A stretch of 64,000 nt of DNA from NCBI RefSeq assembly GCF_004354985.1, contig NZ_SMSK01000016.1, positions 62,001 to 126,000 on the forward strand, written 5' to 3'. The translations under genes and the position numbers were made by a program. The DNA is from Segetibacter sp. 3557_3 (GTDB taxonomy: Bacteria; Bacteroidota; Bacteroidia; Chitinophagales; Chitinophagaceae). Below the pieces are notes generated by a model. That model was not told where the DNA came from. It ran no database searches and saw only the letters and a program-made list of their open reading frames with translations. Positions 1-64,000 of the stretch are shown one piece after another; positions within the stretch are counted from its first letter, which is position 1; every line of letters begins with the position of its first letter.

Positions 1-1703
1 AGCCATGGAAATATGGGCTTCGGCGGGTTGATGATCGCTGGCAGGTATCCTTTATGGTTCCGCCATATGGCACCTATGCTACGTTTTACCTGCAAAGCGG
101 AGACTACAAAGATCAGCCAGGTCCAAAAAAGCATTATGAACTTGCGGTTTATGAAAAAGGAAGGCGCGTTAAAAACGGCTACCTCTACGAAGGCTACAGC
201 CTTTCTGCGCAAACGGGAAGGATACCTGATCTTGAAGCAAGAAAAGCTGCGCTATTTGCAAAAGAACTCGAGCAGTTCCCCGACAACTATGAGGCAAAAT
301 TGCGATTGCTCACCTACAAGATTGCTATAGCTCCCACCAATGAAAAAGAGCAATTGAGAAAACAGGCGAGGGAAATCATCGCCAAAAAGTTTATGGAGAA
401 CCCAGGCAATATGGGGCTCTTAAACAGCACAACTATGGGCTACCTCATCATTGGTGAAAACTCCCGTCTCGACTCCATTCGCAATGTGGTGGTGCAGAAG
501 TTTCCGGAAACCCAGGCCGGCTATGAACTCCGAATCGCAGATATCAAAAAGGATGCGGATACCAATGTTATGGTGAGCAAGCTGCTTGCCATGCTTAAAA
601 AGGAGAACCCTTCCAACGCCAATTTCCTCAAAGAGGCCCACGAAACACTTTTTGAATATTATGCTTCCAAGAAGCGGGCAGACAAAGCACTGTTTCACCT
701 CGCCAAACTGGGCGAAGATAATACGCCCTATCGACCAAGGACGCTAAAGCAGCGGGCCGAAGTATTGGTAAATGCCGGGCTTGCGCCCGATACCGCCTGG
801 CAACTGTTGCAAAGGGCGTATGCGCTTGCAGATACGTTTCCTGCAGGGCTGATCCGTTACTTCCCGGAGACCGGTCATTTACCTGCGTATGTTGACCCGG
901 AAACACGTGCCCGCACAACAGCGACTGCCAGAGGAAACCTGCTTTCCCTAATGGCGCTTGTTAAGCTGTTGCAGAACAATACCAATGCGGCCGACAGCCT
1001 GGTGATTGCTGCCGCCAGGGCTTCATCCGACGTTGAAACAATGTTTAATACTGCCCGTTTTTACGAACAACGCGGGGTGCCCGAAAAGGCTTTCGCGGCA
1101 TATAAAACCATCATGTACCAAAAGCCGGAGGATACCATTGCTTTAAGTAAAATGAAGCAGCGCTACCTGGATTCGAATACAGACGCGGCAGGCCTTCAAA
1201 AACACCTGGATGAGCTGAACGCCCACTGGAAAAAAGAAATGACTGCACAATTAAACAAGGAAATCATCAAGTTAAAAGCACCATCCTTCCTCGACGGCAT
1301 TGTCGACCTGAAGGGCCAGCGGGTACCGGCTGAACTCATCAAAAATAAAATTGTCGTAATCGACTTTTGGGCAACCTGGTGTGTCCCCTGTATGCATGAA
1401 ATGCCCTATGTACAAAATGCTTATGAGAAGTATAAAGATGACAAAAATGTCTTGTTTATGATCCTGAACAGTGGCTCTAATAACACCCTGGAAGATGCTG
1501 TCGGCTGGTGGGGAAATAAGAAATATACGTTCCCGGTATTCTATAATAAGGATCGTACGATAGGGGATAAGTTTGGCTTTAATGTTATCCCTGCCACTTA
1601 CATTCTTGATACGGCGGGCGACATCCGGTTTAAGACGATCGGTTTCGAAGGGCCGGTTATACAGCGCAAGATTGAAGCCGCCATTGAATTGCTGAAGAAG
1701 TGA
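1..1703 (+). CDS. TlpA-like thioredoxin-domain protein (5' end missing)
   Basis: The reading frame is open to the left edge (first complete codon at 3), so the N-terminus and any signal peptide lie outside the window; the first internal Met is at 54. The first two thirds are an alpha-helical, TPR-like region with repeated short helices. The last about 140 residues form a TlpA/ResA-type thioredoxin fold: a beta strand ending in VVIDFWATWC, then the redox motif WCVPC (Cys 443 and 446 counted from the Met at 54), and a later cis-Pro region around VIPATYILD. Family knowledge: such proteins reduce or oxidise disulfides of exported proteins in the periplasm; in Bacteroidota the long helical N-terminal part is common and of unknown role. 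The gene ends directly against a repeat array. Confidence is high for the thioredoxin fold and low for the substrate. Confidence 0.85.
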   Translation, partial: PWKYGLRRVDDRWQVSFMVPPYGTYATFYLQSGDYKDQPGPKKHYELAVYEKGRRVKNGYLYEGYSLSAQTGRIPDLEARKAALFAKELEQFPDNYEAKLRLLTYKIAIAPTNEKEQLRKQAREIIAKKFMENPGNMGLLNSTTMGYLIIGENSRLDSIRNVVVQKFPETQAGYELRIADIKKDADTNVMVSKLLAMLKKENPSNANFLKEAHETLFEYYASKKRADKALFHLAKLGEDNTPYRPRTLKQRAEVLVNAGLAPDTAWQLLQRAYALADTFPAGLIRYFPETGHLPAYVDPETRARTTATARGNLLSLMALVKLLQNNTNAADSLVIAAARASSDVETMFNTARFYEQRGVPEKAFAAYKTIMYQKPEDTIALSKMKQRYLDSNTDAAGLQKHLDELNAHWKKEMTAQLNKEIIKLKAPSFLDGIVDLKGQRVPAELIKNKIVVIDFWATWCVPCMHEMPYVQNAYEKYKDDKNVLFMILNSGSNNTLEDAVGWWGNKKYTFPVFYNKDRTIGDKFGFNVIPATYILDTAGDIRFKTIGFEGPVIQRKIEAAIELLKK

Positions 1704-2576
1704 ATTGGCGAATTAGGGGATTGCGGATTGGCGGATTGTTTTCTCACCGTGGAGCGTGTTGGGTGCGAGTTGATCAGTTGTGTAATGAGGTATTAAGGTA
1801 TTGGGTATTGAGGTATTGGGGAAGTTAGTTGATATGTTGATAAGTTGATTAGTTGATAAGTTGATCAGGTGATAGGGGCATTTCAGAGCTTGCATTGTTT
1901 ATGCAGTATACATCAACTTGTCGTGAGCGTTCTTTTTCATTTTACATTTTTCATTTTTCATTCTTTAGCCGCAGAGAACGGGAGAAGCAGAGATTTGCGC
2001 AGAGGGTGCGAGTTGATAGATTAGGTATTAAGGGATTGGGTATTGAGGAAGTCAGTTGATAGGTTGATTAGTTGATTAGTTGATAAGTTGGGTAGTGAGT
2101 TGATCAGGTGATAGGGGCATTTCAAAGCTTGCATTGTTTATGCAGTATACATCAACATGTCGTGAGCGTTCTTTTTCATTTTACATTTTTCATTTTGCAT
2201 TTTACCGCAGAGAACGGGAGAAGCAGAGATTTGCGCAGAGGGTGCGAGTTGATGGATTAGGTATTGAGGTATTGAGGAAGTCAGTTGATAAGTTGGGTAT
2301 TTAGGTATTAAGGTATTGGGTATTGAGGTATTGGTGGTGCGAGTCGATAAGTTGGGTATTTAGGTAATAAGGTATTGGGTATTGAGGAAGTTAATACATT
2401 GATGTAGTTGGTGGCCGGATCTTAGATCTTGCATTTACCCGTGCAGTACATATCAACTTGTCGTGAGCGTTCTTTTGCATTCTACATTTTTCATTTTGCA
2501 TTATCCATTCTATCCATCCGCTAATCCGGAATCCGCTAATCCGCAATCCAATACCTTTGCCGTTTATTGCACTGAT
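1704..2576. repeat. Composite intergenic array of 7-8 nt repeats, about 2.5 tandem long units
   Basis: The gap between the TlpA-like gene and the DEAD-box helicase has no believable gene. It starts just after the stop codon with GCGGATT-type repeats, continues with GGTATTG and GTTGATNN repeats (period close to 8), then a unique-looking core containing TCGTGAGCG (at 1921, 2160 and 2461), then CATTTTNA repeats, then a CCGCAGAGAACGGGAGAAGC block (1969 and 2205). The first two long units are 239 bp apart; the third is partial and diverged. The last 60 bp before the helicase consist of AATCCGC, the reverse complement of GCGGATT. Confidence 0.9.
2552..2559 (+). promoter_or_regulatory. Bacteroidota -7 promoter element of the helicase gene
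   Basis: TACCTTTG matches the TAnnTTTG -7 consensus of the Bacteroidota primary sigma factor and lies 17 bases ahead of the ATG at 2577. No TTTG box sits 19-21 bases upstream; that position is occupied by AATCCGC repeats. Confidence 0.45.
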
Positions 2577-3905
2577 ATGAACTTCAAGGATCTTAACCTG
2601 AACAAATACTTACTGAGCGCGCTGGCAGACCTTGGTTATACTACCCCAACCACTATCCAGGGGAAGGTGTTTTCAGTGGTGATGAGTGGTGCCGACGTTT
2701 GTGGCATCGCACAAACCGGTACGGGTAAAACACTGGCCTACTTACTTCCTTTGTTAAATATGTGGAAGTATTCGAAAGAAAAAAACCCGCAGATCCTGGT
2801 GATTGTACCAACCCGTGAACTTGTTGCACAGGTTGTTGAGGCAGTGAAAAAATTAAGCACCTACCTAAGTCTGGATGTCATCGGTGTATATGGTGGCACA
2901 AACATCAATACGCAAAAGCTCGAACTAGAAAACGGACTGGATGTGTTGGTTGCTACACCCGGGCGCTTGTACGACCTTGCTGTTGCCGGTGCTTTCAAGA
3001 TAAAAGGGATTAAAAAGGTGGTGATCGATGAGGTGGATGAAATGCTCAACCTTGGCTTCCGGCCGCAGCTCCGCAATATACTCGACCTGCTTCCCCAGGC
3101 CAGGCAAAACCTCTTGTTTTCGGCAACACTGATCGAGGAAGTAGAAGAACTGATGAACGCTTATTTCGATAACCCGGTAAAGATTGAAGCTGCACCGGCT
3201 GGTACACCCGTCGAAAACATCGACCAGGTTGTTTACGAGGTTCCAAACTTCTATACCAAGGTGAACCTATTGAAGCTCCTCCTTGCTGAAGACGGTACCA
3301 TGACGAAGGTGCTTGTTTTTGCAGCTACAAAAAAACTAGCAGACGACCTGTTTGAACAGCTCGAACCTTCCTACCCGGGTGCAGCCGGTGTCATCCATTC
3401 CAACAAAGAACAAAACCATCGTTTTAATACCGTAAAGCAGTTTAAAGAAGGAACGTATAAGTTCATCATTGCAACCGATGTTGTTGCGCGCGGTATCGAC
3501 ATTGCGGAGGTTACCCATGTCATCAACTTCGACGTTCCTCAAGTGCCGGAAAACTATATTCATCGCATTGGGAGAACCGGCCGTGCAGATAAAAAAGGTA
3601 TTTCAATTACGTTCGTAACCGAAAAGGAACAGGAGCCACGTCAGGCAATTGAATCGTTGATGAACTTTAAGATACCAGTTACCCCGCTACCCGCAGATCT
3701 TGAAATTTCCTCCGAGCTGACAGAAGATGAGGTACCAAAGGTCTATATGAAAGAGATCCAGGTGAAGGTGCCGAAGAAAGAACAGCGGGGTGCTTCGTTT
3801 CATGAGCGTTCCGCGAAGAACAGTAAGACAAACAAGAAAGTTAGCCGTCGCGACCAGATGAAAAAGAAATATGGAAAGCCGATTACCCGGCGGGGGAAGA
3901 AGTAG
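2577..3905 (+). CDS. DEAD-box ATP-dependent RNA helicase (DEVD variant)
   Basis: 442-residue RNA helicase of superfamily 2. Motifs in order: AQTGTGKT (45-52, motif I), PTREL (78-82, Ia), TPGR (127-130, Ib), DEVD (151-154, motif II), FSAT (181-184, III; usually SAT), ARGID (V) and HRIGRTGR (329-336, VI). The tail from about 395 is rich in Lys and Arg, as in RhlE/CsdA-type helicases that act on rRNA or mRNA structure. Start choice: the frame is open back to 2463, but the upstream part is repeat DNA; Met 2577 lies just behind a promoter-like box and begins with the usual FKDLNLN segment. Oddity: motif II is DEVD instead of DEAD; the catalytic D-E-x-D residues are kept, so activity is expected. 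Exact subfamily not assigned. Confidence 0.93.
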   Translation: MNFKDLNLNKYLLSALADLGYTTPTTIQGKVFSVVMSGADVCGIAQTGTGKTLAYLLPLLNMWKYSKEKNPQILVIVPTRELVAQVVEAVKKLSTYLSLDVIGVYGGTNINTQKLELENGLDVLVATPGRLYDLAVAGAFKIKGIKKVVIDEVDEMLNLGFRPQLRNILDLLPQARQNLLFSATLIEEVEELMNAYFDNPVKIEAAPAGTPVENIDQVVYEVPNFYTKVNLLKLLLAEDGTMTKVLVFAATKKLADDLFEQLEPSYPGAAGVIHSNKEQNHRFNTVKQFKEGTYKFIIATDVVARGIDIAEVTHVINFDVPQVPENYIHRIGRTGRADKKGISITFVTEKEQEPRQAIESLMNFKIPVTPLPADLEISSELTEDEVPKVYMKEIQVKVPKKEQRGASFHERSAKNSKTNKKVSRRDQMKKKYGKPITRRGKK

Positions 3906-4629
3906 GGAATTCGCGAATTGCGGATTGTCGAATGGCGGATTGAGGTATTGGGTAGTTGATAGGTTGATAAGTTGATGGGTTGATTGGTTGATAGTTGAGT
4001 TGTTAAATGGTTCGTAGTGGATCCAACTGGTTACTTGAGAACTACCGGGTTAATGTAGTGGAATGGGAATCATATCTTCAATCCAGTTCACAACTATCCT
4101 AACATAATCCATTCAGTTCAGTGCATCCCTGTTCCGGGATTCCTGCCGGGGATCAATCCCTGGTATCCATCTTATCCGCGTCATCCGTGTTCCATACTGT
4201 CCCAGGAGCCACGGGCCCAAATTGAATCCAATCGATCCATCCCATCCCTGTCACCCGCGTCCACTATCCTCCGGGAGCAGACAACGCCCGCATATCCCTA
4301 TAATCCATCTCATCCCTGTCATCCGTGTTCCACTATTCTCCAGGAGCAGCCAACAACAGCATATCCAATTCATCCATCTCATCCGTGTTCCATACTGTCC
4401 CACGAGCCCGGGGCTCAGATGAATCCAATTGATCCATTTCGTCCGTGTTCCACTATCCTCCGGGAGCAGCCAACGCCCGCATATCCCTATAATCCATCCC
4501 ATCCCTGTCATCCGTGTTCCACTATTCTCCAGGAGCAGCCAACGCCAGCATATCCAATTCATCCATCTCATCCCTGTCATCCGTGTTCCATACTATTCCA
4601 TTGTGCTGGTTGTAGTATCTTTAGTCACT
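3906..4629. repeat. Composite intergenic array: GCGGATT, GTTGATNN and ATCCATCN repeats
   Basis: Starting after the helicase stop are GCGGATT repeats, one GGTATTG block and about eight GTTGATNN repeats (to about 4000). From about 4085 the array changes to a C-rich family built from ATCCATC, TCATCCCT and GTCATCCG steps of about 8 nt. The segment from 4223 to about 4419 is repeated from 4420 to about 4600 (offset 197 bp), including the interspersed phrase CTCCGGGAGCAG / CTCCAGGAGCAG. Open frames through it are side effects of the periodic sequence. Confidence 0.88.
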
Positions 4630-4851
4630 ATGGCCAAGGACGAAGACTTTTACATCACCTATAAAGGCAAACAACTCCGGGTTTCACCGGTGAGCAACGA
4701 AGGCAACATCTATTTTGTGGTGCATTTACAACCACCGATAATCATAGCGGAAAGTATGGTCGGTGAGTCGTGGTTTTGGTATGAAGCGGGTAAGGGTGAA
4801 ACACCCGAAGCTGCGGAGCTTGGTGCACTAATTGAAGATGCGGATGTTTAA
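4630..4851 (+). CDS. Small hypothetical protein (73 aa)
   Basis: Short acidic protein starting MAKDEDFYITYKGKQLRV, with alternating hydrophobic residues typical of a small beta-sheet fold and an acidic, Ala/Glu-rich C-terminus. No signal peptide or membrane segment. The start at 4630 is chosen because the frame upstream is only the translated repeat array. It ends 136 bases before the next gene on the same strand. I do not recognise a family; the composition looks like a real cytoplasmic protein rather than a chance frame. Confidence 0.6.
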   Translation: MAKDEDFYITYKGKQLRVSPVSNEGNIYFVVHLQPPIIIAESMVGESWFWYEAGKGETPEAAELGALIEDADV

Positions 4852-4987
4852 TCAGGATAACACACTTGTTGGCGCCGTGTCCTTGTGCTGGGGTTGAATT
4901 TACCTGTGTTTGGCACTACTAACAACATCTTTAGCGTAAGTGATTATACGCTGATTGTTTTCAATATATTTATCGCAAATAACAGTT

Positions 4988-5791
4988 ATGAAAAGGCGGT
5001 TTTTTGTAAAGGCATCCATGTTGTCCGGCTTGTTGGCCCCTGTTTCATCAGTAGTGTCGAAGGCAGCTGAATTTGAAGCTGCCCCGGCAAAAGTTGCTCC
5101 TGAATATTACGAGTTTAGGGTTTACACGCTAAAGGATGCTACCCAGCAGAAGTTGGTTGAGGACTACTTTCAGCAGGCCGCGATCCCTGCATTAAATCGT
5201 ATGGGGGTGAAAAATGTTGGTGTTTTTACCGAGCAAAAACCTGAAGGACAAACTAAGCTTTATGCGGTGATCCCATATGCTTCGGTAAAGGATTACGCAA
5301 AAGTTGTGGAGCAGTTGTCGGCCGACAAGAAGTACCAGCAGGCTGGGGCAAGTTACCTTGAGGCACCCTCAACTACACCCGCCTACGAGCGCATACAAAG
5401 TTCTTTTATGAAGGCGTTTGCCGGTATGCCCAGGCTCCAGGTCCCCGCAAATAAGCCGCGTATGTTCGAATTACGACGCTACGAAAGCTCGGGTGAGGCT
5501 GCAGGTAAAAAGAAGATTGATATGTTTGATAACCAGGGTGAGATCGCCATATTCAAAAGGGTAGGACTTACCCCGGTGTTTTTTGGGGAAACCATTATCG
5601 GCGAGTTTATGCCCAACCTGACTTACCTGCTCACCTTTGCTGATATGGAAGACCATGATAAAAGCTGGAAGGCATTTGGCGGCGATCCTGAATGGAAGCG
5701 GATCAGAGCAATTCCCGGCTATGAAGACGCGAAAATCGTCAGCCGTATCACCCGCACGTTTTTAGTGCCCACCAGCTTCTCGCAAATATGA
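4988..5791 (+). CDS. NIPSNAP family protein, exported
   Basis: 267-residue protein with two related ferredoxin-like (dimeric alpha-beta barrel) units: the first begins at EFRVYTLKD, the second at MFELRRYES. This double arrangement and the motifs are characteristic of the NIPSNAP family, whose bacterial members have no settled function. The N-terminus MKRRFFVKAS followed by a hydrophobic stretch ending near SKAAE is a signal peptide and looks like a Tat signal (RRFF). That would place the protein in the periplasm. The start at 4988 gives the complete signal; the frame is open slightly further upstream, to 4955. No partner gene is evident; it is followed by a repeat array and a convergent gene. 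Confidence 0.85.
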   Translation: MKRRFFVKASMLSGLLAPVSSVVSKAAEFEAAPAKVAPEYYEFRVYTLKDATQQKLVEDYFQQAAIPALNRMGVKNVGVFTEQKPEGQTKLYAVIPYASVKDYAKVVEQLSADKKYQQAGASYLEAPSTTPAYERIQSSFMKAFAGMPRLQVPANKPRMFELRRYESSGEAAGKKKIDMFDNQGEIAIFKRVGLTPVFFGETIIGEFMPNLTYLLTFADMEDHDKSWKAFGGDPEWKRIRAIPGYEDAKIVSRITRTFLVPTSFSQI

Positions 5792-6027
5792 GTAAAAAGT
5801 CAAAAGTAAAAAGTCGAAAGGGTAAGTGCGATAAATTAAAAATGTAAAATGTAAAATGAAAAAATAGGTTCCCGACAAGTTTGAAGTCTTTGCTCTTATA
5901 AATATTTACAGTACAGCTTTCAGCTTTTCAACCTATCTACTGATCAACCAATCAACTGATCTAGCTCAATACCTCAATACCATTCTTCAATCCGCAATTT
6001 GCCAATCCGTAATCCGCAAATTTCACC
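5792..6027. repeat. Composite intergenic array between convergent genes
   Basis: Read on the minus strand, away from the stop of the amine oxidase gene, the order is GCGGATT repeats, GGTATTGAG, GTTGATTG repeats, a core with ACTTGTCGGGAACC, then CATTTTAC repeats. The end touching the NIPSNAP gene has GTAAAAAGTC-type repeats of period 7 instead. The order matches the 1.7-2.5 kb array. Confidence 0.85.
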
Positions 6028-7671
6028 CTAAACAATAGCTTCCCGGCTCCGCACAGCTTTCAGAATGCCCTGAGCTGCCAGGCGACCGGTTTCGGCGGCG
6101 CCATTCATAAAGCCCTGGTAGTAACTGCTGCAATGTTCTCCGGCGAAGAAAAAGTTACCAACCGGCTTTGCTTCGGCACCGCGAATGGTGGTATAATGCC
6201 CGACCTTATAACAGGCATAACTTCCTTTTGTGAAAGGATGAGTTGGCCAGTGCATGCGTTTTACATTGCCATTGTGTGCACTTTTACATCCCGGCCACAT
6301 TTCCTCAAGTTGATTGAGGTATTTGACTGCCTGGGACTCAGGGGTACCATCGCCCATTGCAAGACCAGGGTTTCCTCCACCATAAACCGTAAATCCACCT
6401 GCAGATCCCTGCTGACCCTGTGAGTTGTCCCACCCGGTCTGGATTGCTTTATTGGTGAACACGTATCCGCTTTGGCCATACTTACGCCAAACCCGCTTAT
6501 TAAAGCCGAGCATCAGTTTTGAATTATGACCATAAGCCAGCGTATTGATTGCATTTAATTTCCAGGAGGGAAGTGCAACCGCTAGCTCAACCTCTCTCAA
6601 CATACTAAATGGTAGGGTAGATACTATCATGTCGGCGTTGACAGAGGTGGTTCCGCTTCCGCAGTTGAAGTAAAGGGTATAGCCGGAGGCACCTTCTTTG
6701 ATTTTTACCAACCGGTGTTCCAGTGATACATTTGCTTTCACTTCTTCGTACAGTGCATTGGTCAGCCTTTGGTTGCCGCCGACGATTTTAAAACGTTCAT
6801 CGCTGCTGCCGAACAATTCAAATCCATTAGCCGTATTGGGTGAAAACAGGTATAAAAAGTTTATTGAAGATTGAACGTCCGCTTCAAGGCCATATTCTGT
6901 TACATAAGCAATTTCAATTCCTTTCCTGATAAAGCCAGTCATGCCGATCAAGTCCAGGTAAGCCTTTATACTCATCAGGTCAAACCTGAGGGTAGCAGCA
7001 TTGTGGTCATCGTAGGTCATTACGTTAGGTAATGATTTTATGTCTGCTTTAATGCGTGCAGCATATGGCTGAAAGGCCCTGATCACTTCTGCTTCCGTAT
7101 AAAACTTTCCATCGATCACAAAAGTATCGCGTTGAAATTCGAGTTCTTCCGCAGTCATCGTATCAATAAGCGGCAGGTTAAACTCATGGCAAAGTTTAAG
7201 CATGTCCTTGTGCTCGGTGTCGATAAACTCTCCGCCGAGTTCTGTGGTAAGACCAGGTGCCATCAGGTCTTTTTTTGAAAACATCCGGCCACCGGCCCTG
7301 TTTGAGCCTTCGAAGATAGTCGTGTTGTAACCAGACTTCTTCAATTGATAAGCACAGTTTAGCCCGGCCATACCTGCACCAATGATCACGATTTTGGGTT
7401 GAGATGGTTTTGCCGACCCTATTGATTGATCCGTTATTGAAGGGGTATCAGAAGGAGAAAAATCACTGAGTTTTTTACACGAGTTAAACACACCGGCACC
7501 ACTGATTGCTACACCGGCCTTTACCATGTCGCCAATGAAGCGTCTCCTGGGCAATGCATTTGCCCTTTGTTGAGCAATTACTTCTTCAACGGGTGGACCG
7601 TCCTTGCTGTTTTGTAATGATAAGTGAAAGGCACGACGTAATGTGTTGAGCAGGGGAGACCGGCTTTGCAT
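6028..7671 (-). CDS. Flavin-containing amine oxidase (L-amino-acid/monoamine oxidase type)
   Basis: 547-residue FAD enzyme of the amine oxidase family (PF01593 type). The FAD-binding beta-alpha-beta motif IVIIGAGMAGL is at about 94-104, followed by the RAGGRM motif, and the C-terminal FAD contact is FFFAGEHCS near residue 509. Expected reaction: oxidative deamination of an amine or amino acid with release of H2O2 and ammonia. The N-terminus is long: a twin-arginine-like signal RRRFIGDM (42-49) is followed by a hydrophobic segment and Cys 65 (FNSCKK), so export by Tat, possibly as a lipoprotein, is likely. The chosen start gives about 40 residues before the twin arginines, which is common in Bacteroidota members. 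The substrate cannot be read from sequence. Confidence 0.88.
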   Translation of the reverse strand: MQSRSPLLNTLRRAFHLSLQNSKDGPPVEEVIAQQRANALPRRRFIGDMVKAGVAISGAGVFNSCKKLSDFSPSDTPSITDQSIGSAKPSQPKIVIIGAGMAGLNCAYQLKKSGYNTTIFEGSNRAGGRMFSKKDLMAPGLTTELGGEFIDTEHKDMLKLCHEFNLPLIDTMTAEELEFQRDTFVIDGKFYTEAEVIRAFQPYAARIKADIKSLPNVMTYDDHNAATLRFDLMSIKAYLDLIGMTGFIRKGIEIAYVTEYGLEADVQSSINFLYLFSPNTANGFELFGSSDERFKIVGGNQRLTNALYEEVKANVSLEHRLVKIKEGASGYTLYFNCGSGTTSVNADMIVSTLPFSMLREVELAVALPSWKLNAINTLAYGHNSKLMLGFNKRVWRKYGQSGYVFTNKAIQTGWDNSQGQQGSAGGFTVYGGGNPGLAMGDGTPESQAVKYLNQLEEMWPGCKSAHNGNVKRMHWPTHPFTKGSYACYKVGHYTTIRGAEAKPVGNFFFAGEHCSSYYQGFMNGAAETGRLAAQGILKAVRSREAIV

Positions 7672-8075
7672 GGCAGTTTAGTTTGTTAGTTTTGATTTGA
7701 GGTATGGACCTGGTTATTGATGTTCGATAATAGACTTACTAAATAAACGTGGGCAAACGAGTAAGCCAAAAGGCTATGCTAAGCATAGTGTTTGTCAATA
7801 CACACGCTTATTGCAACAGCTTCGTGATGATTGCTGGTTTGGTGAACACGTAAGGCTTCATTGTTTTGCTAAATACCGTTAGTATGCTTCGTTTATTGAT
7901 CCAAAAATAGGTTTGAGTATTCCAGGCTGCAATCACATGTTCATGTGTTTTGCATACTAAGATTAGCAGGACTTACAGCAAACATGCACCGGCATAACTA
8001 ATGGATTATAAAACAGCATGAGCTTGTGGAGATAGATGTGCTGACTAGGGCCAGTCCGGCGTTAGAACAAACAGC
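7672..8075. other. Intergenic, no gene seen; two short palindromes
   Basis: This 404-base gap precedes the amine oxidase gene and follows the helicase gene (both minus strand). I see no coding frame. Two perfect short palindromes, CTATGCT-A-AGCATAG (7774-7788) and CACATG-TT-CATGTG (7933-7946), could be operators or weak terminators. No clear -33/-7 promoter was found. Confidence 0.5.
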
Positions 8076-10973
8076 TTACGATAAAAGGGAAAGGAGTTCC
8101 GATTTGTTAAGCGCTTTCAATAGGCCTGCATCCGTTTGAACAAGGGTATCCGATAACTGACGCTTACCTTCCTGCAACTTCAAAATCTTTTCTTCAACCG
8201 TATCCGGGCAAACCAGTCGAACCGCAACAACACCGTTGTTTTGACCAATGCGGTGACTCCTGTCGATCGCCTGGTTCTCCACCGCCGGGTTCCACCAGGG
8301 GTCTACCAGGTAGATGTAATCAGCAGCAGTTAAATTCAGACCGGTGCCCCCTGCTTTCAGGCTGATCAGGAACACCCGTATCTGTGGATCTTGCTGGAAT
8401 TTGTTGACCACTGCTTCCCGGTTTGTTGTACTGCCGGTGAGGTATTCATAGCCAATGTTTCTCGCGATTAATTCTTTTTTTATTAAATCGAGCATACGCA
8501 CAAACTGCGAAAAGATAAGGATCTTATGCTCGGGGGCTTTATCTTCTACCTGTTGGATGAGCACATCAATTTTCGCAGATGCGTCGCCATAAAGCTTTTC
8601 GTCCTCGAGCAACAGCGGCGAATTACAAACTTGTCGCAACCGCGTTAGTCCCTTTAGAACATGCATGGTGCTCTTTGTGATTTCGTCGTTCGTGCTACTG
8701 GAGATAAAGTCGCGAAATTCCTTTTCGTAGTTGTTGTATACCTTTCGTTGTTCACTTCCCATTGGGCAATACAATACCATCTCGGTTCTTTCCGGCAACT
8801 CTGGTGCAACCTGCTTCTTCGTTCTTCTTAAGATGAACGGTGCTACTATCCGTTGCAGTTCCCTTGCCGTTTCACTTCGCTTAAACTTGTCAATTGGTAT
8901 TGCATAGGTATCCCGAAAGTACGCCAGATTGCCAAGTAGACCGGGGCAGGCGAACGAGAGCTGGGCATAAAGATCAAACACGTTATTTTCAACAGGGGTA
9001 CCCGTTATGGCGATCCTGTTTTTGGATTGCAGCAATCGTGCGGCCTGGTAGCGTTGCGAGTCGATGTTCTTGATATTTTGTGACTCATCGAGGAATACAT
9101 AGTTGAAGACATACTGTTTTAGCCGGCTGATGTTGGAGACCATGGTTCCATAAGAAATTACCACCAGTTCGTACCCGTCGTAGGTGTCGGGCCCAATCTC
9201 AGTTATCGGTCCTGAAATGATTTTGACGGTGATTGAAGGAGCAAATTTCTGTACCTCGGCTTCCCAGTTAAACATAATCGATGTAGGCACAACAAGCAGG
9301 TTGGTATTATGGAGCGCCTTTTCTCTTTGCAGCAATATAAAGGCGATAATCTGTACCGATTTTCCAAGGCCCATGTCGTCCGCAAGGCATCCACCAAAGT
9401 TTAGGTCGTCCAAAAAGTTCAGCCAGTTGAGTCCGTGCTTCTGGTATTCCCGTAATGTTGCATGCAGTTCCGAAGGCGGGTCCACGGGTTGTATGGCGTC
9501 GAACTTTTCAACTACGGACCGGTAATGTTCAATTTCCCGTTTCACCTCGGCGTCGAGGAGTTCAGCCGGGTACAGATCTGCCACGGCGGCATAATTTATC
9601 TTAGGGGTTACCAGTTCATCTTCGAGGATGTCTGCATAGTTGAAATAGGTGGTAAACCGTTGTATCCATTCTTCGGGCAGAATGCCAAGTGTTCCATCAT
9701 CAAGATGAACAAACTTGTTTTTGTTCCTGATTGATTGCTGCAGTTGTTTAAGGCCTGCTTTCTTTCCCCCGAATACAACAGAGAGGTTTGTGTTAAACCA
9801 ATTTGTACCACTGGTCACGCGAATGGTAATCTTTGCTTTATGCTGGTTCAGCTTGTTGCCTTTCAGCCGGTTGAAACCAAGAACCCGGATGTTATGACGA
9901 TCCCATTCTTCAAAGACGTCGAGGAACCAACCTTCGTCAAGAAATTGTTTCTTGTGTAAGTAGAAGTAAGGCAGATCATTATCGAGCTGTTCTTCAAAGT
10001 CGCTGTGTTGGCGAATCAATAAAGCAATAAATAGATCTTCGGACAACTTATCGCGTTCAAGCATAAACGTATTGCCATTGCTGTCGGTTGCATAGACATT
10101 TCTTTTCGTAAAAACAGGAACGTCAGCCTTGCCGTAACGCATTACAGGGTCGATCAACACGTAGTTGTCCAATTCCGAAAGGTAAATAAACTTTTGCGCG
10201 GCACCAGGGTAACCTGCTTCGCTGATTTGTGCGTCGGTGCCTTTGTCGATAAATGAGTAGTATACACTGATCCGGTCTTCCAGTTTAGATAAGGTCTGTT
10301 CCCTGAAGGCAGCGTATTTGGGCGCACTCACTTTGATAGTGGTTTTGTGTTGGCGAAATACCTGCACGATGGGCAGCACATGAAAGTCGTTGATGACGTG
10401 CAACGAATTGCCGACTAATAGCAGGTAGTCGTAGCTTACTTCTACTTCAAAATGGTTGTAACAATGACCGTCAATTTTGAACTGTAAAGAAAGTTCGTAA
10501 TCGTCCTTATGCTTGTCTACAAAGAGTAATATCTCGGTTATGGGGCTCCCTGGTTTTGCCGGTACAAGCGAACCGCTGGAAACGTTGGCGGATCGCTCCA
10601 CATCATGACTGAAGAAGTGGAGTTGAAGCGGGTTAAGCAGTACCGAATGAAGAGCATCTATGTCGGGAGCAGACCTGCTTGTGGTTGCATTGTTTTGAAA
10701 ACGTGCAACACCGGCATAAAACTTAAGCTCATCAGGCGCACTTGTTTTCCAAATGAGGTCAAGCGGGTTGATCAAGGTTAACGGATCTTTTACTTTACCG
10801 CTTTTGGTTGTCGGTGCCTTGTACAACTCAATACAAAGTTGTTTGTAAAACCGGTGTTGCCTGAGCACCACGATCAGCACTTCGTTGCCGTTGCCCCGGT
10901 TTGTTGCAGGGATAAAAGGTTGGGTAGACAATGCCTGCTCCTTTAAAAACAGGAGTGGGTCATTAGCTGTCAT
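8076..10973 (-). CDS. SNF2-family DEAD/DEAH-box helicase
   Basis: 965-residue Swi2/Snf2-type ATPase. The C-terminal half carries the helicase core: DDMGLGKS (about 530, Walker A), DESQNIKN (about 628, Walker B, Ser where Ala is more usual), ITGTPVENN (motif III region), then the helicase C domain with FLISLKAGGTGLNL and HRIGQ (motif VI). The N-terminal about 500 residues have no motif that I recognise; bacterial members usually carry a variable N-terminal region there. Family knowledge: DNA translocases that remodel protein-DNA complexes; the bacterial relatives RapA and HepA act on RNA polymerase or chromatin. No methyltransferase or nuclease neighbours, so a defence role is not suggested. 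The next minus-strand gene is 404 bases downstream, so it is probably a single transcription unit. Confidence 0.9.
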   Translation of the reverse strand: MTANDPLLFLKEQALSTQPFIPATNRGNGNEVLIVVLRQHRFYKQLCIELYKAPTTKSGKVKDPLTLINPLDLIWKTSAPDELKFYAGVARFQNNATTSRSAPDIDALHSVLLNPLQLHFFSHDVERSANVSSGSLVPAKPGSPITEILLFVDKHKDDYELSLQFKIDGHCYNHFEVEVSYDYLLLVGNSLHVINDFHVLPIVQVFRQHKTTIKVSAPKYAAFREQTLSKLEDRISVYYSFIDKGTDAQISEAGYPGAAQKFIYLSELDNYVLIDPVMRYGKADVPVFTKRNVYATDSNGNTFMLERDKLSEDLFIALLIRQHSDFEEQLDNDLPYFYLHKKQFLDEGWFLDVFEEWDRHNIRVLGFNRLKGNKLNQHKAKITIRVTSGTNWFNTNLSVVFGGKKAGLKQLQQSIRNKNKFVHLDDGTLGILPEEWIQRFTTYFNYADILEDELVTPKINYAAVADLYPAELLDAEVKREIEHYRSVVEKFDAIQPVDPPSELHATLREYQKHGLNWLNFLDDLNFGGCLADDMGLGKSVQIIAFILLQREKALHNTNLLVVPTSIMFNWEAEVQKFAPSITVKIISGPITEIGPDTYDGYELVVISYGTMVSNISRLKQYVFNYVFLDESQNIKNIDSQRYQAARLLQSKNRIAITGTPVENNVFDLYAQLSFACPGLLGNLAYFRDTYAIPIDKFKRSETARELQRIVAPFILRRTKKQVAPELPERTEMVLYCPMGSEQRKVYNNYEKEFRDFISSSTNDEITKSTMHVLKGLTRLRQVCNSPLLLEDEKLYGDASAKIDVLIQQVEDKAPEHKILIFSQFVRMLDLIKKELIARNIGYEYLTGSTTNREAVVNKFQQDPQIRVFLISLKAGGTGLNLTAADYIYLVDPWWNPAVENQAIDRSHRIGQNNGVVAVRLVCPDTVEEKILKLQEGKRQLSDTLVQTDAGLLKALNKSELLSLLS

Positions 10974-11176
10974 ATGCTGCTTTGTATTGAATGAAAGGGA
11001 GGTTTAGCTCCATTGCCGGTGTTGCTTATACAAAGACCAGTAATTAAAGCTTATTGCGGCTTCCAGTGAATCCGGCATTCGACTCGTAACTAGTTGAAAC
11101 GGAAAAACGTTTTCACTGCCAAAAAGCGTTGAGTCCGCAACGGGATCGTTCACTGATCTTATCGCACCACCGGCAT

Positions 11177-11228
11177 TGCCCTACACCACTCCCCAATTCA
11201 CAATGGCCGGAAAGTGGTGTAAGGGGCA
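11177..11228. repeat. Long imperfect inverted repeat
   Basis: Left arm 11177-11190 (TGCCCTACACCACT) pairs with right arm 11213-11228 (AGTGGTGTAAGGGGCA) around a 22-base loop; eight pairs next to the loop are perfect. It lies 36 bases beyond the stop of the DUF2911 gene (minus strand) and upstream of nothing on the plus strand, so it may be a terminator or transcript-stabilising hairpin, although no T-run follows. Confidence 0.5.
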
Positions 11229-11263
11229 GGCGGTTTATTGGTGTTAGCTTGTCAATGTTCTCT

Positions 11264-12097
11264 TTATTTCAGGTCGGCGAGGAATTTTTCGTTCAGCGAA
11301 ATGTAGTTGTTGTTTTTTGCTTCTCTTGCGAGTTCGAGTGAACGGCTGGCCGCTTTACGCGCTTCCGTTTTGTCGCCGGTTTTTGCAAGTGCCTTAGCTT
11401 TTTGATGATAACTCGCAAAGTTTTTTGGATTTTGTTCAATTGCCTTGTCAAACCAGGTAATTGCCTGTTTCAGATCCTTGCCATTATCAACATAGTACAT
11501 GGCGGCATTAAAGTATGGCCTGGAGTCCTTGTTGAGCAGGTTATCAATTTGTGCCATTATTCTTTTGTCGGTATCCGTAGAAATCGGCAGGCTAACCATT
11601 GTGTTGCCCCAAAGCACTTGAAGATCGGTGCTGCCTGGCGTAATATTGGCAAACTGAATGGTAAATGTTTCCACTTTGTCGTTCAGTTTTGTTGGTTTTG
11701 CCATTACACGCACCACGTCACTTTCTTTCTTATAAGCTTCCGGACTGGTTACATCAAGTTGTTTGGTGATGATCATCGTCCATTCGTTTTGAGTTGGTAT
11801 ACTCAACAGCCCGTATTTCCCTGCAGGGATTTTGGTGCCGCCAATGGTTACTTCCTCACCAAAGGTTAATGTGGTAGCATTGTTCGCACCTGTACGCCAG
11901 ACAGCACCATATGGTGCTACTTCAAAACCTACTGTTCTTCCTTTTAGGCCGGGGCGTGAATAGGATAACTCAATTGCAGATAAGCCGAAATTTTGCTTTA
12001 CCGTTTGTGTAGGGCTCGGTTGAGCCGTTGTAATGGGCTGGGCATTTGCGCCAATAACAAGAAAAAGTGCTGCAAAACAGCAGAAAAGTGATTTCAT
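11264..12097 (-). CDS. DUF2911 protein with C-terminal TPR-like helices, secreted
   Basis: 277 residues. A signal peptide (MKSLFCCFAALFLVIGANAQ) is followed by a DUF2911 domain at about 25-170, with the family features YSRPGLKGR, GAVWRTGAN and AGKYGLLSIP. The C-terminal about 75 residues (AITWFDKAIEQNPKN) resemble one or two tetratricopeptide repeats. Family knowledge: DUF2911 is frequent in Bacteroidota and its function is unknown; a periplasmic or extracellular beta-sandwich is likely. Upstream, a TAACTTTA box (minus strand) sits close to the start, next to AATCCGC-type repeats, similar to the helicase promoter at 2552. Likely transcribed alone. Confidence 0.85.
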   Translation of the reverse strand: MKSLFCCFAALFLVIGANAQPITTAQPSPTQTVKQNFGLSAIELSYSRPGLKGRTVGFEVAPYGAVWRTGANNATTLTFGEEVTIGGTKIPAGKYGLLSIPTQNEWTMIITKQLDVTSPEAYKKESDVVRVMAKPTKLNDKVETFTIQFANITPGSTDLQVLWGNTMVSLPISTDTDKRIMAQIDNLLNKDSRPYFNAAMYYVDNGKDLKQAITWFDKAIEQNPKNFASYHQKAKALAKTGDKTEARKAASRSLELAREAKNNNYISLNEKFLADLK

Positions 12098-12988
12098 ATA
12101 GTGGATGAGAATTTAGGTGCTAAAGTTAGGGGATTACGGACTGCGGATTGGAGATAAACCGCAGAGAATGGGAGAGGCGGAGTTTGCGCAGAGGTAGAAA
12201 GAGAATGGCGGATTGCGGATTAGCGGATTTGCGGATTGGGGGGAGTTGATTGTTGACAGGTTGATCAGTTGATCAGTTGATTGGTTGAAAAGTTGATAGG
12301 TTGATTGGTTGAAAAGTTGATTGGTTGATTAGTTGAAAAGTTGATTGGTTGATTAGTTGAAAAGTTGATTGGTTGATCAGTTGATCAGTTGACAGGTTGA
12401 CTCCTGAGTTTATATAACTAGAGCACGACATTCCAAGTTGACCGGGAACTCTTTTTAAATTTTTCATTTGTCATTCTGCATTGTTCACACCCTGAGAACG
12501 GGAGGAGCAGAGATTGGCAATTGGGTATACAGGTATTAAGGGAGGGTTGATCAGTTGACAGGTTGATCAGTTGATCAGTTGACCGGTTGACTTCGGAGTT
12601 TATACAAGTAGAGCACGAAACTCCAAGTTGACCGGGAACTCTTTTTGAATTTTGCATTTTGCATTTTCTCTCCGCAGAGAACAAGAGAGGCGGAGGTGGC
12701 GCTGAAGAAGTTAAGAAGTTGATCAGTGCACGGCGAAACTATTAATTCAGCGCGCTAGACCTTCGGTGGGTCTGAATCCCTTTTTCACATTACATTTCTC
12801 GTTTGCATTTTAAACTCCGTTTTATTCAGCTGCATAAACCGGTACAAGTACAAGGGAGTGACACAACGATGCCGAATAAAGATCCTCCCGTTTGCGCCCA
12901 AAAAATAATCTGCTTAACTAAATAAAGTCAACATTCACATTTACCTCGCGCAGTAGTTCATCATTCATATTTCATCGTTCATCGTTAA
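12098..12988. repeat. Composite intergenic array with long GTTGATNN tract
   Basis: The array starts near the DUF2911 gene start with GCGGATT repeats and a CCGCAGAGAATGGGAGAGGC block (about 12160), then GTTGATTG / GTTGAAAA repeats of exact period 8 (about 12245-12410). Two related core units follow: each has GAGTTTATA, then AGAGCACGA, then CAAGTTGACCGGGAACTC and CATTTT repeats (about 12410-12480 and 12590-12670). The segment from about 12830 to 12988 is non-repetitive and holds nothing I recognise. Confidence 0.88.
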
Positions 12989-14521
12989 TCAGTTCGTTGC
13001 CGCGTCTGCATTTAGTTTGCCCCAGCCAAAGCTGCTGCTTTTATAAGGGTAGCCACTCGCAGAAACTGTAAGCTTGTTGAGCACCTGGTCGCGGCTGTAC
13101 GAAGGAAAGCGGCTCCACACCAACGCAGCAATACCTGCCGCAGTTGCCGTAGCAACAGAAGATCCGCCTACCGTGGTGGGCACGTTTCCGCTAACAGCGG
13201 TTGACAGACCGTGCAATCCTGTGGACTGTTTTTCCATAACGACCACAAAATCGATCTGGCTTCCTTTATGACAGTCGTCGCAGGCTGTTGAAATAGCTTT
13301 GTCCTGGATGCCTGTGACCGCTTGCACCTGGGTTAAAGTGGCCGGGAATATGACACCTACGAGCCATGATGTGATGTTGTAAGAGGTTCCACCCGCGCAG
13401 AACATCAGCTTTCCCTTACCATAAGCATATTGGATGGCATCCCTGATCTGGCTGCTGCTGGTAAGCCTTCCGAGGCTCATGCTGATAATCTTTACGCTGC
13501 TGTTGTTTGCGCCCCATACATAGGCATCACTTACCCCTTTAACCTCGCTGCTGCCATCGATGAACACATCGTTTACCGCCCGGCAAACCACCAGGCTCGC
13601 GTTATAGGCAACACCGCAGGCATTCCCGTTGGTACACCGCGGGGCTGTAGCAACCCCCGACATGGTAGTGCCATGACCGCATCCGTCGATGGTGCTGGTT
13701 TCGTAAGGCAAGGTCACAATTTTTTCGACCGTACGATTGGTAGATTGCCCCTGGTTGAATCCTGTGCCCAGGTTTTCCTGGTCAGGGCTTACGCCCGTAT
13801 CGATTACCATGATCTTTACCCCGGCTCCGGTTGACTTTAACCAGGCGTTTTGAATATTGTGGTAGGCATAGTTCCACGAGGCTTTTGCATTGGGCAGGAT
13901 CGTGGTATAATCACTTCCGCTTACCAGGCCGGTGTTTGCAACGTATCCTCCGCAACCACTTCCGCCACCCGACAGAGACCTTGCCGCAGGGACCCGCTGC
14001 TCAAAAGTGGCAATGGGGTCGTAACCCATTGGTTCGGCATAACGCACCAGGCTGCTACCGCGCAATAACTGCAGGCTTTTCAGGGATGATACTTTTACGT
14101 TTACAACCGGAATGTTATATTCTTTCCATGCTTCCAGGGCTTCTTTTTGCAGGTAAAGGCGGTGTCGTTTCTCCTCCTGGTAAATGAGGTCAAGTACCTG
14201 GTCCCTGGCATTCACCCATGCAGCCGCATTGATGTTGATGGTGTGCACCCTGCTTTCAACGGCTGTTTCTCCCAGCGGCTGATAGCCAACAGAGAGTAAG
14301 CTGTCGCTGTTTTGAAGTGCGCTCCAAACCATCTCATCGCTGGCGTCTTTCCAATCGAAAGTGCCTTTTTGAACAAGTTGCTGCCGGATGAATTCATTGA
14401 TCTGTTGCTTACTCATGGGCGATTGCGGTGACTCAGTCACCGGCGAATAAGGCTGATCTGATTTCTTATGGCAGGCAATAAGGATTAGCACCATTGCGCA
14501 CAAAAAGTAGCGTTTTTTCAT
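12989..14521 (-). CDS. S8 family (subtilisin-like) serine protease, lipoprotein
   Basis: 510-residue subtilase. The catalytic triad is visible: Asp in VMVIDTGVS (about 239), His in DGCGHGTT (about 280) and Ser in GGSSVATA (about 453). The N-terminus MKKRYFLCAMVLILIACHKK is a lipoprotein signal with the lipid-bearing Cys at 17. A pro-region of about 170 residues precedes the catalytic domain. Several Cys pairs (GGGSGCGG, TIDGCGH, STACDDCHKG) suggest disulfides, in keeping with an exported enzyme. Expected role: degradation of extracellular or periplasmic protein. No neighbouring inhibitor or substrate gene; the gap upstream is short of clear promoter boxes. Confidence 0.92.
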   Translation of the reverse strand: MKKRYFLCAMVLILIACHKKSDQPYSPVTESPQSPMSKQQINEFIRQQLVQKGTFDWKDASDEMVWSALQNSDSLLSVGYQPLGETAVESRVHTININAAAWVNARDQVLDLIYQEEKRHRLYLQKEALEAWKEYNIPVVNVKVSSLKSLQLLRGSSLVRYAEPMGYDPIATFEQRVPAARSLSGGGSGCGGYVANTGLVSGSDYTTILPNAKASWNYAYHNIQNAWLKSTGAGVKIMVIDTGVSPDQENLGTGFNQGQSTNRTVEKIVTLPYETSTIDGCGHGTTMSGVATAPRCTNGNACGVAYNASLVVCRAVNDVFIDGSSEVKGVSDAYVWGANNSSVKIISMSLGRLTSSSQIRDAIQYAYGKGKLMFCAGGTSYNITSWLVGVIFPATLTQVQAVTGIQDKAISTACDDCHKGSQIDFVVVMEKQSTGLHGLSTAVSGNVPTTVGGSSVATATAAGIAALVWSRFPSYSRDQVLNKLTVSASGYPYKSSSFGWGKLNADAATN

Positions 14522-14916
14522 ATGGATCGTTTTGAGAAAATATCCTTCAATTTAAGCTATCGCCAAGAAACCAGGAATTTTTGATGGACATATTTTCAAG
14601 CGTGCAACAGGTTAGTCGGGGTTAAACAGCATATAACAAATAAGGCAGATGACAGGGGCGGGAACCGGAACCTGGTAAACCTGCCAATGACCCAGGCCCT
14701 TCACAAACTTTGGCGGTTTAAAGAGCCAATTGGCTTTTAAACCAGGTTTGCGATAAAATTTCGCGAGACGTTTAATCCAAACATTTTTTATATTGTGATA
14801 CCATATGAGCATATCGCCTCTGCAATACTTCTAAACCGGTAAGGTGGAAGCCTTTTCCAAAAGCGCGCTTGCCTTTCTAACACTACTCGGCTCGTTCATT
14901 ATCCTTTTAATTGCTC
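14522..14916. other. Intergenic, divergent gene starts
   Basis: This 395-base gap lies between the divergently transcribed protease and the secreted-protein gene at 14917. A 66-codon minus-strand frame (14612-14812) is present, but its composition is not convincing. No clear promoter box was found. Confidence 0.4.
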
Positions 14917-15708
14917 ATGAAATACTTAACAATTTTTCTCCTGCTATTCGCAAATATTAACCTATATGCTCAACAGCTTAATGGGATATGGCAGGGTAAA
15001 TTAACTCAGGAACCTGGCGGCTGTTTTCCTGAATATTATATCGAGTTACAAATTAAGACAACCAAAGACGGGATTAGCGGGGTATCGTACGATTATTATA
15101 ATACCAGTAATTACGTTAAATTAAATTTTAGTGGTACCATTTCAGGAAATGAAAAGAAGATGCTTATCACAGAAAATAAGGTAATTATTGAAAAAATACC
15201 GGAAGAATGTGTTCCATGTCTTAAAACATACGATCTCACGTACAACAGAAATAACGGTGAAGAAAGTTTATCCGGTAAGTGGGTTGGGAGAGATATGGGT
15301 TCAATAACGGGCTGCCCACCAGGATTAATCCTTTTGAAGAAAGTGAATAAATCTGCTTTCTCAAACAATTACCGGGAAGCCGTGCTGGCCAAAGTATTTA
15401 TATTAGACAGCCCAACTGCAAAAATTGATTTTTACGACAATGGTGTAATTGATGGTGACTCCATCTCCGTGTATCTCGACAACCAGGTTGTTGTATCGCG
15501 GAAGGCCCTGTCGCTCACACCTGTCAGCATCGGGTTTACACTTACGCCCGGAAAAGAATATGAGATGATTGTATTTGCTGAAAGCATGGGCTTTATAACA
15601 CCCAATACAGCACTGGTGGTTATTACATCCGGTGGTAAACGCCATGAAATCATCATTGCCGCAGACGACCAAACGAATGCTGCGCTTAGATTTATTTACC
15701 GTAAATAG
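14917..15708 (+). CDS. Secreted protein of unknown function (263 aa)
   Basis: A signal peptide (MKYLTIFLLLFANINLYAQ) is followed by a beta-rich domain of about 120 residues with a lipocalin-like opening (LNGIWQGKL) and four Cys (CFPEYY, ECVPC, GCPPG) that may pair. A second beta-sandwich-like domain from about 165 starts with IDFYDNGVIDGDSISVYL, a segment seen at the C-terminus of several Bacteroidota secreted proteins. A TTG at 14911 could add two residues; the ATG at 14917 is preferred because it begins the signal peptide directly. Function unknown; I infer an extracellular binding or structural role. No operon partner is evident. Confidence 0.75.
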   Translation: MKYLTIFLLLFANINLYAQQLNGIWQGKLTQEPGGCFPEYYIELQIKTTKDGISGVSYDYYNTSNYVKLNFSGTISGNEKKMLITENKVIIEKIPEECVPCLKTYDLTYNRNNGEESLSGKWVGRDMGSITGCPPGLILLKKVNKSAFSNNYREAVLAKVFILDSPTAKIDFYDNGVIDGDSISVYLDNQVVVSRKALSLTPVSIGFTLTPGKEYEMIVFAESMGFITPNTALVVITSGGKRHEIIIAADDQTNAALRFIYRK

Positions 15709-16358
15709 ATATAATATATATAGCGGCTTGTCTGTGAAAGTTTAGGTTACCTGTCCTTTCTATTTCGAATCTTTACTTTATCCATCATATTGGTTTTGTC
15801 GAAAGATGTATATTTGGAAGCCATCCTTCGTGCTTAATTCTGTCCGTAAATTTAATTAGCTGGTAAATAGCCTGGTGCTGGTTGCAGCGAATCAGCACGA
15901 TTGAATTATTTATATAGGCTTACAATTACGCGGTTAACCAACCGCATTGCGGATGACATAAAAACAATTCTGTTTTTTCAAATACGGCAAGCCTCGCCAA
16001 TAGATTAAGTTGTGCTGTCAATTAAATGTACATTGTACAAAGGCGTAATTATCAGTTATTTTCCTTTAATTATCACATGAGGAAATAATTTAGTTCACTA
16101 AATGTTTTTTTATTTTAGTTTTATTTAACTAATTTTAGAAATATAACACGGATATCAGAAATGATTATACGTGATTTTCCTTCCCTGCTTGCCATCTTCT
16201 ACTTTTTGTTTGCCAGCTAATTTTCTATCGTCACGGACCTACTTGGTATTTCCGTGAGGACGCTATCATTTGCACTAAATAATCAGATTAACTCCAGCTC
16301 TCCTCCTGCTTAGTTGCAGGTGGCAGTAATTATTTTCTAAATAGCTAAATATCTCCCC
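15709..16358. promoter_or_regulatory. Long AT-rich leader/regulatory region ahead of the susC-like gene
   Basis: This 650-base gap has no credible coding frame. It is clearly AT-richer than its neighbours around 16050-16150, consistent with a promoter region. Two hairpins lie near the downstream gene: 16231-16257 and CCTGC-TTAGTT-GCAGG at 16305-16320. I could not assign -33/-7 boxes with confidence. Confidence 0.4.
16231..16257. promoter_or_regulatory. Perfect inverted repeat 100 bases upstream of the susC-like gene
   Basis: TCACGGA (16231-16237) and TCCGTGA (16251-16257) are separated by 13 bases. This could be an operator for a dimeric regulator or a hairpin in the 5' leader of the susCD transcript. 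Confidence 0.35.
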
Positions 16359-19300
16359 ATGATGCGATTCTATCTCGTAATTATTATTATTTTATCTACC
16401 CGGTTTATTGCTGTTTCGCAAACACGTATCATTTCTGGCCAGGTTACCTCGCAACAGGATGGATCTTTTTTACCAGGAGTTAGCATTGTAGTTAAAGGAC
16501 TATCTAAAGGCACCACTACCGACAAACAAGGCAGGTATAAATTAGCTGTAGCAGATAATGCCATGGTGCTCGTTTTTTCAAATATTGGTTATGGCTCACA
16601 AGAAGTGCCGATTGCAACCACTCCGGTTATGGATATCAAACTGGCGGAAAGCTCCACAACGCTTAGCAATGTTATAGTTACTGCCGCAGGTATCAAAAGA
16701 CAGAAGAATAAACTGGGTTACGCAGTCACCACACTTAATGCCGACGAGCTAGCGCAAAAGTCTGAACCCGATCCTATTCGTTCGCTCAGCGGCAAGGTAG
16801 CCGGGGTTAATATCCAGGGATCAGGCGGGGTTGCCGGAGGTGGAACCAACATCACCATACGAGGCAATTCCTCTCTTGGAAACAACAACCAGCCATTGTT
16901 TGTAGTGGACGGGGTACCGTTTGACAATTCAAGTTTTGCAAATGCAGGTGCTGCTTCAGTAGGTGGTGCAGGCGTTACTAACAGGGCCTTCGATATCGAT
17001 CCGAATAACGTACAAAGTATGACCGTTTTAAAAGGCGCTGCAGCAGCTGCCTTGTATGGCTCAAGAGCAGCAAACGGTGCCATTATCATTACTACCAAGT
17101 CGGGCAAAAAACAAAGCAGGAAAGGAACTGAAATTACCTATAGCACATCTTATTCTTTTGAGAACGTATCGGGTTTACCGGAGTATCAAACCAGGTACGG
17201 GCAGGGCACAAACAACGACTACCGTCATGGGGTGTATGCTTCATGGGGGCAACCATTTCCGGGCGTAAAGAGTATACTCCCTAGCAGGGAAACGATACCG
17301 CATCAATTAACCCGGCAGTTTAGTGCTGCCGTATTCCCGCAGTTATACGAAGCCGATGGTATCACCCCTATACAGGTGCCTTATCGTTCCTATGCCGAAG
17401 AAAATACAAAGAACTTCTTTAGAACGGGTAGTGTGCTTGAAAACGCCATTTCGATTTCTTCGGGAAGTGAAAAGGGCAACTTTACCGCAGGCATTTCCAG
17501 GACAGATAACAATGGCGTAGTACCGGGCAATTCCATCAGCCGTACTTCCATTAATGTTGGTGGAAACATTAAACTGGAAAACAAGTTCTATGCAAGCGGC
17601 TCCATCAACTATGTCATGACGAACCAAAAATCACCGCCAATTGGTGGCACCACAGGCTCCATTATGAGTGCCCTGATGTATGCTCCTACCAGTTACGACC
17701 TCACCAATAATCCATACGAAAGCCCGATCGACGGCAGTAACGTGTATGACTACACCGGGCTCGACAATCCATACTGGTCGGTAAAACATAGTCCCACTAC
17801 GAGCGACGTGGATCGCTATTATGGCAACTTTGTAATTGGCTTTGATCCTTTACCGTGGCTGAATATTCAAAACACGGCCGGCTTTAACGCATACACCGAC
17901 CGCCGTTTAAGTGTAAGGGGAAAAGGCGGCTCGGCATACCCGAACGGAAGTATTACGAGCGACGATATCTACCGGCAGGAGCTGGATAATACTGTACTCG
18001 CCACCATCAGCAGGTCGATCAACAGCGACATATCAGTACGCGCCATTGTTGGTAACAACATCAACCAGCGCCTCACCAGCCGCAAAGTTTTTTATGGCGA
18101 TAACATCATCGTTGCCGGCCTGAATAGCATCAATAATACCAGCTCTATTACCCCTGTTTCGCTACAAAATAACCGGAACATCCTAAAGCAACGGTTCTAC
18201 GCGTTCTTTACCGACATCACCCTGGAGTATAAAAATTACCTCACCTTAAACCTTGTGGGCCGTAATGATATCTCTTCAACTCTGCCGCCGGATAACAGGA
18301 GCTATTTATATGGTGGTGCAAACGCTTCGTTCATCTTTACGCAGGCATTCGACATGCCTAAAACCTGGCTTTCTTTTGGTAAGGTTCGCGCGGGTTATAC
18401 CCAGGTAGGTAATGAAGCAACAGCATACCAAACCCTGAATGTTTTTCCTGTGAATGCCACCCTTGGTGCAGGCACTGGTGCAGGTGCTGTTGGTACACCA
18501 TTTATTCCGGCAGGTGGTACCTCTACCAACATCGTCACCCAGTCTGACCTGCTGGCCAATGCCACCCTGAAACCAGAGTTTATTACTGAGCTTGAACTAG
18601 GTACAGAGTTGCAGTTTTTGAATGGACGTCTTGGTCTTGATGTTACTTACTACAATAAAAAAAGTACCTCGCAAATCTTCCAGGTTAGTGCAGCCCCGTC
18701 TACTGGTTTTAGAACCCAGATACTTAATCTTGGTATGGCAACAAATAAGGGCATAGAAGTAGGCTTAACTGCTAATCCGATCAGGAGCAGACAGGGTTTT
18801 AACTGGAAGATCAATGCCAACTTCACGCGCAACCGGAACGTAATTAACGACCTCGGCGGATACCAGAGCTTTTCGTATGGCGGAGCAAATGGAACCAGCA
18901 GCATTCATGTGGTTGGCCAGCCCTACGGCCTCATCCTGGGTACGGCTTATGCCCGCGACGAAGAAGGCAACATCCTGATTGATCCAAATACCGGGAAGCC
19001 ACTCACATCCGGATCACTCTTACCTATTGGTAATCCAAACCCCGACTTTGTTCTTGGTCTCACCAATACATTCAGCTACCGCAACCTTTCGCTGAATATA
19101 CTCTTTGACTGGAAGCAAGGTGGTGATCTTTTCTCAAGCACCGTTGGCAACATGATCTCGCGTGGGGTTACAAGAGATACGGAGGACCGCGAGTTTATCA
19201 TAGTAGCACCGGGTATCCTTGGTGATATAAATACGCTTACTCCGTTGTTGGATGCACGGGGAAATAAAATGCAGAATAACGTGGGAATGACATATGAAGA

Positions 19301-19613
19301 TCATTTCTTCTCAGGTGGTATGGGGCCTGGTGGGGTTAACGAAGGTTCAGTATTGGATGCTACCGTCCTCCGCTTGCGCGAAATATCACTTGCTTACGAC
19401 CTTCCCAAGAGCCTGCTACAAAAAACACCATTTGGAGCAGCAACCATTTCATTAAGCGGAAGGAACCTGTGGTACAATGCACCCCACTTTCCAAAGTATA
19501 CCAACTTCGATCCCGAAGTCAGCTCGCTCGGTGTGGGCAACTCACAGGGCTACGACAACCTTGCCGTTCCAACCACCAGGCGTTTTGGTGTAAACCTGCG
19601 GTTTAGTTTTTAA
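16359..19613 (+). CDS. SusC/RagA-type TonB-linked outer-membrane transporter
   Basis: 1084 residues. A signal peptide (1 to about 20) is followed by a carboxypeptidase-like regulatory domain (about 24-98; ISGQVTSQQDG, DKQGRYKL), a TonB-box-like stretch (NVIVTA, 104-109), the plug domain (about 115-240, with TIRGNSSL, PLFVVDGVP and ALYGSRAANGAI) and a long beta-barrel ending in the terminal aromatic residue of RFGVNLRFSF. Function: energy-dependent import of large substrates across the outer membrane together with the SusD lipoprotein encoded 34 bases downstream. Downstream genes for a propeller protein and a metallocarboxypeptidase suggest peptides rather than glycans. No extra N-terminal signalling domain is present, so control by a FecI/FecR-type sigma factor is not indicated. 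Confidence 0.95.
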   Translation: MMRFYLVIIIILSTRFIAVSQTRIISGQVTSQQDGSFLPGVSIVVKGLSKGTTTDKQGRYKLAVADNAMVLVFSNIGYGSQEVPIATTPVMDIKLAESSTTLSNVIVTAAGIKRQKNKLGYAVTTLNADELAQKSEPDPIRSLSGKVAGVNIQGSGGVAGGGTNITIRGNSSLGNNNQPLFVVDGVPFDNSSFANAGAASVGGAGVTNRAFDIDPNNVQSMTVLKGAAAAALYGSRAANGAIIITTKSGKKQSRKGTEITYSTSYSFENVSGLPEYQTRYGQGTNNDYRHGVYASWGQPFPGVKSILPSRETIPHQLTRQFSAAVFPQLYEADGITPIQVPYRSYAEENTKNFFRTGSVLENAISISSGSEKGNFTAGISRTDNNGVVPGNSISRTSINVGGNIKLENKFYASGSINYVMTNQKSPPIGGTTGSIMSALMYAPTSYDLTNNPYESPIDGSNVYDYTGLDNPYWSVKHSPTTSDVDRYYGNFVIGFDPLPWLNIQNTAGFNAYTDRRLSVRGKGGSAYPNGSITSDDIYRQELDNTVLATISRSINSDISVRAIVGNNINQRLTSRKVFYGDNIIVAGLNSINNTSSITPVSLQNNRNILKQRFYAFFTDITLEYKNYLTLNLVGRNDISSTLPPDNRSYLYGGANASFIFTQAFDMPKTWLSFGKVRAGYTQVGNEATAYQTLNVFPVNATLGAGTGAGAVGTPFIPAGGTSTNIVTQSDLLANATLKPEFITELELGTELQFLNGRLGLDVTYYNKKSTSQIFQVSAAPSTGFRTQILNLGMATNKGIEVGLTANPIRSRQGFNWKINANFTRNRNVINDLGGYQSFSYGGANGTSSIHVVGQPYGLILGTAYARDEEGNILIDPNTGKPLTSGSLLPIGNPNPDFVLGLTNTFSYRNLSLNILFDWKQGGDLFSSTVGNMISRGVTRDTEDREFIIVAPGILGDINTLTPLLDARGNKMQNNVGMTYEDHFFSGGMGPGGVNEGSVLDATVLRLREISLAYDLPKSLLQKTPFGAATISLSGRNLWYNAPHFPKYTNFDPEVSSLGVGNSQGYDNLAVPTTRRFGVNLRFSF

Positions 19614-19647
19614 CCTCCTGCACTAACACTTTTAACTCCCTACAATT

Positions 19648-21243
19648 ATGCTATATAAAAACATAAAGCTTTTAACCCTTTTTAGTTGCATGCTATTGTT
19701 GACGGCATCATGCAAAAAGTTTATCGACATCAACGATGATCCCAATAACCTGACTACGGCGCAGTTGAGTTTGTTGTTGCCTTCAACGGAGATATCTATG
19801 GTCGGCAATATGTACCAGCTCAACAGCGGAGCCGCAACCATCGTACAGCATACCATCTTTTCTTCGGGGTTAAGTCGCTACCAACAAACAGGCACCAGCT
19901 TCGACGATTCGTGGGATGGCTTTTATACCCAAACCTTTATCGACATCGAAAGCCTGATTAAACAAGGTACTAGCCAACAGCAATGGGGATACGTTGCTAT
20001 CGCCAAACTGGAGAAGGCTTATCTGTATAGTTTGATGGTTGATATGTGGGGTAGTGTGCCTTATAACAGTGCAAGTATGGGTGCTGAAAACAGGAGCCCC
20101 GTTTTCGAAGAAGGCGCAGCCATCTACGACAGACTTTTTGTACTGATAGATGAAGCAATTGCTGATGCCGGTAAAGTTGCAGGTACGGGCCTAACACCGG
20201 CCAGTGCCGATGTGATCTATGGGGGCAGTAAAGATTTATGGATCAAAATGGCAAATGCTTTGAAGCTTAAACTTTTCAACCAGGTACGACTGGTTGATCC
20301 TGCAAAATCAGCGGCAGGCATTAAGGCATTATTAACGGCTAACCTTATTAATGCAAATAGTGCCGACTTTACCTTCAGGTTTGGCTCATCGCAAAATCCC
20401 AACAACCGCCATCCCTGGCACCGTTCGGAATACCAGGCCGGTAAAACATTTTATGTCAGCCAGTCTTTTTCCGACATGTTGTTCGCTAACGACGATCCAA
20501 GATTACGGTATTTCATCTATCGTCAACATGCAACGGCAGGTTTAAACAATGCCGTAAATAGCAATGGCTATTATGGCCGTAATCCCGGCGATGGCACGTC
20601 GGTTCCTGCCGACCAAACCAGGCGGTCAACCTTTGGCATTTATCCGGCCGGTGGTTTGTACGACAATGCACCCATTAACAACCTGTCTCCAGCGAATATT
20701 TTTCTCAACAATACGGGAGCAACCGGTGGTTTAAAAGTGGTGACCGTTACCGACGGTACCGGAGCCGGTATCATGCCGCTAATCACAAATGCCATGGTTC
20801 AGTTTATGCGTGCCGAAGCCGCACTGACCCTCAACACCGGTGATAATGCAAGGCAGCGTTTTATTGATGCTATTACAGCAAATCTCAACAGTATCAGTGC
20901 CTATGCAACAGCAAACGGCGGTATTCCTATGCCCGCAACTACCATCAGTGGTTTTGTTGCCAAACTGACGCAGCAATACGATGGGGCAGCAGATGACGCA
21001 AAAAGGCTTGAGCTGGTAATGACGCAGAAATACATTGCTACATATGGCAATGGTATGGAAGCCTATAACGATTTCAGAAGAACCGGTTTGCCACAGATGC
21101 GTGAGCTCCTGTCGCCTCTTAATTCCTTCCCGATGCGGCTGTACTATTCACAATCCGAATTAAGTACCAATTCCACGGTAATTGCAAATGCAAGCCAGGT
21201 GCAAACCGTACAACAAACCACCCCTGTATTCTGGGATAAATAA
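19648..21243 (+). CDS. SusD/RagB-type nutrient-binding outer-membrane lipoprotein
   Basis: 531 residues. Lipoprotein signal with the lipobox Cys in LLTASCKKF, followed by the NDDPNNL segment typical of the SusD-like_2 subfamily. The remainder is helix-rich with TPR-like units (KLEKAYLYSLMVDMWGSVPY) and the characteristic C-terminal EAYNDFRRTGLP motif. It sits as a lid on the SusC-type barrel and captures substrate at the cell surface. The 34-base spacing after the susC-like gene implies one transcript. Confidence 0.95.
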   Translation: MLYKNIKLLTLFSCMLLLTASCKKFIDINDDPNNLTTAQLSLLLPSTEISMVGNMYQLNSGAATIVQHTIFSSGLSRYQQTGTSFDDSWDGFYTQTFIDIESLIKQGTSQQQWGYVAIAKLEKAYLYSLMVDMWGSVPYNSASMGAENRSPVFEEGAAIYDRLFVLIDEAIADAGKVAGTGLTPASADVIYGGSKDLWIKMANALKLKLFNQVRLVDPAKSAAGIKALLTANLINANSADFTFRFGSSQNPNNRHPWHRSEYQAGKTFYVSQSFSDMLFANDDPRLRYFIYRQHATAGLNNAVNSNGYYGRNPGDGTSVPADQTRRSTFGIYPAGGLYDNAPINNLSPANIFLNNTGATGGLKVVTVTDGTGAGIMPLITNAMVQFMRAEAALTLNTGDNARQRFIDAITANLNSISAYATANGGIPMPATTISGFVAKLTQQYDGAADDAKRLELVMTQKYIATYGNGMEAYNDFRRTGLPQMRELLSPLNSFPMRLYYSQSELSTNSTVIANASQVQTVQQTTPVFWDK

Positions 21244-21315
21244 ACCTTTAAGCACAACTTGATTACTGAGGTCAGGGATCACTCAACAAATAATTACAAA
21301 CATCAATCACTTCTT

Positions 21316-21938
21316 ATGAATCGTTTTTTGCTCTTCGTCACCGCCCTGTTAACAGTGGTACTAAACTCCTGCTCCGAAAAGGAGTACGAATGGGAAACTA
21401 TACGTATACCGCCGTTCCTATCGTGGAGGTAAATACCGCAAAATCTGCACTGCCAACTTACGCAGCGGCAAAAACATCTTTCTTCAATCTGAAAGATCCC
21501 AATGTAGCCAATCAGCAATTCGAGTTTACGTTGAACTGGGAGGGTTTCGGGAGAAGAACGGTGACATCAATCGACGTATATGTGAGCTTCAACAAAAAAG
21601 AAGCGAGTGCGCCAGCATACCCGATTGTTATCAGTACCCCCGGCAATGAATATCCCAACATCTTTCAGTTCCCGTTGCCCAGCATTGTGCGCTCTACCGA
21701 CAAGTTCTACGAAACGGCTACAACCTTTCCCAAAAAATATACATTTACAGCCGCACAGTTAGCAGCTCTTGTCGGGGTAAGTTTGAATGGGATCGAAGTA
21801 AATGATTATATCTTATTCAAGTTTATGGTAACGCTTGAAGATGGGCATAAAATCGCAACATTTTTCAACAACGTTTGCGATGAGTCGAGAGGAGAACCCG
21901 GTGATTGCAGGGTAGGGGTACGCTTCAAAAATCAATAA
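21316..21938 (+). pseudogene. Accessory lipoprotein of the SusCD locus, split by an apparent -1 frameshift
   Basis: The frame from the ATG at 21316 encodes a good lipoprotein signal (MNRFLLFVTALLTVVLNSCS, lipid Cys at 19) and then EKEYEWE, but stops at 21432. The rest of the protein continues in the frame of 21390-21938 (NYTYTAVPIVEVN and 160 more residues). One additional A in the GGGAAAC at 21392-21398 would join the two parts smoothly as WENYTYT. Such lipoproteins, commonly the third gene of Bacteroidota SusCD operons, have a beta-sandwich fold and probably bind ligand at the surface. The shift may be a real mutation, an assembly error or, less likely, recoding. Without the first frame the product would lack export. 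Confidence 0.75.
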
Positions 21939-21997
21939 TCCTGCTTAAACTACCATCAACTCTATAACATGCTTCCATAATCATTTATCTGAAATCT

Positions 21998-24900
21998 ATG
22001 AAGATGAACAATACCGATATGAACAACAACAAACACTCAATTTATAAAGCGCACATGAGAAAAATCCTACGCCTTGCTTTATGCTTCACCGGAATGCTTC
22101 ACCTTGTTTACTCACCGGCCGGTCCCTTATATGCACAGGACTCCAATGGGCCGGCGGCAGATAAAAAGGTGAGCACTTCCGCAGGTGCACCGCCCGCTGC
22201 GAATGCGAATGCATCCGTTCTAAAATCCATGCAGTGGCGACTGATTGGTCCATACAGGGGAGGCCGTTCCGTTGCCGTAGCAGGTCACCCAACTGAAAAG
22301 AATACTTTTTACATGGGTACAACCGGTGGTGGTGTATGGAAAACAACCGACGGCGGTAAAGCCTGGCAGAATGTTTCCGATGGGTTCTTTAAAACGGGAT
22401 CCGTTGGTGCAGTTGCCGTTTCCACATCCAATCCCGAGGTGATTTATGTAGGCATGGGCGAGCATACCCTTCGCGGAAATACCTCGCACGGCGATGGTGT
22501 TTACAAGTCGACAAATGGTGGTAAAACATGGGACTATACGGGGCTCAAAAACACCTATCATATCGGTTCTGTAATAGTCCATCCAAGGAACCCCGACATC
22601 GTTTACGTTGCAGCGATTGGCCATGCATTTGGTGCAAACGAGGATCGTGGTGTATTCCGTACCAAAGATGGCGGTAAAACGTGGAAAAAGGTTCTGTACA
22701 AGAGTCCTGATGTGGGTGCCATTGATATGAGTATGGATCCAACAAATCCCGATGTATTGTATGCCTCTACATTCGAGTTCCGCAGGTTCGAGTGGGGTGT
22801 TCGCAGTTCAGGACCCGGTGCCGGCATCCATAAGTCGATGGATGGTGGCGAAACGTGGACCGACATTACGCTTAACCCGGGGCTTCCAACCGGTAAAAAC
22901 CGCGGTAGAATAGGTCTTGCTGTATCGCCCGCAAAACCCGATCGTGTTTGGGCGATCATCGAAGCAGAAAACAACCAGACAGGCATCTACCGTACCGACG
23001 ATTCGGGTGCACACTGGCAATTGGTTAGCCAGTTTGCCGAAGTACATCAACGCCCCTGGTATTACCATAGTCTTACCGCCGATCCCAAAGACAGCTCTAC
23101 GCTTTGGGTAATGAATATTGGTTTTTGGAAGTCGACCGATGGTGGTAAGAAGTTTACCAGTGTGGCAACACCACACGGCGACAATCATCAACTATGGATC
23201 GATCCTGCCGATAACACAAGGATGATCGAAGCCAACGACGGAGGTGCCACCGTAACCTTTGATGGCGGCAAATCGTGGTCATCGATTTATAACCAGCCCA
23301 CAGCTCAAATGTATCATGTGATCGCCGACAATAAGTTCCCTTACCGGGTGTATGGCTCACAGCAGGATAACTCCACCATTTCCGTTCCAATGCGTTCCGA
23401 TAATGGAGCAATATATCCTGATGACCTGTATTCCATTGGTGGTGGTGAGTCCGGTTACATAGCGTTTGATAAAAATAATCCTAAACTCATCTTCGCTGCA
23501 AACCATCACTGGATCACAAAGCTCAATATGGAGTCTAACCAGATCTCCGATGTGTCTGTTGTTCCGGAGGATAATTATGGCTACGGTTCGGCCGACATCA
23601 AGTACCGTTTTCAATGGACCTTTCCCATCATTGTATCGCCGCACAACAGCAACGTGCTTTATGCTACATCCTCGTACGTGCATCGTTCACTCGACCAGGG
23701 CAACAGCTGGGAGGTGATCAGTCCGAACCTCACACGATCCGAACCACGTACGCTTGAAAAAACACCTACCCGCGATAACCCGGAGATTGGCCCTGACTGG
23801 GGACCGGTGGTAAGGGACAATACCGGGGTTGAATGGTACGGAACCATCTTTGCATTTGCCGAGTCGCCAATAAAGGCCGGTGTGCTTTGGTCGGGTTCCG
23901 ACGATGGTTTTATCCAGTTGTCGCTCGACAACGGTAAAACATGGAAAAACGTTTCACCCAAAGGTATTCCTGAGTTTTCGCGTATGAGTATTATTGATGC
24001 TTCGAGCCACGATCCCGCGACTGCGTATGTTGCCGCTATTCGTTATAAGCAAGACGACTTTCATCCATACATCTACAAAACAAGCGACTATGGTAAAACC
24101 TGGAAGAAGATCACCAACGGTATTCCTGAAGATGAGTTTACCCGCGTAGTTCGTGAAGACCCTAAAACTAAAGGTTTGTTATATGCCGGTACAGAAAAAG
24201 GAATTTATGTATCGTTCAACGATGGTGAAAACTGGGAGTCGTTACAAATGAATCTGCCCGTTGTACCCATTCACGACCTTGCGATACAGGATAACAGCCT
24301 TGTTGCAGCAACCCATGGCCGTTCGTTCTGGGTGCTCGATAACCTGTCTACATTAGGGCAAATGAATGGGGATGTACAAAATGCCCCCGTGTTCTTATTC
24401 AAACCCGCACCTACCGTCAGGTACCGCGGAGGCGGCAAGCGGTCGGTGATTGGTTTTGAAGGTGCGGCACCACAGAACGTAGGTCAGAACCCGGCGTCGG
24501 GTGTTACCGTGCAATACTATCTAAAAGAGAAACCGAGGGGAGAGGTTTCCATGGAGTTTTTGGATGCATCGGGTAAAGTGATAAAGTCGTACAAAACCAA
24601 ACCCGACACTACAGCAAGTATCTCCGATTCGGCTGTAAAGGCAAGAGAGGTGGAAATGCGTGTGCCCTTGAGGCGGGGCGCCCGTCGCGATCTTTTCCTT
24701 ACCGCACAACAGGGTGGAAATAAGTTTGTATGGGACGACATGCGTTACCAGGATCCCGAGGCACTGGAGGGTGTGGTTACACACGGTGCTGCAAGAGGGC
24801 CACTTATCATACCCGGTAAATACAAGGTTCGCCTCACCGTTGATGGCAAAACCATCACCGAGGACTTCGAGGTGGTGAAAGATCCGCGCATCCCGATGAC

Positions 24901-25297
24901 CGCCGCTGAGTTCAAAGAACAATATGAACTGTTGTTGAAAATAGGCGATAAGGTGACTGCCCTTCGCACAGCAGTAAAAGACATTCGTAAGATGAGGTTA
25001 CAGCTGGATAGCACCAAAGCCGATAAAGCTACAGATGCTTTACGCGAAAGGTTGTTGCGCATCGAAGACGAACTGATACAGGTTAAGGCAAAGGCAAACC
25101 AGGACCTTACTAACTATCCGGTTAAGCTGGATACCAAGCTCATATCGCTTGCGAACTTTGTTGAGTCGGGCGATGTAAAACCTGCAATGCAGCATAAGCA
25201 AAAGTTCGTTGAACTTTCCGAAAAACTCACCATGCAATTACAAAAGCTGGATGAGGTAAAAAAGGTGATGCCTGCAAGACCCAAACGTGGCTTCTGA
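21998..25297 (+). CDS. VPS10/sortilin-like BNR-repeat propeller protein, secreted
   Basis: 1099 residues. Repeated Asp-box/BNR motifs of the type KTTDGGKAWQNV, KSTNGGKTWDY, RTKDGGKTWKKV and LDNGKTWKNV run from about 75 to 770 and indicate two multi-bladed beta-propellers, as in sortilin/VPS10-like and xyloglucanase-like proteins. A C-terminal region (about 850-1090) has a beta domain followed by a helical segment rich in Lys and Leu. The signal peptide begins best at the internal Met of 22055 (MRKILRLALCFTG); the ATG at 21998 adds 19 polar residues. Predicted location: cell surface or periplasm. It follows the SusCD genes by 59 bases and probably belongs to the same transcript. Enzymatic activity is not evident. 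Confidence 0.85.
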   Translation: MKMNNTDMNNNKHSIYKAHMRKILRLALCFTGMLHLVYSPAGPLYAQDSNGPAADKKVSTSAGAPPAANANASVLKSMQWRLIGPYRGGRSVAVAGHPTEKNTFYMGTTGGGVWKTTDGGKAWQNVSDGFFKTGSVGAVAVSTSNPEVIYVGMGEHTLRGNTSHGDGVYKSTNGGKTWDYTGLKNTYHIGSVIVHPRNPDIVYVAAIGHAFGANEDRGVFRTKDGGKTWKKVLYKSPDVGAIDMSMDPTNPDVLYASTFEFRRFEWGVRSSGPGAGIHKSMDGGETWTDITLNPGLPTGKNRGRIGLAVSPAKPDRVWAIIEAENNQTGIYRTDDSGAHWQLVSQFAEVHQRPWYYHSLTADPKDSSTLWVMNIGFWKSTDGGKKFTSVATPHGDNHQLWIDPADNTRMIEANDGGATVTFDGGKSWSSIYNQPTAQMYHVIADNKFPYRVYGSQQDNSTISVPMRSDNGAIYPDDLYSIGGGESGYIAFDKNNPKLIFAANHHWITKLNMESNQISDVSVVPEDNYGYGSADIKYRFQWTFPIIVSPHNSNVLYATSSYVHRSLDQGNSWEVISPNLTRSEPRTLEKTPTRDNPEIGPDWGPVVRDNTGVEWYGTIFAFAESPIKAGVLWSGSDDGFIQLSLDNGKTWKNVSPKGIPEFSRMSIIDASSHDPATAYVAAIRYKQDDFHPYIYKTSDYGKTWKKITNGIPEDEFTRVVREDPKTKGLLYAGTEKGIYVSFNDGENWESLQMNLPVVPIHDLAIQDNSLVAATHGRSFWVLDNLSTLGQMNGDVQNAPVFLFKPAPTVRYRGGGKRSVIGFEGAAPQNVGQNPASGVTVQYYLKEKPRGEVSMEFLDASGKVIKSYKTKPDTTASISDSAVKAREVEMRVPLRRGARRDLFLTAQQGGNKFVWDDMRYQDPEALEGVVTHGAARGPLIIPGKYKVRLTVDGKTITEDFEVVKDPRIPMTAAEFKEQYELLLKIGDKVTALRTAVKDIRKMRLQLDSTKADKATDALRERLLRIEDELIQVKAKANQDLTNYPVKLDTKLISLANFVESGDVKPAMQHKQKFVELSEKLTMQLQKLDEVKKVMPARPKRGF

Positions 25298-25365
25298 TTA
25301 CTGCAGCCTGGGCTGCCAATGCCCTGATCACATTAGCAATGATTCTACCAATTTAGTTTTTAATT

Positions 25366-25475
25366 TGGGCGTTCCCCCCAACTTGGGTTGGGGGTCGGGC
25401 TTTTCACTGCAAGTCCTCGTGGCCACGCCTTAAAGCGTGGCCACTCCGGGCTTTCCGTTTCAATCCCTAACGCAA
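25366..25475. repeat. Structured GC-rich element with two perfect hairpins
   Basis: This stands out in base composition. Hairpin 1: CCCCCAAC (25375-25382), loop TTGG, GTTGGGGG (25387-25394). Hairpin 2: GTGGCCACGC (25419-25428), loop CTTAAA, GCGTGGCCAC (25435-25444). Between and after them are the related phrases TCGGGCTTTTCACTGCAAGTCC and CCGGGCTTTCCGTTTCAATCCC. The layout resembles dispersed structured repeats (REP-like) that I recall from many Bacteroidota intergenic regions, but I cannot confirm the family here. Confidence 0.65.
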
Positions 25476-25587
25476 CGTTTGTGCACAACATTACCTCGCG
25501 ATATTTCAGACGCGTTTACGTAGAACCATTGTTCTCCATAGAACCGGTTCGTTAAGCTTCTTTGTAAACGTAGCTGCGCAGTGTTAT

Positions 25588-25656
25588 GTCGCACAAGAGT
25601 GCGACGCAACGATGCTACATTGGAAATACTATCGCCTGGCCCAAAAAGTTACTAAG
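25588..25656. repeat. Dispersed intergenic repeat, copy 1 (GTGCGACGCAACGATG type)
   Basis: A perfect hairpin GTCGCAC-AAGA-GTGCGAC (25588-25605) is followed by GCAACGATGCTAC and, 26 bases on, by TGGCCCAAAAA. The same sequence order occurs at 59749-59803, and a variant with a longer GC-rich insert is at 35243-35314. Confidence 0.6.
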
Positions 25657-25696
25657 CCGTGACGGCAATATTCTCTAATCTAAAATTACCAGGTCA

Positions 25697-28462
25697 ATGA
25701 TCCGACTGTTATGTTTTGTGGTTCTCCTTGTTGTTGTGCAGCTGTCATCTTCTATCCGGGCACAGGATATTCCTTCTCCTAAATCGCATTTTGGTTTCGA
25801 CATCGGCGACGATTATAAACTTGCGACCTATACACAAACAGAGGCTTATTTCAAAAAACTTGCTGAAGCATCCGATCGCATCAAACTGGTCGAGATTGGC
25901 AAAACCGAAGAAGGGCGCCATCAATATATGTTGATCGTATCTGCACCCGAAACGTTGAAGAACCTCGATCATTTTAAAAGCATTTCACAAAAGCTTGCGC
26001 ATGCCGATCAACTTACCGATGCACAGGCCGGGGATCTTGCCGCAGAAGGTAAGGCCGTGGTATGGATCGATGGCGGTTTGCACGCAACGGAGGTTGTGGG
26101 TATACACCAGCTCATCGAAACCATTTACCAGGTGGTTAGCCGCAACGACCGTGAGACTGGGAACATTCTTAAAAATACCATCATCCTTTTTACTCACGCT
26201 AATCCCGATGGCCAGGAGCTGGTATCGAACTGGTACATGAGTCAACCCGACGTTAAAAAACGAAACACCAATATTCCACGGCTTTACCAGAAGTATATCG
26301 GACACGATAATAACCGCGACTTCTTTATGATGAACATGAAGGAAACCCAAAACATCACTCGCCAGCAATATGTAGAGTGGATCCCGCAGATCGTTTACAA
26401 CCATCACCAAACAGGTCCCCCCGGGTCCGTTGTTGCAGGTCCTCCATACCGCGATCCATTTAACTATGCATTCGATCCCCTTATCATCACGAGTTTAGAT
26501 GAGGTGGGCGCGGCTATGAATAACCGGTTGAACAGGGAAGGGAAACCAGGCTATACGCAACGAGCAGGTTCGGTGTTTTCTACCTGGTGGAACGGTGGCC
26601 TTCGCACGACCCCTTACTTCCACAACATGATCGGCCTGCTTACCGAGATCATTGGCAATCCAACCCCGTCAAAGATCCCGCTTGTGCCCGGCCGGTTAAT
26701 TCCCAATGGTGCAACGCCCAACCCAATCAAGCCGCAGGACTGGCATTTCAGGCAATCGATCGACTACTCGGTTTCATTGAACTATGCTGTGCTAAACTAT
26801 GCGGTAAACAATCGTGAGAACCTGCTTTATGGTATTTATAAAATGGGAAAAAATGCAATCGAAAAGGGAAGTAAAGACCACTGGTCATTTTCTCCAAAAT
26901 ACATCGATTCTATCGCCGGTGCTTTCAGGAAAGATCCGAAGAACAGCAAGGCTGGTGAAGGCACCGTTGCGGCAAGGTTAAGCCTGATGGACACCATTCC
27001 TGCAAGGTATTACGACAGTGTTTATAGCGATCGTACATTCCGCGACCCCAGGGCATATATCCTATCATCTGCACAACCTGATTTTCCAACCGCAACCCAG
27101 TTTATCAATGCACTCATCAGGTCGGGGGTGCAGGTACATACTGCCACCAGCGCGTTTAATGTCGCTGGCAAAATTTATCCTACGGGTTCATACGTGGTGA
27201 AAACAGCACAGGCGTTTCGTCCGCACATTCTCGACATGTTTGAGCCGCAGGATCATCCGAACGACTTTTTGTATCCCGGTGGCCCGCCCGTTCGCCCTTA
27301 TGACGCAGCCGGGTGGACGCTCGCCTATACCATGGGTGTACAATTCGACCGGGTGCTTGATGGTTTTGATGCACCTCTCCAAGCAATCGCTTACGGCGAG
27401 CTTCAAACACCACAGGGCAGGGTAGATGCTGGATCAGGCGCAGCGGGTTACCTGCTCGATTCGCGGGTGAACCGGGCATTTGTTGTAGTTAACGATCTGC
27501 TGGCAGGCGGGGCACCTGTATATCGCCTTGCTGCTGCTGAGGGTAAGATGAAAGCCGGGGATTTCTTTGTTCCTGCCGGCGGAAAAGCTGCGGCACTGCT
27601 TCAGAAATCGGCTGCAGGTTCTGGCATCAGCGTTACAGCTGTTTCAAAACGGCCTGCAGTTCAACTCAAAAAAGTGTCGCCATTGCGGATAGCGCTTTGG
27701 GATGTTTATGGCGGTTCGATGCCATCGGGTTGGGTGCGGTGGCTGATGGAGCAGTACCACTTTGCTGCACAAGTTGTTTATGCGCCGGAAATCAACACTG
27801 CAAATCTGGCCGCTAAATACGATGTTATTGTTTTTGTTACAGGTGCTATACCCCCATTAGGCAGGGGAGAACCAGGAAGAGGCAACTACAACCGCATGCC
27901 CAATCCGCAGGAAGTGCCGGAGGAATTTCGCCCGCACCTGGGACGATTAAATGCGGATACCACTATTCCGCAGTTGCAGAAATTTTTAACTGCGGGCGGA
28001 AGGATCGTCACCATAGGCAGCAGTACAAACCTGGCTTACCATCTAAAGCTTCCTGTTCGCCATGCACTCACCGAAGTAGTTGCAGGTGAAGAACGCACCC
28101 TGCCGGGGGAGAAATATTATATTCCCGGAAGCATTTTACGGGCAAGTATCGATAGCGTGCAGATGCCAGCCTGGGGAATGGCTTCAGCAGGCGACATATA
28201 TTTCGACGCGAGTCCTGTATTTAAGGTGGCGCCGGAGAGCATTGCCAATGGCAGTATTAAACCGCTGATGTGGTTCAGCAGCAACAAGCCGCTGCGGAGT
28301 GGCTGGGCCTGGGGACAAACGTATTTGCAGGATGGCATAGCGGCATTCTCCGCGAAAGTGGGTAAGGGAACCCTGTATGCATTTAGTCCGGAGATTACCT
28401 TTCGCGGCCAGACACATGGAACATTCAAGCTGTTGTTTAACCAGCTGTATGGATTGGAGTGA
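25697..28462 (+). CDS. M14-family zinc carboxypeptidase, secreted
   Basis: 921 residues. A signal peptide (1 to about 22, ending SSIRAQ) is followed by an M14 catalytic domain: the zinc-binding HxxE motif is in GGLHATE (about 130-135), and the later histidines are in NHHQTGPPG (about 234). The C-terminal half (from about 480) contains a class-I glutamine-amidotransferase-like fold segment (RIALWDVYGGSMPSGW) and a long stretch found in large Bacteroidota M14 relatives. Function: removal of C-terminal residues from peptides outside the cytoplasm. It lies 399 bases after the propeller gene, separated by two structured elements, so it may have its own promoter; context suggests joint action with the SusCD system in peptide use. 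Confidence 0.88.
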   Translation: MIRLLCFVVLLVVVQLSSSIRAQDIPSPKSHFGFDIGDDYKLATYTQTEAYFKKLAEASDRIKLVEIGKTEEGRHQYMLIVSAPETLKNLDHFKSISQKLAHADQLTDAQAGDLAAEGKAVVWIDGGLHATEVVGIHQLIETIYQVVSRNDRETGNILKNTIILFTHANPDGQELVSNWYMSQPDVKKRNTNIPRLYQKYIGHDNNRDFFMMNMKETQNITRQQYVEWIPQIVYNHHQTGPPGSVVAGPPYRDPFNYAFDPLIITSLDEVGAAMNNRLNREGKPGYTQRAGSVFSTWWNGGLRTTPYFHNMIGLLTEIIGNPTPSKIPLVPGRLIPNGATPNPIKPQDWHFRQSIDYSVSLNYAVLNYAVNNRENLLYGIYKMGKNAIEKGSKDHWSFSPKYIDSIAGAFRKDPKNSKAGEGTVAARLSLMDTIPARYYDSVYSDRTFRDPRAYILSSAQPDFPTATQFINALIRSGVQVHTATSAFNVAGKIYPTGSYVVKTAQAFRPHILDMFEPQDHPNDFLYPGGPPVRPYDAAGWTLAYTMGVQFDRVLDGFDAPLQAIAYGELQTPQGRVDAGSGAAGYLLDSRVNRAFVVVNDLLAGGAPVYRLAAAEGKMKAGDFFVPAGGKAAALLQKSAAGSGISVTAVSKRPAVQLKKVSPLRIALWDVYGGSMPSGWVRWLMEQYHFAAQVVYAPEINTANLAAKYDVIVFVTGAIPPLGRGEPGRGNYNRMPNPQEVPEEFRPHLGRLNADTTIPQLQKFLTAGGRIVTIGSSTNLAYHLKLPVRHALTEVVAGEERTLPGEKYYIPGSILRASIDSVQMPAWGMASAGDIYFDASPVFKVAPESIANGSIKPLMWFSSNKPLRSGWAWGQTYLQDGIAAFSAKVGKGTLYAFSPEITFRGQTHGTFKLLFNQLYGLE

Positions 28463-28977
28463 GGTGAGTCAAAAGTCAAAATGCAAAATGTAAAATTAAA
28501 AATGCAAAACTTGTCCTGTGAAACTCGCGGTTTGTGCGAAAATGTTTTCGGATGACTGATTGATCAGTTGATCAGTTGATAAGTTTAGTGGTAGAGAAGG
28601 TGATTGGTTGAGAGGTTGACAAGTTGAGAAGTTGACTGGTTGAAATGTTGATAGGTTGATCAGTTGAGAGGTTGAATAGTTGATAAGTTGACTAATTGAT
28701 AAGCTGACTGGTTGAGAAGTTGACTAGTTAAAAAGTTGACTAGTTGAGATGTTGATTACTTAACCATTAGCTGTGAAGGAACCATTTTTAATTTTGCATT
28801 CTCGAGTCCCCCTTTGGCGCAGGAACGCTTTTTAATTGTACATTTTAAATTTTTTAATTTGGATCGCAACCCTCCTTCCCCGCAGTAACCCTTTTTTAAT
28901 TTTACATTTTTAATTTTGCATTTGTTCGAGTACCTCAACCCGCGCAGGAATCCTTTTTAATTTTTAATTGCGACTAT
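28463..28977. repeat. Composite intergenic array with GTTGANNN tract and three repeated cores
   Basis: After the M14 stop there is a short CAAAATGN block, then a long GTTGANNN array of period 8 (about 28560-28760). Then come four related cores: GGAACCATTTTTAATTTT, GGAACGCTTTTTAATTGT, GTAACCCTTTTTTAATTT and GGAATCCTTTTTAATTTT, each preceded by a short C-rich segment containing GCGCAG, CCGCAG or similar. The array ends at the stop of the polymerase-like gene on the opposite strand. Confidence 0.88.
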
Positions 28978-30348
28978 TCACCCTATCGCCGGATCCCTGT
29001 CTGAAACCCTGGTGGAGATAAATCTGATGATCAGGTACATAAAGAATGCATTCTTGACTACGCCATTAATTAAACTCAGGAAGTCCGCCTCACTGCCGAC
29101 AAGGATCTCGAAAAAGATCGGGAACAATACCAGTATCAATGGGTTTTCGAGTGAGAGGGTAAGCACCTTTCGCATAAACCAACCAATGGCGGTACCATAT
29201 AGGAACATAAAGAATACGGCACCAAGTTTACCAAAATTTACATAGGACTCCCCCAGCAAGCCGATATTCATACTTGTACCTTCAACTAAAACAATGTTGG
29301 TAAACGTTTCTATCTTCTGCCTGCCACCAGCTTCCTCTTTTTCGGGGTTCAGGACCCTAGGAATAAAGGCGTCGCGCACCGAAGTAAGAATAGTTAAGCC
29401 ATTGTAAAACGGCACCGACTCGGGCACCTTTTCCATTGCGGCACTAACCAGCCACGCCTGGTTCAACCGGTGAAGTATGGGCAGGTAATACTCTACTGAC
29501 ATCGGATCCTGCTCCTGCAGGATGCGCTGAAACGAGTTATAAAATGCTCCTGAATTACCGTCTTCATTTCCCAGCCATATCACATTTCTATAATCGGTTT
29601 TGATGTTTTGCAGTAATGCAAGTGCCCATATACCAACAATACCGATAATGGAGAATAGCAGGTAATTAAACTTTCTTGTTGAGAGTATTTTTTGCGTTAA
29701 GAAGATGAGGCTTGTGTACAGTATGAAATAAGTAAAGCTACCGAACATACCGCTTCGCATGACTCCATATAGGTTAAGCGCAAGCCCTGCTACAAAATAG
29801 ATGTTGGTTATTGAACGGTAGTAAAGTGCCAGACCGATCAATGCACAGGAAAAAAAGTTGGTTAGGGTATAGGTGACATAGCTAAGTGCACTGATGTTAA
29901 ACGATTGGATAACGGTACCGATAGCACCCAGGATAAATATATAAAACAGGCTTTCTTTTTTGATGATCTCCCGGAAGTTGGTGAGGAAGTTTAGCCAGGG
30001 TTCGGGCGGTATCTTCACAACAGTGTACCCCAGCAATAGTGCCTGGCAGGTTAAAAAAGAAAATGGGATATATTCCTCAAGACTTACCCTTGTATAAAAG
30101 TCGTCTCCAACCTTTAACTCATCCCCCTTCAAAACATTGAGCAGGGTTAGCGCAACCGTATTTTGAACCAGGTACATCAGGGCAATCAATTCTCCGAATG
30201 GAACGGTTTGTTTTAAACAGTTCACAAAATTGATGATGGATAGAGCAGTAAATAAGATGATCAGTCCCGTCCATACACCGAGGTCGACGTTGCTCACATA
30301 CAGGATCAGTGATAGAATAAAAAGTGAACCCAAAATAGGTTTCATCAT
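28978..30348 (-). CDS. Polytopic membrane protein, O-antigen-polymerase-like
   Basis: 456 residues dominated by hydrophobic segments (about 10-12 predicted membrane helices, e.g. the first from PILGSLFILSLILYV) with one large polar loop around 240-370 (YRNVIWLGNEDG ... NPEKEEAGGRQK). That topology, and the flanking glycosyltransferases, fit a Wzy/O-antigen-ligase-type polymerase that links lipid-carried oligosaccharides at the outer face of the inner membrane. Sequence identity among such proteins is low, so assignment rests on topology and context. The start at 30348 (Met-Met-Lys) precedes the first helix directly. Divergent from the glycosyltransferase at 30506. Confidence 0.75.
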   Translation of the reverse strand: MMKPILGSLFILSLILYVSNVDLGVWTGLIILFTALSIINFVNCLKQTVPFGELIALMYLVQNTVALTLLNVLKGDELKVGDDFYTRVSLEEYIPFSFLTCQALLLGYTVVKIPPEPWLNFLTNFREIIKKESLFYIFILGAIGTVIQSFNISALSYVTYTLTNFFSCALIGLALYYRSITNIYFVAGLALNLYGVMRSGMFGSFTYFILYTSLIFLTQKILSTRKFNYLLFSIIGIVGIWALALLQNIKTDYRNVIWLGNEDGNSGAFYNSFQRILQEQDPMSVEYYLPILHRLNQAWLVSAAMEKVPESVPFYNGLTILTSVRDAFIPRVLNPEKEEAGGRQKIETFTNIVLVEGTSMNIGLLGESYVNFGKLGAVFFMFLYGTAIGWFMRKVLTLSLENPLILVLFPIFFEILVGSEADFLSLINGVVKNAFFMYLIIRFISTRVSDRDPAIG

Positions 30349-30505
30349 TTTTTACTTTAAATTTAGTCTCTCTAACAATTGATCTCTTTCGGTAAGAATA
30401 TTGTGATGGAGCAACCTGTTTGGATGTAATGGTTGGCTCGAATGGAAGTTTGATGTCGGTATAAATTTATGGAAATTCATTCAACTTGAACATTGCATTT
30501 GCGAA

Positions 30506-31807
30506 ATGCCTGGCAGGTTCATGTTGAGCTACTGTTTCCGGATCATAGGAATGTTAATCCAATATTTAGCAATTGTCACCCGGTACATAAGGCAATGTTG
30601 GACACTTGTTTTTTCCACGCTATATAAGGCTGTAACCACTCCCGTAATGCCCTTAACTGAATCGAAAAAAGTGCTGATTTGTACTGCACATTTTGCCCCG
30701 GCGTATACGGCCGGGGGAATAGTAAGATCGCTTGAAAACCTGGTGCGGTACCTTGAGACCGACGTGCAGTATTTTGTGCTTGCCGGTGATACCCACCTCG
30801 ACCCAAATGAACCACTAACCGGGATCAGCAGGGATGAGTGGATGACCTTTACTCCCAACTGCCGGATCATGTACGTGTCTGCAGCCAAAAGGGATTATGC
30901 TTCGGTAAAAGCATTGATGCATTCGTTACAGGCAGATGTTGTTTACATCAATGGCCTGTACTCGCTGGCATTTGGTATGTACCCGATTTATATTGGAAAG
31001 GCGATGTCGCCTAAACCCCTCATCATATTAGCGCCGTGGGGTGCACTTCATGTAGGTAACCTTGCAATGAAACCTTTTAAGAAAAAGGTGTTTTTAAAAC
31101 TGTTCAGGTTGGCCGGGCTGGATAGGGCAGTTCGCTGGCATGTGATGGACAATAGTGAATTCGACGATGTTGTACGCGTATTTGGAAAGCGAAACGACAT
31201 CATGGTTGCCAATGCTATTCCGGATATGGTTACCCGCTCTTTAGTACCCGGGCAAAAAACGGTCAATCACCTGAAGCTCATTTCAGTGTCATTGGTAACG
31301 CCAAATAAAGGGCATATGCGGGTGTTAAACGCGTTGAAAGAACTGGATAGTACCCTTTCCGTTGAACTCGACATCTATGGCCCGGTAAAGGATGAAGTAT
31401 TTTGGGAAAGTTGTAAACAGTTTATTGCAACATTGCCACCTTCGATTAAAGTACTGTACCATGGTTTTATTCAGCCAACAGAAATTTTTGCTGCATTGTC
31501 ACGGGCTCACTTCTTTATATTGCTCAGCCAGGGTGAAAACTTTTGCCAGGCAATTTTTGAGTCTTTCAACGTGGGCAGACCAGTTATCACGAGCGACCAA
31601 ACACCATGGCGCAAATTAGATGAACAAAAAGCTGGCTGGGACCTGAGCCTTAATGATCCCAAATCCATTGTGGATGCAATAACAACCGCTTGTAAAATGC
31701 CACAAGAGGTTTATGATATGTATTGCCATAACGCCCAGAAGGTAGCCCTGGATTATATTGCTACCGCCGACTTTCCAACCCAGTACAACCGCTTGTATGC
31801 GCGTTAA
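30506..31807 (+). CDS. Family 4 glycosyltransferase
   Basis: GT-B-fold glycosyltransferase of up to 433 residues. The core begins KKVLICTAHFAPAYTAGGIVRS, typical of GT4 enzymes that act on NDP-sugars, and the C-terminal domain has the donor-site region HFFILLSQGENFCQAIFESF with the conserved E-x7-E spacing. Two starts are possible: 30506, which adds 47 hydrophobic/basic residues that could anchor the enzyme in the membrane, or the internal ATG at 30647, which gives a standard GT4 N-terminus; I cannot decide. The gene ends 5 bases from the convergent next glycosyltransferase gene. Role: assembly of a cell-surface polysaccharide; sugar specificity unknown. Confidence 0.85.
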   Translation: MPGRFMLSYCFRIIGMLIQYLAIVTRYIRQCWTLVFSTLYKAVTTPVMPLTESKKVLICTAHFAPAYTAGGIVRSLENLVRYLETDVQYFVLAGDTHLDPNEPLTGISRDEWMTFTPNCRIMYVSAAKRDYASVKALMHSLQADVVYINGLYSLAFGMYPIYIGKAMSPKPLIILAPWGALHVGNLAMKPFKKKVFLKLFRLAGLDRAVRWHVMDNSEFDDVVRVFGKRNDIMVANAIPDMVTRSLVPGQKTVNHLKLISVSLVTPNKGHMRVLNALKELDSTLSVELDIYGPVKDEVFWESCKQFIATLPPSIKVLYHGFIQPTEIFAALSRAHFFILLSQGENFCQAIFESFNVGRPVITSDQTPWRKLDEQKAGWDLSLNDPKSIVDAITTACKMPQEVYDMYCHNAQKVALDYIATADFPTQYNRLYAR

Positions 31808-31812
31808 ACGTT

Positions 31813-32820
31813 TTAGGTAACATTATTTGCTATAGTCTTATATAAGGCAACATACTGTTCGATGGTTTTGGCCATCGAAAATCGCTGCACGTTTATAAAG
31901 CCAAGTTCCACCAATTTTTCGCGGTATCCCGGATCTTCTAAAACCTTTACGATGCCCGCCCGGATTGATGCAACGTCATATGGATCTACCAGGCAGGCGC
32001 CTTCGCCAGCTACATCCGGTAAACACGACACTTTGCTCGTAACCAGCGGACGTCCTATGGATTGTGCTTCAAGTATGGGGTTGCCAAAACCTTCGTAGGT
32101 TGATACAAATGCAAGGAGGTCGCAATCCTGGTATTGCCGGATTACTTCTTCATTGGTGAGGTTGTAATGATTTATATAATCCAGCCCGTGTTTTTGCAAG
32201 AGTGCTTTATCAACAGCTGTTAAGTTGCCAATGACCACCAGCCGGCAGTAAACCCCCTCAAGCGCCTCGATTAATCGAGGAAGGTTTTTGTTTGGTGCCG
32301 TTCCAAGATGCAGGACCGTAGGCTTTTCCACGATTTGCTTTGCGGGGCTTGGTTCAAACCCGACCGGAATGGCATGATGGATAATGTGGATTTTATCGGG
32401 GTTTACCTTTACATATTTCAACACTTCTTCTTTGGTTGCTTGCGTGGGCACTGTTATGTAACGCGAACGCGCTATAGGTAGTCTTAACCAAAACATGCGC
32501 AATACCATCCGGGCAATTGCACCCTTATTATTCATGAAACCACAATCATGTATGGTGAGAATTGTTTTCCGTTTTTTCAGCAGTAATGCGATATAATGCA
32601 CATCCCCGGTGATATGATTAACATCGCCTTGCCTGAATGCTGCCTCAAGCGTGTTGTATATTCTTGGCCATAGCCCGTTGCTGACACGCCCGCAAACTGC
32701 TGCTTCATCGTGAATGAAGTGGGGCATGTTGTGTTGTACCCTTTTAAAATAAGCTTCGATGCTAAAGTTTTTCAGCGTTCTCGGCTTTTGATAGTAGTAA
32801 ACTACTTTAATTCGGTTCAC
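31813..32820 (-). CDS. Family 4-type glycosyltransferase
   Basis: 335 residues, GT-B fold. N-terminal acceptor domain with HITGDVHYIAL and TIHDCGF; C-terminal donor domain with VLHLGTAPNKNLPRLIEAL and LLAFVSTYEGFGNPILEAQ, the classical E-x7-E motif of GT4 (Glu-Gly-Phe-Gly-Asn-Pro-x3-Glu). No signal or membrane segment, so it is a cytoplasmic or peripheral enzyme. Same strand as the GT9-like gene and the epimerase upstream (105- and 119-base gaps), with which it may form one unit. Adds a sugar to a lipid-linked polysaccharide precursor; donor unknown. Confidence 0.88.
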   Translation of the reverse strand: MNRIKVVYYYQKPRTLKNFSIEAYFKRVQHNMPHFIHDEAAVCGRVSNGLWPRIYNTLEAAFRQGDVNHITGDVHYIALLLKKRKTILTIHDCGFMNNKGAIARMVLRMFWLRLPIARSRYITVPTQATKEEVLKYVKVNPDKIHIIHHAIPVGFEPSPAKQIVEKPTVLHLGTAPNKNLPRLIEALEGVYCRLVVIGNLTAVDKALLQKHGLDYINHYNLTNEEVIRQYQDCDLLAFVSTYEGFGNPILEAQSIGRPLVTSKVSCLPDVAGEGACLVDPYDVASIRAGIVKVLEDPGYREKLVELGFINVQRFSMAKTIEQYVALYKTIANNVT

Positions 32821-32925
32821 CGTTGGTATCTGGGTTTATTCGGTAAGGCGGTGCGTTCATGGTTGATGGCATTACCAGTTTGTAATCCCCTTAATGGATG
32901 ATAGTGTTTGACTAAGGATGCTGAC

Positions 32926-33861
32926 CTATACCAGGGACGGACTATAGCCTGCATTATGTTTGATCAGCGGGTTTACGGGAATACTCCGGATGGCATTGAT
33001 AATGTCTTCAACTGAAATCGCGTCTACGGCTTTTGCACAATATTCCGTACGGTAGTAAGCTTCATGAAGGTATGGCGAGACAACTTTGGCAAGCCTTCCA
33101 TAGTCGTAAATCTCGGCGGGGCTTGTGCAGGAAAAAATTCCCACTACCGGTTTCTTCAGCGCAAGAGCAATGTGCAGGCATAACGTATCCCCGCAGATAA
33201 TCATGGATGCACCTGCAATATCATCGATGTATTCGCTAAGACTTGCCTTGTTTTCAAATGAGATGCTTTGATAACCCATGTGGTCGAGCCTGGCTGTAAG
33301 TGCGCTATAACCGTTCCATCGCTTGGTTGGCCATCGGTTTCCTGATCTCGTCTCCATTCCTATCCTCCCTGGCGCACTTTCGTCGCTGCACGACTCACGT
33401 ACCAGGTATTCTTCCCCGTTAAATTCATAGCCCAACATCCGAAAGAGTATCGCCTGGTACGAATGGTTGTTGTGCCATTTCAACTCGTTTGCCCGTGTCT
33501 TGCCATACCTTGATATCAGTCCCATATCAAACCATTCCCTTGCAGAGTCGGTATAACTAATTTTGCCATCATCCATAAAACAACCCACTCTTGTTCTACA
33601 GGTTAGCTGGCTCGCGAGTTGAGCACAAATCAGGTCTTCGTCAAGTGATATCACCAACTCGAAATCCTGGCTAAAAACGTTCATTGAATAGATGTTCTCC
33701 ATCGCTAACACCCTCAGGTTAGGCAGTGATGTTGGCAGGAGAGCCATGTTGTATGCGGAAGTGACCCACGTGATGTTATCCTTTACAAAAAGGTGCAACA
33801 GGACTGTTGTTCGCACAACATCACCCGAAGCGCCTGTTTTAATAATCAGAATGTCTGCCAT
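32926..33861 (-). CDS. Family 9 (heptosyltransferase-like) glycosyltransferase
   Basis: 311 residues. The start MADILIIKTGASGDVVRTTVLL is the GT9 signature (acceptor-domain loop), and the C-terminal part has CGDTLCLHIALALKKPVVGIF, the nucleotide-sugar site of ADP-heptose:LPS heptosyltransferase relatives. Many Bacteroidota GT9 proteins transfer other sugars in surface glycan or LPS assembly, so heptose should not be assumed. Lies between another glycosyltransferase and a sugar epimerase gene on the same strand. Confidence 0.88.
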   Translation of the reverse strand: MADILIIKTGASGDVVRTTVLLHLFVKDNITWVTSAYNMALLPTSLPNLRVLAMENIYSMNVFSQDFELVISLDEDLICAQLASQLTCRTRVGCFMDDGKISYTDSAREWFDMGLISRYGKTRANELKWHNNHSYQAILFRMLGYEFNGEEYLVRESCSDESAPGRIGMETRSGNRWPTKRWNGYSALTARLDHMGYQSISFENKASLSEYIDDIAGASMIICGDTLCLHIALALKKPVVGIFSCTSPAEIYDYGRLAKVVSPYLHEAYYRTEYCAKAVDAISVEDIINAIRSIPVNPLIKHNAGYSPSLV

Positions 33862-33980
33862 GCTGTTGCCAGGGTAATGCTAAAAACGTTGTAGATGTTG
33901 TTGTCGACTTTGGTGAGGTCGTTTTTGCCGGAAATTATTGCTCCGGATTGAAAAACATCGGACGATCGTTCACCAAAAGA

Positions 33981-34976
33981 TCAGTTGATGGCGGCCTGGC
34001 TTTCCATCAGTTTATTTTGTTGGCTCACCTGGTATTCAATAATCTTGTCAATCGTTTGATGCCAGTGGATTGCTGGTTTCCAACCGGTCATTGTTTGAAG
34101 TTTTGTTAGCAACGGGCGGCGGAAGTGTATATCTCTGCCTTCGGTACGCTGGTACGGTACAGGAACAAAAACGATAGGGGATGAGGAACCTGTCGCGTGC
34201 TTAATGTATTCCGCCAGCTGAAGGATTGTTATGTTTTCGTCGCCACCGATGTTGAATACGTTGCCATAGGCTTCCGGGATGTCGAGCAATTGCAGCACAA
34301 CGTTAACCATGTCATCTACATCTGCAAAACTTCTTGTTTGGCTGCCATCGCCATAGATGGTGATTGCCTTACCGGATAGTGCCTGCTTGATAAAGGTTGG
34401 GGTAACCATACCGTGTGCATCCGACTGCCTTGTGCCAATTACGTTAAAAAAACGCGCAGTAATTACTGGTAAGCCATATCGGTTGAAGTAGTTGTTGCAA
34501 TAGTGTTCGGAGGTTAGTTTGCCAACAACATAGGCAGCTCGTCCACAATGGGTGGATGGGATAATTACATGATCAGTTTCAGCAGAAAACGGATGATCGG
34601 TATTGCCATAGACTTCAGAGGTGCTTGCAAAAAAGACCTTGCAGTTGTACTTTAACGCAACATCTAAGACGATCCTTGTAGTTGCTGAATTATTTTCCAG
34701 GGTTTCCAGTGGGTCATCCATGACCTTGTTCACACCAACCGTTGCAGCCAGGTGAATAATGACATCATTTTTCGAAATAACCTTACTCCAGTGGGTAATG
34801 GACCTGACATCCTTTTCAATAACACTGAAGTTTTTGCCGGCGAGGAGATGATCGACATTATTGATGTTTCCGGTAACGAGGTTATCAATTGCCACCACCT
34901 GTTTTCCACCAGACACAAGTTTTTGGCAAAGGTGGGACCCAATGAAGCCTGCGCCACCTGTAACAATATATTTCAT
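33981..34976 (-). CDS. NAD-dependent nucleotide-sugar epimerase/dehydratase (extended SDR)
   Basis: 331 residues. The NAD-binding motif GGAGFIGS is at 7-14, and the catalytic YVVGK motif (Tyr-x3-Lys) and an upstream Ser in ASTSEVYGN are intact. Overall length and the segments ARFFNVIGTRQ and SFADVDDMV fit UDP-glucose 4-epimerase, UDP-glucuronate decarboxylase or related enzymes that make sugar donors. Reaction not resolved by sequence reading alone. Position at the head of the minus-strand glycosyltransferase set suggests it supplies their donor sugar. Confidence 0.9.
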   Translation of the reverse strand: MKYIVTGGAGFIGSHLCQKLVSGGKQVVAIDNLVTGNINNVDHLLAGKNFSVIEKDVRSITHWSKVISKNDVIIHLAATVGVNKVMDDPLETLENNSATTRIVLDVALKYNCKVFFASTSEVYGNTDHPFSAETDHVIIPSTHCGRAAYVVGKLTSEHYCNNYFNRYGLPVITARFFNVIGTRQSDAHGMVTPTFIKQALSGKAITIYGDGSQTRSFADVDDMVNVVLQLLDIPEAYGNVFNIGGDENITILQLAEYIKHATGSSSPIVFVPVPYQRTEGRDIHFRRPLLTKLQTMTGWKPAIHWHQTIDKIIEYQVSQQNKLMESQAAIN

Positions 34977-35447
34977 GTAGTATTAGTAATTCCAATCAAT
35001 ATAATACATAAATAGTTACTGGTTAACAGATAATTGCCTTTTTAAGAGATTTTAATTTGGAGATTTCCTGTCAATACATGTGGGCTTGCTGATCAGCAAA
35101 TGCCTGCCCGGATGATTAATTACACTTGGGTATGTAAACTCTTGCAACAGACAGGTAGATCTGTCTGTAGTAATATCGCGCGATCTTGTTTTACATTTTT
35201 AAGTATCAAGCTGAGATACTCCCCGGTGGAACTGCGGTACAAGGTGCGACGCCCCCGTCCGAATGGCTTCAGCCGGGCGGATGTCCGACTGGCGCAGCCG
35301 GGGGTGCAACGATGTCCCATGACATTTCCATGCTAGGTTCAAAAGGAGCTTCTAAATTGAACATCACAACTCGGGATGCTGTACACGGGTGAGTATTCGG
35401 GGCTTTATAGTTACCTGCGCTCCCGTCGATTATTCCAGGAAATATTT
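34977..35447. other. Intergenic, contains GC-rich structured repeat copy (35243-35314)
   Basis: This 471-base gap has no convincing gene. From 35243 it holds GGTGCGACG and then CCCCCG (35252-35257), pairing with CGGGGG (35299-35304); inner GC-rich segments (CCGTCCG with CGGGCGG) can pair too, followed by GTGCAACGATG. This looks like a longer variant of the repeats at 25588 and 59749. The base composition is much richer in G+C than the flanks. Confidence 0.5.
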
Positions 35448-36467
35448 TTATTCAGCAGGTGCAATTATCAATGTGTCTCTTTGTGCCTTCGCGTCGCGTT
35501 TGGCTTTCTTCCGGAAAAAACCACGTAGCAAAAAATTATGCTGCAGGGCTTCCAGGTTTTCATCAAGCTTTTGGGTACCCGAATTCAGGTTGTTTAGAAT
35601 CACCCTGATGTCTTTTGCCGCTGCTTCATCTTTAAGCAGCATACCCACCGGCGACTTACTGTTGTTTACACCGGTATTAATGTCGGAGCTGGTTTGCTTA
35701 AGGTTCACGACAACGTCGTTTGCTGTTTTGGAAATTTCATCCAATTCCCTGGCGGTAGATCTGAGTTGGGAGAAAATTATGGTATCGTTTACCAATTGAT
35801 TTGCGAACGACTGTTTATTATTAAGCTGGGCGGTATAATTTGCTATTGATGTAGTAAGTCGCTCGGTATTTGCGGATGCCCGGCGGAGGGTTGCCATCAC
35901 TGTGGAGAGTTGGGTTGCCAGCTGATCGTCAGACAACAGTTTGCCGATTGTGCCTTCGCCATTGTTGAGCCGTTTACTTACTGCTTTAAGATCGGTTGTA
36001 ATATCCAGCAGGTTCCGGTTATTTGCCTGGAAGGTACCCATCATCTCTTCGGTGCCTAGTGTTTTTTCAACAGCAAGAATATCGCCATCGTCTACTGCCC
36101 CCGCCTGCGGAGTACCGCCGATAATCTCAATGATTTTACTGCCGATAAAACTTTCGGAGCTGATTTTAGCGCGGGCATTTTTCCGGATGTATTCCACCGA
36201 TTTTTCTTCGATGGTTAAATCAACTTCCACCTGGGATGTGCCGGTAAAAGAAATACGTTTTACGGTACCAATTTTTACACCCGAAAACCAGACGTTGTTT
36301 CCTTTGAGCAAGCCCTGTACATCGTCGAAAACGGCACGTACGGTTATCGAATTTCTAAACGTCTTTTTCTGACCGCCAAGCGTAAGAATGGTGACAATCA
36401 ATATGGCAATACCAAGGAAAATAAATATACCAACGATGGCTGCCCTTTTGGTTTGTGCGGCTTTCAT
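35448..36467 (-). CDS. mlaD: MCE-domain protein, MlaD family
   Basis: 339 residues. One N-terminal membrane helix (about 10-30), then an MCE domain (about 37-120: SITVRAVFDDVQGLLKGNNV, SGVKIGTVKRI), then a long helical, coiled-coil-prone region (about 150-320) and a basic tail. In the Mla system, MlaD forms a hexameric ring in the inner membrane that carries phospholipids between the membrane and a periplasmic partner. Adjoins the ATPase gene without a gap (36467/36468), in the usual order E-F-D. A periplasmic MlaC-like or outer-membrane MlaA-like gene is not present here. Confidence 0.92.
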   Translation of the reverse strand: MKAAQTKRAAIVGIFIFLGIAILIVTILTLGGQKKTFRNSITVRAVFDDVQGLLKGNNVWFSGVKIGTVKRISFTGTSQVEVDLTIEEKSVEYIRKNARAKISSESFIGSKIIEIIGGTPQAGAVDDGDILAVEKTLGTEEMMGTFQANNRNLLDITTDLKAVSKRLNNGEGTIGKLLSDDQLATQLSTVMATLRRASANTERLTTSIANYTAQLNNKQSFANQLVNDTIIFSQLRSTARELDEISKTANDVVVNLKQTSSDINTGVNNSKSPVGMLLKDEAAAKDIRVILNNLNSGTQKLDENLEALQHNFLLRGFFRKKAKRDAKAQRDTLIIAPAE

Positions 36468-37247
36468 TTATTGAATAAAATTATAGTTGTAAAAATGTTG
36501 GATCCGTTCATCGTCCGATGATTCAAACACTTCATCGAAGCTGCCTTGTTTAACAAACTTACCATCCAGCAACATCGCAACCCGGTCGCCTGTAGTTTTT
36601 GCACACGTCAGGTCGTGGGTGATGATGATGGAACTGGTTTTATATTGCTCCTTAACCTTGTTGATCAGGTTATTGATTTCTATACAGGTTATAGGATCGA
36701 GACCTGCCGTTGGTTCGTCGTACAACATGATCTCGGGTTGGAGTATAAGGGTGCGAGCAATACCGATCCGTTTTCTTTGGCCCCCCGATAATTCCGAAGG
36801 CATCTGACTTATTGTTTCACTGAGCCCGACCGCGTTTAATACGGTTTGAACGGCGTTATCAATCTCTTTACGACTAAGGTGTTTCGAATTTCTTACCAGC
36901 GGGAATTCCAGGTTTTCGCCGACGGTCATGCTATCATAAAGGGCGCTGTTTTGAAAGGAGAAACCGATCTTAAGGCGCAGTTCCTGCAATTGTTTTCCGC
37001 TTAAACGCTCCACCTCGTATCCCAGCACATTTACGCTTCCCCGGTCTTGTTTTAATAAACCGGTGATGATCTTAATCAATACTGATTTGCCCGTGCCCGA
37101 CCTTCCGAGGACGACTACGTTTTCACCTTTATTAACATGAAGATCAACACCCTTTAACACATGTTTGCTCCCGAACGACTTGTACAGGTCTTTGATTGAT
37201 ATCACCTGGTCACGGTCAACACTGGCGGGCTGTTTTAGTTCCATCAT
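36468..37247 (-). CDS. mlaF: ABC transporter ATPase, MlaF family
   Basis: 259 residues. Walker A GRSGTGKS (48-55), signature LSGGQRKR, Walker B IMLYDEPTAGLDP and the H-loop ITHDL are all present. It powers the MlaE permease in phospholipid transport across the periplasm. Start at 37247 is a Met-Met pair one base from the MlaE stop, so translation is coupled. Confidence 0.94.
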   Translation of the reverse strand: MMELKQPASVDRDQVISIKDLYKSFGSKHVLKGVDLHVNKGENVVVLGRSGTGKSVLIKIITGLLKQDRGSVNVLGYEVERLSGKQLQELRLKIGFSFQNSALYDSMTVGENLEFPLVRNSKHLSRKEIDNAVQTVLNAVGLSETISQMPSELSGGQRKRIGIARTLILQPEIMLYDEPTAGLDPITCIEINNLINKVKEQYKTSSIIITHDLTCAKTTGDRVAMLLDGKFVKQGSFDEVFESSDDERIQHFYNYNFIQ

Positions 37248-37248
37248 T

Positions 37249-38040
37249 TTAGCCCCTTATGTTATTGGTTATTTGAACAATGAGCATTTCCTCCATAAAT
37301 ATCAGGAACATCGAAAGCACCACGGATGCGTTGGCTGCGCGACCGACGCCTTCTGTTCCCTGGGTGGCGTGAAATCCTTTATAACAGCCGATAATTCCGA
37401 TGGTAAATCCAAATACAATGGCCTTTACCAGTGATGAAAAGATATCGAGGAAGGTGATATTGGTGAACGCCTGTTGAAAAAATGAAACAAAGCTGGTTTG
37501 TTCATTTTGGTTTACGTTTAAGAAAGCCCCAAGCATTCCTACCATACCCGTATAACACATCAAAATGGGAATGGTAATCGTGGTTGCAATTACCCGGCTA
37601 ACCACCAAAAATTTAAACGGGTTAACGGCGGAAACTTCCATGGCGTCAATCTGCTCGGTGACCTTCATCGATCCTAGTTCCGCGCCAATGTTTGATCCTA
37701 CTTTTCCTGCCGCGATCAGGGCAGTTACAAGTGGTGCCAGTGCCCTGATGATCGCAATGGCCACTAGTGAGGGCAACCAGGAAGTGGCGCCAAATTCGGC
37801 CAGTGAAGGCCGGGATTGTTTGGTAAATACAAAGCCCGTAACAAACCCGGTGAGGGTGATAAGTGATAAGGAACGGTAACCCACCTCGTAACATTGCTTA
37901 ACAATCTCCTTAAACTCAAATGGTGGTGTAACAGCTTCTTTAAAAAACCGCAGAATAAACATGCCGGCCCGATAAACCCCGGAAAAGAAATCATCAATTC
38001 CCTTAGAAATAAAGTAACCTTCCCGCTGGTTTAGACTCAT
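37249..38040 (-). CDS. mlaE: ABC transporter permease, MlaE family
   Basis: 263 residues with five or six membrane helices and the conserved MlaE segments GAELGSMKVTEQIDAME and the early RSLSLITLTGF region. Inner-membrane permease of the phospholipid transport complex encoded by the next two genes. First gene of the mlaEFD operon. Confidence 0.93.
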   Translation of the reverse strand: MSLNQREGYFISKGIDDFFSGVYRAGMFILRFFKEAVTPPFEFKEIVKQCYEVGYRSLSLITLTGFVTGFVFTKQSRPSLAEFGATSWLPSLVAIAIIRALAPLVTALIAAGKVGSNIGAELGSMKVTEQIDAMEVSAVNPFKFLVVSRVIATTITIPILMCYTGMVGMLGAFLNVNQNEQTSFVSFFQQAFTNITFLDIFSSLVKAIVFGFTIGIIGCYKGFHATQGTEGVGRAANASVVLSMFLIFMEEMLIVQITNNIRG

Positions 38041-38375
38041 GTTTTAAAGCTGTTTAACGGCAATGCGCTGGATATGCCCAAAGGAGGGCTAATTGCAGGC
38101 AGCTCGTGGGTATACTACATGAATACTTAAAAAACTGCGCCACTAAGCTACAGTTCTGAAGGAAGGGAACGGCTTTAAACTATTTTTAGAAGGGGGCAAC
38201 AACGATTTAAGCGGCTGATTGTTAGGCGAGATGTCGTACCGTTGACCTTCTTCTAATGATCTTGAACCTCGCGTATTCGTTCAGTAACTATAACCAGCAG
38301 ATTACGACACCGTGAAGCTAAATGAGGGAACAGTGATTGTCATAAGGTGGCTTCACCTTAGCATGTCGACTAAAC
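38041..38375. other. Intergenic, small hairpin near the TIR gene end
   Basis: This 335-base gap between the TIR-CD225 gene and mlaE (both minus strand) has no coding frame. TAAGGTG-GCTT-CACCTTA (38343-38360), 16 bases beyond the TIR gene stop, is a perfect 7-pair hairpin and could end that transcript, although there is no T-run. Confidence 0.4.
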
Positions 38376-39209
38376 TCAATATCCGGAGAAGTCGCCTAAC
38401 ACCAGCACCAGTAGAAAATAGAGGCCATAAACAACAATGCCTGAAACTACCGCTATTTTTGTCCACTTAGCGGCGTCCTGCGATGCTTTAAGTGCCCCAT
38501 TGTAGTCGCCTGCAGCATACAGGTTATTTACTTTCGCTGCGTTGATTATCCCGACAATCCCAAATGGCAGGCAACAAAACAGTGTTGAAAGGATCGACTC
38601 AGTTAACCAGTTTTTTGGGCTTGCATGAACCTGGTTTATGGGCGGCGTCGGGTTTTGTGGCTGTGGTGGAACCTGGGTGGTGGTTGACCCCACAACAGGC
38701 TGAGCGGGTATTGGAGGAGTGTTAGCGCTAGCCGCCGAACGTTCGCTACCTGTATAGGATTGGCCTTTTTTCAGGCTTTTTACCAGTTCTTCCACATCAA
38801 ATTTCCAGCGCTTATTACTTACCTCGTACGCTTGTCGCCTGATTAAACCTTTCAAGTCGGCTGGTAGGTCGGCAGCTTCGGGAAGTTCAGCGTTGTCTAC
38901 TAACACTGGAATTACACGTATGTTGCGTTTTAGTGCTTCGGCTATTTCCAACCGTATAAAATCATCGGGATTGTCAATCCGGCGTTTACCCTCGGCGTTG
39001 CTGGCGAGCCATTCCGGACCAATCAGCGCCAGTAAGACATCACACTTCTTTAGTGATTCTGATATCACTTCTGTAAAATCGAGCCCGGGTTGAATAGTAT
39101 CGATGTCGATGAATATTTCTTCATCGGAAAAGTGTTGTTTTAACGAGTCAACAAGTCTTCCTGCTTCGCCGGCAGTATCGTGCCGGCGGTAGCTGATAAA
39201 AATGTTCAT
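38376..39209 (-). CDS. TIR domain protein fused to a C-terminal CD225/dispanin-like membrane domain
   Basis: 277 residues. N-terminal TIR domain (1 to about 148): FISYRRHDTAG opening, EIFIDIDTIQPGLDF (BB-loop region), CDVLLALIGPEWL and a candidate catalytic Glu 88 in RLEIAEAL. A Pro/Thr/Gln-rich linker (about 155-198) leads to a C-terminal two-helix membrane region (about 200-275) with CCLPFGIVGIINAAKVNNL and WTKIAVVSG, which matches the CD225/dispanin pattern (Cys-Cys-x-Pro-x-Gly-Ile, Ala-Ala-x-Val). Bacterial TIR domains commonly cleave NAD+ or make cyclic ADP-ribose signals; CD225 proteins (IFITM in animals) are membrane-embedded. I infer a membrane-tethered TIR enzyme or sensor; a defence role is possible but the neighbours do not show it. 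The ATG at 39209 is used because upstream residues are not TIR-like. Confidence 0.85.
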   Translation of the reverse strand: MNIFISYRRHDTAGEAGRLVDSLKQHFSDEEIFIDIDTIQPGLDFTEVISESLKKCDVLLALIGPEWLASNAEGKRRIDNPDDFIRLEIAEALKRNIRVIPVLVDNAELPEAADLPADLKGLIRRQAYEVSNKRWKFDVEELVKSLKKGQSYTGSERSAASANTPPIPAQPVVGSTTTQVPPQPQNPTPPINQVHASPKNWLTESILSTLFCCLPFGIVGIINAAKVNNLYAAGDYNGALKASQDAAKWTKIAVVSGIVVYGLYFLLVLVLGDFSGY

Positions 39210-39461
39210 GTCGGAACGGCGGTTTTGGTTGATTGAAGAGTAATATACAAATATCCCCAGGCATTTCAATCATCCGTTTGGTTCTTATTCGGCCCTTTAG
39301 CCTGATTTACAAGGCTTCGCGAACTACCCGATCCCATAGCGCGTGCTGATAATTGTGGATCGTTTCGGGCACCGGGAACCCTGAATCAACGGGTAAGCAG
39401 CCTGGTTGTGGTACCGGCACTAAACGCCGGCAACAAAATCTTACAGTATGGCGACTGGTGG

Positions 39462-39492
39462 TTTGAACAATGCCCGCTATCTGGTACACTTT
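39462..39492 (+). promoter_or_regulatory. Bacteroidota promoter of the AlkB-like gene
   Basis: TTTG (39462-39465), 19 bases, then TACACTTT (39485-39492), close to the TTTG-N19-TAnnTTTG consensus; the ATG is 16 bases downstream of the -7 box. Confidence 0.4.
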
Positions 39493-39508
39493 TATACGAG
39501 TTTTTTCT

Positions 39509-40075
39509 ATGCAAACCTTGTTTCCGGTTGCCCCGGTAGTACCGGAGGGCTTCTTATACCTCCCCGATTTTCTTAATGATGCCGAGGAAGAGCAATTATG
39601 CAGGGTTATATCCCGGCTCAACCTACACACGTTTAACTTTCAGGGTTACGAAGCGAGACGTAAAGTGGCAAGTTTTGGTTACGACTGGAACTTTGATACC
39701 CGGCATTTGACAAGGGGAAAAGAGATACCATTGGAATTTTCGGATCTCATCGAAAAAGTAGCCGAGCGATTTAGCTTAGCAACAAAGGAAATAGGCGAAC
39801 TGCTGGTGACTGATTACCCACCGGGAGCTGTAATCAACTGGCACCGCGACGCACCTCCATTCGACAAAGTGGTGGGTATCTCCCTTCTTTCCGACTGCCT
39901 GTTCAGGTTCCGTCCAAACGATAAAACAAAACAAACACGTAAAGCCACGATCTCGCTACCTGTTGAGCGACGATCTGTTTACCTTATGAGTGGACCTTCG
40001 CGAACCGCCTGGCAACATTCAATCGCACCGGTACAACACCTGCGTTACTCCATTACGTTAAGAACATTATTATGA
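39509..40075 (+). CDS. AlkB-like 2-oxoglutarate/Fe(II) dioxygenase
   Basis: 188 residues with the complete iron site of the AlkB family: His 112 and Asp 114 (WHRDAP), His 170 (WQHSI), plus Arg 179 and Arg 185 in LRYSITLR for 2-oxoglutarate binding. Expected role: oxidative removal of alkyl groups from nucleic acid bases (or, in some relatives, other substrates). Shorter than E. coli AlkB (216 aa) and closest in pattern to ALKBH-type/DNA-N1-methyladenine dioxygenases. Start at 39509 gives a normal N-terminus (MQTLFPVAPVVPEGFLYL) and lies right after a promoter-like box. Single gene, possibly damage-inducible, but no LexA- or Ada-like site was recognised. Confidence 0.9.
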   Translation: MQTLFPVAPVVPEGFLYLPDFLNDAEEEQLCRVISRLNLHTFNFQGYEARRKVASFGYDWNFDTRHLTRGKEIPLEFSDLIEKVAERFSLATKEIGELLVTDYPPGAVINWHRDAPPFDKVVGISLLSDCLFRFRPNDKTKQTRKATISLPVERRSVYLMSGPSRTAWQHSIAPVQHLRYSITLRTLL

Positions 40076-40368
40076 CTCGTTTGACAACATTGGTTTTCGT
40101 ACACATCGGGTTTTGAATAACGGTTAAGAAAACTAAACAGGCCTTGCAGGCAACATGGAAATATGCATGTAAAATAATGGTTAACAATATTCAAAAGGAA
40201 GCGTCTTTTCTGCTCATAATCATTGGCAATTGGGAAATTAACTACTACTGTTTATAATTTTCTACATCCTAACGTTACTTATTACAATGCTTTTTGCAAC
40301 CTTCTGTTTTTCAATGAATTAGTTAGCTGGCACAGTATTCATTCTGTACGACATATAACATTTGTGGT

Positions 40369-40797
40369 ATGGCAACAGATAATGGGGTTAATTTAAGCAG
40401 ACAACATCCGGACGAAGAAAAGCGAGTTACCATTCCGATAATTGAGGAGCACTTGCAGGTCGAGAAGAAAGTGGTCGAGACCGGAAAGGTCAACATCTCG
40501 AAAACTGTTCATGAAGAAACAGATCAGTATAATATCCCGTTAACAGAACAACACGTTTCAGTTGAGCGTATCGCGAAAAACGAATATTTAGATGTGATGC
40601 CTGAGGCCGTAAGGTATGAGGGCGACGTTATGATTATTCCTGTTTTGAAAGAAGTTGCAGTGATTGAAAAAAAGATCCTATTGGTTGAGGAATTAAGGGT
40701 TACCAGGGTGCAAAGTCAAAGAAACGAAACCCATGAGGTAACATTGCGAAAGGAAGAAATTGAGGTAAAAAGAACTGAAATTAATAAACCACTTTAG
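40369..40797 (+). CDS. DUF2382 (YsnF/AvaK) stress-type protein
   Basis: 142 residues, highly charged. It carries the DUF2382 pattern of repeated beta-hairpins with I-P-I-x-E-E-x-L-x-V (VTIPIIEEHLQVEKKVV) followed by further E-x-V-x-V-x-R segments. No signal or membrane segment. Family knowledge: linked with general stress regulons (YsnF in Bacillus); molecular role unclear. Followed after 46 bases by a larger protein with the same domain, so the two genes are probably one operon. Confidence 0.85.
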   Translation: MATDNGVNLSRQHPDEEKRVTIPIIEEHLQVEKKVVETGKVNISKTVHEETDQYNIPLTEQHVSVERIAKNEYLDVMPEAVRYEGDVMIIPVLKEVAVIEKKILLVEELRVTRVQSQRNETHEVTLRKEEIEVKRTEINKPL

Positions 40798-40843
40798 TTT
40801 TTCGAATTATCATTATTTATAAAAAATCAAAAAAGCAACCATT

Positions 40844-41944
40844 ATGGCACAAACAGTAATCGGTTTGTTCGACAGTTCTGCAGAGGCGCAGCAAGCTGTA
40901 CAGAACCTTACCAGCAGAGGTATTTCAAGGGAGAACATCGATGTTTCGTCATCAGGTTCTACAGGTACCACAAGCACAACGAATACAGACGATGACGACC
41001 ATCAGGAGAGTGGAATATCAAGGTTTTTTAAAAATCTTTTCGGAAATGACGATGACTCTGACCGCTACGCACACGTTGCAAAAAGAAGCGGATGTATCGT
41101 AACGGTTCATGCGCAAACATCTGAGCAGGCAGAAGAAGCGGCTGATATTCTTGATGATGCAGGAGCAGTGAATGTTGATGAGCGTGCAGCTTCATATGGT
41201 TATTCAGGACGAAATTCAGGCAGTACTTCCGATATGAGTGGATCAACAGGTTCAGGTTTATCCGGCGCAGGATTAGCAGGAGCAGGTCTTGCAGGATCTA
41301 CCGGCCTTACCGGTTCATCATCAGGTAGCACTTCTACAGGAAGTCTGGATACAACAGGTGCTTACGATACCACCAATGATTATAGCACTGAAGGAACGAC
41401 AAGAGGATCTGCAGATAACCTCGGTAGCACAGGTTTAACAGGTAGCGACAATACCTATTCTGGTACAAGTGATTTCACTACCTCTGGCTCATCGGACCTT
41501 AATGATAGCCGTTCTGATCGTTCAGATTTTTCAGATACAAATGAAAGCAGGAAGATACCTATCATCGAGGAAAATTTACAGGTAGGTAAGCGCGAGGTGC
41601 TGACTGGCGGTGTGCGTTTGAGAAGCAGGATTGTTGAGCGCCCCGTTGAAGAGTCACTCCGGCTTCGTGAAGAGAATGTTCGTGTTGAAAGAACAGCTGT
41701 TGATCGCGCAGCGACCTCCGCTGACTTGAATAACTTCGAAGGAACTGAAATTGAAATGACTGAAAGAGCTGAAGTTCCCGTTGTATCAAAAGAAGCACGT
41801 GTTGTTGAAGAAATAAGTTTGGATAAAGATGTAGAAGAAAGAACCGAGACTATTTCAGATACTGTGCGGAGAACAGAGGTTGATGTAGAAGATATCGAAA
41901 GAGATGATCTTTCAGGAAACAGGACTAAGGGTTCCGATTTATAA
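40844..41944 (+). CDS. General-stress protein with YflT-like N-domain, low-complexity linker and DUF2382 C-domain
   Basis: 366 residues. The N-terminal about 115 residues (TVIGLFDSSAEAQQAVQNL ... GCIVTVHAQTSEQAEEA) resemble the YflT/GSP17M-type general stress domain. Residues about 120-236 are a Gly/Ser/Thr-rich linker (GLSGAGLAGAGLAGSTG). The C-terminal domain (about 237-350) is a DUF2382 unit starting RKIPIIEENLQVGKREV. The fusion of both stress domains in one chain with a second DUF2382 gene upstream fits a stress module. Followed by a strong terminator. Confidence 0.85.
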   Translation: MAQTVIGLFDSSAEAQQAVQNLTSRGISRENIDVSSSGSTGTTSTTNTDDDDHQESGISRFFKNLFGNDDDSDRYAHVAKRSGCIVTVHAQTSEQAEEAADILDDAGAVNVDERAASYGYSGRNSGSTSDMSGSTGSGLSGAGLAGAGLAGSTGLTGSSSGSTSTGSLDTTGAYDTTNDYSTEGTTRGSADNLGSTGLTGSDNTYSGTSDFTTSGSSDLNDSRSDRSDFSDTNESRKIPIIEENLQVGKREVLTGGVRLRSRIVERPVEESLRLREENVRVERTAVDRAATSADLNNFEGTEIEMTERAEVPVVSKEARVVEEISLDKDVEERTETISDTVRRTEVDVEDIERDDLSGNRTKGSDL

Positions 41945-41968
41945 AAACACGGTATCCAGGTTTAAAAT

Positions 41969-42000
41969 GCAGCAATCTTAAATAGTTGCTGCTTTTTTTT
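41969..42000 (+). terminator. Rho-independent terminator
   Basis: GCAGCAA (41969-41975) and TTGCTGC (41986-41992) form a 7-pair stem, followed by eight T (41993-42000). Ends the DUF2382 operon. Confidence 0.85.
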
Positions 42001-42634
42001 GCCCATACCTCATCAAATCGACAGGAGGAAAATCGATATTCAATGAACTCTTACTCATCAGGTGTTTTGGTAATTAGCATAATCTAATAAGTTGACAGGT
42101 TATTAATTAAATAATGGCTTAATTTTTCTCTTTATCACTTTTTTATTAAAAGCCCGGTAAATTAATTATCACAGCAGCAAGATGAATTAAGTCGCCAGTA
42201 CTCGCCAATTGAGAAATTTATATCTTATATATAATTGATAATGCAAGGGGCGCATTGCCGGAGTATAGCTATCAGATTTTCCGTTGACTCTTTTGGGGCA
42301 ATAATGTAGTTAACTGATACCTGAATTTACCAATTATCTAATAATTTCACCGATGTAATCTAAAGGGTATCGGCACGAATACAATACGTACATTTTGATA
42401 TATTCATTTATGATTAAAAAAATAATGTTGTGCCTATAACCGGTCAATCACAGGATTTAGTATAGCTGCGGAATAGATCAATCGTCAACTAATATTTGGT
42501 CGTGATTATCCTAATTACCGCTTCTTGGTTGTCTGGTATGCCGAATCCTAACACCGGAACACAACAAAAAAGGCGCATTAGAAATACGCCTTTTGAATAG
42601 TCATTAAAAAATCAAAGTAAAACCCACAACTCGT
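42001..42634. other. Intergenic between convergent genes
   Basis: About 630 AT-rich bases without a credible gene; the only recognised feature is the minus-strand terminator at 42566-42594. Confidence 0.45.
42566..42594 (-). terminator. Rho-independent terminator of the DUF4142 gene
   Basis: On the minus strand GGCGTATT-TCT-AATGCGCC forms an 8-pair stem (one G-T pair), followed by six T. It is 40 bases beyond the stop of the gene at 42635. Confidence 0.85.
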
Positions 42635-43156
42635 TTATCTTCTAAAAAGATTTGTTGCTATACTATCTGCGCGTGAACGGTGCATTTCAATATGCGGGCG
42701 ATAAGTATTTGCATATCCCAAAATGTCGCGGTGTTGACCATTGCTTTGCTCATTTTGGAAAAAGGTGATTGTTGCAATGTGATCGGCTACCTGGCTATGC
42801 ATGTAAACTGAGTCGAATGCCCGGCCCGATAAGCTATTTAACTGTAGTGCGAGCGCAACGTGGGCTGGATCGAGCGTGTCGCGAACGGGATTGCCAACAC
42901 TATTACCCCGGTTTTTCAAATCGTTTTGGGCTGTAGTATGTTCAGCAACCATCGACATAGCAAAAGCCTTAACAATCGGGCTTGTTGCTTTTGTGCTTGC
43001 CATGGTACCGGCGCCAATTTCAGCGGTATTGCTCAAACTTGCCTGCACCATAAACTGCCTGTCGGTATCATTCAGATCTTTGTCGTCTTTACTACACGAT
43101 ACAAGGGCTAACCCCGCGAGTACTGACCCGGTGTAAATCATTTTTTTCAACATCAT
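42635..43156 (-). CDS. DUF4142 lipoprotein
   Basis: 173 residues. Lipoprotein signal (MMLKKMIYTGSVLAGLALVSC) with lipid Cys at 21, followed by a four-helix DUF4142 domain of the ferritin-like type: DRQFMVQASLSNTAEIGAG, VKAFAMSMVAEHT, GRAFDSVYMHSQVADH and YRPHIEMHRSRADS. Repeated His/Glu positions are typical for the family; function unknown, often found with stress genes. Start at 43156 or 43153; the frame is open to 43189 but the extra residues are not signal-like. Confidence 0.85.
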   Translation of the reverse strand: MMLKKMIYTGSVLAGLALVSCSKDDKDLNDTDRQFMVQASLSNTAEIGAGTMASTKATSPIVKAFAMSMVAEHTTAQNDLKNRGNSVGNPVRDTLDPAHVALALQLNSLSGRAFDSVYMHSQVADHIATITFFQNEQSNGQHRDILGYANTYRPHIEMHRSRADSIATNLFRR

Positions 43157-44064
43157 AGTGTTTGTTTTATGTTTTTTTGATAGCCGCAATGCAACAACTA
43201 TTAATACGTTTGCTCCCGATTTGGTTTTTGGAAAGTCCTTTATAATTTTTCCGGTTGCGATAACTGTTGCAAAATAGTACCCGGTTTAGCTAATAGGGTA
43301 TCATATGATTTCCAGGTAAATTAAACTGTTGAAAATCAGAATTATAAAATTATTCGTTGGAAATGCGGCGATCACCTTGGTTGTTTGTACTAGTGTGAGG
43401 GTGTACCTAGTTGTAGAACTGCGTGCACATAAAAAAATGGAGGTTTAAAGTTTTTGTTTCTGTAGCGGTGAATTGTTTAACAATCGGATTTTTATTGATG
43501 ACAACCCGTTTGTCATTCGAAGCATTAGTATTTGAATGTAGTTGCTCAAGGATGAAGTATTCGTTGAACCGAGCGTGGCAACGGCTGTTAAATAGCCTAA
43601 TAAATGCCGGCTACAAAAATAATCCGGATCTATTATTAGCGAGATATGATGCATTCGCCATTTTACAAGGTGAACTGCACGTTAGTAGGGCGTTGTCGCT
43701 CATTTGACCGAAGAAAAGACTTTTGTTGCTCGCCCTTGTTATGCTTTGGTCGTTAAGCGATCATGATCGTCCATAGGTTCTTCAAGATATTTCGATGGGA
43801 CCAATTGAATATCTAAACTGTGGAAATATATAATCTCTTTACGTAATGCAACCGGTTTCTTCCCCAGTGAGCTAAATTGGCTTTGTCGCTAAACTTAAGT
43901 TGTGAAGTCTAAATCTTTTTACTACATCGTTGTTCTTTAAGCCATTAAGTACATATCAGGGTTGTTGGTATCTAAACATTGTCATCGGTTTCAAAAGGCT
44001 GCAAATGGAATGATAATTTCTAGCAATTACATAGCGAAATTATTAATGCTAAAATTTTAAGAAT
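43157..44064. other. Intergenic between divergent DUF4142 genes
   Basis: This 908-base stretch holds one doubtful short frame (43423-43707). The rest is AT-rich with no recognised signal. Confidence 0.4.
43423..43707 (+). CDS. Doubtful small protein (94 aa)
   Basis: GTG start, MHIKKWRFKVFVSVAVNCL, one possible membrane helix and a basic helical C-terminal part. No family recognised, no clear promoter. It may be a chance frame; reported because the stretch is otherwise empty. Confidence 0.2.
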   Translation: MHIKKWRFKVFVSVAVNCLTIGFLLMTTRLSFEALVFECSCSRMKYSLNRAWQRLLNSLINAGYKNNPDLLLARYDAFAILQGELHVSRALSLI

Positions 44065-45819
44065 ATGAAAATGTTAAAAGGAAGCTTGCCTGAGTTGCTG
44101 GCTGCAATGGTCATCACGGCTTGTACGTGTACAACAACCAGTGCACAGACAACCGGCACTCAAAGGGGCACAACGGGGACTGGCTCATCAACCTCCGGAA
44201 CTACCGGCACTGCATCATCAGACACTGCTTTTATCGGTAAAAGTATCCGCGACAATATGAATGAAATTCAGATGTCCCAGATGGCAATCGATAAAGGTTC
44301 AAGTGCGGGTGTAAAACAAGCTGCCCAGCAAATGGTGGCTGATCATACGCAGATGTTGAATGATCTGAGAAAAGCTGGAAGAGCGCAAAACATGACTGGT
44401 CTCGACGACATGGGAATGGGGTCGATGGGTTCCGGTTCTATGGGAACTGGCTCGATGGGTTCAGGAACCGGCACGATGGGTTCCGGTAACACTAGCTCCG
44501 GTTCGGGATCAACAGGAACCGGCATGATGGGTTCCGGTAACACCGGCTCCGGCTCAGGCACTACGGGTTCAGGAGCTGGTACAATGGGCTCTGGTAGCAC
44601 AGGTTCCGGCTCAGGGTCAACAGGCTCAGGTAGTGGTAGCACCGGTTCAGGCACAACAGGCTCTGGTACTTTAGGTTCTGGATCTACTGGTTCAGGTAGC
44701 ACTGGTTCGGGTACTGGTACAAGTGGAAGAACAGGATCGACTAACAGGGGATCAGGTACTACAGGATCAGGTTCTGGTAGTACTGGTTCAGGCACCGGCA
44801 CAATGGGTTCTGGTAGCACAGGTTCAGGCTCCGGATCAACCGGTTCAGGAACAGGCAGCATGGGAACAGGCAGCATGGGATCAGGTAGCACAGGTTCTGG
44901 TTCTGGATCAACCGGTTCAGGAACAGGCAGTATGGGTTCAGGTAGCACCGGAACAGGTTCCGGCACTACAGGTTCCGGTACAATCGGTTCAGGAACTACA
45001 GGCAGCGGAAACACAGGTTCAGGCAGCACAGGTTCTGGTATGGGCACAGGAACAATGAGATCAGGTAGCACAGGTTCAGGCTCCGGATCAACCGGTTCAG
45101 GAGCAGGCAGTATGGGTTCAGGTAGCACCGGAACAGGTTCCGGCACTACAGGTTCCGGTACAATCGGTTCCGGCACTACAGGTTCCGGTACAATCGGTTC
45201 CGGCACTACAGGTTCCGGTACAATCGGTTCCGGCACTACAGGTTCCGGTACAATCGGTTCAGGAACTACAGGCAGCGGAAACACAGGTTCAGGCAGCACA
45301 GGTTCTGGTATGGGCACAGGAACAATGGGATCAGGTAGCACAGGCACAGGATCAGGCACCACAGGTGCAGGTACAATAGGATCTGGTGGAACTGGTTCCG
45401 GTGCAATGGGATCTGGCAGCACTGGTAATATGGGCTCAGGTAATATGGGTTCAGGTAATATGGGTTCAGGTAATATGGGTTCAGGTAATATGGGCTCAGG
45501 TAATATGGGATCAGGCTCAACAAGTAGTATCGGCATGGGTTCAGGTATGAGCACAGATCCCACAATGTCAGCACTTCGTAATGCAACAGGTGCAGCATTC
45601 GATCGCATGTGGGTTTCTCAGATGCTTGCTATGCACGAGACAAAACTTGCACAGCTAACTGCCGCGCAAAGAACGCTTAGAAGTCCTGAGCTGAGAGCGC
45701 TAGTAACAAATGCGCTTCCCAAAATCAGGATGCATAGGGATATGTTGGCAAAATTGAATACAGGTAGTCGTTCAGGTTCTGGCGCTACCGGCACAGGTAC
45801 CGGAAGTCAGAATCAATAA
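44065..45819 (+). CDS. DUF4142-type secreted protein interrupted by a giant Gly/Ser/Thr/Met insert
   Basis: 584 residues. After a signal peptide (residues 1 to about 27, ending SAQ) and a Gly/Thr-rich spacer comes the first half of a DUF4142 domain (about 53-106: DTAFIGKSIRDNMNEIQM, VKQAAQQMVADHTQML). Residues about 117-494 are built of G-S-G-S-T/M repeats. The second half of the domain follows (about 503-570: GAAFDRMWVSQMLAMHETKL, LPKIRMHRDMLAKL). Both halves align in order with the uninterrupted neighbour at 42635. The insert sits in the loop between helices 2 and 3. I infer an exported protein with a long flexible loop, perhaps adhesive or matrix-forming. DNA repeats inside suggest length variation. 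Ends with a terminator. Confidence 0.8.
   Translation: MKMLKGSLPELLAAMVITACTCTTTSAQTTGTQRGTTGTGSSTSGTTGTASSDTAFIGKSIRDNMNEIQMSQMAIDKGSSAGVKQAAQQMVADHTQMLNDLRKAGRAQNMTGLDDMGMGSMGSGSMGTGSMGSGTGTMGSGNTSSGSGSTGTGMMGSGNTGSGSGTTGSGAGTMGSGSTGSGSGSTGSGSGSTGSGTTGSGTLGSGSTGSGSTGSGTGTSGRTGSTNRGSGTTGSGSGSTGSGTGTMGSGSTGSGSGSTGSGTGSMGTGSMGSGSTGSGSGSTGSGTGSMGSGSTGTGSGTTGSGTIGSGTTGSGNTGSGSTGSGMGTGTMRSGSTGSGSGSTGSGAGSMGSGSTGTGSGTTGSGTIGSGTTGSGTIGSGTTGSGTIGSGTTGSGTIGSGTTGSGNTGSGSTGSGMGTGTMGSGSTGTGSGTTGAGTIGSGGTGSGAMGSGSTGNMGSGNMGSGNMGSGNMGSGNMGSGNMGSGSTSSIGMGSGMSTDPTMSALRNATGAAFDRMWVSQMLAMHETKLAQLTAAQRTLRSPELRALVTNALPKIRMHRDMLAKLNTGSRSGSGATGTGTGSQNQ
45136..45260 (+). repeat. 30-bp tandem repeat inside the Gly/Ser/Thr insert
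   Basis: Three identical 30-bp units lie at 45151-45180, 45181-45210 and 45211-45240, flanked by partial copies. The region 44937-45058 reappears at about 45117-45328 with 90 bp (three units) added, a sign of recent expansion. Confidence 0.85.
45424..45513 (+). repeat. 15-bp tandem repeat (six copies)
   Basis: Six copies of GGTAATATGGGYTCA (the last ends GGATCA), encoding Gly-Asn-Met-Gly-Ser. Confidence 0.9.
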
Positions 45820-45845
45820 CCTTCTTATAGGGGTAAGGAAACAGG

Positions 45846-45881
45846 AAAAAGGAAAGCGGTGTTTGCCGCTTTTCCTTTTTT
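45846..45881 (+). terminator. Rho-independent terminator
   Basis: AGGAAAGCGG-TGTTTG-CCGCTTTTCC stem followed by TTTTTT, 27 bases after the stop of the DUF4142/Gly-Ser gene. Confidence 0.85.
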
Positions 45882-45982
45882 ATCCAAATTGACTTCGAGA
45901 ACGCCTGATAATTACTCACGTATATTCCAACCACGTATAAGGAGCTGGAAAAAGCAGTCACATAAATCCGACAGAAGAATAG

Positions 45983-46918
45983 ATGAAAAAGATTGTCATT
46001 GCCGTACATGGTGGAGCGGGGCCTGACTCGGCGCTCATTCGCGAGAATATCGAAGCTTACCAGAGCGGGTTAGAAGACGCATTATCGGCAGGGCACAGTA
46101 TCCTTAAAAAGGGAGGATCATCGGTAGATGCGGTAGAAGCCGCCATTAATATGCTTGAGAATAACCCGCTTTTTAATGCCGGCCGGGGTTCTGTTTTAAA
46201 TGAACACGCGCAAGTAGAAATGGATGCATCGATAATGAATGGGTTGGACCTGAATTGCGGAGCGGTTTCAGTTGTTCAACAGGTTAAAAACCCTGTAACC
46301 CTTGCGCGGGCCATAATGGAAAAAAGCAGCCATATTTACCTGGGCAATTCAGGCGCACTCGCATTTGCGAGGCAACAGGGTCTCGAACTTCGCCCAGATG
46401 CGTATTTCATTACGGAATACAATTACAACCAATACGAAGAAGAGGCGCAACATCAAACCGCTAATCCTGGTGATGCCGGAGAGCGGCAAGCAAGGCGCAA
46501 GGATCATGGTACTGTGGGGGCCGTTGCACTTGACGAATATGGTAACCTGGCAGCAGCAACATCAACCGGCGGACTGGAAAATAAAACCTCCGGCCGGATA
46601 GCAGATAGCTCTATGATTGGCGTGGGTACTTATGCAGATAATAAGGTATGCGCAGTATCCTGTACCGGCGATGGAGAATACCTTATGCAACATGTAGCCG
46701 GATTTCATTTACATGCAATTATGGAGTACAAAGGCATGCCCATTGTTGATGCCTGTAACTACTTAATCCATGATCGCTGTAAGGCGGTTGAAGGAGATAT
46801 GGGGTTGATTGCAATTGATCCCAGCGGCACCGTGGCATTTGCTTTTAACTCAGAACGTATGCATCGGGGATGGCGTATAAATGACGAGCCAAGTGAAGTG
46901 TCTATCTATCCCGAATAG
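45983..46918 (+). CDS. Isoaspartyl peptidase / L-asparaginase (Ntn-hydrolase)
   Basis: 311 residues, plant-type asparaginase family. The start KIVIAVHGGAGP and the motif NPLFNAGRGSVLN are typical; the autoproteolysis and catalytic site is in DHGTVGAVA (Thr after Gly), where the precursor is cut into alpha and beta chains. Function: hydrolysis of isoaspartyl dipeptides and asparagine. No signal peptide, so cytoplasmic. Separated from the preceding gene by a terminator and from the next by 69 bases. Confidence 0.93.
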   Translation: MKKIVIAVHGGAGPDSALIRENIEAYQSGLEDALSAGHSILKKGGSSVDAVEAAINMLENNPLFNAGRGSVLNEHAQVEMDASIMNGLDLNCGAVSVVQQVKNPVTLARAIMEKSSHIYLGNSGALAFARQQGLELRPDAYFITEYNYNQYEEEAQHQTANPGDAGERQARRKDHGTVGAVALDEYGNLAAATSTGGLENKTSGRIADSSMIGVGTYADNKVCAVSCTGDGEYLMQHVAGFHLHAIMEYKGMPIVDACNYLIHDRCKAVEGDMGLIAIDPSGTVAFAFNSERMHRGWRINDEPSEVSIYPE

Positions 46919-46987
46919 CGTAAATAACTTCGTACACATACAGGCTTTGGCAGCTATTAACAATTAAACATTTTAAAACCACTATTT

Positions 46988-47377
46988 ATGCGAATTATTC
47001 CAACGAGAGTTCATGGCATGCTCGACTATCTTGTCGGCGTGATACTAATGTCGGCCCCCTGGTTGTTGGGATTTGCCCACGACGGCGGAGCGAAAACCTG
47101 GATACCTTTTGCTTTAGGATTAGGCGCGCTCGCTTACAGCATTTTTACTGATTATGAATTAGGCCTGGTTAGAAAACTTCCAATGGCCACCCACTTGATG
47201 CTTGACCTTGCGAGCGGTATTCTTCTTGCAATTTCGCCATGGTTATTTGGCTTTGCCGACGAGGTTTATCTGCCACATCTGCTCTTTGGTATCTTTGAGA
47301 TAGGAGCAGCAATAATGACAAAAACAGTTCCTGCAGAAAAGTCTGCTTCATTTCCGGGAGCGGCGACCTCAAGGTAG
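46988..47377 (+). CDS. SPW-repeat membrane protein
   Basis: 129 residues with four membrane helices arranged as two repeats, each containing the S-x-P-W-x-x-G-F signature (MSAPWLLGFAH and AISPWLFGFAD). Inner-membrane protein of unknown function, in Bacteroidota often next to stress genes. It ends with a strong terminator. Confidence 0.88.
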   Translation: MRIIPTRVHGMLDYLVGVILMSAPWLLGFAHDGGAKTWIPFALGLGALAYSIFTDYELGLVRKLPMATHLMLDLASGILLAISPWLFGFADEVYLPHLLFGIFEIGAAIMTKTVPAEKSASFPGAATSR

Positions 47378-47441
47378 GTTTATCAGGCTGTTGTTATAGG
47401 GTTAAGCTCGTTTACAGTAGATATTTGTAGAGGATGCATAG

Positions 47442-47482
47442 AAAAAGGCAAGCGCACCAATCAGGTGAGCTTGCCTTTTTTT
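47442..47482 (+). terminator. Rho-independent terminator
   Basis: AAAAAGGCAAGC (47442-47453) pairs with GCTTGCCTTTTTTT (47469-47482); the T-run lies in the right arm, so the element could work on both strands. Confidence 0.85.
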
Positions 47483-47792
47483 ATGGAGCAATCACATGGG
47501 CGTAAGGCTGAGCAAATTTTGAACGATGGTTTTACAATAGTAGCCTTTGTTACGATAAGAGAGTGGGCCTGGCTGATCCGGCAACGTGCAATTCAATTTC
47601 CAAAATGACCATACCCTTATCCAGCCCGTTCACTTTATTACTTTATCGCTTCAATTCTGGACTACTTACTAACGCTGCAGGGAATTCCTACGTTTGGGCG
47701 AAAAAAATGCTACCCGCTTCGCATTCGGAAAGTCTTTGTTCAGATTTACCGCCCGGCAAATTGGTTTAACAACAGCGAGTAAGCCACATTGT
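47483..47792. other. Intergenic, nothing recognised
   Basis: About 310 bases without a credible gene or signal between the SPW gene terminator and the end of the minus-strand fusion gene. Confidence 0.4.
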
Positions 47793-49973
47793 TTATATCG
47801 TTACCAATTCTTGTTCGTGAAAGAAACGATCCAAAGCATTTTCGAGGTTTGGTAAAGTAAAACCCTTTTCACTCTTTAGCACACTATACTGTGGTCGTGG
47901 TGCTACGAAACCCATTTCTTTCAAGCTGATAGGATTGAGCCTTGCGGTACTATAGCCGCTCCGTTTTGCAACCTCTTCTGCAAGTACTGCCCATGATAGC
48001 TCTCCATTATTGGAGATGTTCCAAATTCCATGTTCCTCATCCAACAGAAGATCAAGCGCAACATTAACCAGGTCGGGTGTATAAGTTGGAGATACAATAA
48101 CGTCGTTAACGACTTTAAACGGAAGACTTTTTTGAAACGAATAGAGGGCGTCTGCAACAAAATTCATGGAATCCCATGGACCAAAATAGGTGCTGGTTCT
48201 AATAACAAGGGCATCAGGATTTTCGGCCAGCACTGCCTTTTCAGCTGCTGCCTTACTCTGTCCGAAAATGCTTAGTGGAGAAACCGTGTCGCTTTCTACG
48301 TAAGGGTCATTCTTCTTTCCGTCGAATACAAGATCAGATGAAAATGTAACAAATTTGACATCGTACCTGCTGCATTGCTTTGCAAGTTCGCGCGGAGCTA
48401 TACTGTTTACCATGAAACAGTTTTCAGCATCACTTTCCGCTTCATCAACCCGAACAAATCCCGCTGTATTGATAATTGCCCAGGGATTGTATTGCAGGAT
48501 CAAATCTTCAATAGCAGCCGGAGCAGTAATCCTGAAATCCTGCCTGCCCATCAGATGATAGTGAATACCCCTCAGATCGCAGATCCGGGCAAAAGCTTTG
48601 CCCAGGGAACCTGATTTGCCGGTGATAATAATCGGCCGGGTGGTCCTCGTTTCTATATGTTGCGGATGCGACTGCGCAGAGCGGTACTCAATCCTGCATG
48701 GCCGTTGCCACCAGCCTTTTTCGGCTAGTACGGGGTGAGCGTATGTTTTGCCCTGCGAGAGTGTAGTTATTAGTTTCGATAATGCCGTGGGTCGCGGCGA
48801 AGCTGCACGGAGATCAAACACCCCCGACTCATAATATCCGTTTTGACGGGTCAACAGGCTTACCCAATCAAATGATCCCAACAGGGCCCAAGCGGTTATT
48901 GCCCGGATCTCAACGCCTTCTTGCTTTAACCTGTTTGCCGTTTCCCACATATTATGAAACCACCTTAGTTGTTCCTCGCGGCTGCAATGAAGGTGTACCT
49001 CGGTGACAGCTAAAGCGAGGTGATACCTTTCCCATGCTTCCTTGAGCAATTCATAAGGACCGGACATGCATTCCTGTTCAACACGAACGGCTTCAACGTC
49101 GGCATACTGCTGCTCGATATTTCCTCCCCAGGTATGTGGTGGATAGTTGCTGGTTTGTTCGTCGATATAACGCTCGGACGTGAGGTAATGATTAAAGCCA
49201 AGGATGTCGGGAGGACAGGGATTTTGAGTAAAGAAAGCTAATTCTTCAGTGCCTATTCCGGCGTCAAGTATGTATTTGTAGAGCGGGTGCGAAATATTTA
49301 CTGCACCGCAAACAAGATCGATCGAGAGCCATCGGCGAAGATTCTCAAAATCGGCCTGGTACTTCAGCTTCGGGGTGCTATGCGTCTTGCCCAGGTCCTC
49401 GGTAAAAACGAGCTTAGCATGGGGATTTATTTTGCGTATGGCTTGCATTGCCAGTATGGTGCCTTTGCATTCTGCAATCAAAACCCTTAGAAAAGAACTA
49501 TCATCGTTACCGTGTGGGAACCAATGGCCGTATAACCCGCAAAATCTTGCTGTTGTAAGCGGCTCATTAACGGGGGTGTAATACTCCAGCCACGGAAACT
49601 TGCGGGCAACCTGTTCAGCATATAGGGCTAAACCTTCAGAAAAAGTGTCGTTATGAAAGCTGGTGTGGGCCGGTCCACTGCCATGGTGAACCAGACCTGC
49701 AATTGGAGTCAGGTTAACCTTCCGGAGTTCGTTCAGCTTTCTTTCGGTTTCAAACCAGTCAATTTCCCGGTTTGGTTCCGGTGCATGTTTCTCCCAAAGC
49801 ACAGGATAACGCATTGCGGAAATCCCGAGTGCGGCGAAACGCTGAATGTCATCTTCGCGGGTATAGTGACCTGAAAGCAGCGTCTGATCCATATAGCGAT
49901 CACCGACCCGGTTAATCGAACACTCAATTCCTCCCCATATCTCAACACGGTTATTCAGTAGAATTTTATCCAT
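47793..49973 (-). CDS. Fusion: GH1-like glycosidase domain + RmlD-like sugar-nucleotide reductase domain
   Basis: 726 residues. N-terminal (beta/alpha)8 domain (1 to about 410) of glycoside hydrolase family 1 type with the acid/base Glu 137 in TPVNEPL and nucleophile candidate Glu 325 in AVTEVHL. C-terminal domain (about 445-720) is RmlD/dTDP-4-dehydrorhamnose-reductase-like: TGKSGSLGKAF (NAD(P) motif, 451-461), INTAGFVRVDEAE, FSSDLVFDG and SIFGQSK. In that last motif the usual catalytic Tyr of YxxxK is Phe 570 while Lys 574 is kept, so reductase activity may be lost or changed. Such fusions occur in other bacteria; function unknown. No signal peptide. Stands alone in a run of stress-type genes. 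Confidence 0.85.
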   Translation of the reverse strand: MDKILLNNRVEIWGGIECSINRVGDRYMDQTLLSGHYTREDDIQRFAALGISAMRYPVLWEKHAPEPNREIDWFETERKLNELRKVNLTPIAGLVHHGSGPAHTSFHNDTFSEGLALYAEQVARKFPWLEYYTPVNEPLTTARFCGLYGHWFPHGNDDSSFLRVLIAECKGTILAMQAIRKINPHAKLVFTEDLGKTHSTPKLKYQADFENLRRWLSIDLVCGAVNISHPLYKYILDAGIGTEELAFFTQNPCPPDILGFNHYLTSERYIDEQTSNYPPHTWGGNIEQQYADVEAVRVEQECMSGPYELLKEAWERYHLALAVTEVHLHCSREEQLRWFHNMWETANRLKQEGVEIRAITAWALLGSFDWVSLLTRQNGYYESGVFDLRAASPRPTALSKLITTLSQGKTYAHPVLAEKGWWQRPCRIEYRSAQSHPQHIETRTTRPIIITGKSGSLGKAFARICDLRGIHYHLMGRQDFRITAPAAIEDLILQYNPWAIINTAGFVRVDEAESDAENCFMVNSIAPRELAKQCSRYDVKFVTFSSDLVFDGKKNDPYVESDTVSPLSIFGQSKAAAEKAVLAENPDALVIRTSTYFGPWDSMNFVADALYSFQKSLPFKVVNDVIVSPTYTPDLVNVALDLLLDEEHGIWNISNNGELSWAVLAEEVAKRSGYSTARLNPISLKEMGFVAPRPQYSVLKSEKGFTLPNLENALDRFFHEQELVTI

Positions 49974-50665
49974 TGTACACTATTTCTAAAGCCTTTAACC
50001 TGGCTTTGTTATCCTGCCGTCCGGTAAGTTGATATGGTTAACTATCCTTGGAAGTTCCGGCGATTGTAGCATGAAAAGGCAGTCTTCAATTTGATATTAG
50101 ATGATGTGATTTCATCCGGTAATTCCTCTATTTAGCAATGTGCTCAAATAAGAAGGATGATAACCTATTTCAATTATATGATATATTTAAATGCGTGCCA
50201 CTGTTGTTGTGGCATATCTGCTAAAAAGCTATATTCATTGGTGGAGAAAATCATCATTTTTGCTCAAAATGAGGAATATCTACAACGACTAGGTCACTTC
50301 ATCAGGTTGTCCTGTGAGGTATTAGCCGCGACATGGAGTTTAAATCACGAATAAACTATACTAATAAAAAAATCAAACCGTCTATAGTAAATTTTGCGTT
50401 AGGCCTGTTTAGCCAAGCAGGTGTTTTGAAAGGCGGTGAATTTCTTAAAAACAAAAACGCCGCGTTTTCACGCAGCGTTTTCTTATTAACCGGTAAAAAA
50501 GAAACTTAGTTTCATAGTTAAACTCCTATAGGCATGTTCCAATTTGGAAGCTGACTACGGAATGCGAACATGAAAACCGTTTAATGACTAAATCCGAACC
50601 TCTAAGCTGGTTTGCTCTGTTTAGTCAGCATGGGTTTGGTGTTTTAACTGCTTAAAGAAGCCCGC
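49974..50665. other. Intergenic, one terminator
   Basis: This 692-base AT-rich gap holds only the terminator at 50454-50481; a 65-codon plus-strand frame (50157-50354) is not convincing. Confidence 0.4.
50454..50481 (-). terminator. Terminator of the baeRF/Balon-like gene
   Basis: AAAACGCCGCG (50454-50464) pairs with CGCAGCGTTTT (50471-50481) with one mismatch. Located 185 bases downstream of the minus-strand stop. Confidence 0.6.
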
Positions 50666-52147
50666 TTAAAACCGCATGATTGCAGCCACCTGGCTTTCTG
50701 AAGGCATCTGTTCTTTTTCAAGCAGGTATACTTCCCCTCCATTTGCCAAGGTTTTAACCACAGCATGATCGAGGAGGTCCTCACCATCTTCGTCAGGGGT
50801 ATCGTGAAATAATAATTCGTTTGCCATTTCATCAAATGTGCCCCATATGTGTTCGCCTTTACATACAAACAGGTGAGAAACCTGGGAATAGTAGGCAGCA
50901 GGAATAACATCCGCAGCGATCGACGAGGTTAATCCATTTGCTGAATTGTTTCCGTAAGTCTCCAGCGCCCTATTCAGTTTTTGGTCGAAGAAGGGTTTCA
51001 ACAGCGCTTTAGCTTCCTCGTACAGTGCTTTTGTTTCCTGCCGGTCGCGATTACCGGTAAGTGCCTCAGGCCATACATTATGGTAATCACATGCACTTTT
51101 ATAAATTGGGATCTCGTATTCCACACCTGCAAGTACAAGAGGCGCATTCTCTTTATTCAGAACCTCATCCCATAGCATGTCGTCGACGGCTTCAAAATAA
51201 ACAAGAATGTTATCCTTGTCTTCCGGGTTTCCTCCACCTACACCGTGATAGGCACCTTCCTGCGATTGGCGGGGTGCGCGGGCACCGGAGCTCCCTGATC
51301 TAAACGTAGTTGCATCTGAGTCAGAGAGGCGTTTAACTTCCTGTATGCTTTGCGGGAGTTCAACTGGCACGATCTGCATTCCATACGCGTCGCCCTTGAA
51401 CAGTTTGGCACATTGCTTACTTATTACAAGCAGGTAAAAATATTCCTTACTCATCATCAGCGGAACGAGTGGTGTCACAAAAAACGTCGGTTCTATAACC
51501 AGTTCCTCAGAAGGTACAACCGGCATTTTGATAAACTTAAAGTAGTCTTTTGCGATAAACACGGCCAGGCCAGGAGACAAACTCGTCCAAAACTGCTCGT
51601 TTCGTACCAGTTCATATCCAGGTTCAAGTAGTGGCTCTATAAACGTTTGATCATAACCTTTGTCTTTGAGCCTACGGGCAATTTCCTGTAACTGGTTTTT
51701 AAAGTTGGTTACATCAAAATGTTCATTCACTTCAACACCTGCAGGATGAGCACCTAAAAACAAGGAAATACAGCAGTCATTGTTGTAATTCGCCAGCTCC
51801 GTAAAACGTTCTTTGGTAAGTACACCAGGCAGTTCTTCTACCTCAGTTTGTGTACGATCCTCATCAAATGTCTGGTTGTTACTTTTGTTGCTTTCCACCT
51901 TATTCTCTTTTCCTTTATAAGTGTCTTCACCTTTCGAGGTGTTTCGGTTCGGGTGTCTCACCGGAACACTGGGGTCGAGTGTATCTTCACCGATCGTATA
52001 CTTATCGGTTATTTCGAGGTATTCGTCCATTTTCTCCGGCGGTGTAGCCTGTATGCCCAATCCCTCTTCTTTGTTAATACCGGAAGGTTTGCCCTTGCCG
52101 GGGTGAAACACACCATTGTCGTCTTTTCCCATAGTTTGTTTAGCCAT
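50666..52147 (-). CDS. baeRF/eRF1-like (Balon-type) ribosome-associated protein
   Basis: 493 residues. The main part (about 106-493) has the bacterial eRF1-like family features: a starting ELPGVLTKERFTELANY, CCISLFLGAHPAG, a middle region with the RSGSSGARAPRQSQEG loop, and the C-terminal domain end HAVVKTLANGGEVYLLEKEQMP followed by AAIMRF, typical for the archaeal/eukaryotic eRF1-Pelota domain 3. Relatives include Balon, a cold- and stress-induced ribosome hibernation factor. Residues 1 to about 105 are a separate polar tail (GVFHPGKGKPSG, HPNRNTSKG) that is nearly duplicated by the small upstream gene. The ATG at 52147 (or 52132) is used; the frame open to 52459 upstream translates intergenic DNA. 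Role in ribosome protection under stress is an inference. Confidence 0.8.
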   Translation of the reverse strand: MAKQTMGKDDNGVFHPGKGKPSGINKEEGLGIQATPPEKMDEYLEITDKYTIGEDTLDPSVPVRHPNRNTSKGEDTYKGKENKVESNKSNNQTFDEDRTQTEVEELPGVLTKERFTELANYNNDCCISLFLGAHPAGVEVNEHFDVTNFKNQLQEIARRLKDKGYDQTFIEPLLEPGYELVRNEQFWTSLSPGLAVFIAKDYFKFIKMPVVPSEELVIEPTFFVTPLVPLMMSKEYFYLLVISKQCAKLFKGDAYGMQIVPVELPQSIQEVKRLSDSDATTFRSGSSGARAPRQSQEGAYHGVGGGNPEDKDNILVYFEAVDDMLWDEVLNKENAPLVLAGVEYEIPIYKSACDYHNVWPEALTGNRDRQETKALYEEAKALLKPFFDQKLNRALETYGNNSANGLTSSIAADVIPAAYYSQVSHLFVCKGEHIWGTFDEMANELLFHDTPDEDGEDLLDHAVVKTLANGGEVYLLEKEQMPSESQVAAIMRF

Positions 52148-52307
52148 AATGATCTTTTTTAATGTTACAATCGTGAACAACGATAAGCGCATCTGCCTTG
52201 CGGAAATGGACAGCCGCAAAAACCCTATTTGCACCTGCTTAGAATTTTTCCTGCAAGTTGGCCGGCCGGGTATTGCTATACCCGGTGACACGTTTAATAA
52301 TGAATAA

Positions 52308-52541
52308 TCAGCTATTTGATCCGGTTTTGGTCTCCTCGCCTTTAATGGTATTGCGGTTGGGATGTGCAGGGGGTACAGAAGGTTGTAATTCATCCGGTCC
52401 CGTTGTATATTCATCAGATTTCTGGAGGTATTCATCCATTTTGTCGGGATCAGTACCAACCAGTCCCAAACCTTCCGATTTATTCGCGCCTGAAGGCTTG
52501 CCTTTTCCGGGGTGGAATGATCCGTTTTCGTCTTTGCCCAT
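52308..52541 (-). CDS. Small protein equal to the N-terminal tail of the Balon-like gene
   Basis: 77 residues, polar and without hydrophobic core. MGKDENGSFHPGKGKPSG is followed by EGLGL, KMDEYL and HPNRNT in the same order as residues 6-80 of the next protein downstream, with roughly 60 % identity by eye. It lies 160 bases upstream of that gene on the same strand. I infer a partial tandem duplication kept under selection. Likely disordered; function unknown, perhaps ribosome- or partner-binding like the tail. Confidence 0.75.
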   Translation of the reverse strand: MGKDENGSFHPGKGKPSGANKSEGLGLVGTDPDKMDEYLQKSDEYTTGPDELQPSVPPAHPNRNTIKGEETKTGSNS

Positions 52542-52977
52542 TATGAATAACGTTTAAGTATTTGATACAATTAATATACCACCAGCCTGCTTGTGGAACC
52601 ATGGCTGGAAGAGTGGAAGAACCCCTTCATCTATTATTTACCGTCAGAAAGAATTGATAATTCTCTTGCATCGGCAGATACGTTTCCCTTTTTGATTTGA
52701 ACCGGAGCCAGGTTTACTGTACTGGACCAGTTCATGTTCGCAGATATCTCAGGACACATCTAAACGCGTATCAGCCGGTGTGCCAACTTTGTCAGCTTAG
52801 AATTTATAGCTAAATTCAGCGTTATTCATTCGGGTCATCGTTTTTACCTGGGCACCTTGATTATGGTGTCAGGCCCTTGCCGGGAAGAAACTGAGCTGGT
52901 AGTTGCGGACCAGCCTGGTATAGCTTGTACATCCGGAACCTGGTTTAACCGTTAAAGAAATCAAACAACAGTAAGAC
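52542..52977. other. Intergenic between divergent genes
   Basis: This 436-base gap should hold promoters of the small tail gene and the acetyltransferase. No clear box or gene was recognised. Confidence 0.4.
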
Positions 52978-53523
52978 ATGGGCGCACCAAGACATTTATC
53001 GGTCAGAGAAATTAAAGAGACCGATATCGATACGATCAGCAGTTATTGGTTAGAGTCTGAAGGCCAGTTTTTGCACAGCCTGGGAGTTGATCTTGATAAA
53101 ATTCCTTCAAGGGAGGAATGGAGAATTATGCTGACCGAACAACTTGAACAGCCTTACCACCTAAAACAATCTTATTGCCTGATTTGGCTGTTGGACCAGG
53201 TACCGGTGGGTCACTCAAACGTAAATAAAATTGTTTTTGGTGAACAAGCTTATATGCATCTACACTTATGGACCGATCCGGTCCGACGCATGGGCCTTGG
53301 TACAAACTTCATCAAAATGAGCCTGCCGTATTTTTTCAAAAACCTACAGTTGCAAAAGCTTTATTGTGAGCCTTACGCGCTAAACCCCGCTCCCAACAAA
53401 ACCCTTGCGAAGGCTGGGTTCGGATTTGTAAGACAGTATACCACGACACCCGGCTATATCAACTTCGAGCAACCGGTGTCGTTATGGGAACTCACCTATA
53501 ACGAGTTTCAGCAAATGCAGTAG
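52978..53523 (+). CDS. GNAT-family N-acetyltransferase
   Basis: 181 residues with the GNAT fold order: ETDIDTIS opening, LIWLLDQVPVGHSNV (beta strands), the acetyl-CoA segment HLHLWTDPVRRMGLGTNFIKM (R-x-x-G-x-G type: RRMGLG) and a RimJ/RimL-like C-terminal part LYCEPYALNPAPNKTLAKAG. Substrate unknown (protein N-termini or small molecules in this group). Start ATG at 52978. Single gene. Confidence 0.85.
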   Translation: MGAPRHLSVREIKETDIDTISSYWLESEGQFLHSLGVDLDKIPSREEWRIMLTEQLEQPYHLKQSYCLIWLLDQVPVGHSNVNKIVFGEQAYMHLHLWTDPVRRMGLGTNFIKMSLPYFFKNLQLQKLYCEPYALNPAPNKTLAKAGFGFVRQYTTTPGYINFEQPVSLWELTYNEFQQMQ

Positions 53524-53692
53524 TTAGCCTGCAGGTGGTGGCGCAGGCAAAGTGCAGAACCCAGTTTCAATCGTGCATGGGTCATGAGCCAATCATGTTA
53601 ATATGGCTTAATTATTTCTGGCAGATCTGGTGAGACCAATTAGTGCACCCATGAGATTACTGCACTGAAGGATTGTACACTGGGGCAAAAAA

Positions 53693-53714
53693 ATAGCAGG
53701 CCTGAGCCTGCTAT
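53693..53714 (-). terminator. Rho-independent terminator of the 61-aa gene
   Basis: ATAGCAGGC-TCAG-GCCTGCTAT on the minus strand, followed by TTTTTTT. It begins 24 bases after the stop of the small gene at 53738. Confidence 0.85.
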
Positions 53715-53737
53715 CGATAAAGTTGTGATCTGTTTAC

Positions 53738-53923
53738 TTAGTTACGCTCTGTCCGGTTTGCTTCTTGCTGCCCCGAAATCGCGAGGTCAAGCTTAGCATT
53801 TCTGAGTTCTTCTTCTGTCGTGCGATGATTTCTGTCGTTCAGGTGGCGGCGCACCAACTCGGATACTGTTTCAACCGACCTGTCTTCAGCACTACTGGCC
53901 GAGTTGCCATTTTCTCTGTTCAT
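53738..53923 (-). CDS. Small charged protein (61 aa)
   Basis: MNRENGNSASSAEDRSVETV continues into a helical segment (SELVRRHLNDRNHRTTEEEL). No membrane part. The dedicated strong terminator right behind it supports a real gene. No family recognised; charge pattern resembles other small stress-induced proteins, but this is only an impression. Confidence 0.6.
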   Translation of the reverse strand: MNRENGNSASSAEDRSVETVSELVRRHLNDRNHRTTEEELRNAKLDLAISGQQEANRTERN

Positions 53924-54034
53924 TGATCTAGATTTTGATCAAAATAAAGGTAAATACAACTACAGCTCTCAAAGCTTTACCGAGATTTAATGTAAAGTTC
54001 ATATTGGCTTTCAATATTCTTTTACTTTCGCCGC

Positions 54035-54829
54035 ATGTTTTCAGCGGTACAGCTAGGTATAAAGTATCTCCGGTATTATATCACCGCCTCCAATGGAAAA
54101 GGACATGGTGTCCATTCTCCTTTTGTATTCACCTTTATACAAAAGATATTAAATGATCATACTGCATACCCTGCGTATCGCCGGATAGAACAGGCAAGAA
54201 GAAATCTTTTAAACGATCCCACGGTAATCAATGTTGACGACTTTGGCGCAGGTAGTGTTGTTGCCAAAACAAAGTCAAGGAGTGTTGCCGTTATTGCCGG
54301 ATCGTCTTTGAAGCCTGCAAAGTATAGCCAACTGCTTTTCAGAATGGTCAAATACTTTAAGCCCCGTACCATTGTTGAACTGGGAACTTCTTTAGGAATA
54401 ACAACAGCATATCTTGCTGCTGCCGGGCCATCAGGGGTAATCACATTTGAAGGAGCGACCGAAGTTGCAGGTATAGCCCGGCAAACGCTGTCAGCCTGTG
54501 AGGTAACAAATGTGCAAATTGTTGAGGGAAACTTCGACGATACGCTAGAACCTGAACTTCTTAAGCTCGGATCAGTTGACCTTGCTTTTATAGATGGTAA
54601 CCATCGTAAAGAGCCCACCCTCCGGTATTTTCACCAGCTGTTGTCGAAGGCAGATGAAAGCTCAGTATTCGTATTTGACGATATTCACTGGAGCAAAGAA
54701 ATGGAAGCAGCCTGGAAGGAAATACAGCATGATCCCCGGGTCACGCTCACCATCGACCTGTTTTTTATCGGCATTGTTTTCTTCCGTAAAGAGCAAAAAG
54801 CACGTCAGCATTTTTCGATCCGGTTTTAA
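54035..54829 (+). CDS. Class I SAM-dependent methyltransferase (O-methyltransferase-like)
   Basis: 264 residues. SAM motif I IVELGTSLGITTAYLA (about 113-128), acidic motif VDLAFIDGNHRKEPT and FDDIHW, as in the catechol O-methyltransferase-like group. The N-terminal about 60 residues (YYITASNGKGHGVHSPFVF) are characteristic of a Bacteroidota subgroup of unknown substrate. Start ATG at 54035. Single gene, 134 bases ahead of the transhydrogenase operon. Confidence 0.85.
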   Translation: MFSAVQLGIKYLRYYITASNGKGHGVHSPFVFTFIQKILNDHTAYPAYRRIEQARRNLLNDPTVINVDDFGAGSVVAKTKSRSVAVIAGSSLKPAKYSQLLFRMVKYFKPRTIVELGTSLGITTAYLAAAGPSGVITFEGATEVAGIARQTLSACEVTNVQIVEGNFDDTLEPELLKLGSVDLAFIDGNHRKEPTLRYFHQLLSKADESSVFVFDDIHWSKEMEAAWKEIQHDPRVTLTIDLFFIGIVFFRKEQKARQHFSIRF

Positions 54830-54912
54830 GCCTTCCATTCTCCATCCTGATTTGTAGAGTAGACCTGGTTATTACTTTAGCAAATGGGAGATTTTCCTAC
54901 AGCCTGATTCTT

Positions 54913-54943
54913 TTTGTCATTTGTTTAAAAGCGGATAATTTCA
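54913..54943 (+). promoter_or_regulatory. Bacteroidota promoter of the pnt operon
   Basis: TTTG (54913-54916), exactly 19 bases, TAATTTCA (54936-54943); transcription would start near 54950 and the ATG is at 54964. Confidence 0.5.
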
Positions 54944-54963
54944 CGCACCTCAACCTTGGAGAT

Positions 54964-56085
54964 ATGACCATAGGTATACTCAAAGAACCTTCAGACGATC
55001 ACAGGGTTTCACTTTTACCCGAACAGGCGGAAGCATTGATCAAAAAGAATGTTACCATCCTGTTGGAAACCGGAGCCGGAAACAAAGCCTTTGCTCCCGA
55101 CGAGGTGTATGCTTCAAAAGGGGTTCGGATAGCTGGCCGTATTGAAGTGCTGAATGCTTCCGACGTTGTGCTCAGCATACAATTACTTACCCCCGATGAT
55201 ATCTCGCAACTAAAGAGAGGTGCTGTTGTACTTGGCGTGTACCAGCCGCTGATTAACACCAATACGATACGGGAATGGTCGCAACAAGGGCTAACTACCT
55301 TTAGTATGGATATGATCCCGCGTACAACACGTGCACAAAGCATGGATGTACTGAGTAGCCAGGCAAACATTGCAGGGTACCGGGCCGTAGTGTTGGCTGC
55401 TGGTATGTTTCCAAGATACTTTCCCATGTTTATGACTGCAGCAGGAAGTATAGCACCAGCAAAAGTACTCATTCTTGGTGCAGGTGTTGCCGGCTTACAG
55501 GCAGTTGCTACCGCCCGCCGCCTTGGTGCAGTTGTAGAAGTTTTCGACACAAGGCCCGCGGTTAAAGAAGAGGTAATGAGCCTAGGGGCAAAGTTCGTTG
55601 AAGTTGAAGGGGCAGCCGATGCATCAACAGCCGGTGGGTACGCCGTTGATCAAACAGAAGAATACAAGCAGAAGCAACAGCAGAAAATCACAGAGGCAAT
55701 AGCCAAAGCTGATGTTGTAATTACCACCGCACAAATTCCGGGCAAAAAGGCTCCGATACTGATCACCGAAGCTATGTTGAACGGGATGCGGAATGGTTCA
55801 CTCATCATGGACCTTGCGGCCGCGACGGGGGGTAACACCCCGTTTACGCGGAACAACGAAACCGTGGTGTATAATAATGTAACCATTGTTGGCAACAGCA
55901 ACCTGGCAGCGGGTATGCCATCGGATGCAAGCAAGCTTTATGGCAAAAACATACTTAATTTTCTTAACCTGATGATTGATAAGGATGGTACCTGGAATCT
56001 CAACTGGGAGGATGACCTGGTTAAAGGTACCTGCATAACTTTCAACGGTGAACTGGTTAATGAAAGGGTCAGGCAACTGGTATAA
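54964..56085 (+). CDS. pntAA: NAD(P) transhydrogenase subunit alpha part 1
   Basis: 373 residues, domain I of proton-translocating transhydrogenase: alanine-dehydrogenase-like fold, starting IGILKEPSDDHRVSLLPEQ, with NAD-binding motif LILGAGVAGLQAV (about 168-180) and the family stretch DTRPAVKEEVMSLGAKF. Binds NAD(H) and passes hydride to PntB. Split from the membrane part, as in many Bacteroidota and Rhodospirillum. First gene of pntAA-pntAB-pntB. Confidence 0.95.
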   Translation: MTIGILKEPSDDHRVSLLPEQAEALIKKNVTILLETGAGNKAFAPDEVYASKGVRIAGRIEVLNASDVVLSIQLLTPDDISQLKRGAVVLGVYQPLINTNTIREWSQQGLTTFSMDMIPRTTRAQSMDVLSSQANIAGYRAVVLAAGMFPRYFPMFMTAAGSIAPAKVLILGAGVAGLQAVATARRLGAVVEVFDTRPAVKEEVMSLGAKFVEVEGAADASTAGGYAVDQTEEYKQKQQQKITEAIAKADVVITTAQIPGKKAPILITEAMLNGMRNGSLIMDLAAATGGNTPFTRNNETVVYNNVTIVGNSNLAAGMPSDASKLYGKNILNFLNLMIDKDGTWNLNWEDDLVKGTCITFNGELVNERVRQLV

Positions 56086-56169
56086 ACAGGTTTGCCTTCG
56101 GTAAGTCTCTAACCTGTTTCCAGGTTGGCTTCTTCATGATACAACTTCTACTAACGTTTAAATTTTTCT

Positions 56170-56484
56170 ATGCAGGAAATTATCGACTGGATCGCATCCA
56201 ATCATCAAACCATATTTATTGTGATACTCATGATTTTTGTGGGTATCGAAGTTATCGGCCGGGTACCAAGCGTGCTACATACCCCATTGATGAGTGGGGC
56301 GAATGCAATACATGGAGTGGTGATCATCGGCGCCATCATCGTAATGGGTAAGGCGGAGCCGGATAATTACCTGGCGCTTGTTCTTAGTTTTTTAGCAGTT
56401 GTGTTGGGTACCTTAAACGTAGTAGGTGGCTTTGTTGTTACCGACAGGATGCTGGAAATGTTTAAATCCAGGAAAAAACCATAA
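56170..56484 (+). CDS. pntAB: NAD(P) transhydrogenase subunit alpha part 2
   Basis: 104 residues with three or four membrane helices (TIFIVILMIFVGIEV, GVVIIGAIIVMG, LVLSFLAVVLGTLNVVGGF), including the conserved PLMSGANAIHG segment. Membrane domain partner that helps form the proton channel. 84 bases after pntAA. Confidence 0.95.
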   Translation: MQEIIDWIASNHQTIFIVILMIFVGIEVIGRVPSVLHTPLMSGANAIHGVVIIGAIIVMGKAEPDNYLALVLSFLAVVLGTLNVVGGFVVTDRMLEMFKSRKKP

Positions 56485-56514
56485 TCAACATTATTCGTAA
56501 CCGAGACCAACCAC

Positions 56515-57921
56515 ATGAACCTACTTCTCCTTATTTACCTCATATCATCTGTCACTTTCATCGTTGGTTTAAAAATGCTTTCTCACCCGGATACCGCGCG
56601 CCGGGGCAACCTGGTTGCTGCTGCAGGTATGACGCTAGCCATTGCGGGAACCATCTTCTTATACGAAGAAGACGACACCAGGCTTGGGAATTACGGTTGG
56701 ATCTTTGGTGGTTTGTTGTTGGGGACCATAGTTGGTACCCTTGCTGCAAAGCGCGTCAAAATGACCGCAATGCCTGAAATGGTAAGTCTTTTCAATGGTA
56801 TGGGTGGTGCTTGTGCCGCACTCATCTCCATAGTGGAATTCAACCATCATTTCGCGCACGCCGAATACATTGTATCGGGAGTAGGTGCTTTGCTACTGAT
56901 CATCGTAATCGGGCTCATTATTGGTTCGGTTTCTTTTGCGGGATCAATGGTGGCATGGGGCAAACTAAATGGCAGTGTTAAAGATTATTCCTTTAAGGGG
57001 CAGCAAATTGTCAGCGCACTTATTTTATTGGTGATTGCGGGCTTAAGTGTTTACATCATCATTGCAGTACCAGATAATATCTTTCTCTTTTTTTATGCTA
57101 TCCTGGTGCTTTCCCTGGTGTATGGAATCTTCTTTGTGCTCCCGATCGGAGGCGCGGATATGCCGGTCGTAATATCACTACTGAATTCGTTCACCGGGGT
57201 TGCTGCCGCCTGCGGAGGTTTCTTATACAACAACCAGGTTATGCTCACCGGTGGCATCCTCGTAGGTGCCGCGGGAACCTTGCTGACCATACTCATGTGC
57301 AAGGCGATGAACAGGAGCTTACTGAACGTATTACTTGGGTCATGGGGCGGTGGAGGTGCAGCGGGTTCAAGCACCGATTCAGCAGCTGGTCATACCAAAG
57401 AGATATCCATAACAGATGCCGCCGTTGTAATGAGCTATGCCGGAAAAGTGATGATTGTACCAGGTTACGGGTTAGCAGTTGCACAGGCCCAACACGTTTG
57501 CCACGAACTGGAGAAGTTGCTTGAAGAGAAAGGGGTTACCGTTAAGTATGCGATACATCCGGTTGCCGGCCGTATGCCGGGTCATATGAACGTATTGCTC
57601 GCGGAAGCCGACGTAAACTATGAAAGCCTGATTGAAATGGAAGAGGCGAATAATGAGTTCTCCACAACCGACGTGGTGCTCGTGCTTGGTGCCAACGACG
57701 TTGTAAACCCGGCAGCAAAGACCGATCCTGCATCGCCGATTTATGGAATGCCAATCCTCGAAGTTGAGCAGTCAAAGCTGGTGATTGTAAACAAACGTAG
57801 TATGAAGCCAGGCTATGCGGGTATTGAAAACATGTTGTTTTTTCAACCCAAAACATCGATGCTATTTGGTGATGCAAAAAGTGTTTTACAAAAACTTGTA
57901 ACCGAAATAAAGGCGCTATAG
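56515..57921 (+). CDS. pntB: NAD(P) transhydrogenase subunit beta
   Basis: 468 residues. About nine membrane helices (to about 270) followed by the NADP(H)-binding domain III: VMIVPGYGLAVAQAQH (the G-Y-G-x-A motif), HPVAGRMPGHMNVLLAEA, and GANDVVNPAAKTDP. With PntA it couples NADH-to-NADPH hydride transfer to proton flow. 30 bases after pntAB. Confidence 0.96.
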   Translation: MNLLLLIYLISSVTFIVGLKMLSHPDTARRGNLVAAAGMTLAIAGTIFLYEEDDTRLGNYGWIFGGLLLGTIVGTLAAKRVKMTAMPEMVSLFNGMGGACAALISIVEFNHHFAHAEYIVSGVGALLLIIVIGLIIGSVSFAGSMVAWGKLNGSVKDYSFKGQQIVSALILLVIAGLSVYIIIAVPDNIFLFFYAILVLSLVYGIFFVLPIGGADMPVVISLLNSFTGVAAACGGFLYNNQVMLTGGILVGAAGTLLTILMCKAMNRSLLNVLLGSWGGGGAAGSSTDSAAGHTKEISITDAAVVMSYAGKVMIVPGYGLAVAQAQHVCHELEKLLEEKGVTVKYAIHPVAGRMPGHMNVLLAEADVNYESLIEMEEANNEFSTTDVVLVLGANDVVNPAAKTDPASPIYGMPILEVEQSKLVIVNKRSMKPGYAGIENMLFFQPKTSMLFGDAKSVLQKLVTEIKAL

Positions 57922-58130
57922 AATGCACGAAATGGTAACGATCTAAAAGGTTTATATCGGCTCTTCCGCAAAACCTATGGTTCTGAGCATCAATTATTCA
58001 CTCGGGCTGATGACATTCAGCTAATACTTCCTGCTGAAATGATCAACCCGGGAACTAATTTCAACCGGGTAAATCTCCGCTTCCAATCCAAACACTTCCC
58101 TGAATCCTATTTACCTTAATACACTTCCCT

Positions 58131-59546
58131 GTGCCTGCTTCTGAAATAAATATTCCGTCCCGTTTGCTTGAGTCCATGGAAGGCGTGCCGGGTTTCGAAA
58201 AGCAGCCCTTTGTTGAGGCTCACCAGGCTGCTCCTATAACATCCATACGACTGAACCCATCTAAGTTACCTTCGCCTCACCAGGCCGAAGCGGGGATCAT
58301 CAACGCTTTCCAGCAACAAACTGGTCAGCATATTGACGTATCAGAAGTGCCCTGGTGCAAGAATGGCCGGTACCTTTCTGCAAGACCTTCTTTTACACTC
58401 GACCCCCTGTTTCATGCAGGCGCGTATTATGTTCAGGAAGCAAGCAGCATGTTTCTTGAACACGCGCTCAGGTCATTGTACCCGGGATCCAAAGCCCCGG
58501 AAACAGCCCTTGACCTCTGCGCTGCGCCGGGTGGTAAGAGCACCCTGATCACGTCGCTTTTTCAAACAGCTTTCATCGTCTGTAATGAGGTGATCAAAAC
58601 CAGGGTCAGCATTCTTGCAGAAAACATGAGTAAGTGGGGGAGTGATAATGTGGTGGTCACGCACAACGATCCAAAGGACTTTGAACAGCTACGGGGCTTT
58701 TTCGACCTTGTCGTAATAGATGCACCCTGCAGCGGCAGTGGCTTATTTCGCAAGGACCCGTTGGCAATAGAAGAGTGGAGCGAAGCAAATGTGCATATGT
58801 GCAGTATGCGCCAGCAACGCATTTTAAGCGATGCACTTCCAGCGCTGAAGCAGGATGGCTACCTGGTATACAGTACCTGCAGCTACAGCGTTGAGGAAAA
58901 CGAAAACATATGCGATTGGCTGATTGATAAAGGTGGGCTTGAACCGGTAAAGATTCCTTTTGAACAAAGCTGGGGTATAGTTGAAACCATGTCGGAAATA
59001 CATGGAGCACCCGGTTATCGTTTTTACCCCGGCAGGGTTTCGGGAGAAGGATTTTTCATGGCTTGTTTCAGGCAGGTTGATGATAACGGTGAATATGCTT
59101 CCCGTAAAAGCGCAATACAAAAGCCCACCAGGACTATGGTTGAAACCATCGCGCCCTGGTTAATGAATAGCACAGAACTCGACTTTGCTTTACAGAAAGA
59201 TATGTTGATTGCATTTCCGGCCAGATTTAGGGAGCAGTTACAGATGGCGCAGGGTGTTTTGAGCACCAGGAAATCAGGCGTCGCCATCGGAGAAATTAAG
59301 GGCACGGATCTGATCCCACATCATGAGTTTGCCTTATCACCATTGCTGAGTGCAGCTGTTGGGGCAGTTGACCTGGATCTGCAAAACGCATTGCTTTACC
59401 TGAAGCGAAAAGATTTGAAAGACACGGTAAAAGGGAAGGGGTGGATGCTTGCCCGTTACCAGGGCTACAATCTTGGATGGATGAAGGTCCTGCCAAACCG
59501 GATCAATAACTATTACCCGGTTAACTGGAGAATTCTTAAAGACTAA
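58131..59546 (+). CDS. rRNA cytosine-C5 methyltransferase, RsmF/NOL1-NOP2-Sun type
   Basis: 471 residues. SAM motif DLCAAPGGKSTL (about 127-138), catalytic segment IDAPCSGSGLFRKD, and the second catalytic Cys in YSTCSYSVEENE. The C-terminal about 170 residues match the RsmF/PUA-like extension. Modifies a cytosine of 16S rRNA (m5C). A GTG at 58131 is taken as start because it yields the usual RLLESMEGVPGF N-terminus; no ATG gives a full domain. Confidence 0.92.
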   Translation: MPASEINIPSRLLESMEGVPGFEKQPFVEAHQAAPITSIRLNPSKLPSPHQAEAGIINAFQQQTGQHIDVSEVPWCKNGRYLSARPSFTLDPLFHAGAYYVQEASSMFLEHALRSLYPGSKAPETALDLCAAPGGKSTLITSLFQTAFIVCNEVIKTRVSILAENMSKWGSDNVVVTHNDPKDFEQLRGFFDLVVIDAPCSGSGLFRKDPLAIEEWSEANVHMCSMRQQRILSDALPALKQDGYLVYSTCSYSVEENENICDWLIDKGGLEPVKIPFEQSWGIVETMSEIHGAPGYRFYPGRVSGEGFFMACFRQVDDNGEYASRKSAIQKPTRTMVETIAPWLMNSTELDFALQKDMLIAFPARFREQLQMAQGVLSTRKSGVAIGEIKGTDLIPHHEFALSPLLSAAVGAVDLDLQNALLYLKRKDLKDTVKGKGWMLARYQGYNLGWMKVLPNRINNYYPVNWRILKD

Positions 59547-59739
59547 GTATGGGTTTGATCCAGGTTGCGGCTGTTGCGTTACGCTTTCGGCCGGGACACA
59601 ACAATACTAACGACAGAAAGGGCTAGCTGACCTTTCAACGGTGTTGCTAACCCTAACAGTTGTCGTATATAATTACGAGTAGCCGCTTTCAGCGATGTCG
59701 TTTAATAAAGCCATGTATAAACTGAGTTGCCCAGTAATG

Positions 59740-59809
59740 CGATGTAGTACACGAGTGCGACGCAAGGATGCTCAATAGTGAGCCTTCAGTTTGGCCCAAA
59801 AAAAGGGCC
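59740..59809. repeat. Dispersed intergenic repeat, copy 2
   Basis: CACGAGTGCGACGCAAGGATGCT (from 59749) and TGGCCCAAAAA (59792-59802) match copy 1 at 25592-25656 in order and spacing (27 versus 26 bases). A GGCCC/GGGCC pair (59793-59809) around seven A follows, 26 bases beyond the stop of the minus-strand gene at 59835. Confidence 0.55.
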
Positions 59810-59834
59810 GGCTAATTATAATGAGTCGTAGTAA

Positions 59835-60266
59835 TTACTTTTCTTCAAAGTACCTGTTTAACCCCTCGAGACTTAATGGCCTGATCTCAACATCACCGGT
59901 TTCTTCTTCAACCCTGATGTTTTCGGGGCTACGTACAACAATCTCCGGTTTTCCATTCTGCTCAGAGACCTTGCCACTGACGCAAACATTTTTATTGGTC
60001 AGGTATTCTTCAGGCTTGTAAGGAAAATTTTTAAGATCACCGGAATTAATAACAATATTCATCTGGCTGCTTGCGGTACCACTGCCGATATAGATCAGCG
60101 TAGGTCTTGTACCATCTTTTTTAAAGCCCGATGTTTTTCCACAAACTGTAACCTTATCACCAACATATTTACCGGCATCTTTTGGTGAAATACTGGATTG
60201 GGCAAAACCGGGTGAGAATACCAGGATGAAAGCTATGGCGGAGAGGATATGTTTTCTCAAGTGCAA
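59835..60266 (-). CDS. Small secreted protein, probable OB-fold
   Basis: 143 residues: signal peptide (ending GFAQ), then a beta-rich domain (DKVTVCGKTSGF, LIYIGSG, KNVCVSGKVSEQNGKPEIVV) whose strand order resembles the OB-fold of periplasmic and nucleic-acid-binding proteins. Two Cys may pair. Periplasmic; ligand unknown. Probably monocistronic. Confidence 0.75.
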   Translation of the reverse strand: MHLRKHILSAIAFILVFSPGFAQSSISPKDAGKYVGDKVTVCGKTSGFKKDGTRPTLIYIGSGTASSQMNIVINSGDLKNFPYKPEEYLTNKNVCVSGKVSEQNGKPEIVVRSPENIRVEEETGDVEIRPLSLEGLNRYFEEK

Positions 60267-60860
60267 AAGTTTAGAAGTGAAGGTTAGCCGTTTTGAATAT
60301 TAAAAGTATCGCTTTTTATCAAAGCTCAAAAATATATAGGAAGATTTTCGTAGAAAGATTTTTGAAAAAACCAGCAACTTTTTTTCCTTTAGTTAACCGT
60401 CGCAAATAAACGGTCAATCGGGTGCCATATTGTGTTTTAAAGCAACTGTATATTACAGCCTTTTTCGCGGCTTATCCAGAACTGATGGCTTTATGGTCCA
60501 TGTTGGCCAGCACATCTGGTGCCTTGTTTAAATAATATTTTCTCATTTGTTTGTACAGCCGTACATTTCCGGTAAACTTAGGCTTACCACGGCCGGTCGC
60601 CAACCATAAATTGCTTAACATATGAACCTTCCCATTGCGGACAATCATTCATTCGACAGCTTTTATACCCAGGTCACCTGTTACCGGTTTCGTACCGGCC
60701 ACGGCGAAAACAGCCTGCTGTTAAGCTACCCGGGGTTTACCAGCTTCTCCGCTTGTTCGATAATCTACTGCACACCATAAAATCAGTTGCTGCCCAGCCA
60801 TCTGCTGCCGCAACAGCTAACTACAAACTGCTTAATCAGATCACAAACACTTTGAAAATT
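60267..60860. other. Divergent intergenic region with doubtful short frame
   Basis: About 590 bases between divergent genes. It is AT-rich to about 60400. A short frame (60622-60780) is the only coding candidate. Promoters of the epimerase gene should be here; no good box was identified. Confidence 0.4.
60622..60780 (+). pseudogene. Possible gene remnant (52 aa frame)
   Basis: ATG at 60622, MNLPIADNHSFDSFYTQV, stop at 60778. The composition (aromatic, Arg, Gly) looks protein-like, but no family is recognised. It could be the start of a deleted gene. Confidence 0.2.
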
Positions 60861-62006
60861 ATGAAAAGATCATTTGGTTTTCTGCTTGTCTCTGCAACCA
60901 TAATGTTAGGTGCAATCTCTTGTAATAATAACCCGGAAAATAAACAAGATATGAATGACAGTACAAATTTGAAGTTGGTGAGTCGTGCAGATTGGGGGGA
61001 AGCCGATGGCAAAAAAGTGTACCTGTATACACTTACAAACAAAAATGGTATGGTCGTAACGATCACCAATTATGGCGGTGTGGTTACGTCGTGGACAATG
61101 CCCGACAAAAACAACAACAAGGGAAATATTGTACTCGGCTTTAATGAACTCAAAGGCTATCAGGCACCTCCGCCCTACTTCGGCGCACTAATCGGACGCT
61201 ATGGCAACCGTATCGCTAATGGTAAATTTACCCTTGATGGTAAGGAATACAAGCTTGCAACCAACAACGATAAAAATCACCTGCATGGCGGCAACAAAGG
61301 TTTCGATAAAGTCGTATGGGATGCTACACCATCAACTGATAGCAGTGCATTAACCCTGAATTACCTGAGCAAGGATGGAGAAGAAGGGTATCCCGGCAAC
61401 CTGAAGGTGACCGTAAAATATACCCTCACCGATAACGACGAACTCAGGATTGTATACGACGCCGAAACCGACAAGGCCACACCGGTAAACCTTACCAATC
61501 ACAGCTACTTCAACCTCACCGGCGACGTATCAAACAACATACTTAATCATTCTTTAAGCATTGATGCCGACAGGTACACCCCGGTCGACAAGACCCTTAT
61601 TCCCACAGGCGAACTAAAAGCCGTATCGGGAACACCATTTGATTTTAAAACCTCAAAATTGATCGGCACAGACATCGGGAAGGTACCTGGTGGTTATGAT
61701 CACAATTTTGTTCTAAATGGTACCTCGGGTTCAATGCGCAAAGTAGCGGTGCTTTCCGACTCAACAAGCGGGCGCCAGCTTACGGTTTTTACAACCGAAC
61801 CCGGTCTTCAATTTTACTCCGGCAACTTCCTCGATGGCAAACTTCAAACCTCCGACGGCAAATCCATAAACAAGCATACCGGCTTGTGTTTGGAAACACA
61901 ACATTTTCCTGACTCTCCCAATAAGCCAGCTTTCCCTTCTACGATATTGAAGCCGGGAGAAAAGTACCATACCGAAACAACATATGCAGTAGCCGTAGTA
62001 AAATAA
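60861..62006 (+). CDS. Aldose 1-epimerase, lipoprotein
   Basis: 381 residues. Lipoprotein signal (MKRSFGFLLVSATIMLGAISC, lipid Cys at 21) and an aldose-epimerase domain with GALIGRYGNRIANGKF, the catalytic His in KNHLHGGNKGF (His near the start of LHGG), NLTNHSYFNL and the C-terminal Glu in CLETQHFPDSP. Interconverts alpha and beta anomers of aldoses; the outer-membrane or periplasmic location suggests work on imported sugar. Start at 60861 begins the signal; the frame upstream is not signal-like. Next to a HAD phosphatase and ribulokinase gene, so the sugar may be L-arabinose. Confidence 0.93.
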   Translation: MKRSFGFLLVSATIMLGAISCNNNPENKQDMNDSTNLKLVSRADWGEADGKKVYLYTLTNKNGMVVTITNYGGVVTSWTMPDKNNNKGNIVLGFNELKGYQAPPPYFGALIGRYGNRIANGKFTLDGKEYKLATNNDKNHLHGGNKGFDKVVWDATPSTDSSALTLNYLSKDGEEGYPGNLKVTVKYTLTDNDELRIVYDAETDKATPVNLTNHSYFNLTGDVSNNILNHSLSIDADRYTPVDKTLIPTGELKAVSGTPFDFKTSKLIGTDIGKVPGGYDHNFVLNGTSGSMRKVAVLSDSTSGRQLTVFTTEPGLQFYSGNFLDGKLQTSDGKSINKHTGLCLETQHFPDSPNKPAFPSTILKPGEKYHTETTYAVAVVK

Positions 62007-62063
62007 TGGCTGCCTCAATGCCATACAAGCTCCGCTGTTCACCGCACCGGTAACCATAAATGT

Positions 62064-62747
62064 TTGAAATTGATTGAAACAAAGGCTTTCTTGTTCGACC
62101 TCAACGGAACCATGATCGATGATATGTATTATCATATCAGGGCATGGTACGATATCCTTAATCAGCTTGGTGCGAAATTGTCGATGGACGAAGTAAAAGC
62201 CCAGTGCTATGGCAAGAATCATGAATTACTCGAACGCATTTTCCCAGGTCGGTTTTCCGTCGCGGAAAAAGACAAGATGAGTTATGAAAAGGAAAAAGCC
62301 TATCAACAAGCTTTTCGCCCGCAACTGAAGTTGCTGGATGGCCTTTCGGAATTACTGGAAATCGCATACAATAGCGGGATTAAAATGGCGATTGGTTCTG
62401 CAGCCATCATGTACAATATCGACTTCGTGCTCGACGGTACCAACATTCGTAAATATTTCGATGCTATTGTAAGCGCCGACGACGTTAGAGAAAGCAAGCC
62501 CAATCCCGAAACGTTCCTCGAAGCGGCACTACGCCTGGGCGTTTCACCTGAGTCATGCATTGTTTTCGAGGATACGCCTAAAGGTGTTGAAGCAGCCTTT
62601 AACGCTGGCATGAGGGCAGCTGTTATTACCACTATTCACGAACCTGCTGAATTCAATCATCTAAATAACGTTATCGGCTTTGCAAGCGATTTCATTTCAT
62701 TAAAACACCTTCTGCCGAAGCAGTCATTGAAAGAAGTATTATCTTAA
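62064..62747 (+). CDS. HAD-superfamily phosphatase, beta-phosphoglucomutase-like
   Basis: 227 residues. Motif I FDLNGTMIDD (nucleophile Asp 12), Thr/Ser of motif II in IGSAAI, and VFEDTPKGVEAA (motif IV) are present; a helical cap domain is between. The usual D-x-D-G-T is D-L-N-G-T, so the second Asp (general acid/base) is Asn 14. Start codon is TTG at 62064, giving LKLIETKAFLFDL. Likely sugar-phosphate phosphatase or mutase within the arabinose cluster; 18 bases from the ribulokinase start. Confidence 0.85.
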   Translation: MKLIETKAFLFDLNGTMIDDMYYHIRAWYDILNQLGAKLSMDEVKAQCYGKNHELLERIFPGRFSVAEKDKMSYEKEKAYQQAFRPQLKLLDGLSELLEIAYNSGIKMAIGSAAIMYNIDFVLDGTNIRKYFDAIVSADDVRESKPNPETFLEAALRLGVSPESCIVFEDTPKGVEAAFNAGMRAAVITTIHEPAEFNHLNNVIGFASDFISLKHLLPKQSLKEVLS

Positions 62748-62765
62748 CCTCCGAAAAATTACCCA

Positions 62766-64000
62766 ATGGACTCCTCTGGAAATTATGTGATCGGGGTGGA
62801 TTACGGAACAGACTCTGTTCGCTCCATCCTGGTAGACGCGTCAAATGGAAAAGAGATCGCCTCAGCAGTCTATTATTACCCGCGATGGAAAGCGCAACAA
62901 TTTTGTGATGCATCCATCAACCAGTTCAGGCAACACCCGCTCGACTACGTTGAGGGGCTCGAAGAAACCATCAAGCGTTGTCTACTGCAGGCTGGCCCCG
63001 CGGTAGCTGCAAACGTGAAAGCCATTTCCGTTGACACAACAGGCAGTACCCCGGTAGCGGTCGACCGTTCCGGAACCCCGCTTTCCTTGCTTCCGGGTTT
63101 CGAAAATAACCCCAACGCTATGTTTGTGCTTTGGAAAGATCATACCGCAGTCGACGAAGCTGCACAGATCAATGAGCACGCTACGCGTTACGAAACCAAC
63201 TACCTTAAATTTATTGGGGGTATTTATTCTTCGGAATGGTTTTGGGCAAAGCTGCTCCGCATTTTACGCGTCGATGAAGACGTACGTAAAAATTGTTACT
63301 CCTGGGTAGAACATTGCGACTGGATAACATTTTTGCTTACAGGCGGTACCGAGGTACACGACCTTAAGCGAAGTGTATGTGCTTCCGGGCATAAAGCCCT
63401 TTGGGCACGCGAATGGGGTGGCCTTCCGCCAGACTCATTTTTTACCGAACTGGATCCTTTGCTCCAGGGTTTTACCAAACGCCTTAGCATAGATGCATAT
63501 GCATCCGATAAACCGGCCGGGAACCTGTCAGCGGAGTGGGCCGGCCGCCTTGGCTTGTCAACCGAAGTGATTATCGGTGTTGGTGCCTTCGATGCCCACA
63601 TGGGCGCAGTGGGCGGCCAGATCGAACCTTATTACCTCAGCAAAGTAATGGGCACTTCAACATGCGATATGTTGGTTGCCCCCGAAAACGAGGTAGGGGA
63701 TAAGCTGATCAACGGCATATGCGGCCAGGTGCCGGGTTCTATCATTCCTGGCATGTTGGGTATGGAAGCGGGGCAGTCAGCATTTGGCGACGCCTATGCC
63801 TGGTTCCGGAACATGTTGGCATGGCCGCTAAAAAATATACTCACCCATTCTTCTTTACTTGATGCTGAAATGAGCAGCAAGATTATAGATGAAACAATTG
63901 ACCGGATCATACCTGAACTGAGCCGCCAGGCTGAACTACTGCCACCCGATGAAGATGGCGAACTCGCGGTCGACTGGTTTAATGGTCGTCGTACACCCGA
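62766..64000 (+). CDS. araB: Ribulokinase (FGGY kinase), 3' end missing
   Basis: At least 411 codons, open to the window end. Starts MDSSGNYVIGVDYGTDSVRS, the ATP-site phosphate-1 loop of FGGY kinases, followed by the ribulokinase pattern VDTTGSTPVAVDRSG and WKDHTA. The C-terminal lobe begins with GVGAFDAHMGAVGG and MGTSTCDML, also typical of AraB. Phosphorylates L-ribulose in arabinose breakdown. Operon with the HAD gene. Confidence 0.92.
   Translation, partial: MDSSGNYVIGVDYGTDSVRSILVDASNGKEIASAVYYYPRWKAQQFCDASINQFRQHPLDYVEGLEETIKRCLLQAGPAVAANVKAISVDTTGSTPVAVDRSGTPLSLLPGFENNPNAMFVLWKDHTAVDEAAQINEHATRYETNYLKFIGGIYSSEWFWAKLLRILRVDEDVRKNCYSWVEHCDWITFLLTGGTEVHDLKRSVCASGHKALWAREWGGLPPDSFFTELDPLLQGFTKRLSIDAYASDKPAGNLSAEWAGRLGLSTEVIIGVGAFDAHMGAVGGQIEPYYLSKVMGTSTCDMLVAPENEVGDKLINGICGQVPGSIIPGMLGMEAGQSAFGDAYAWFRNMLAWPLKNILTHSSLLDAEMSSKIIDETIDRIIPELSRQAELLPPDEDGELAVDWFNGRRTP

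Follow-up and report, generated by a model that had tools for sequence, protein, structure and literature searches.

How unrelated seven- and eight-letter words come to follow one another in the gaps between genes is the question raised by a window of 64,000 nucleotides from Segetibacter sp. 3557_3, the whole stretch of DNA from which this analysis started. To our knowledge, there is no agreed cause for intergenic repeats with a period of 7-8 nt. The sequence-only reading had attributed such a period to five gaps, and in all five the top lag of the same-base autocorrelation is 7, 8 or 9 (z between 4.9 and 10.4 with 200 first-order shuffles as reference); in 16 other gaps taken from the window, lag 7 or 8 always stays below z 3, with a maximum of 2.6 in gap 41945-42634. 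A period near 8 describes most of the gaps, but gap 3906-4629 follows mostly period 9, and the CGCAGAG block, listed as a period-8 run of CGCAGAGA, is actually a 37-nt element. Between 29 and 64 kb, the reported absence of arrays is true of blocks with at least three units, a family-free scan finding one 49-bp segment there (45829-45877). A sample of 0.85 Mb from this genome contains 383 blocks compared with 1 in shuffled DNA, and period 7-8 lies far above its level in shuffled sequence. Most of the first sample (28 of 40 stretches) was picked at matches; 11 stretches picked without matches carry 11 periodic segments in 220 kb. The ordered intergenic short-repeat pattern is therefore confirmed as real, its words being partly variable units of 7-8 letters arranged in tandem in many gaps between genes.

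The blocks are lettered A (GCGGATT), B (GGTATTG), C (GTTGATNN), D (CATTTTN) and E (the 37-nt CGCAGAG element), and beyond these five families the analysis recognised TTTTGAC, ATGAGNN, ATGTTGN, GAGTTAAG and CACGGAT. On the forward strand of gap 1704-2576, block A (1708-1737) begins 4 bp past the gene end at 1703 and is followed by B (1789-1818), C (1828-1864), a locus-specific core ending in a T run (1865-1937), D (1938-1957) and E, the 37-nt CCGCAGAG element (1969-2005). The series then restarts with B (2024-2045), C (2055-2083), core (2084-2176), D (2177-2203) and E (2205-2241), the last having the same letters as its first copy over 37 nt, before two more B blocks (2296-2333 and 2355-2384, spanning 2296-2384) and an A block on the opposite strand near the gap end (2515-2544). 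A single 239-bp composite is present here 2.1 times in tandem, so the blocks of this gap do not count as independent. In gap 3906-4629, ordinary blocks are confined to 3913-3998 on the forward strand (A, 3913-3941; C, 3955-3998), starting 7 bp past the gene end at 3905, and the rest is mostly an ATCCGTG/CACGGAT family on the reverse strand (4181-4577), with 69- and 189-bp tandem copies and period 9 rather than 8. A compact composite occupies 5792-6017 on the reverse strand and comprises A (5989-6017), B, C, core, D (5839-5858) and F (5792-5815); its B and C were recognised by eye, with fewer than three clean units. On the forward strand, E (from 12159), A (12208-12237) and a C block of 20 units (12245-12400) make up 12159-12400, and C (12546-12590), core (12591-12647) and D (12648-12667) make up 12546-12667, followed by an E copy from 12672. 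Finally, a reverse-strand D block that runs counter to the common order (28478-28504) precedes a forward-strand series at 28607-28917, with C (28607-28691 and 28735-28755), core and D (28898-28917).

A common order of the five families had been proposed from the five gaps, and the preferred series is GCGGATT, GGTATTG, GTTGATNN, core, CATTTTN and CGCAGAG before a restart; gap 28463-28977 opens with an opposite-strand CATTTT block and obeys it only in part. In the sampled genome, adjacent blocks lie on one strand in 228 of 235 cases, and 146 of 183 transitions obey the order compared with 50% when blocks are permuted. With the order rule frozen, 19 of 26 transitions on unseen stretches obeyed it, a result matched by 29 of 20,000 permutations. 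Block order is thus non-random both in the sample and in the held-out stretches, and the claim that otherwise unrelated families share order, strand and period is supported with the held-out data included. Same-family inverted neighbours within 150 bp were absent from the first sample of this genome, and the held-out stretches contain two inverted D pairs (L269 and L271).

The internal structure of the units bears on whether the arrays are satellite-like, functionless DNA, heptamer/octamer tandem repeats that arise and lengthen through polymerase slippage and unequal exchange where gaps are under weak constraint, with the order arising from duplicated composites. In the best-measured family, GTTGANNN, each unit has five fixed and three largely free positions; across 366 middle units flanked by intact neighbours, five positions of the GTTGA family are 96-98% fixed and the commonest base reaches 67%, 52% and 49% at the next three. 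The split is blunter in families A, F and H, the A and F samples being small. Adjacent GTTGA units are identical in 13 of 308 pairs over all stretches of this genome, compared with 44.3 when permuted, and in 0 of 78 pairs (10.4 expected) in the held-out part alone, with 26 of 31 informative loci agreeing. CATTTT and ATGAG point the same way (4/34 identical neighbours vs 8.6 expected and 0/15 vs 2.5). The effect does not reach significance in B (3/12 vs 5.2, p 0.10) or in held-out D (2/10 vs 3.3, p 0.11), is not seen in F of this genome or in D of the relative G397, and is absent from the window taken alone (4/39 vs 3.6) and from the C runs of G397 (3/26 vs 2.5) and G033 (2/12 vs 1.7). GTTGA over the whole sample hence displays the reverse of the identical neighbours left by fresh slippage, such as those in GTTGAT runs of some other genomes (L082, 8/8; L097, 7/10; L080, 4/5; but L164, 4/9), and simple slippage fits poorly both with this avoidance and with the fixed/free split. 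Composite tandem copies do exist, in keeping with a satellite origin, but only 6 of the 19 gaps of at least 5 in alignments of neighbouring copies are unit multiples, a count from 10 copy pairs, some of which aligned poorly. Some relatives, G401 and G506 above all, have segments of period 7-8 made of other words, and G397 carries period-7 repeats in its own version of one orthologous gap; both also agree with satellite DNA, and 7-nt slippage was proposed earlier, by Mrazek et al. 2007 according to the available part of PMC4679880. Taken together, a satellite origin appears somewhat unlikely. For layered growth with A as the oldest block, the signs are mixed: decay is greatest in A, at 0.158 mismatches per site, but B (0.043) and C (0.057) are out of line and A has a natural G/A variant.

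The relationships among loci are informative about how the words spread. Within the sample, 44 loci draw on the same words, and unit strings common to different loci are no more frequent than a simple model gives: 42 pairs for three units (86 expected), 4 for four units (9.4 expected) and 0 for five units (1.0 expected). The zero for five-unit strings is weak on its own, as its expectation is only 1.0. Copying of unit strings between loci was rejected on this absence of excess. In the one orthologous gap compared among nine genomes, eight sister species have other sequence at the place; at 68-73% protein identity, these genomes are too diverged for insertion ends to be defined. Because the words recur without an excess of shared strings and the orthologous gap differs in sister species, a rule acting in trans is likely to lie behind the arrays.

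A non-autonomous mobile element of the REPIN or MITE type, with repeat blocks as its arms, could account for the fixed strand and order, as well as for the inverted pairs that flank a short core in G033 and G397. Homologous copies with a shared interior were not found, however: 36 arrays supplied 62 cores, of which 21 match none of the others, cores are mostly unrelated across arrays, and strong matches are few (L057/L058, L049 with the window core at 5859, and two L036 arrays). Y1 transposase genes, with 3 matches in this genome and matches in 16 of 19 genomes, are more numerous in the 7 array carriers than in the 11 others (mean 4.0 vs 1.7, p 0.022, uncorrected for kinship, with fragments counted and G398 set aside), but array-free genomes carry them too, and the one Y1 gene inspected (L288) shows no block over its 3.3 kb. 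Plasmid and phage records contain nothing that matches the first array (487 bp), and a plasmid or phage origin was rejected on that basis. A mobile element is thus an unlikely source of the arrays.

Sixty-two of the 64 multi-block arrays stay at or below 30% overlap with any called gene, divergent gaps are under-used (4/58 vs 64/257, p 0.002), and an A side that faces a stop codon lies at a median of 10 bp from it, with 24 of 33 cases within 24 bp. Many cores finish in a run of Ts, and by eye at least one of them (L276, 13503) looks like an intrinsic terminator, features that would suit 3' untranslated regions acting as structured RNA or as transcription terminators, as would the strong hairpins of relatives (7 units in G033, mean z -7.5; 5 units in G397, -3.6 and -5.9 on the two strands). 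The earlier suggestion of a structured untranslated element is nevertheless not supported in this genome, where 48 composites are no more stably folded than their shuffles (mean z -0.19 on one strand and +0.21 on the other) and the window has no Rfam match at gathering scores, and structured RNA was rejected for Segetibacter sp. 3557_3; a role of this kind is highly improbable overall. Rfam searches of seven other stretches returned two tRNAs only. The arrays have a mean GC skew of +0.44 in the forward sense, positive in 73 of 80, and the resulting C-rich, G-poor and unstructured strand recalls Rho utilisation sites. In co-directional gaps, though, the arrays follow transcription in 18 cases and oppose it in 13 (p 0.47), the C-rich strand shows no preference for the sense of the upstream gene, and the rut descriptor in the accessible part of PMC9160355 places YC dimers 9-13 nt apart, not 7-8. 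With neither orientation nor spacing fitting, Rho sites were rejected and are scarcely credible.

Templated synthesis by a DRT10- or telomerase-like reverse transcriptase followed by chromosomal integration has a precedent in the DRT10 system, which appends 9-nt tandem repeats to cDNA according to the part of PMC12632851 available. The unit strings, however, do not derive from one template, RVT_1 (PF00078) has no match in the genome of Segetibacter sp. 3557_3, and its counts among the 19 genomes searched (matches in 11) are alike in array carriers and others (p 0.56). A reverse transcriptase as maker was accordingly rejected for the present genome, where the idea is nearly refuted, a past or very divergent enzyme being its remaining form; as a whole it is extremely unlikely.

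Part of this vocabulary is found in relatives too, frequently arranged as inverted pairs, and in G033 and G397 such pairs surround a short core, all 7 multi-block arrays of G033 having opposite-strand pairs. Polarity outward from the core may be a candidate rule, drawn from these relatives' arrays. No array of G397 or G033 has two different A-E families on one strand, as the order test needs, and the order and neighbour rules belong to the genome of Segetibacter sp. 3557_3, the only one in which they have been demonstrated. Among 147 members of the family, C and D occur together in 4 genomes against 1.8 expected (p 0.08). A collection-wide scan for D-E junctions returned 14 stretches; by eye, only L153, from a Chitinophagaceae MAG, resembles a real composite, six (L148, L151, L152, L155, L156 and L159) have D-like or E-like words, and the other seven resemble chance matches. 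The three-unit GTTGAT pattern is absent from five of nine sister species (G396, G399, G400, G402 and G403), and any function of the arrays is therefore not essential to the genus.

The nearest described case is that of the paired octamers of Geobacter metallireducens. The portion of PMC2700814 available describes tandem degenerate octamers or heptamers in opposite-strand pairs at variable distance, in three classes (1, GTTGCTYN; 2, TCTCCGTS[Y]; 3, MTYCTGA), as proposed sites for a global regulator (IHF/HU), binding itself being only proposed. The present arrays likewise consist of degenerate tandem octamers, but opposite-strand pairs, present in G033, are uncommon in Segetibacter sp. 3557_3. 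The Geobacter sites, as reported in that portion, comprise 2-5 units, mostly from a single family (four sites count as both class 1 and class 2), whereas the present arrays reach 23 units and contain several families in a preferred order, with few inverted pairs in this genome. A separate multicopy set there, four TWGTTGAY octamers with two per strand, is nearly the GTTGATNN family, and the same text places it among sequences possibly giving short RNAs rather than among regulator sites. TAACTGA and mixed heptamer repeats form intergenic arrays in Beggiatoaceae, cyanobacteria and Bacteroidetes, and the available text of PMC4679880 reports mixed heptamers in some Bacteroidetes, sporadic occurrence among relatives, and, at the corresponding place in relatives, shorter gaps free of repeats. 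As described there, those arrays repeat a single heptamer directly and, in the main genome studied, lie mostly near start codons, while the arrays of Segetibacter sp. 3557_3 have degenerate units of several families in order and often adjoin stop codons. In the P6b loop of the Nostoc tRNA-Leu intron, according to the part of PMC3488679 available, degenerate heptanucleotide repeats pair into a hairpin, like the relatives' inverted pairs, although they lie inside an intron, in two motif classes and with no composite order. The GGGAATC and GGGGA(C/T)T arrays of Xanthomonas and Nostoc, in the portion of PMC4692102 available, are also intergenic heptamers that vary in length and sequence between close relatives, but they represent one G-rich family per organism and were studied as G-quadruplex formers.

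The arrays are probably under a constraint exerted in trans. The leading reading, a tentative one, regards them as recognition sites for at least one sequence-specific nucleic-acid-binding factor of nucleoid or mobile-element type. In its favour count the fixed and free positions, the avoidance of identical neighbours, the lack of surplus shared strings, the order and strand in held-out stretches, the placement outside genes and near stop codons, the tandem composites and the inverted pairs of G033 and G397. Under such recognition, the arrays would be dispersed intergenic runs of short tandem sites that lengthen when several units at a time, or whole composites, are duplicated locally, and single-unit perfect duplicates would be lost again through slippage. 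The A end would often lie beside a stop codon because arrays would be tolerated only where space is untranslated and free of promoters, and the order from A through B, C and core to D and E would be inherited from an early arrangement around locus-specific cores. No candidate factor was found, and more than 10 word families would need many factors or one of loose specificity; both points count against a binding factor, as do the sister species that lack the GTTGAT pattern, the lack of a significant orientation in co-directional gaps and the cases in which neighbour avoidance is absent. A broader proposal, rather unlikely in its full form, is a trans-acting system by which half-fixed, half-free words are written or maintained as arrays at many loci under a grammar independent of local sequence (preferred family order, one strand, differing neighbours), with a vocabulary partly carried across genera and partly replaced from species to species. 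Intergenic repeats of 7-8 nt are known in cyanobacteria, Beggiatoaceae, Geobacter and others. Read directly from the organism's own genome as words, order, strand, no excess of shared strings and, in the GTTGA family, the fixed/free split and neighbour avoidance, the rules measured in Segetibacter sp. 3557_3 help separate slippage from trans-acting explanations and provide numbers that any mechanism must meet.

The genome that hosts the window (6.75 Mb in 35 contigs) holds 134 places matching the first array, the array itself counted. Sixty stretches were sampled from it, comprising a first set of 40 (28 at such places and 12 elsewhere) and 20 held-out stretches, picked at pattern matches and unread beforehand, which together with the window amounts to 1.24 Mb, or 18.3% of the genome. 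The sequence-only reading had described five window gaps (1704-2576, 3906-4629, 5792-6027, 12098-12988 and 28463-28977) as filled by short-period repeats, and this was borne out, with lag 7, 8 or 9 as the top period in every one (z 4.9-10.4 against first-order shuffles); lags 7 and 8 stayed below z 3 throughout the 16 other window gaps listed. The short period is also far more common than in model sequence: a block finder, whose unit patterns were drawn up after some of the first-sample stretches had been read, returned 383 blocks of at least three units in the first 852 kb compared with 1 in one order-3 Markov version. A scan independent of the repeat families yielded 93 segments of period 7/8, compared with 13 of period 5/6, 10 of 9/10 and 2 of 10/11, along with 44 at the double period 13/14. 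Periodic segments reached a density of 5 per 100 kb in 11 stretches picked without matches.

The blocks belong to families A (GCGGATT), B (GGTATTG), C (GTTGATNN, the GTTGA family), D (CATTTTN), E (CGCAGAG) and F (TTTTGAC), and, of 235 adjacent pairs of differing family in the first sample, 228 shared a strand. Of 183 transitions across 52 arrays, 146 (80%) followed the cycle A>B>C>D>E>A, in which families may be skipped, compared with 50% when blocks were permuted within arrays (0 of 5000 permutations reached the observed value). Because this rule was chosen after the first-sample data had been seen, it was frozen and then applied to the held-out stretches, where 19 of 26 transitions followed it (reached by 29 of 20,000 permutations), 10 of the 11 arrays with transitions were mostly in order and one ran against it, and 41 of 44 block pairs shared a strand; the earlier claim of a conserved block order held. 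When each array of the first sample was given a single vote, A preceded C (12:0), D (14:1) and E (12:2), B preceded D (11:0) and C (21:5), and C preceded D (13:2); the orders of A-B (8:2), D-E (10:5) and C-E (4:4) were not significant.

Within units, fixed and free positions are distinct. In the 366 cases where the units on either side were intact GTTGA, 16 bp from one another, the middle unit kept any given one of its five GTTGA positions in 96-98%, and the commonest base reached 67%, 52% and 49% at the three positions that follow. In 98 CATTTT cases, the first C was kept in 82% and the remaining fixed positions in 95-100%, while the free position was A, G or T, with C rare (2%). The split was less sharp in families A, F and ATGAG. 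Moreover, neighbouring GTTGA units avoid identity: the same free triplet occurred in 13 of 308 pairs from all stretches of this genome, compared with 44.3 after permutation within runs (0/1000), with 10/208 (27.2 expected) in the selected sample and 0/78 (10.4 expected) in the held-out one, and 26 of 31 informative loci agreed (8 further loci were uninformative); the window alone showed no avoidance for C (4/39 vs 3.6 expected). Identical neighbours also fell below expectation in this genome's CATTTT (4/34 vs 8.6; held-out D, 2/10 vs 3.3, p 0.11) and ATGAG (0/15 vs 2.5) and in TTTTGA of G397, a genome of the same genus (2/10 vs 4.7). No avoidance was seen in family F of this genome (3/4 vs 2.7 expected), in C and D of G397 or in C of G033, from another genus, and that of family B was not significant (3/12 vs 5.2 expected). 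A surplus of identity two units apart is accounted for by the neighbour avoidance (52 vs 55.4). Across 44 loci, unit strings in common showed no excess over an order-1 model, with 42 of three units (86 expected), 4 of four (9.4) and 0 of five (1.0). The best-measured family is poorly explained by simple slippage. Some other genomes do have GTTGAT runs whose neighbouring units are identical, the pattern that slippage would leave.

Between C and D lies a locus-specific core. A set of 62 cores was taken from 36 arrays: 21 matched no other and the remainder grouped mostly inside their own array; 33 cross-array matches had E <0.01, few of them strong. When ten neighbouring composite copies of at least 60% identity were aligned, gaps of 5 or more were unit multiples in 6 of 19, that is, not mainly. 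At L036 11426-16277, repeat arrays flank and separate two genes whose called proteins both start LQSFAVDGWSQPQVT, and in two of these arrays the cores agree to 91% across 45 nt.

According to a hexamer gene caller, 62 of 64 multi-block arrays overlapped called genes by at most 30%. The 58 array-bearing gaps were co-directional (37), convergent (17) or divergent (4); compared with 257 other gaps of at least 150 bp, divergent gaps were fewer (64/257, p 0.002) and convergent ones more frequent (38/257, p 0.012). The 5' (A) side faced a stop codon in 33 cases (median distance 10 bp, 24 within 24 bp) and a start codon in 17 (median 62 bp), a difference (p 0.033) that includes 15 of the 33 in convergent gaps, where a stop is obligatory. 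In co-directional gaps, 18 arrays ran with transcription and 13 against (p 0.47).

Other elements were observed in the same stretches. A dispersed element, X, consists of a T run, a GGACC-CGGC-like stretch, a gap and then TCGTTGCGTCGCACTCTTGTAC. It occurs in 35 copies in the 1.24 Mb of this genome, as well as in G397, G033 and sister species, and as an inverted pair in L202; examples are L034 8991, L041 5178, L181 11552, L202 8721/8799 and L225 1349. All 22 copies in stretches with gene calls were intergenic, 18 of 35 had a repeat block no more than 300 bp away in a sample picked at blocks, and no Rfam match was found in the scanned stretches. A second short element of similar look, GTACAAGGGAGTGACACAACGATG or its complement, is present at window 12848-12871 (approximately) and in L053, L061 and L039, adjoining a CCCGCCCGGATGAA..TTCGGACGGG hairpin in the latter two. 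An ORF at window 44065-45819 that carries long tandem repeats of the GGTTCAGG type (15, 30, 57, 72 and 180 bp) would give a low-complexity repeat protein.

Among relatives, a three-unit GTTGAT pattern matched 14 of 395 genomes of the phylum, with counts concentrated in this genome (189), G290 (49, against 39 for a reversed control) and G033 (30), and 5 of 10 in the genus, G398 by one nearly perfect run only. Of 147 genomes of the taxonomic family, 22 matched a four-unit pattern, 12 the CATTTT pattern and this genome alone the D-E junction. The gap between genes that we take to be cysZ-like and rsmI-like, from reading of their proteins, was compared in nine genomes: it spans 286 bp with an array in this genome and 109 bp with different period-7 repeats in G397, and contains a TTTTCAAA repeat in G400 and element X in G399, G402 and G403; in G395, G398 and G401 no repeat stands out. 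For a second gap, no syntenic neighbour turned up. When 20-40 kb from each of 11 further relatives was scanned without reference to the families, period-7/8 segments came out in G401 (6), G506 (3) and G400 (2, vs 5 of period 9/10), with a single one in each of G395, G398 and G399; G402, G403, G404, G405 and G408 had none. Two Desulfobulbaceae MAGs (L151 and L159) have in common AGTCATATGTGAGCATTTTTCATTTT followed by GTGACGCAGAGAACGGGC, D-E junction included. Similar words presumably occur in further phyla, judging partly from the stretches read by eye.

The suggestion of a structured untranslated element was not supported in this genome, where 48 units of the form A/B/C-core-D/F gave no folding signal (mean z -0.19 on one strand and +0.21 on the other), which speaks against structured RNA there. 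Inverted pairs of relatives gave mean z -7.5 and -7.3 (seven in G033) and -3.6 and -5.9 (five in G397), and thus the same words make hairpins in the gaps of relatives and mostly head-to-tail composites here. At least once (L201, judged by eye alone), such a hairpin directly follows a stop codon.

No machinery was identified for the arrays among the two candidates examined, RVT_1 and Y1 transposase. RVT_1 had no match in this genome, and its counts did not differ between genomes with arrays and others. Y1 transposase matches averaged 4.0 in seven carriers vs 1.7 in eleven others (p 0.022, kinship uncorrected and G398 left out), a difference that slightly raises the odds of a mobile-element reading. 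Downstream of a Y1 transposase gene, L288 (about 1840-2300) holds several palindromes resembling GCCCCGCTGGGGCAT, in either orientation, which would be in keeping with REP sequences of that gene's own.

In the portions of the literature searched, which included few subscription papers, no account of either ordered composite arrays or neighbour avoidance was found. Heptamer assemblages are described in Bacteroidetes (MacGregor 2015, PMC4679880). In Geobacter metallireducens, degenerate octamers in tandem form pairs across the two strands and have been proposed to be bound by regulators of the IHF/HU kind, and a separate multicopy set has the consensus TWGTTGAY (PMC2700814); of the cases seen in these sources, that of Geobacter metallireducens is the nearest to the arrays of this genome. 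The arrays are real, widespread within the examined part of this genome, and rule-bound.
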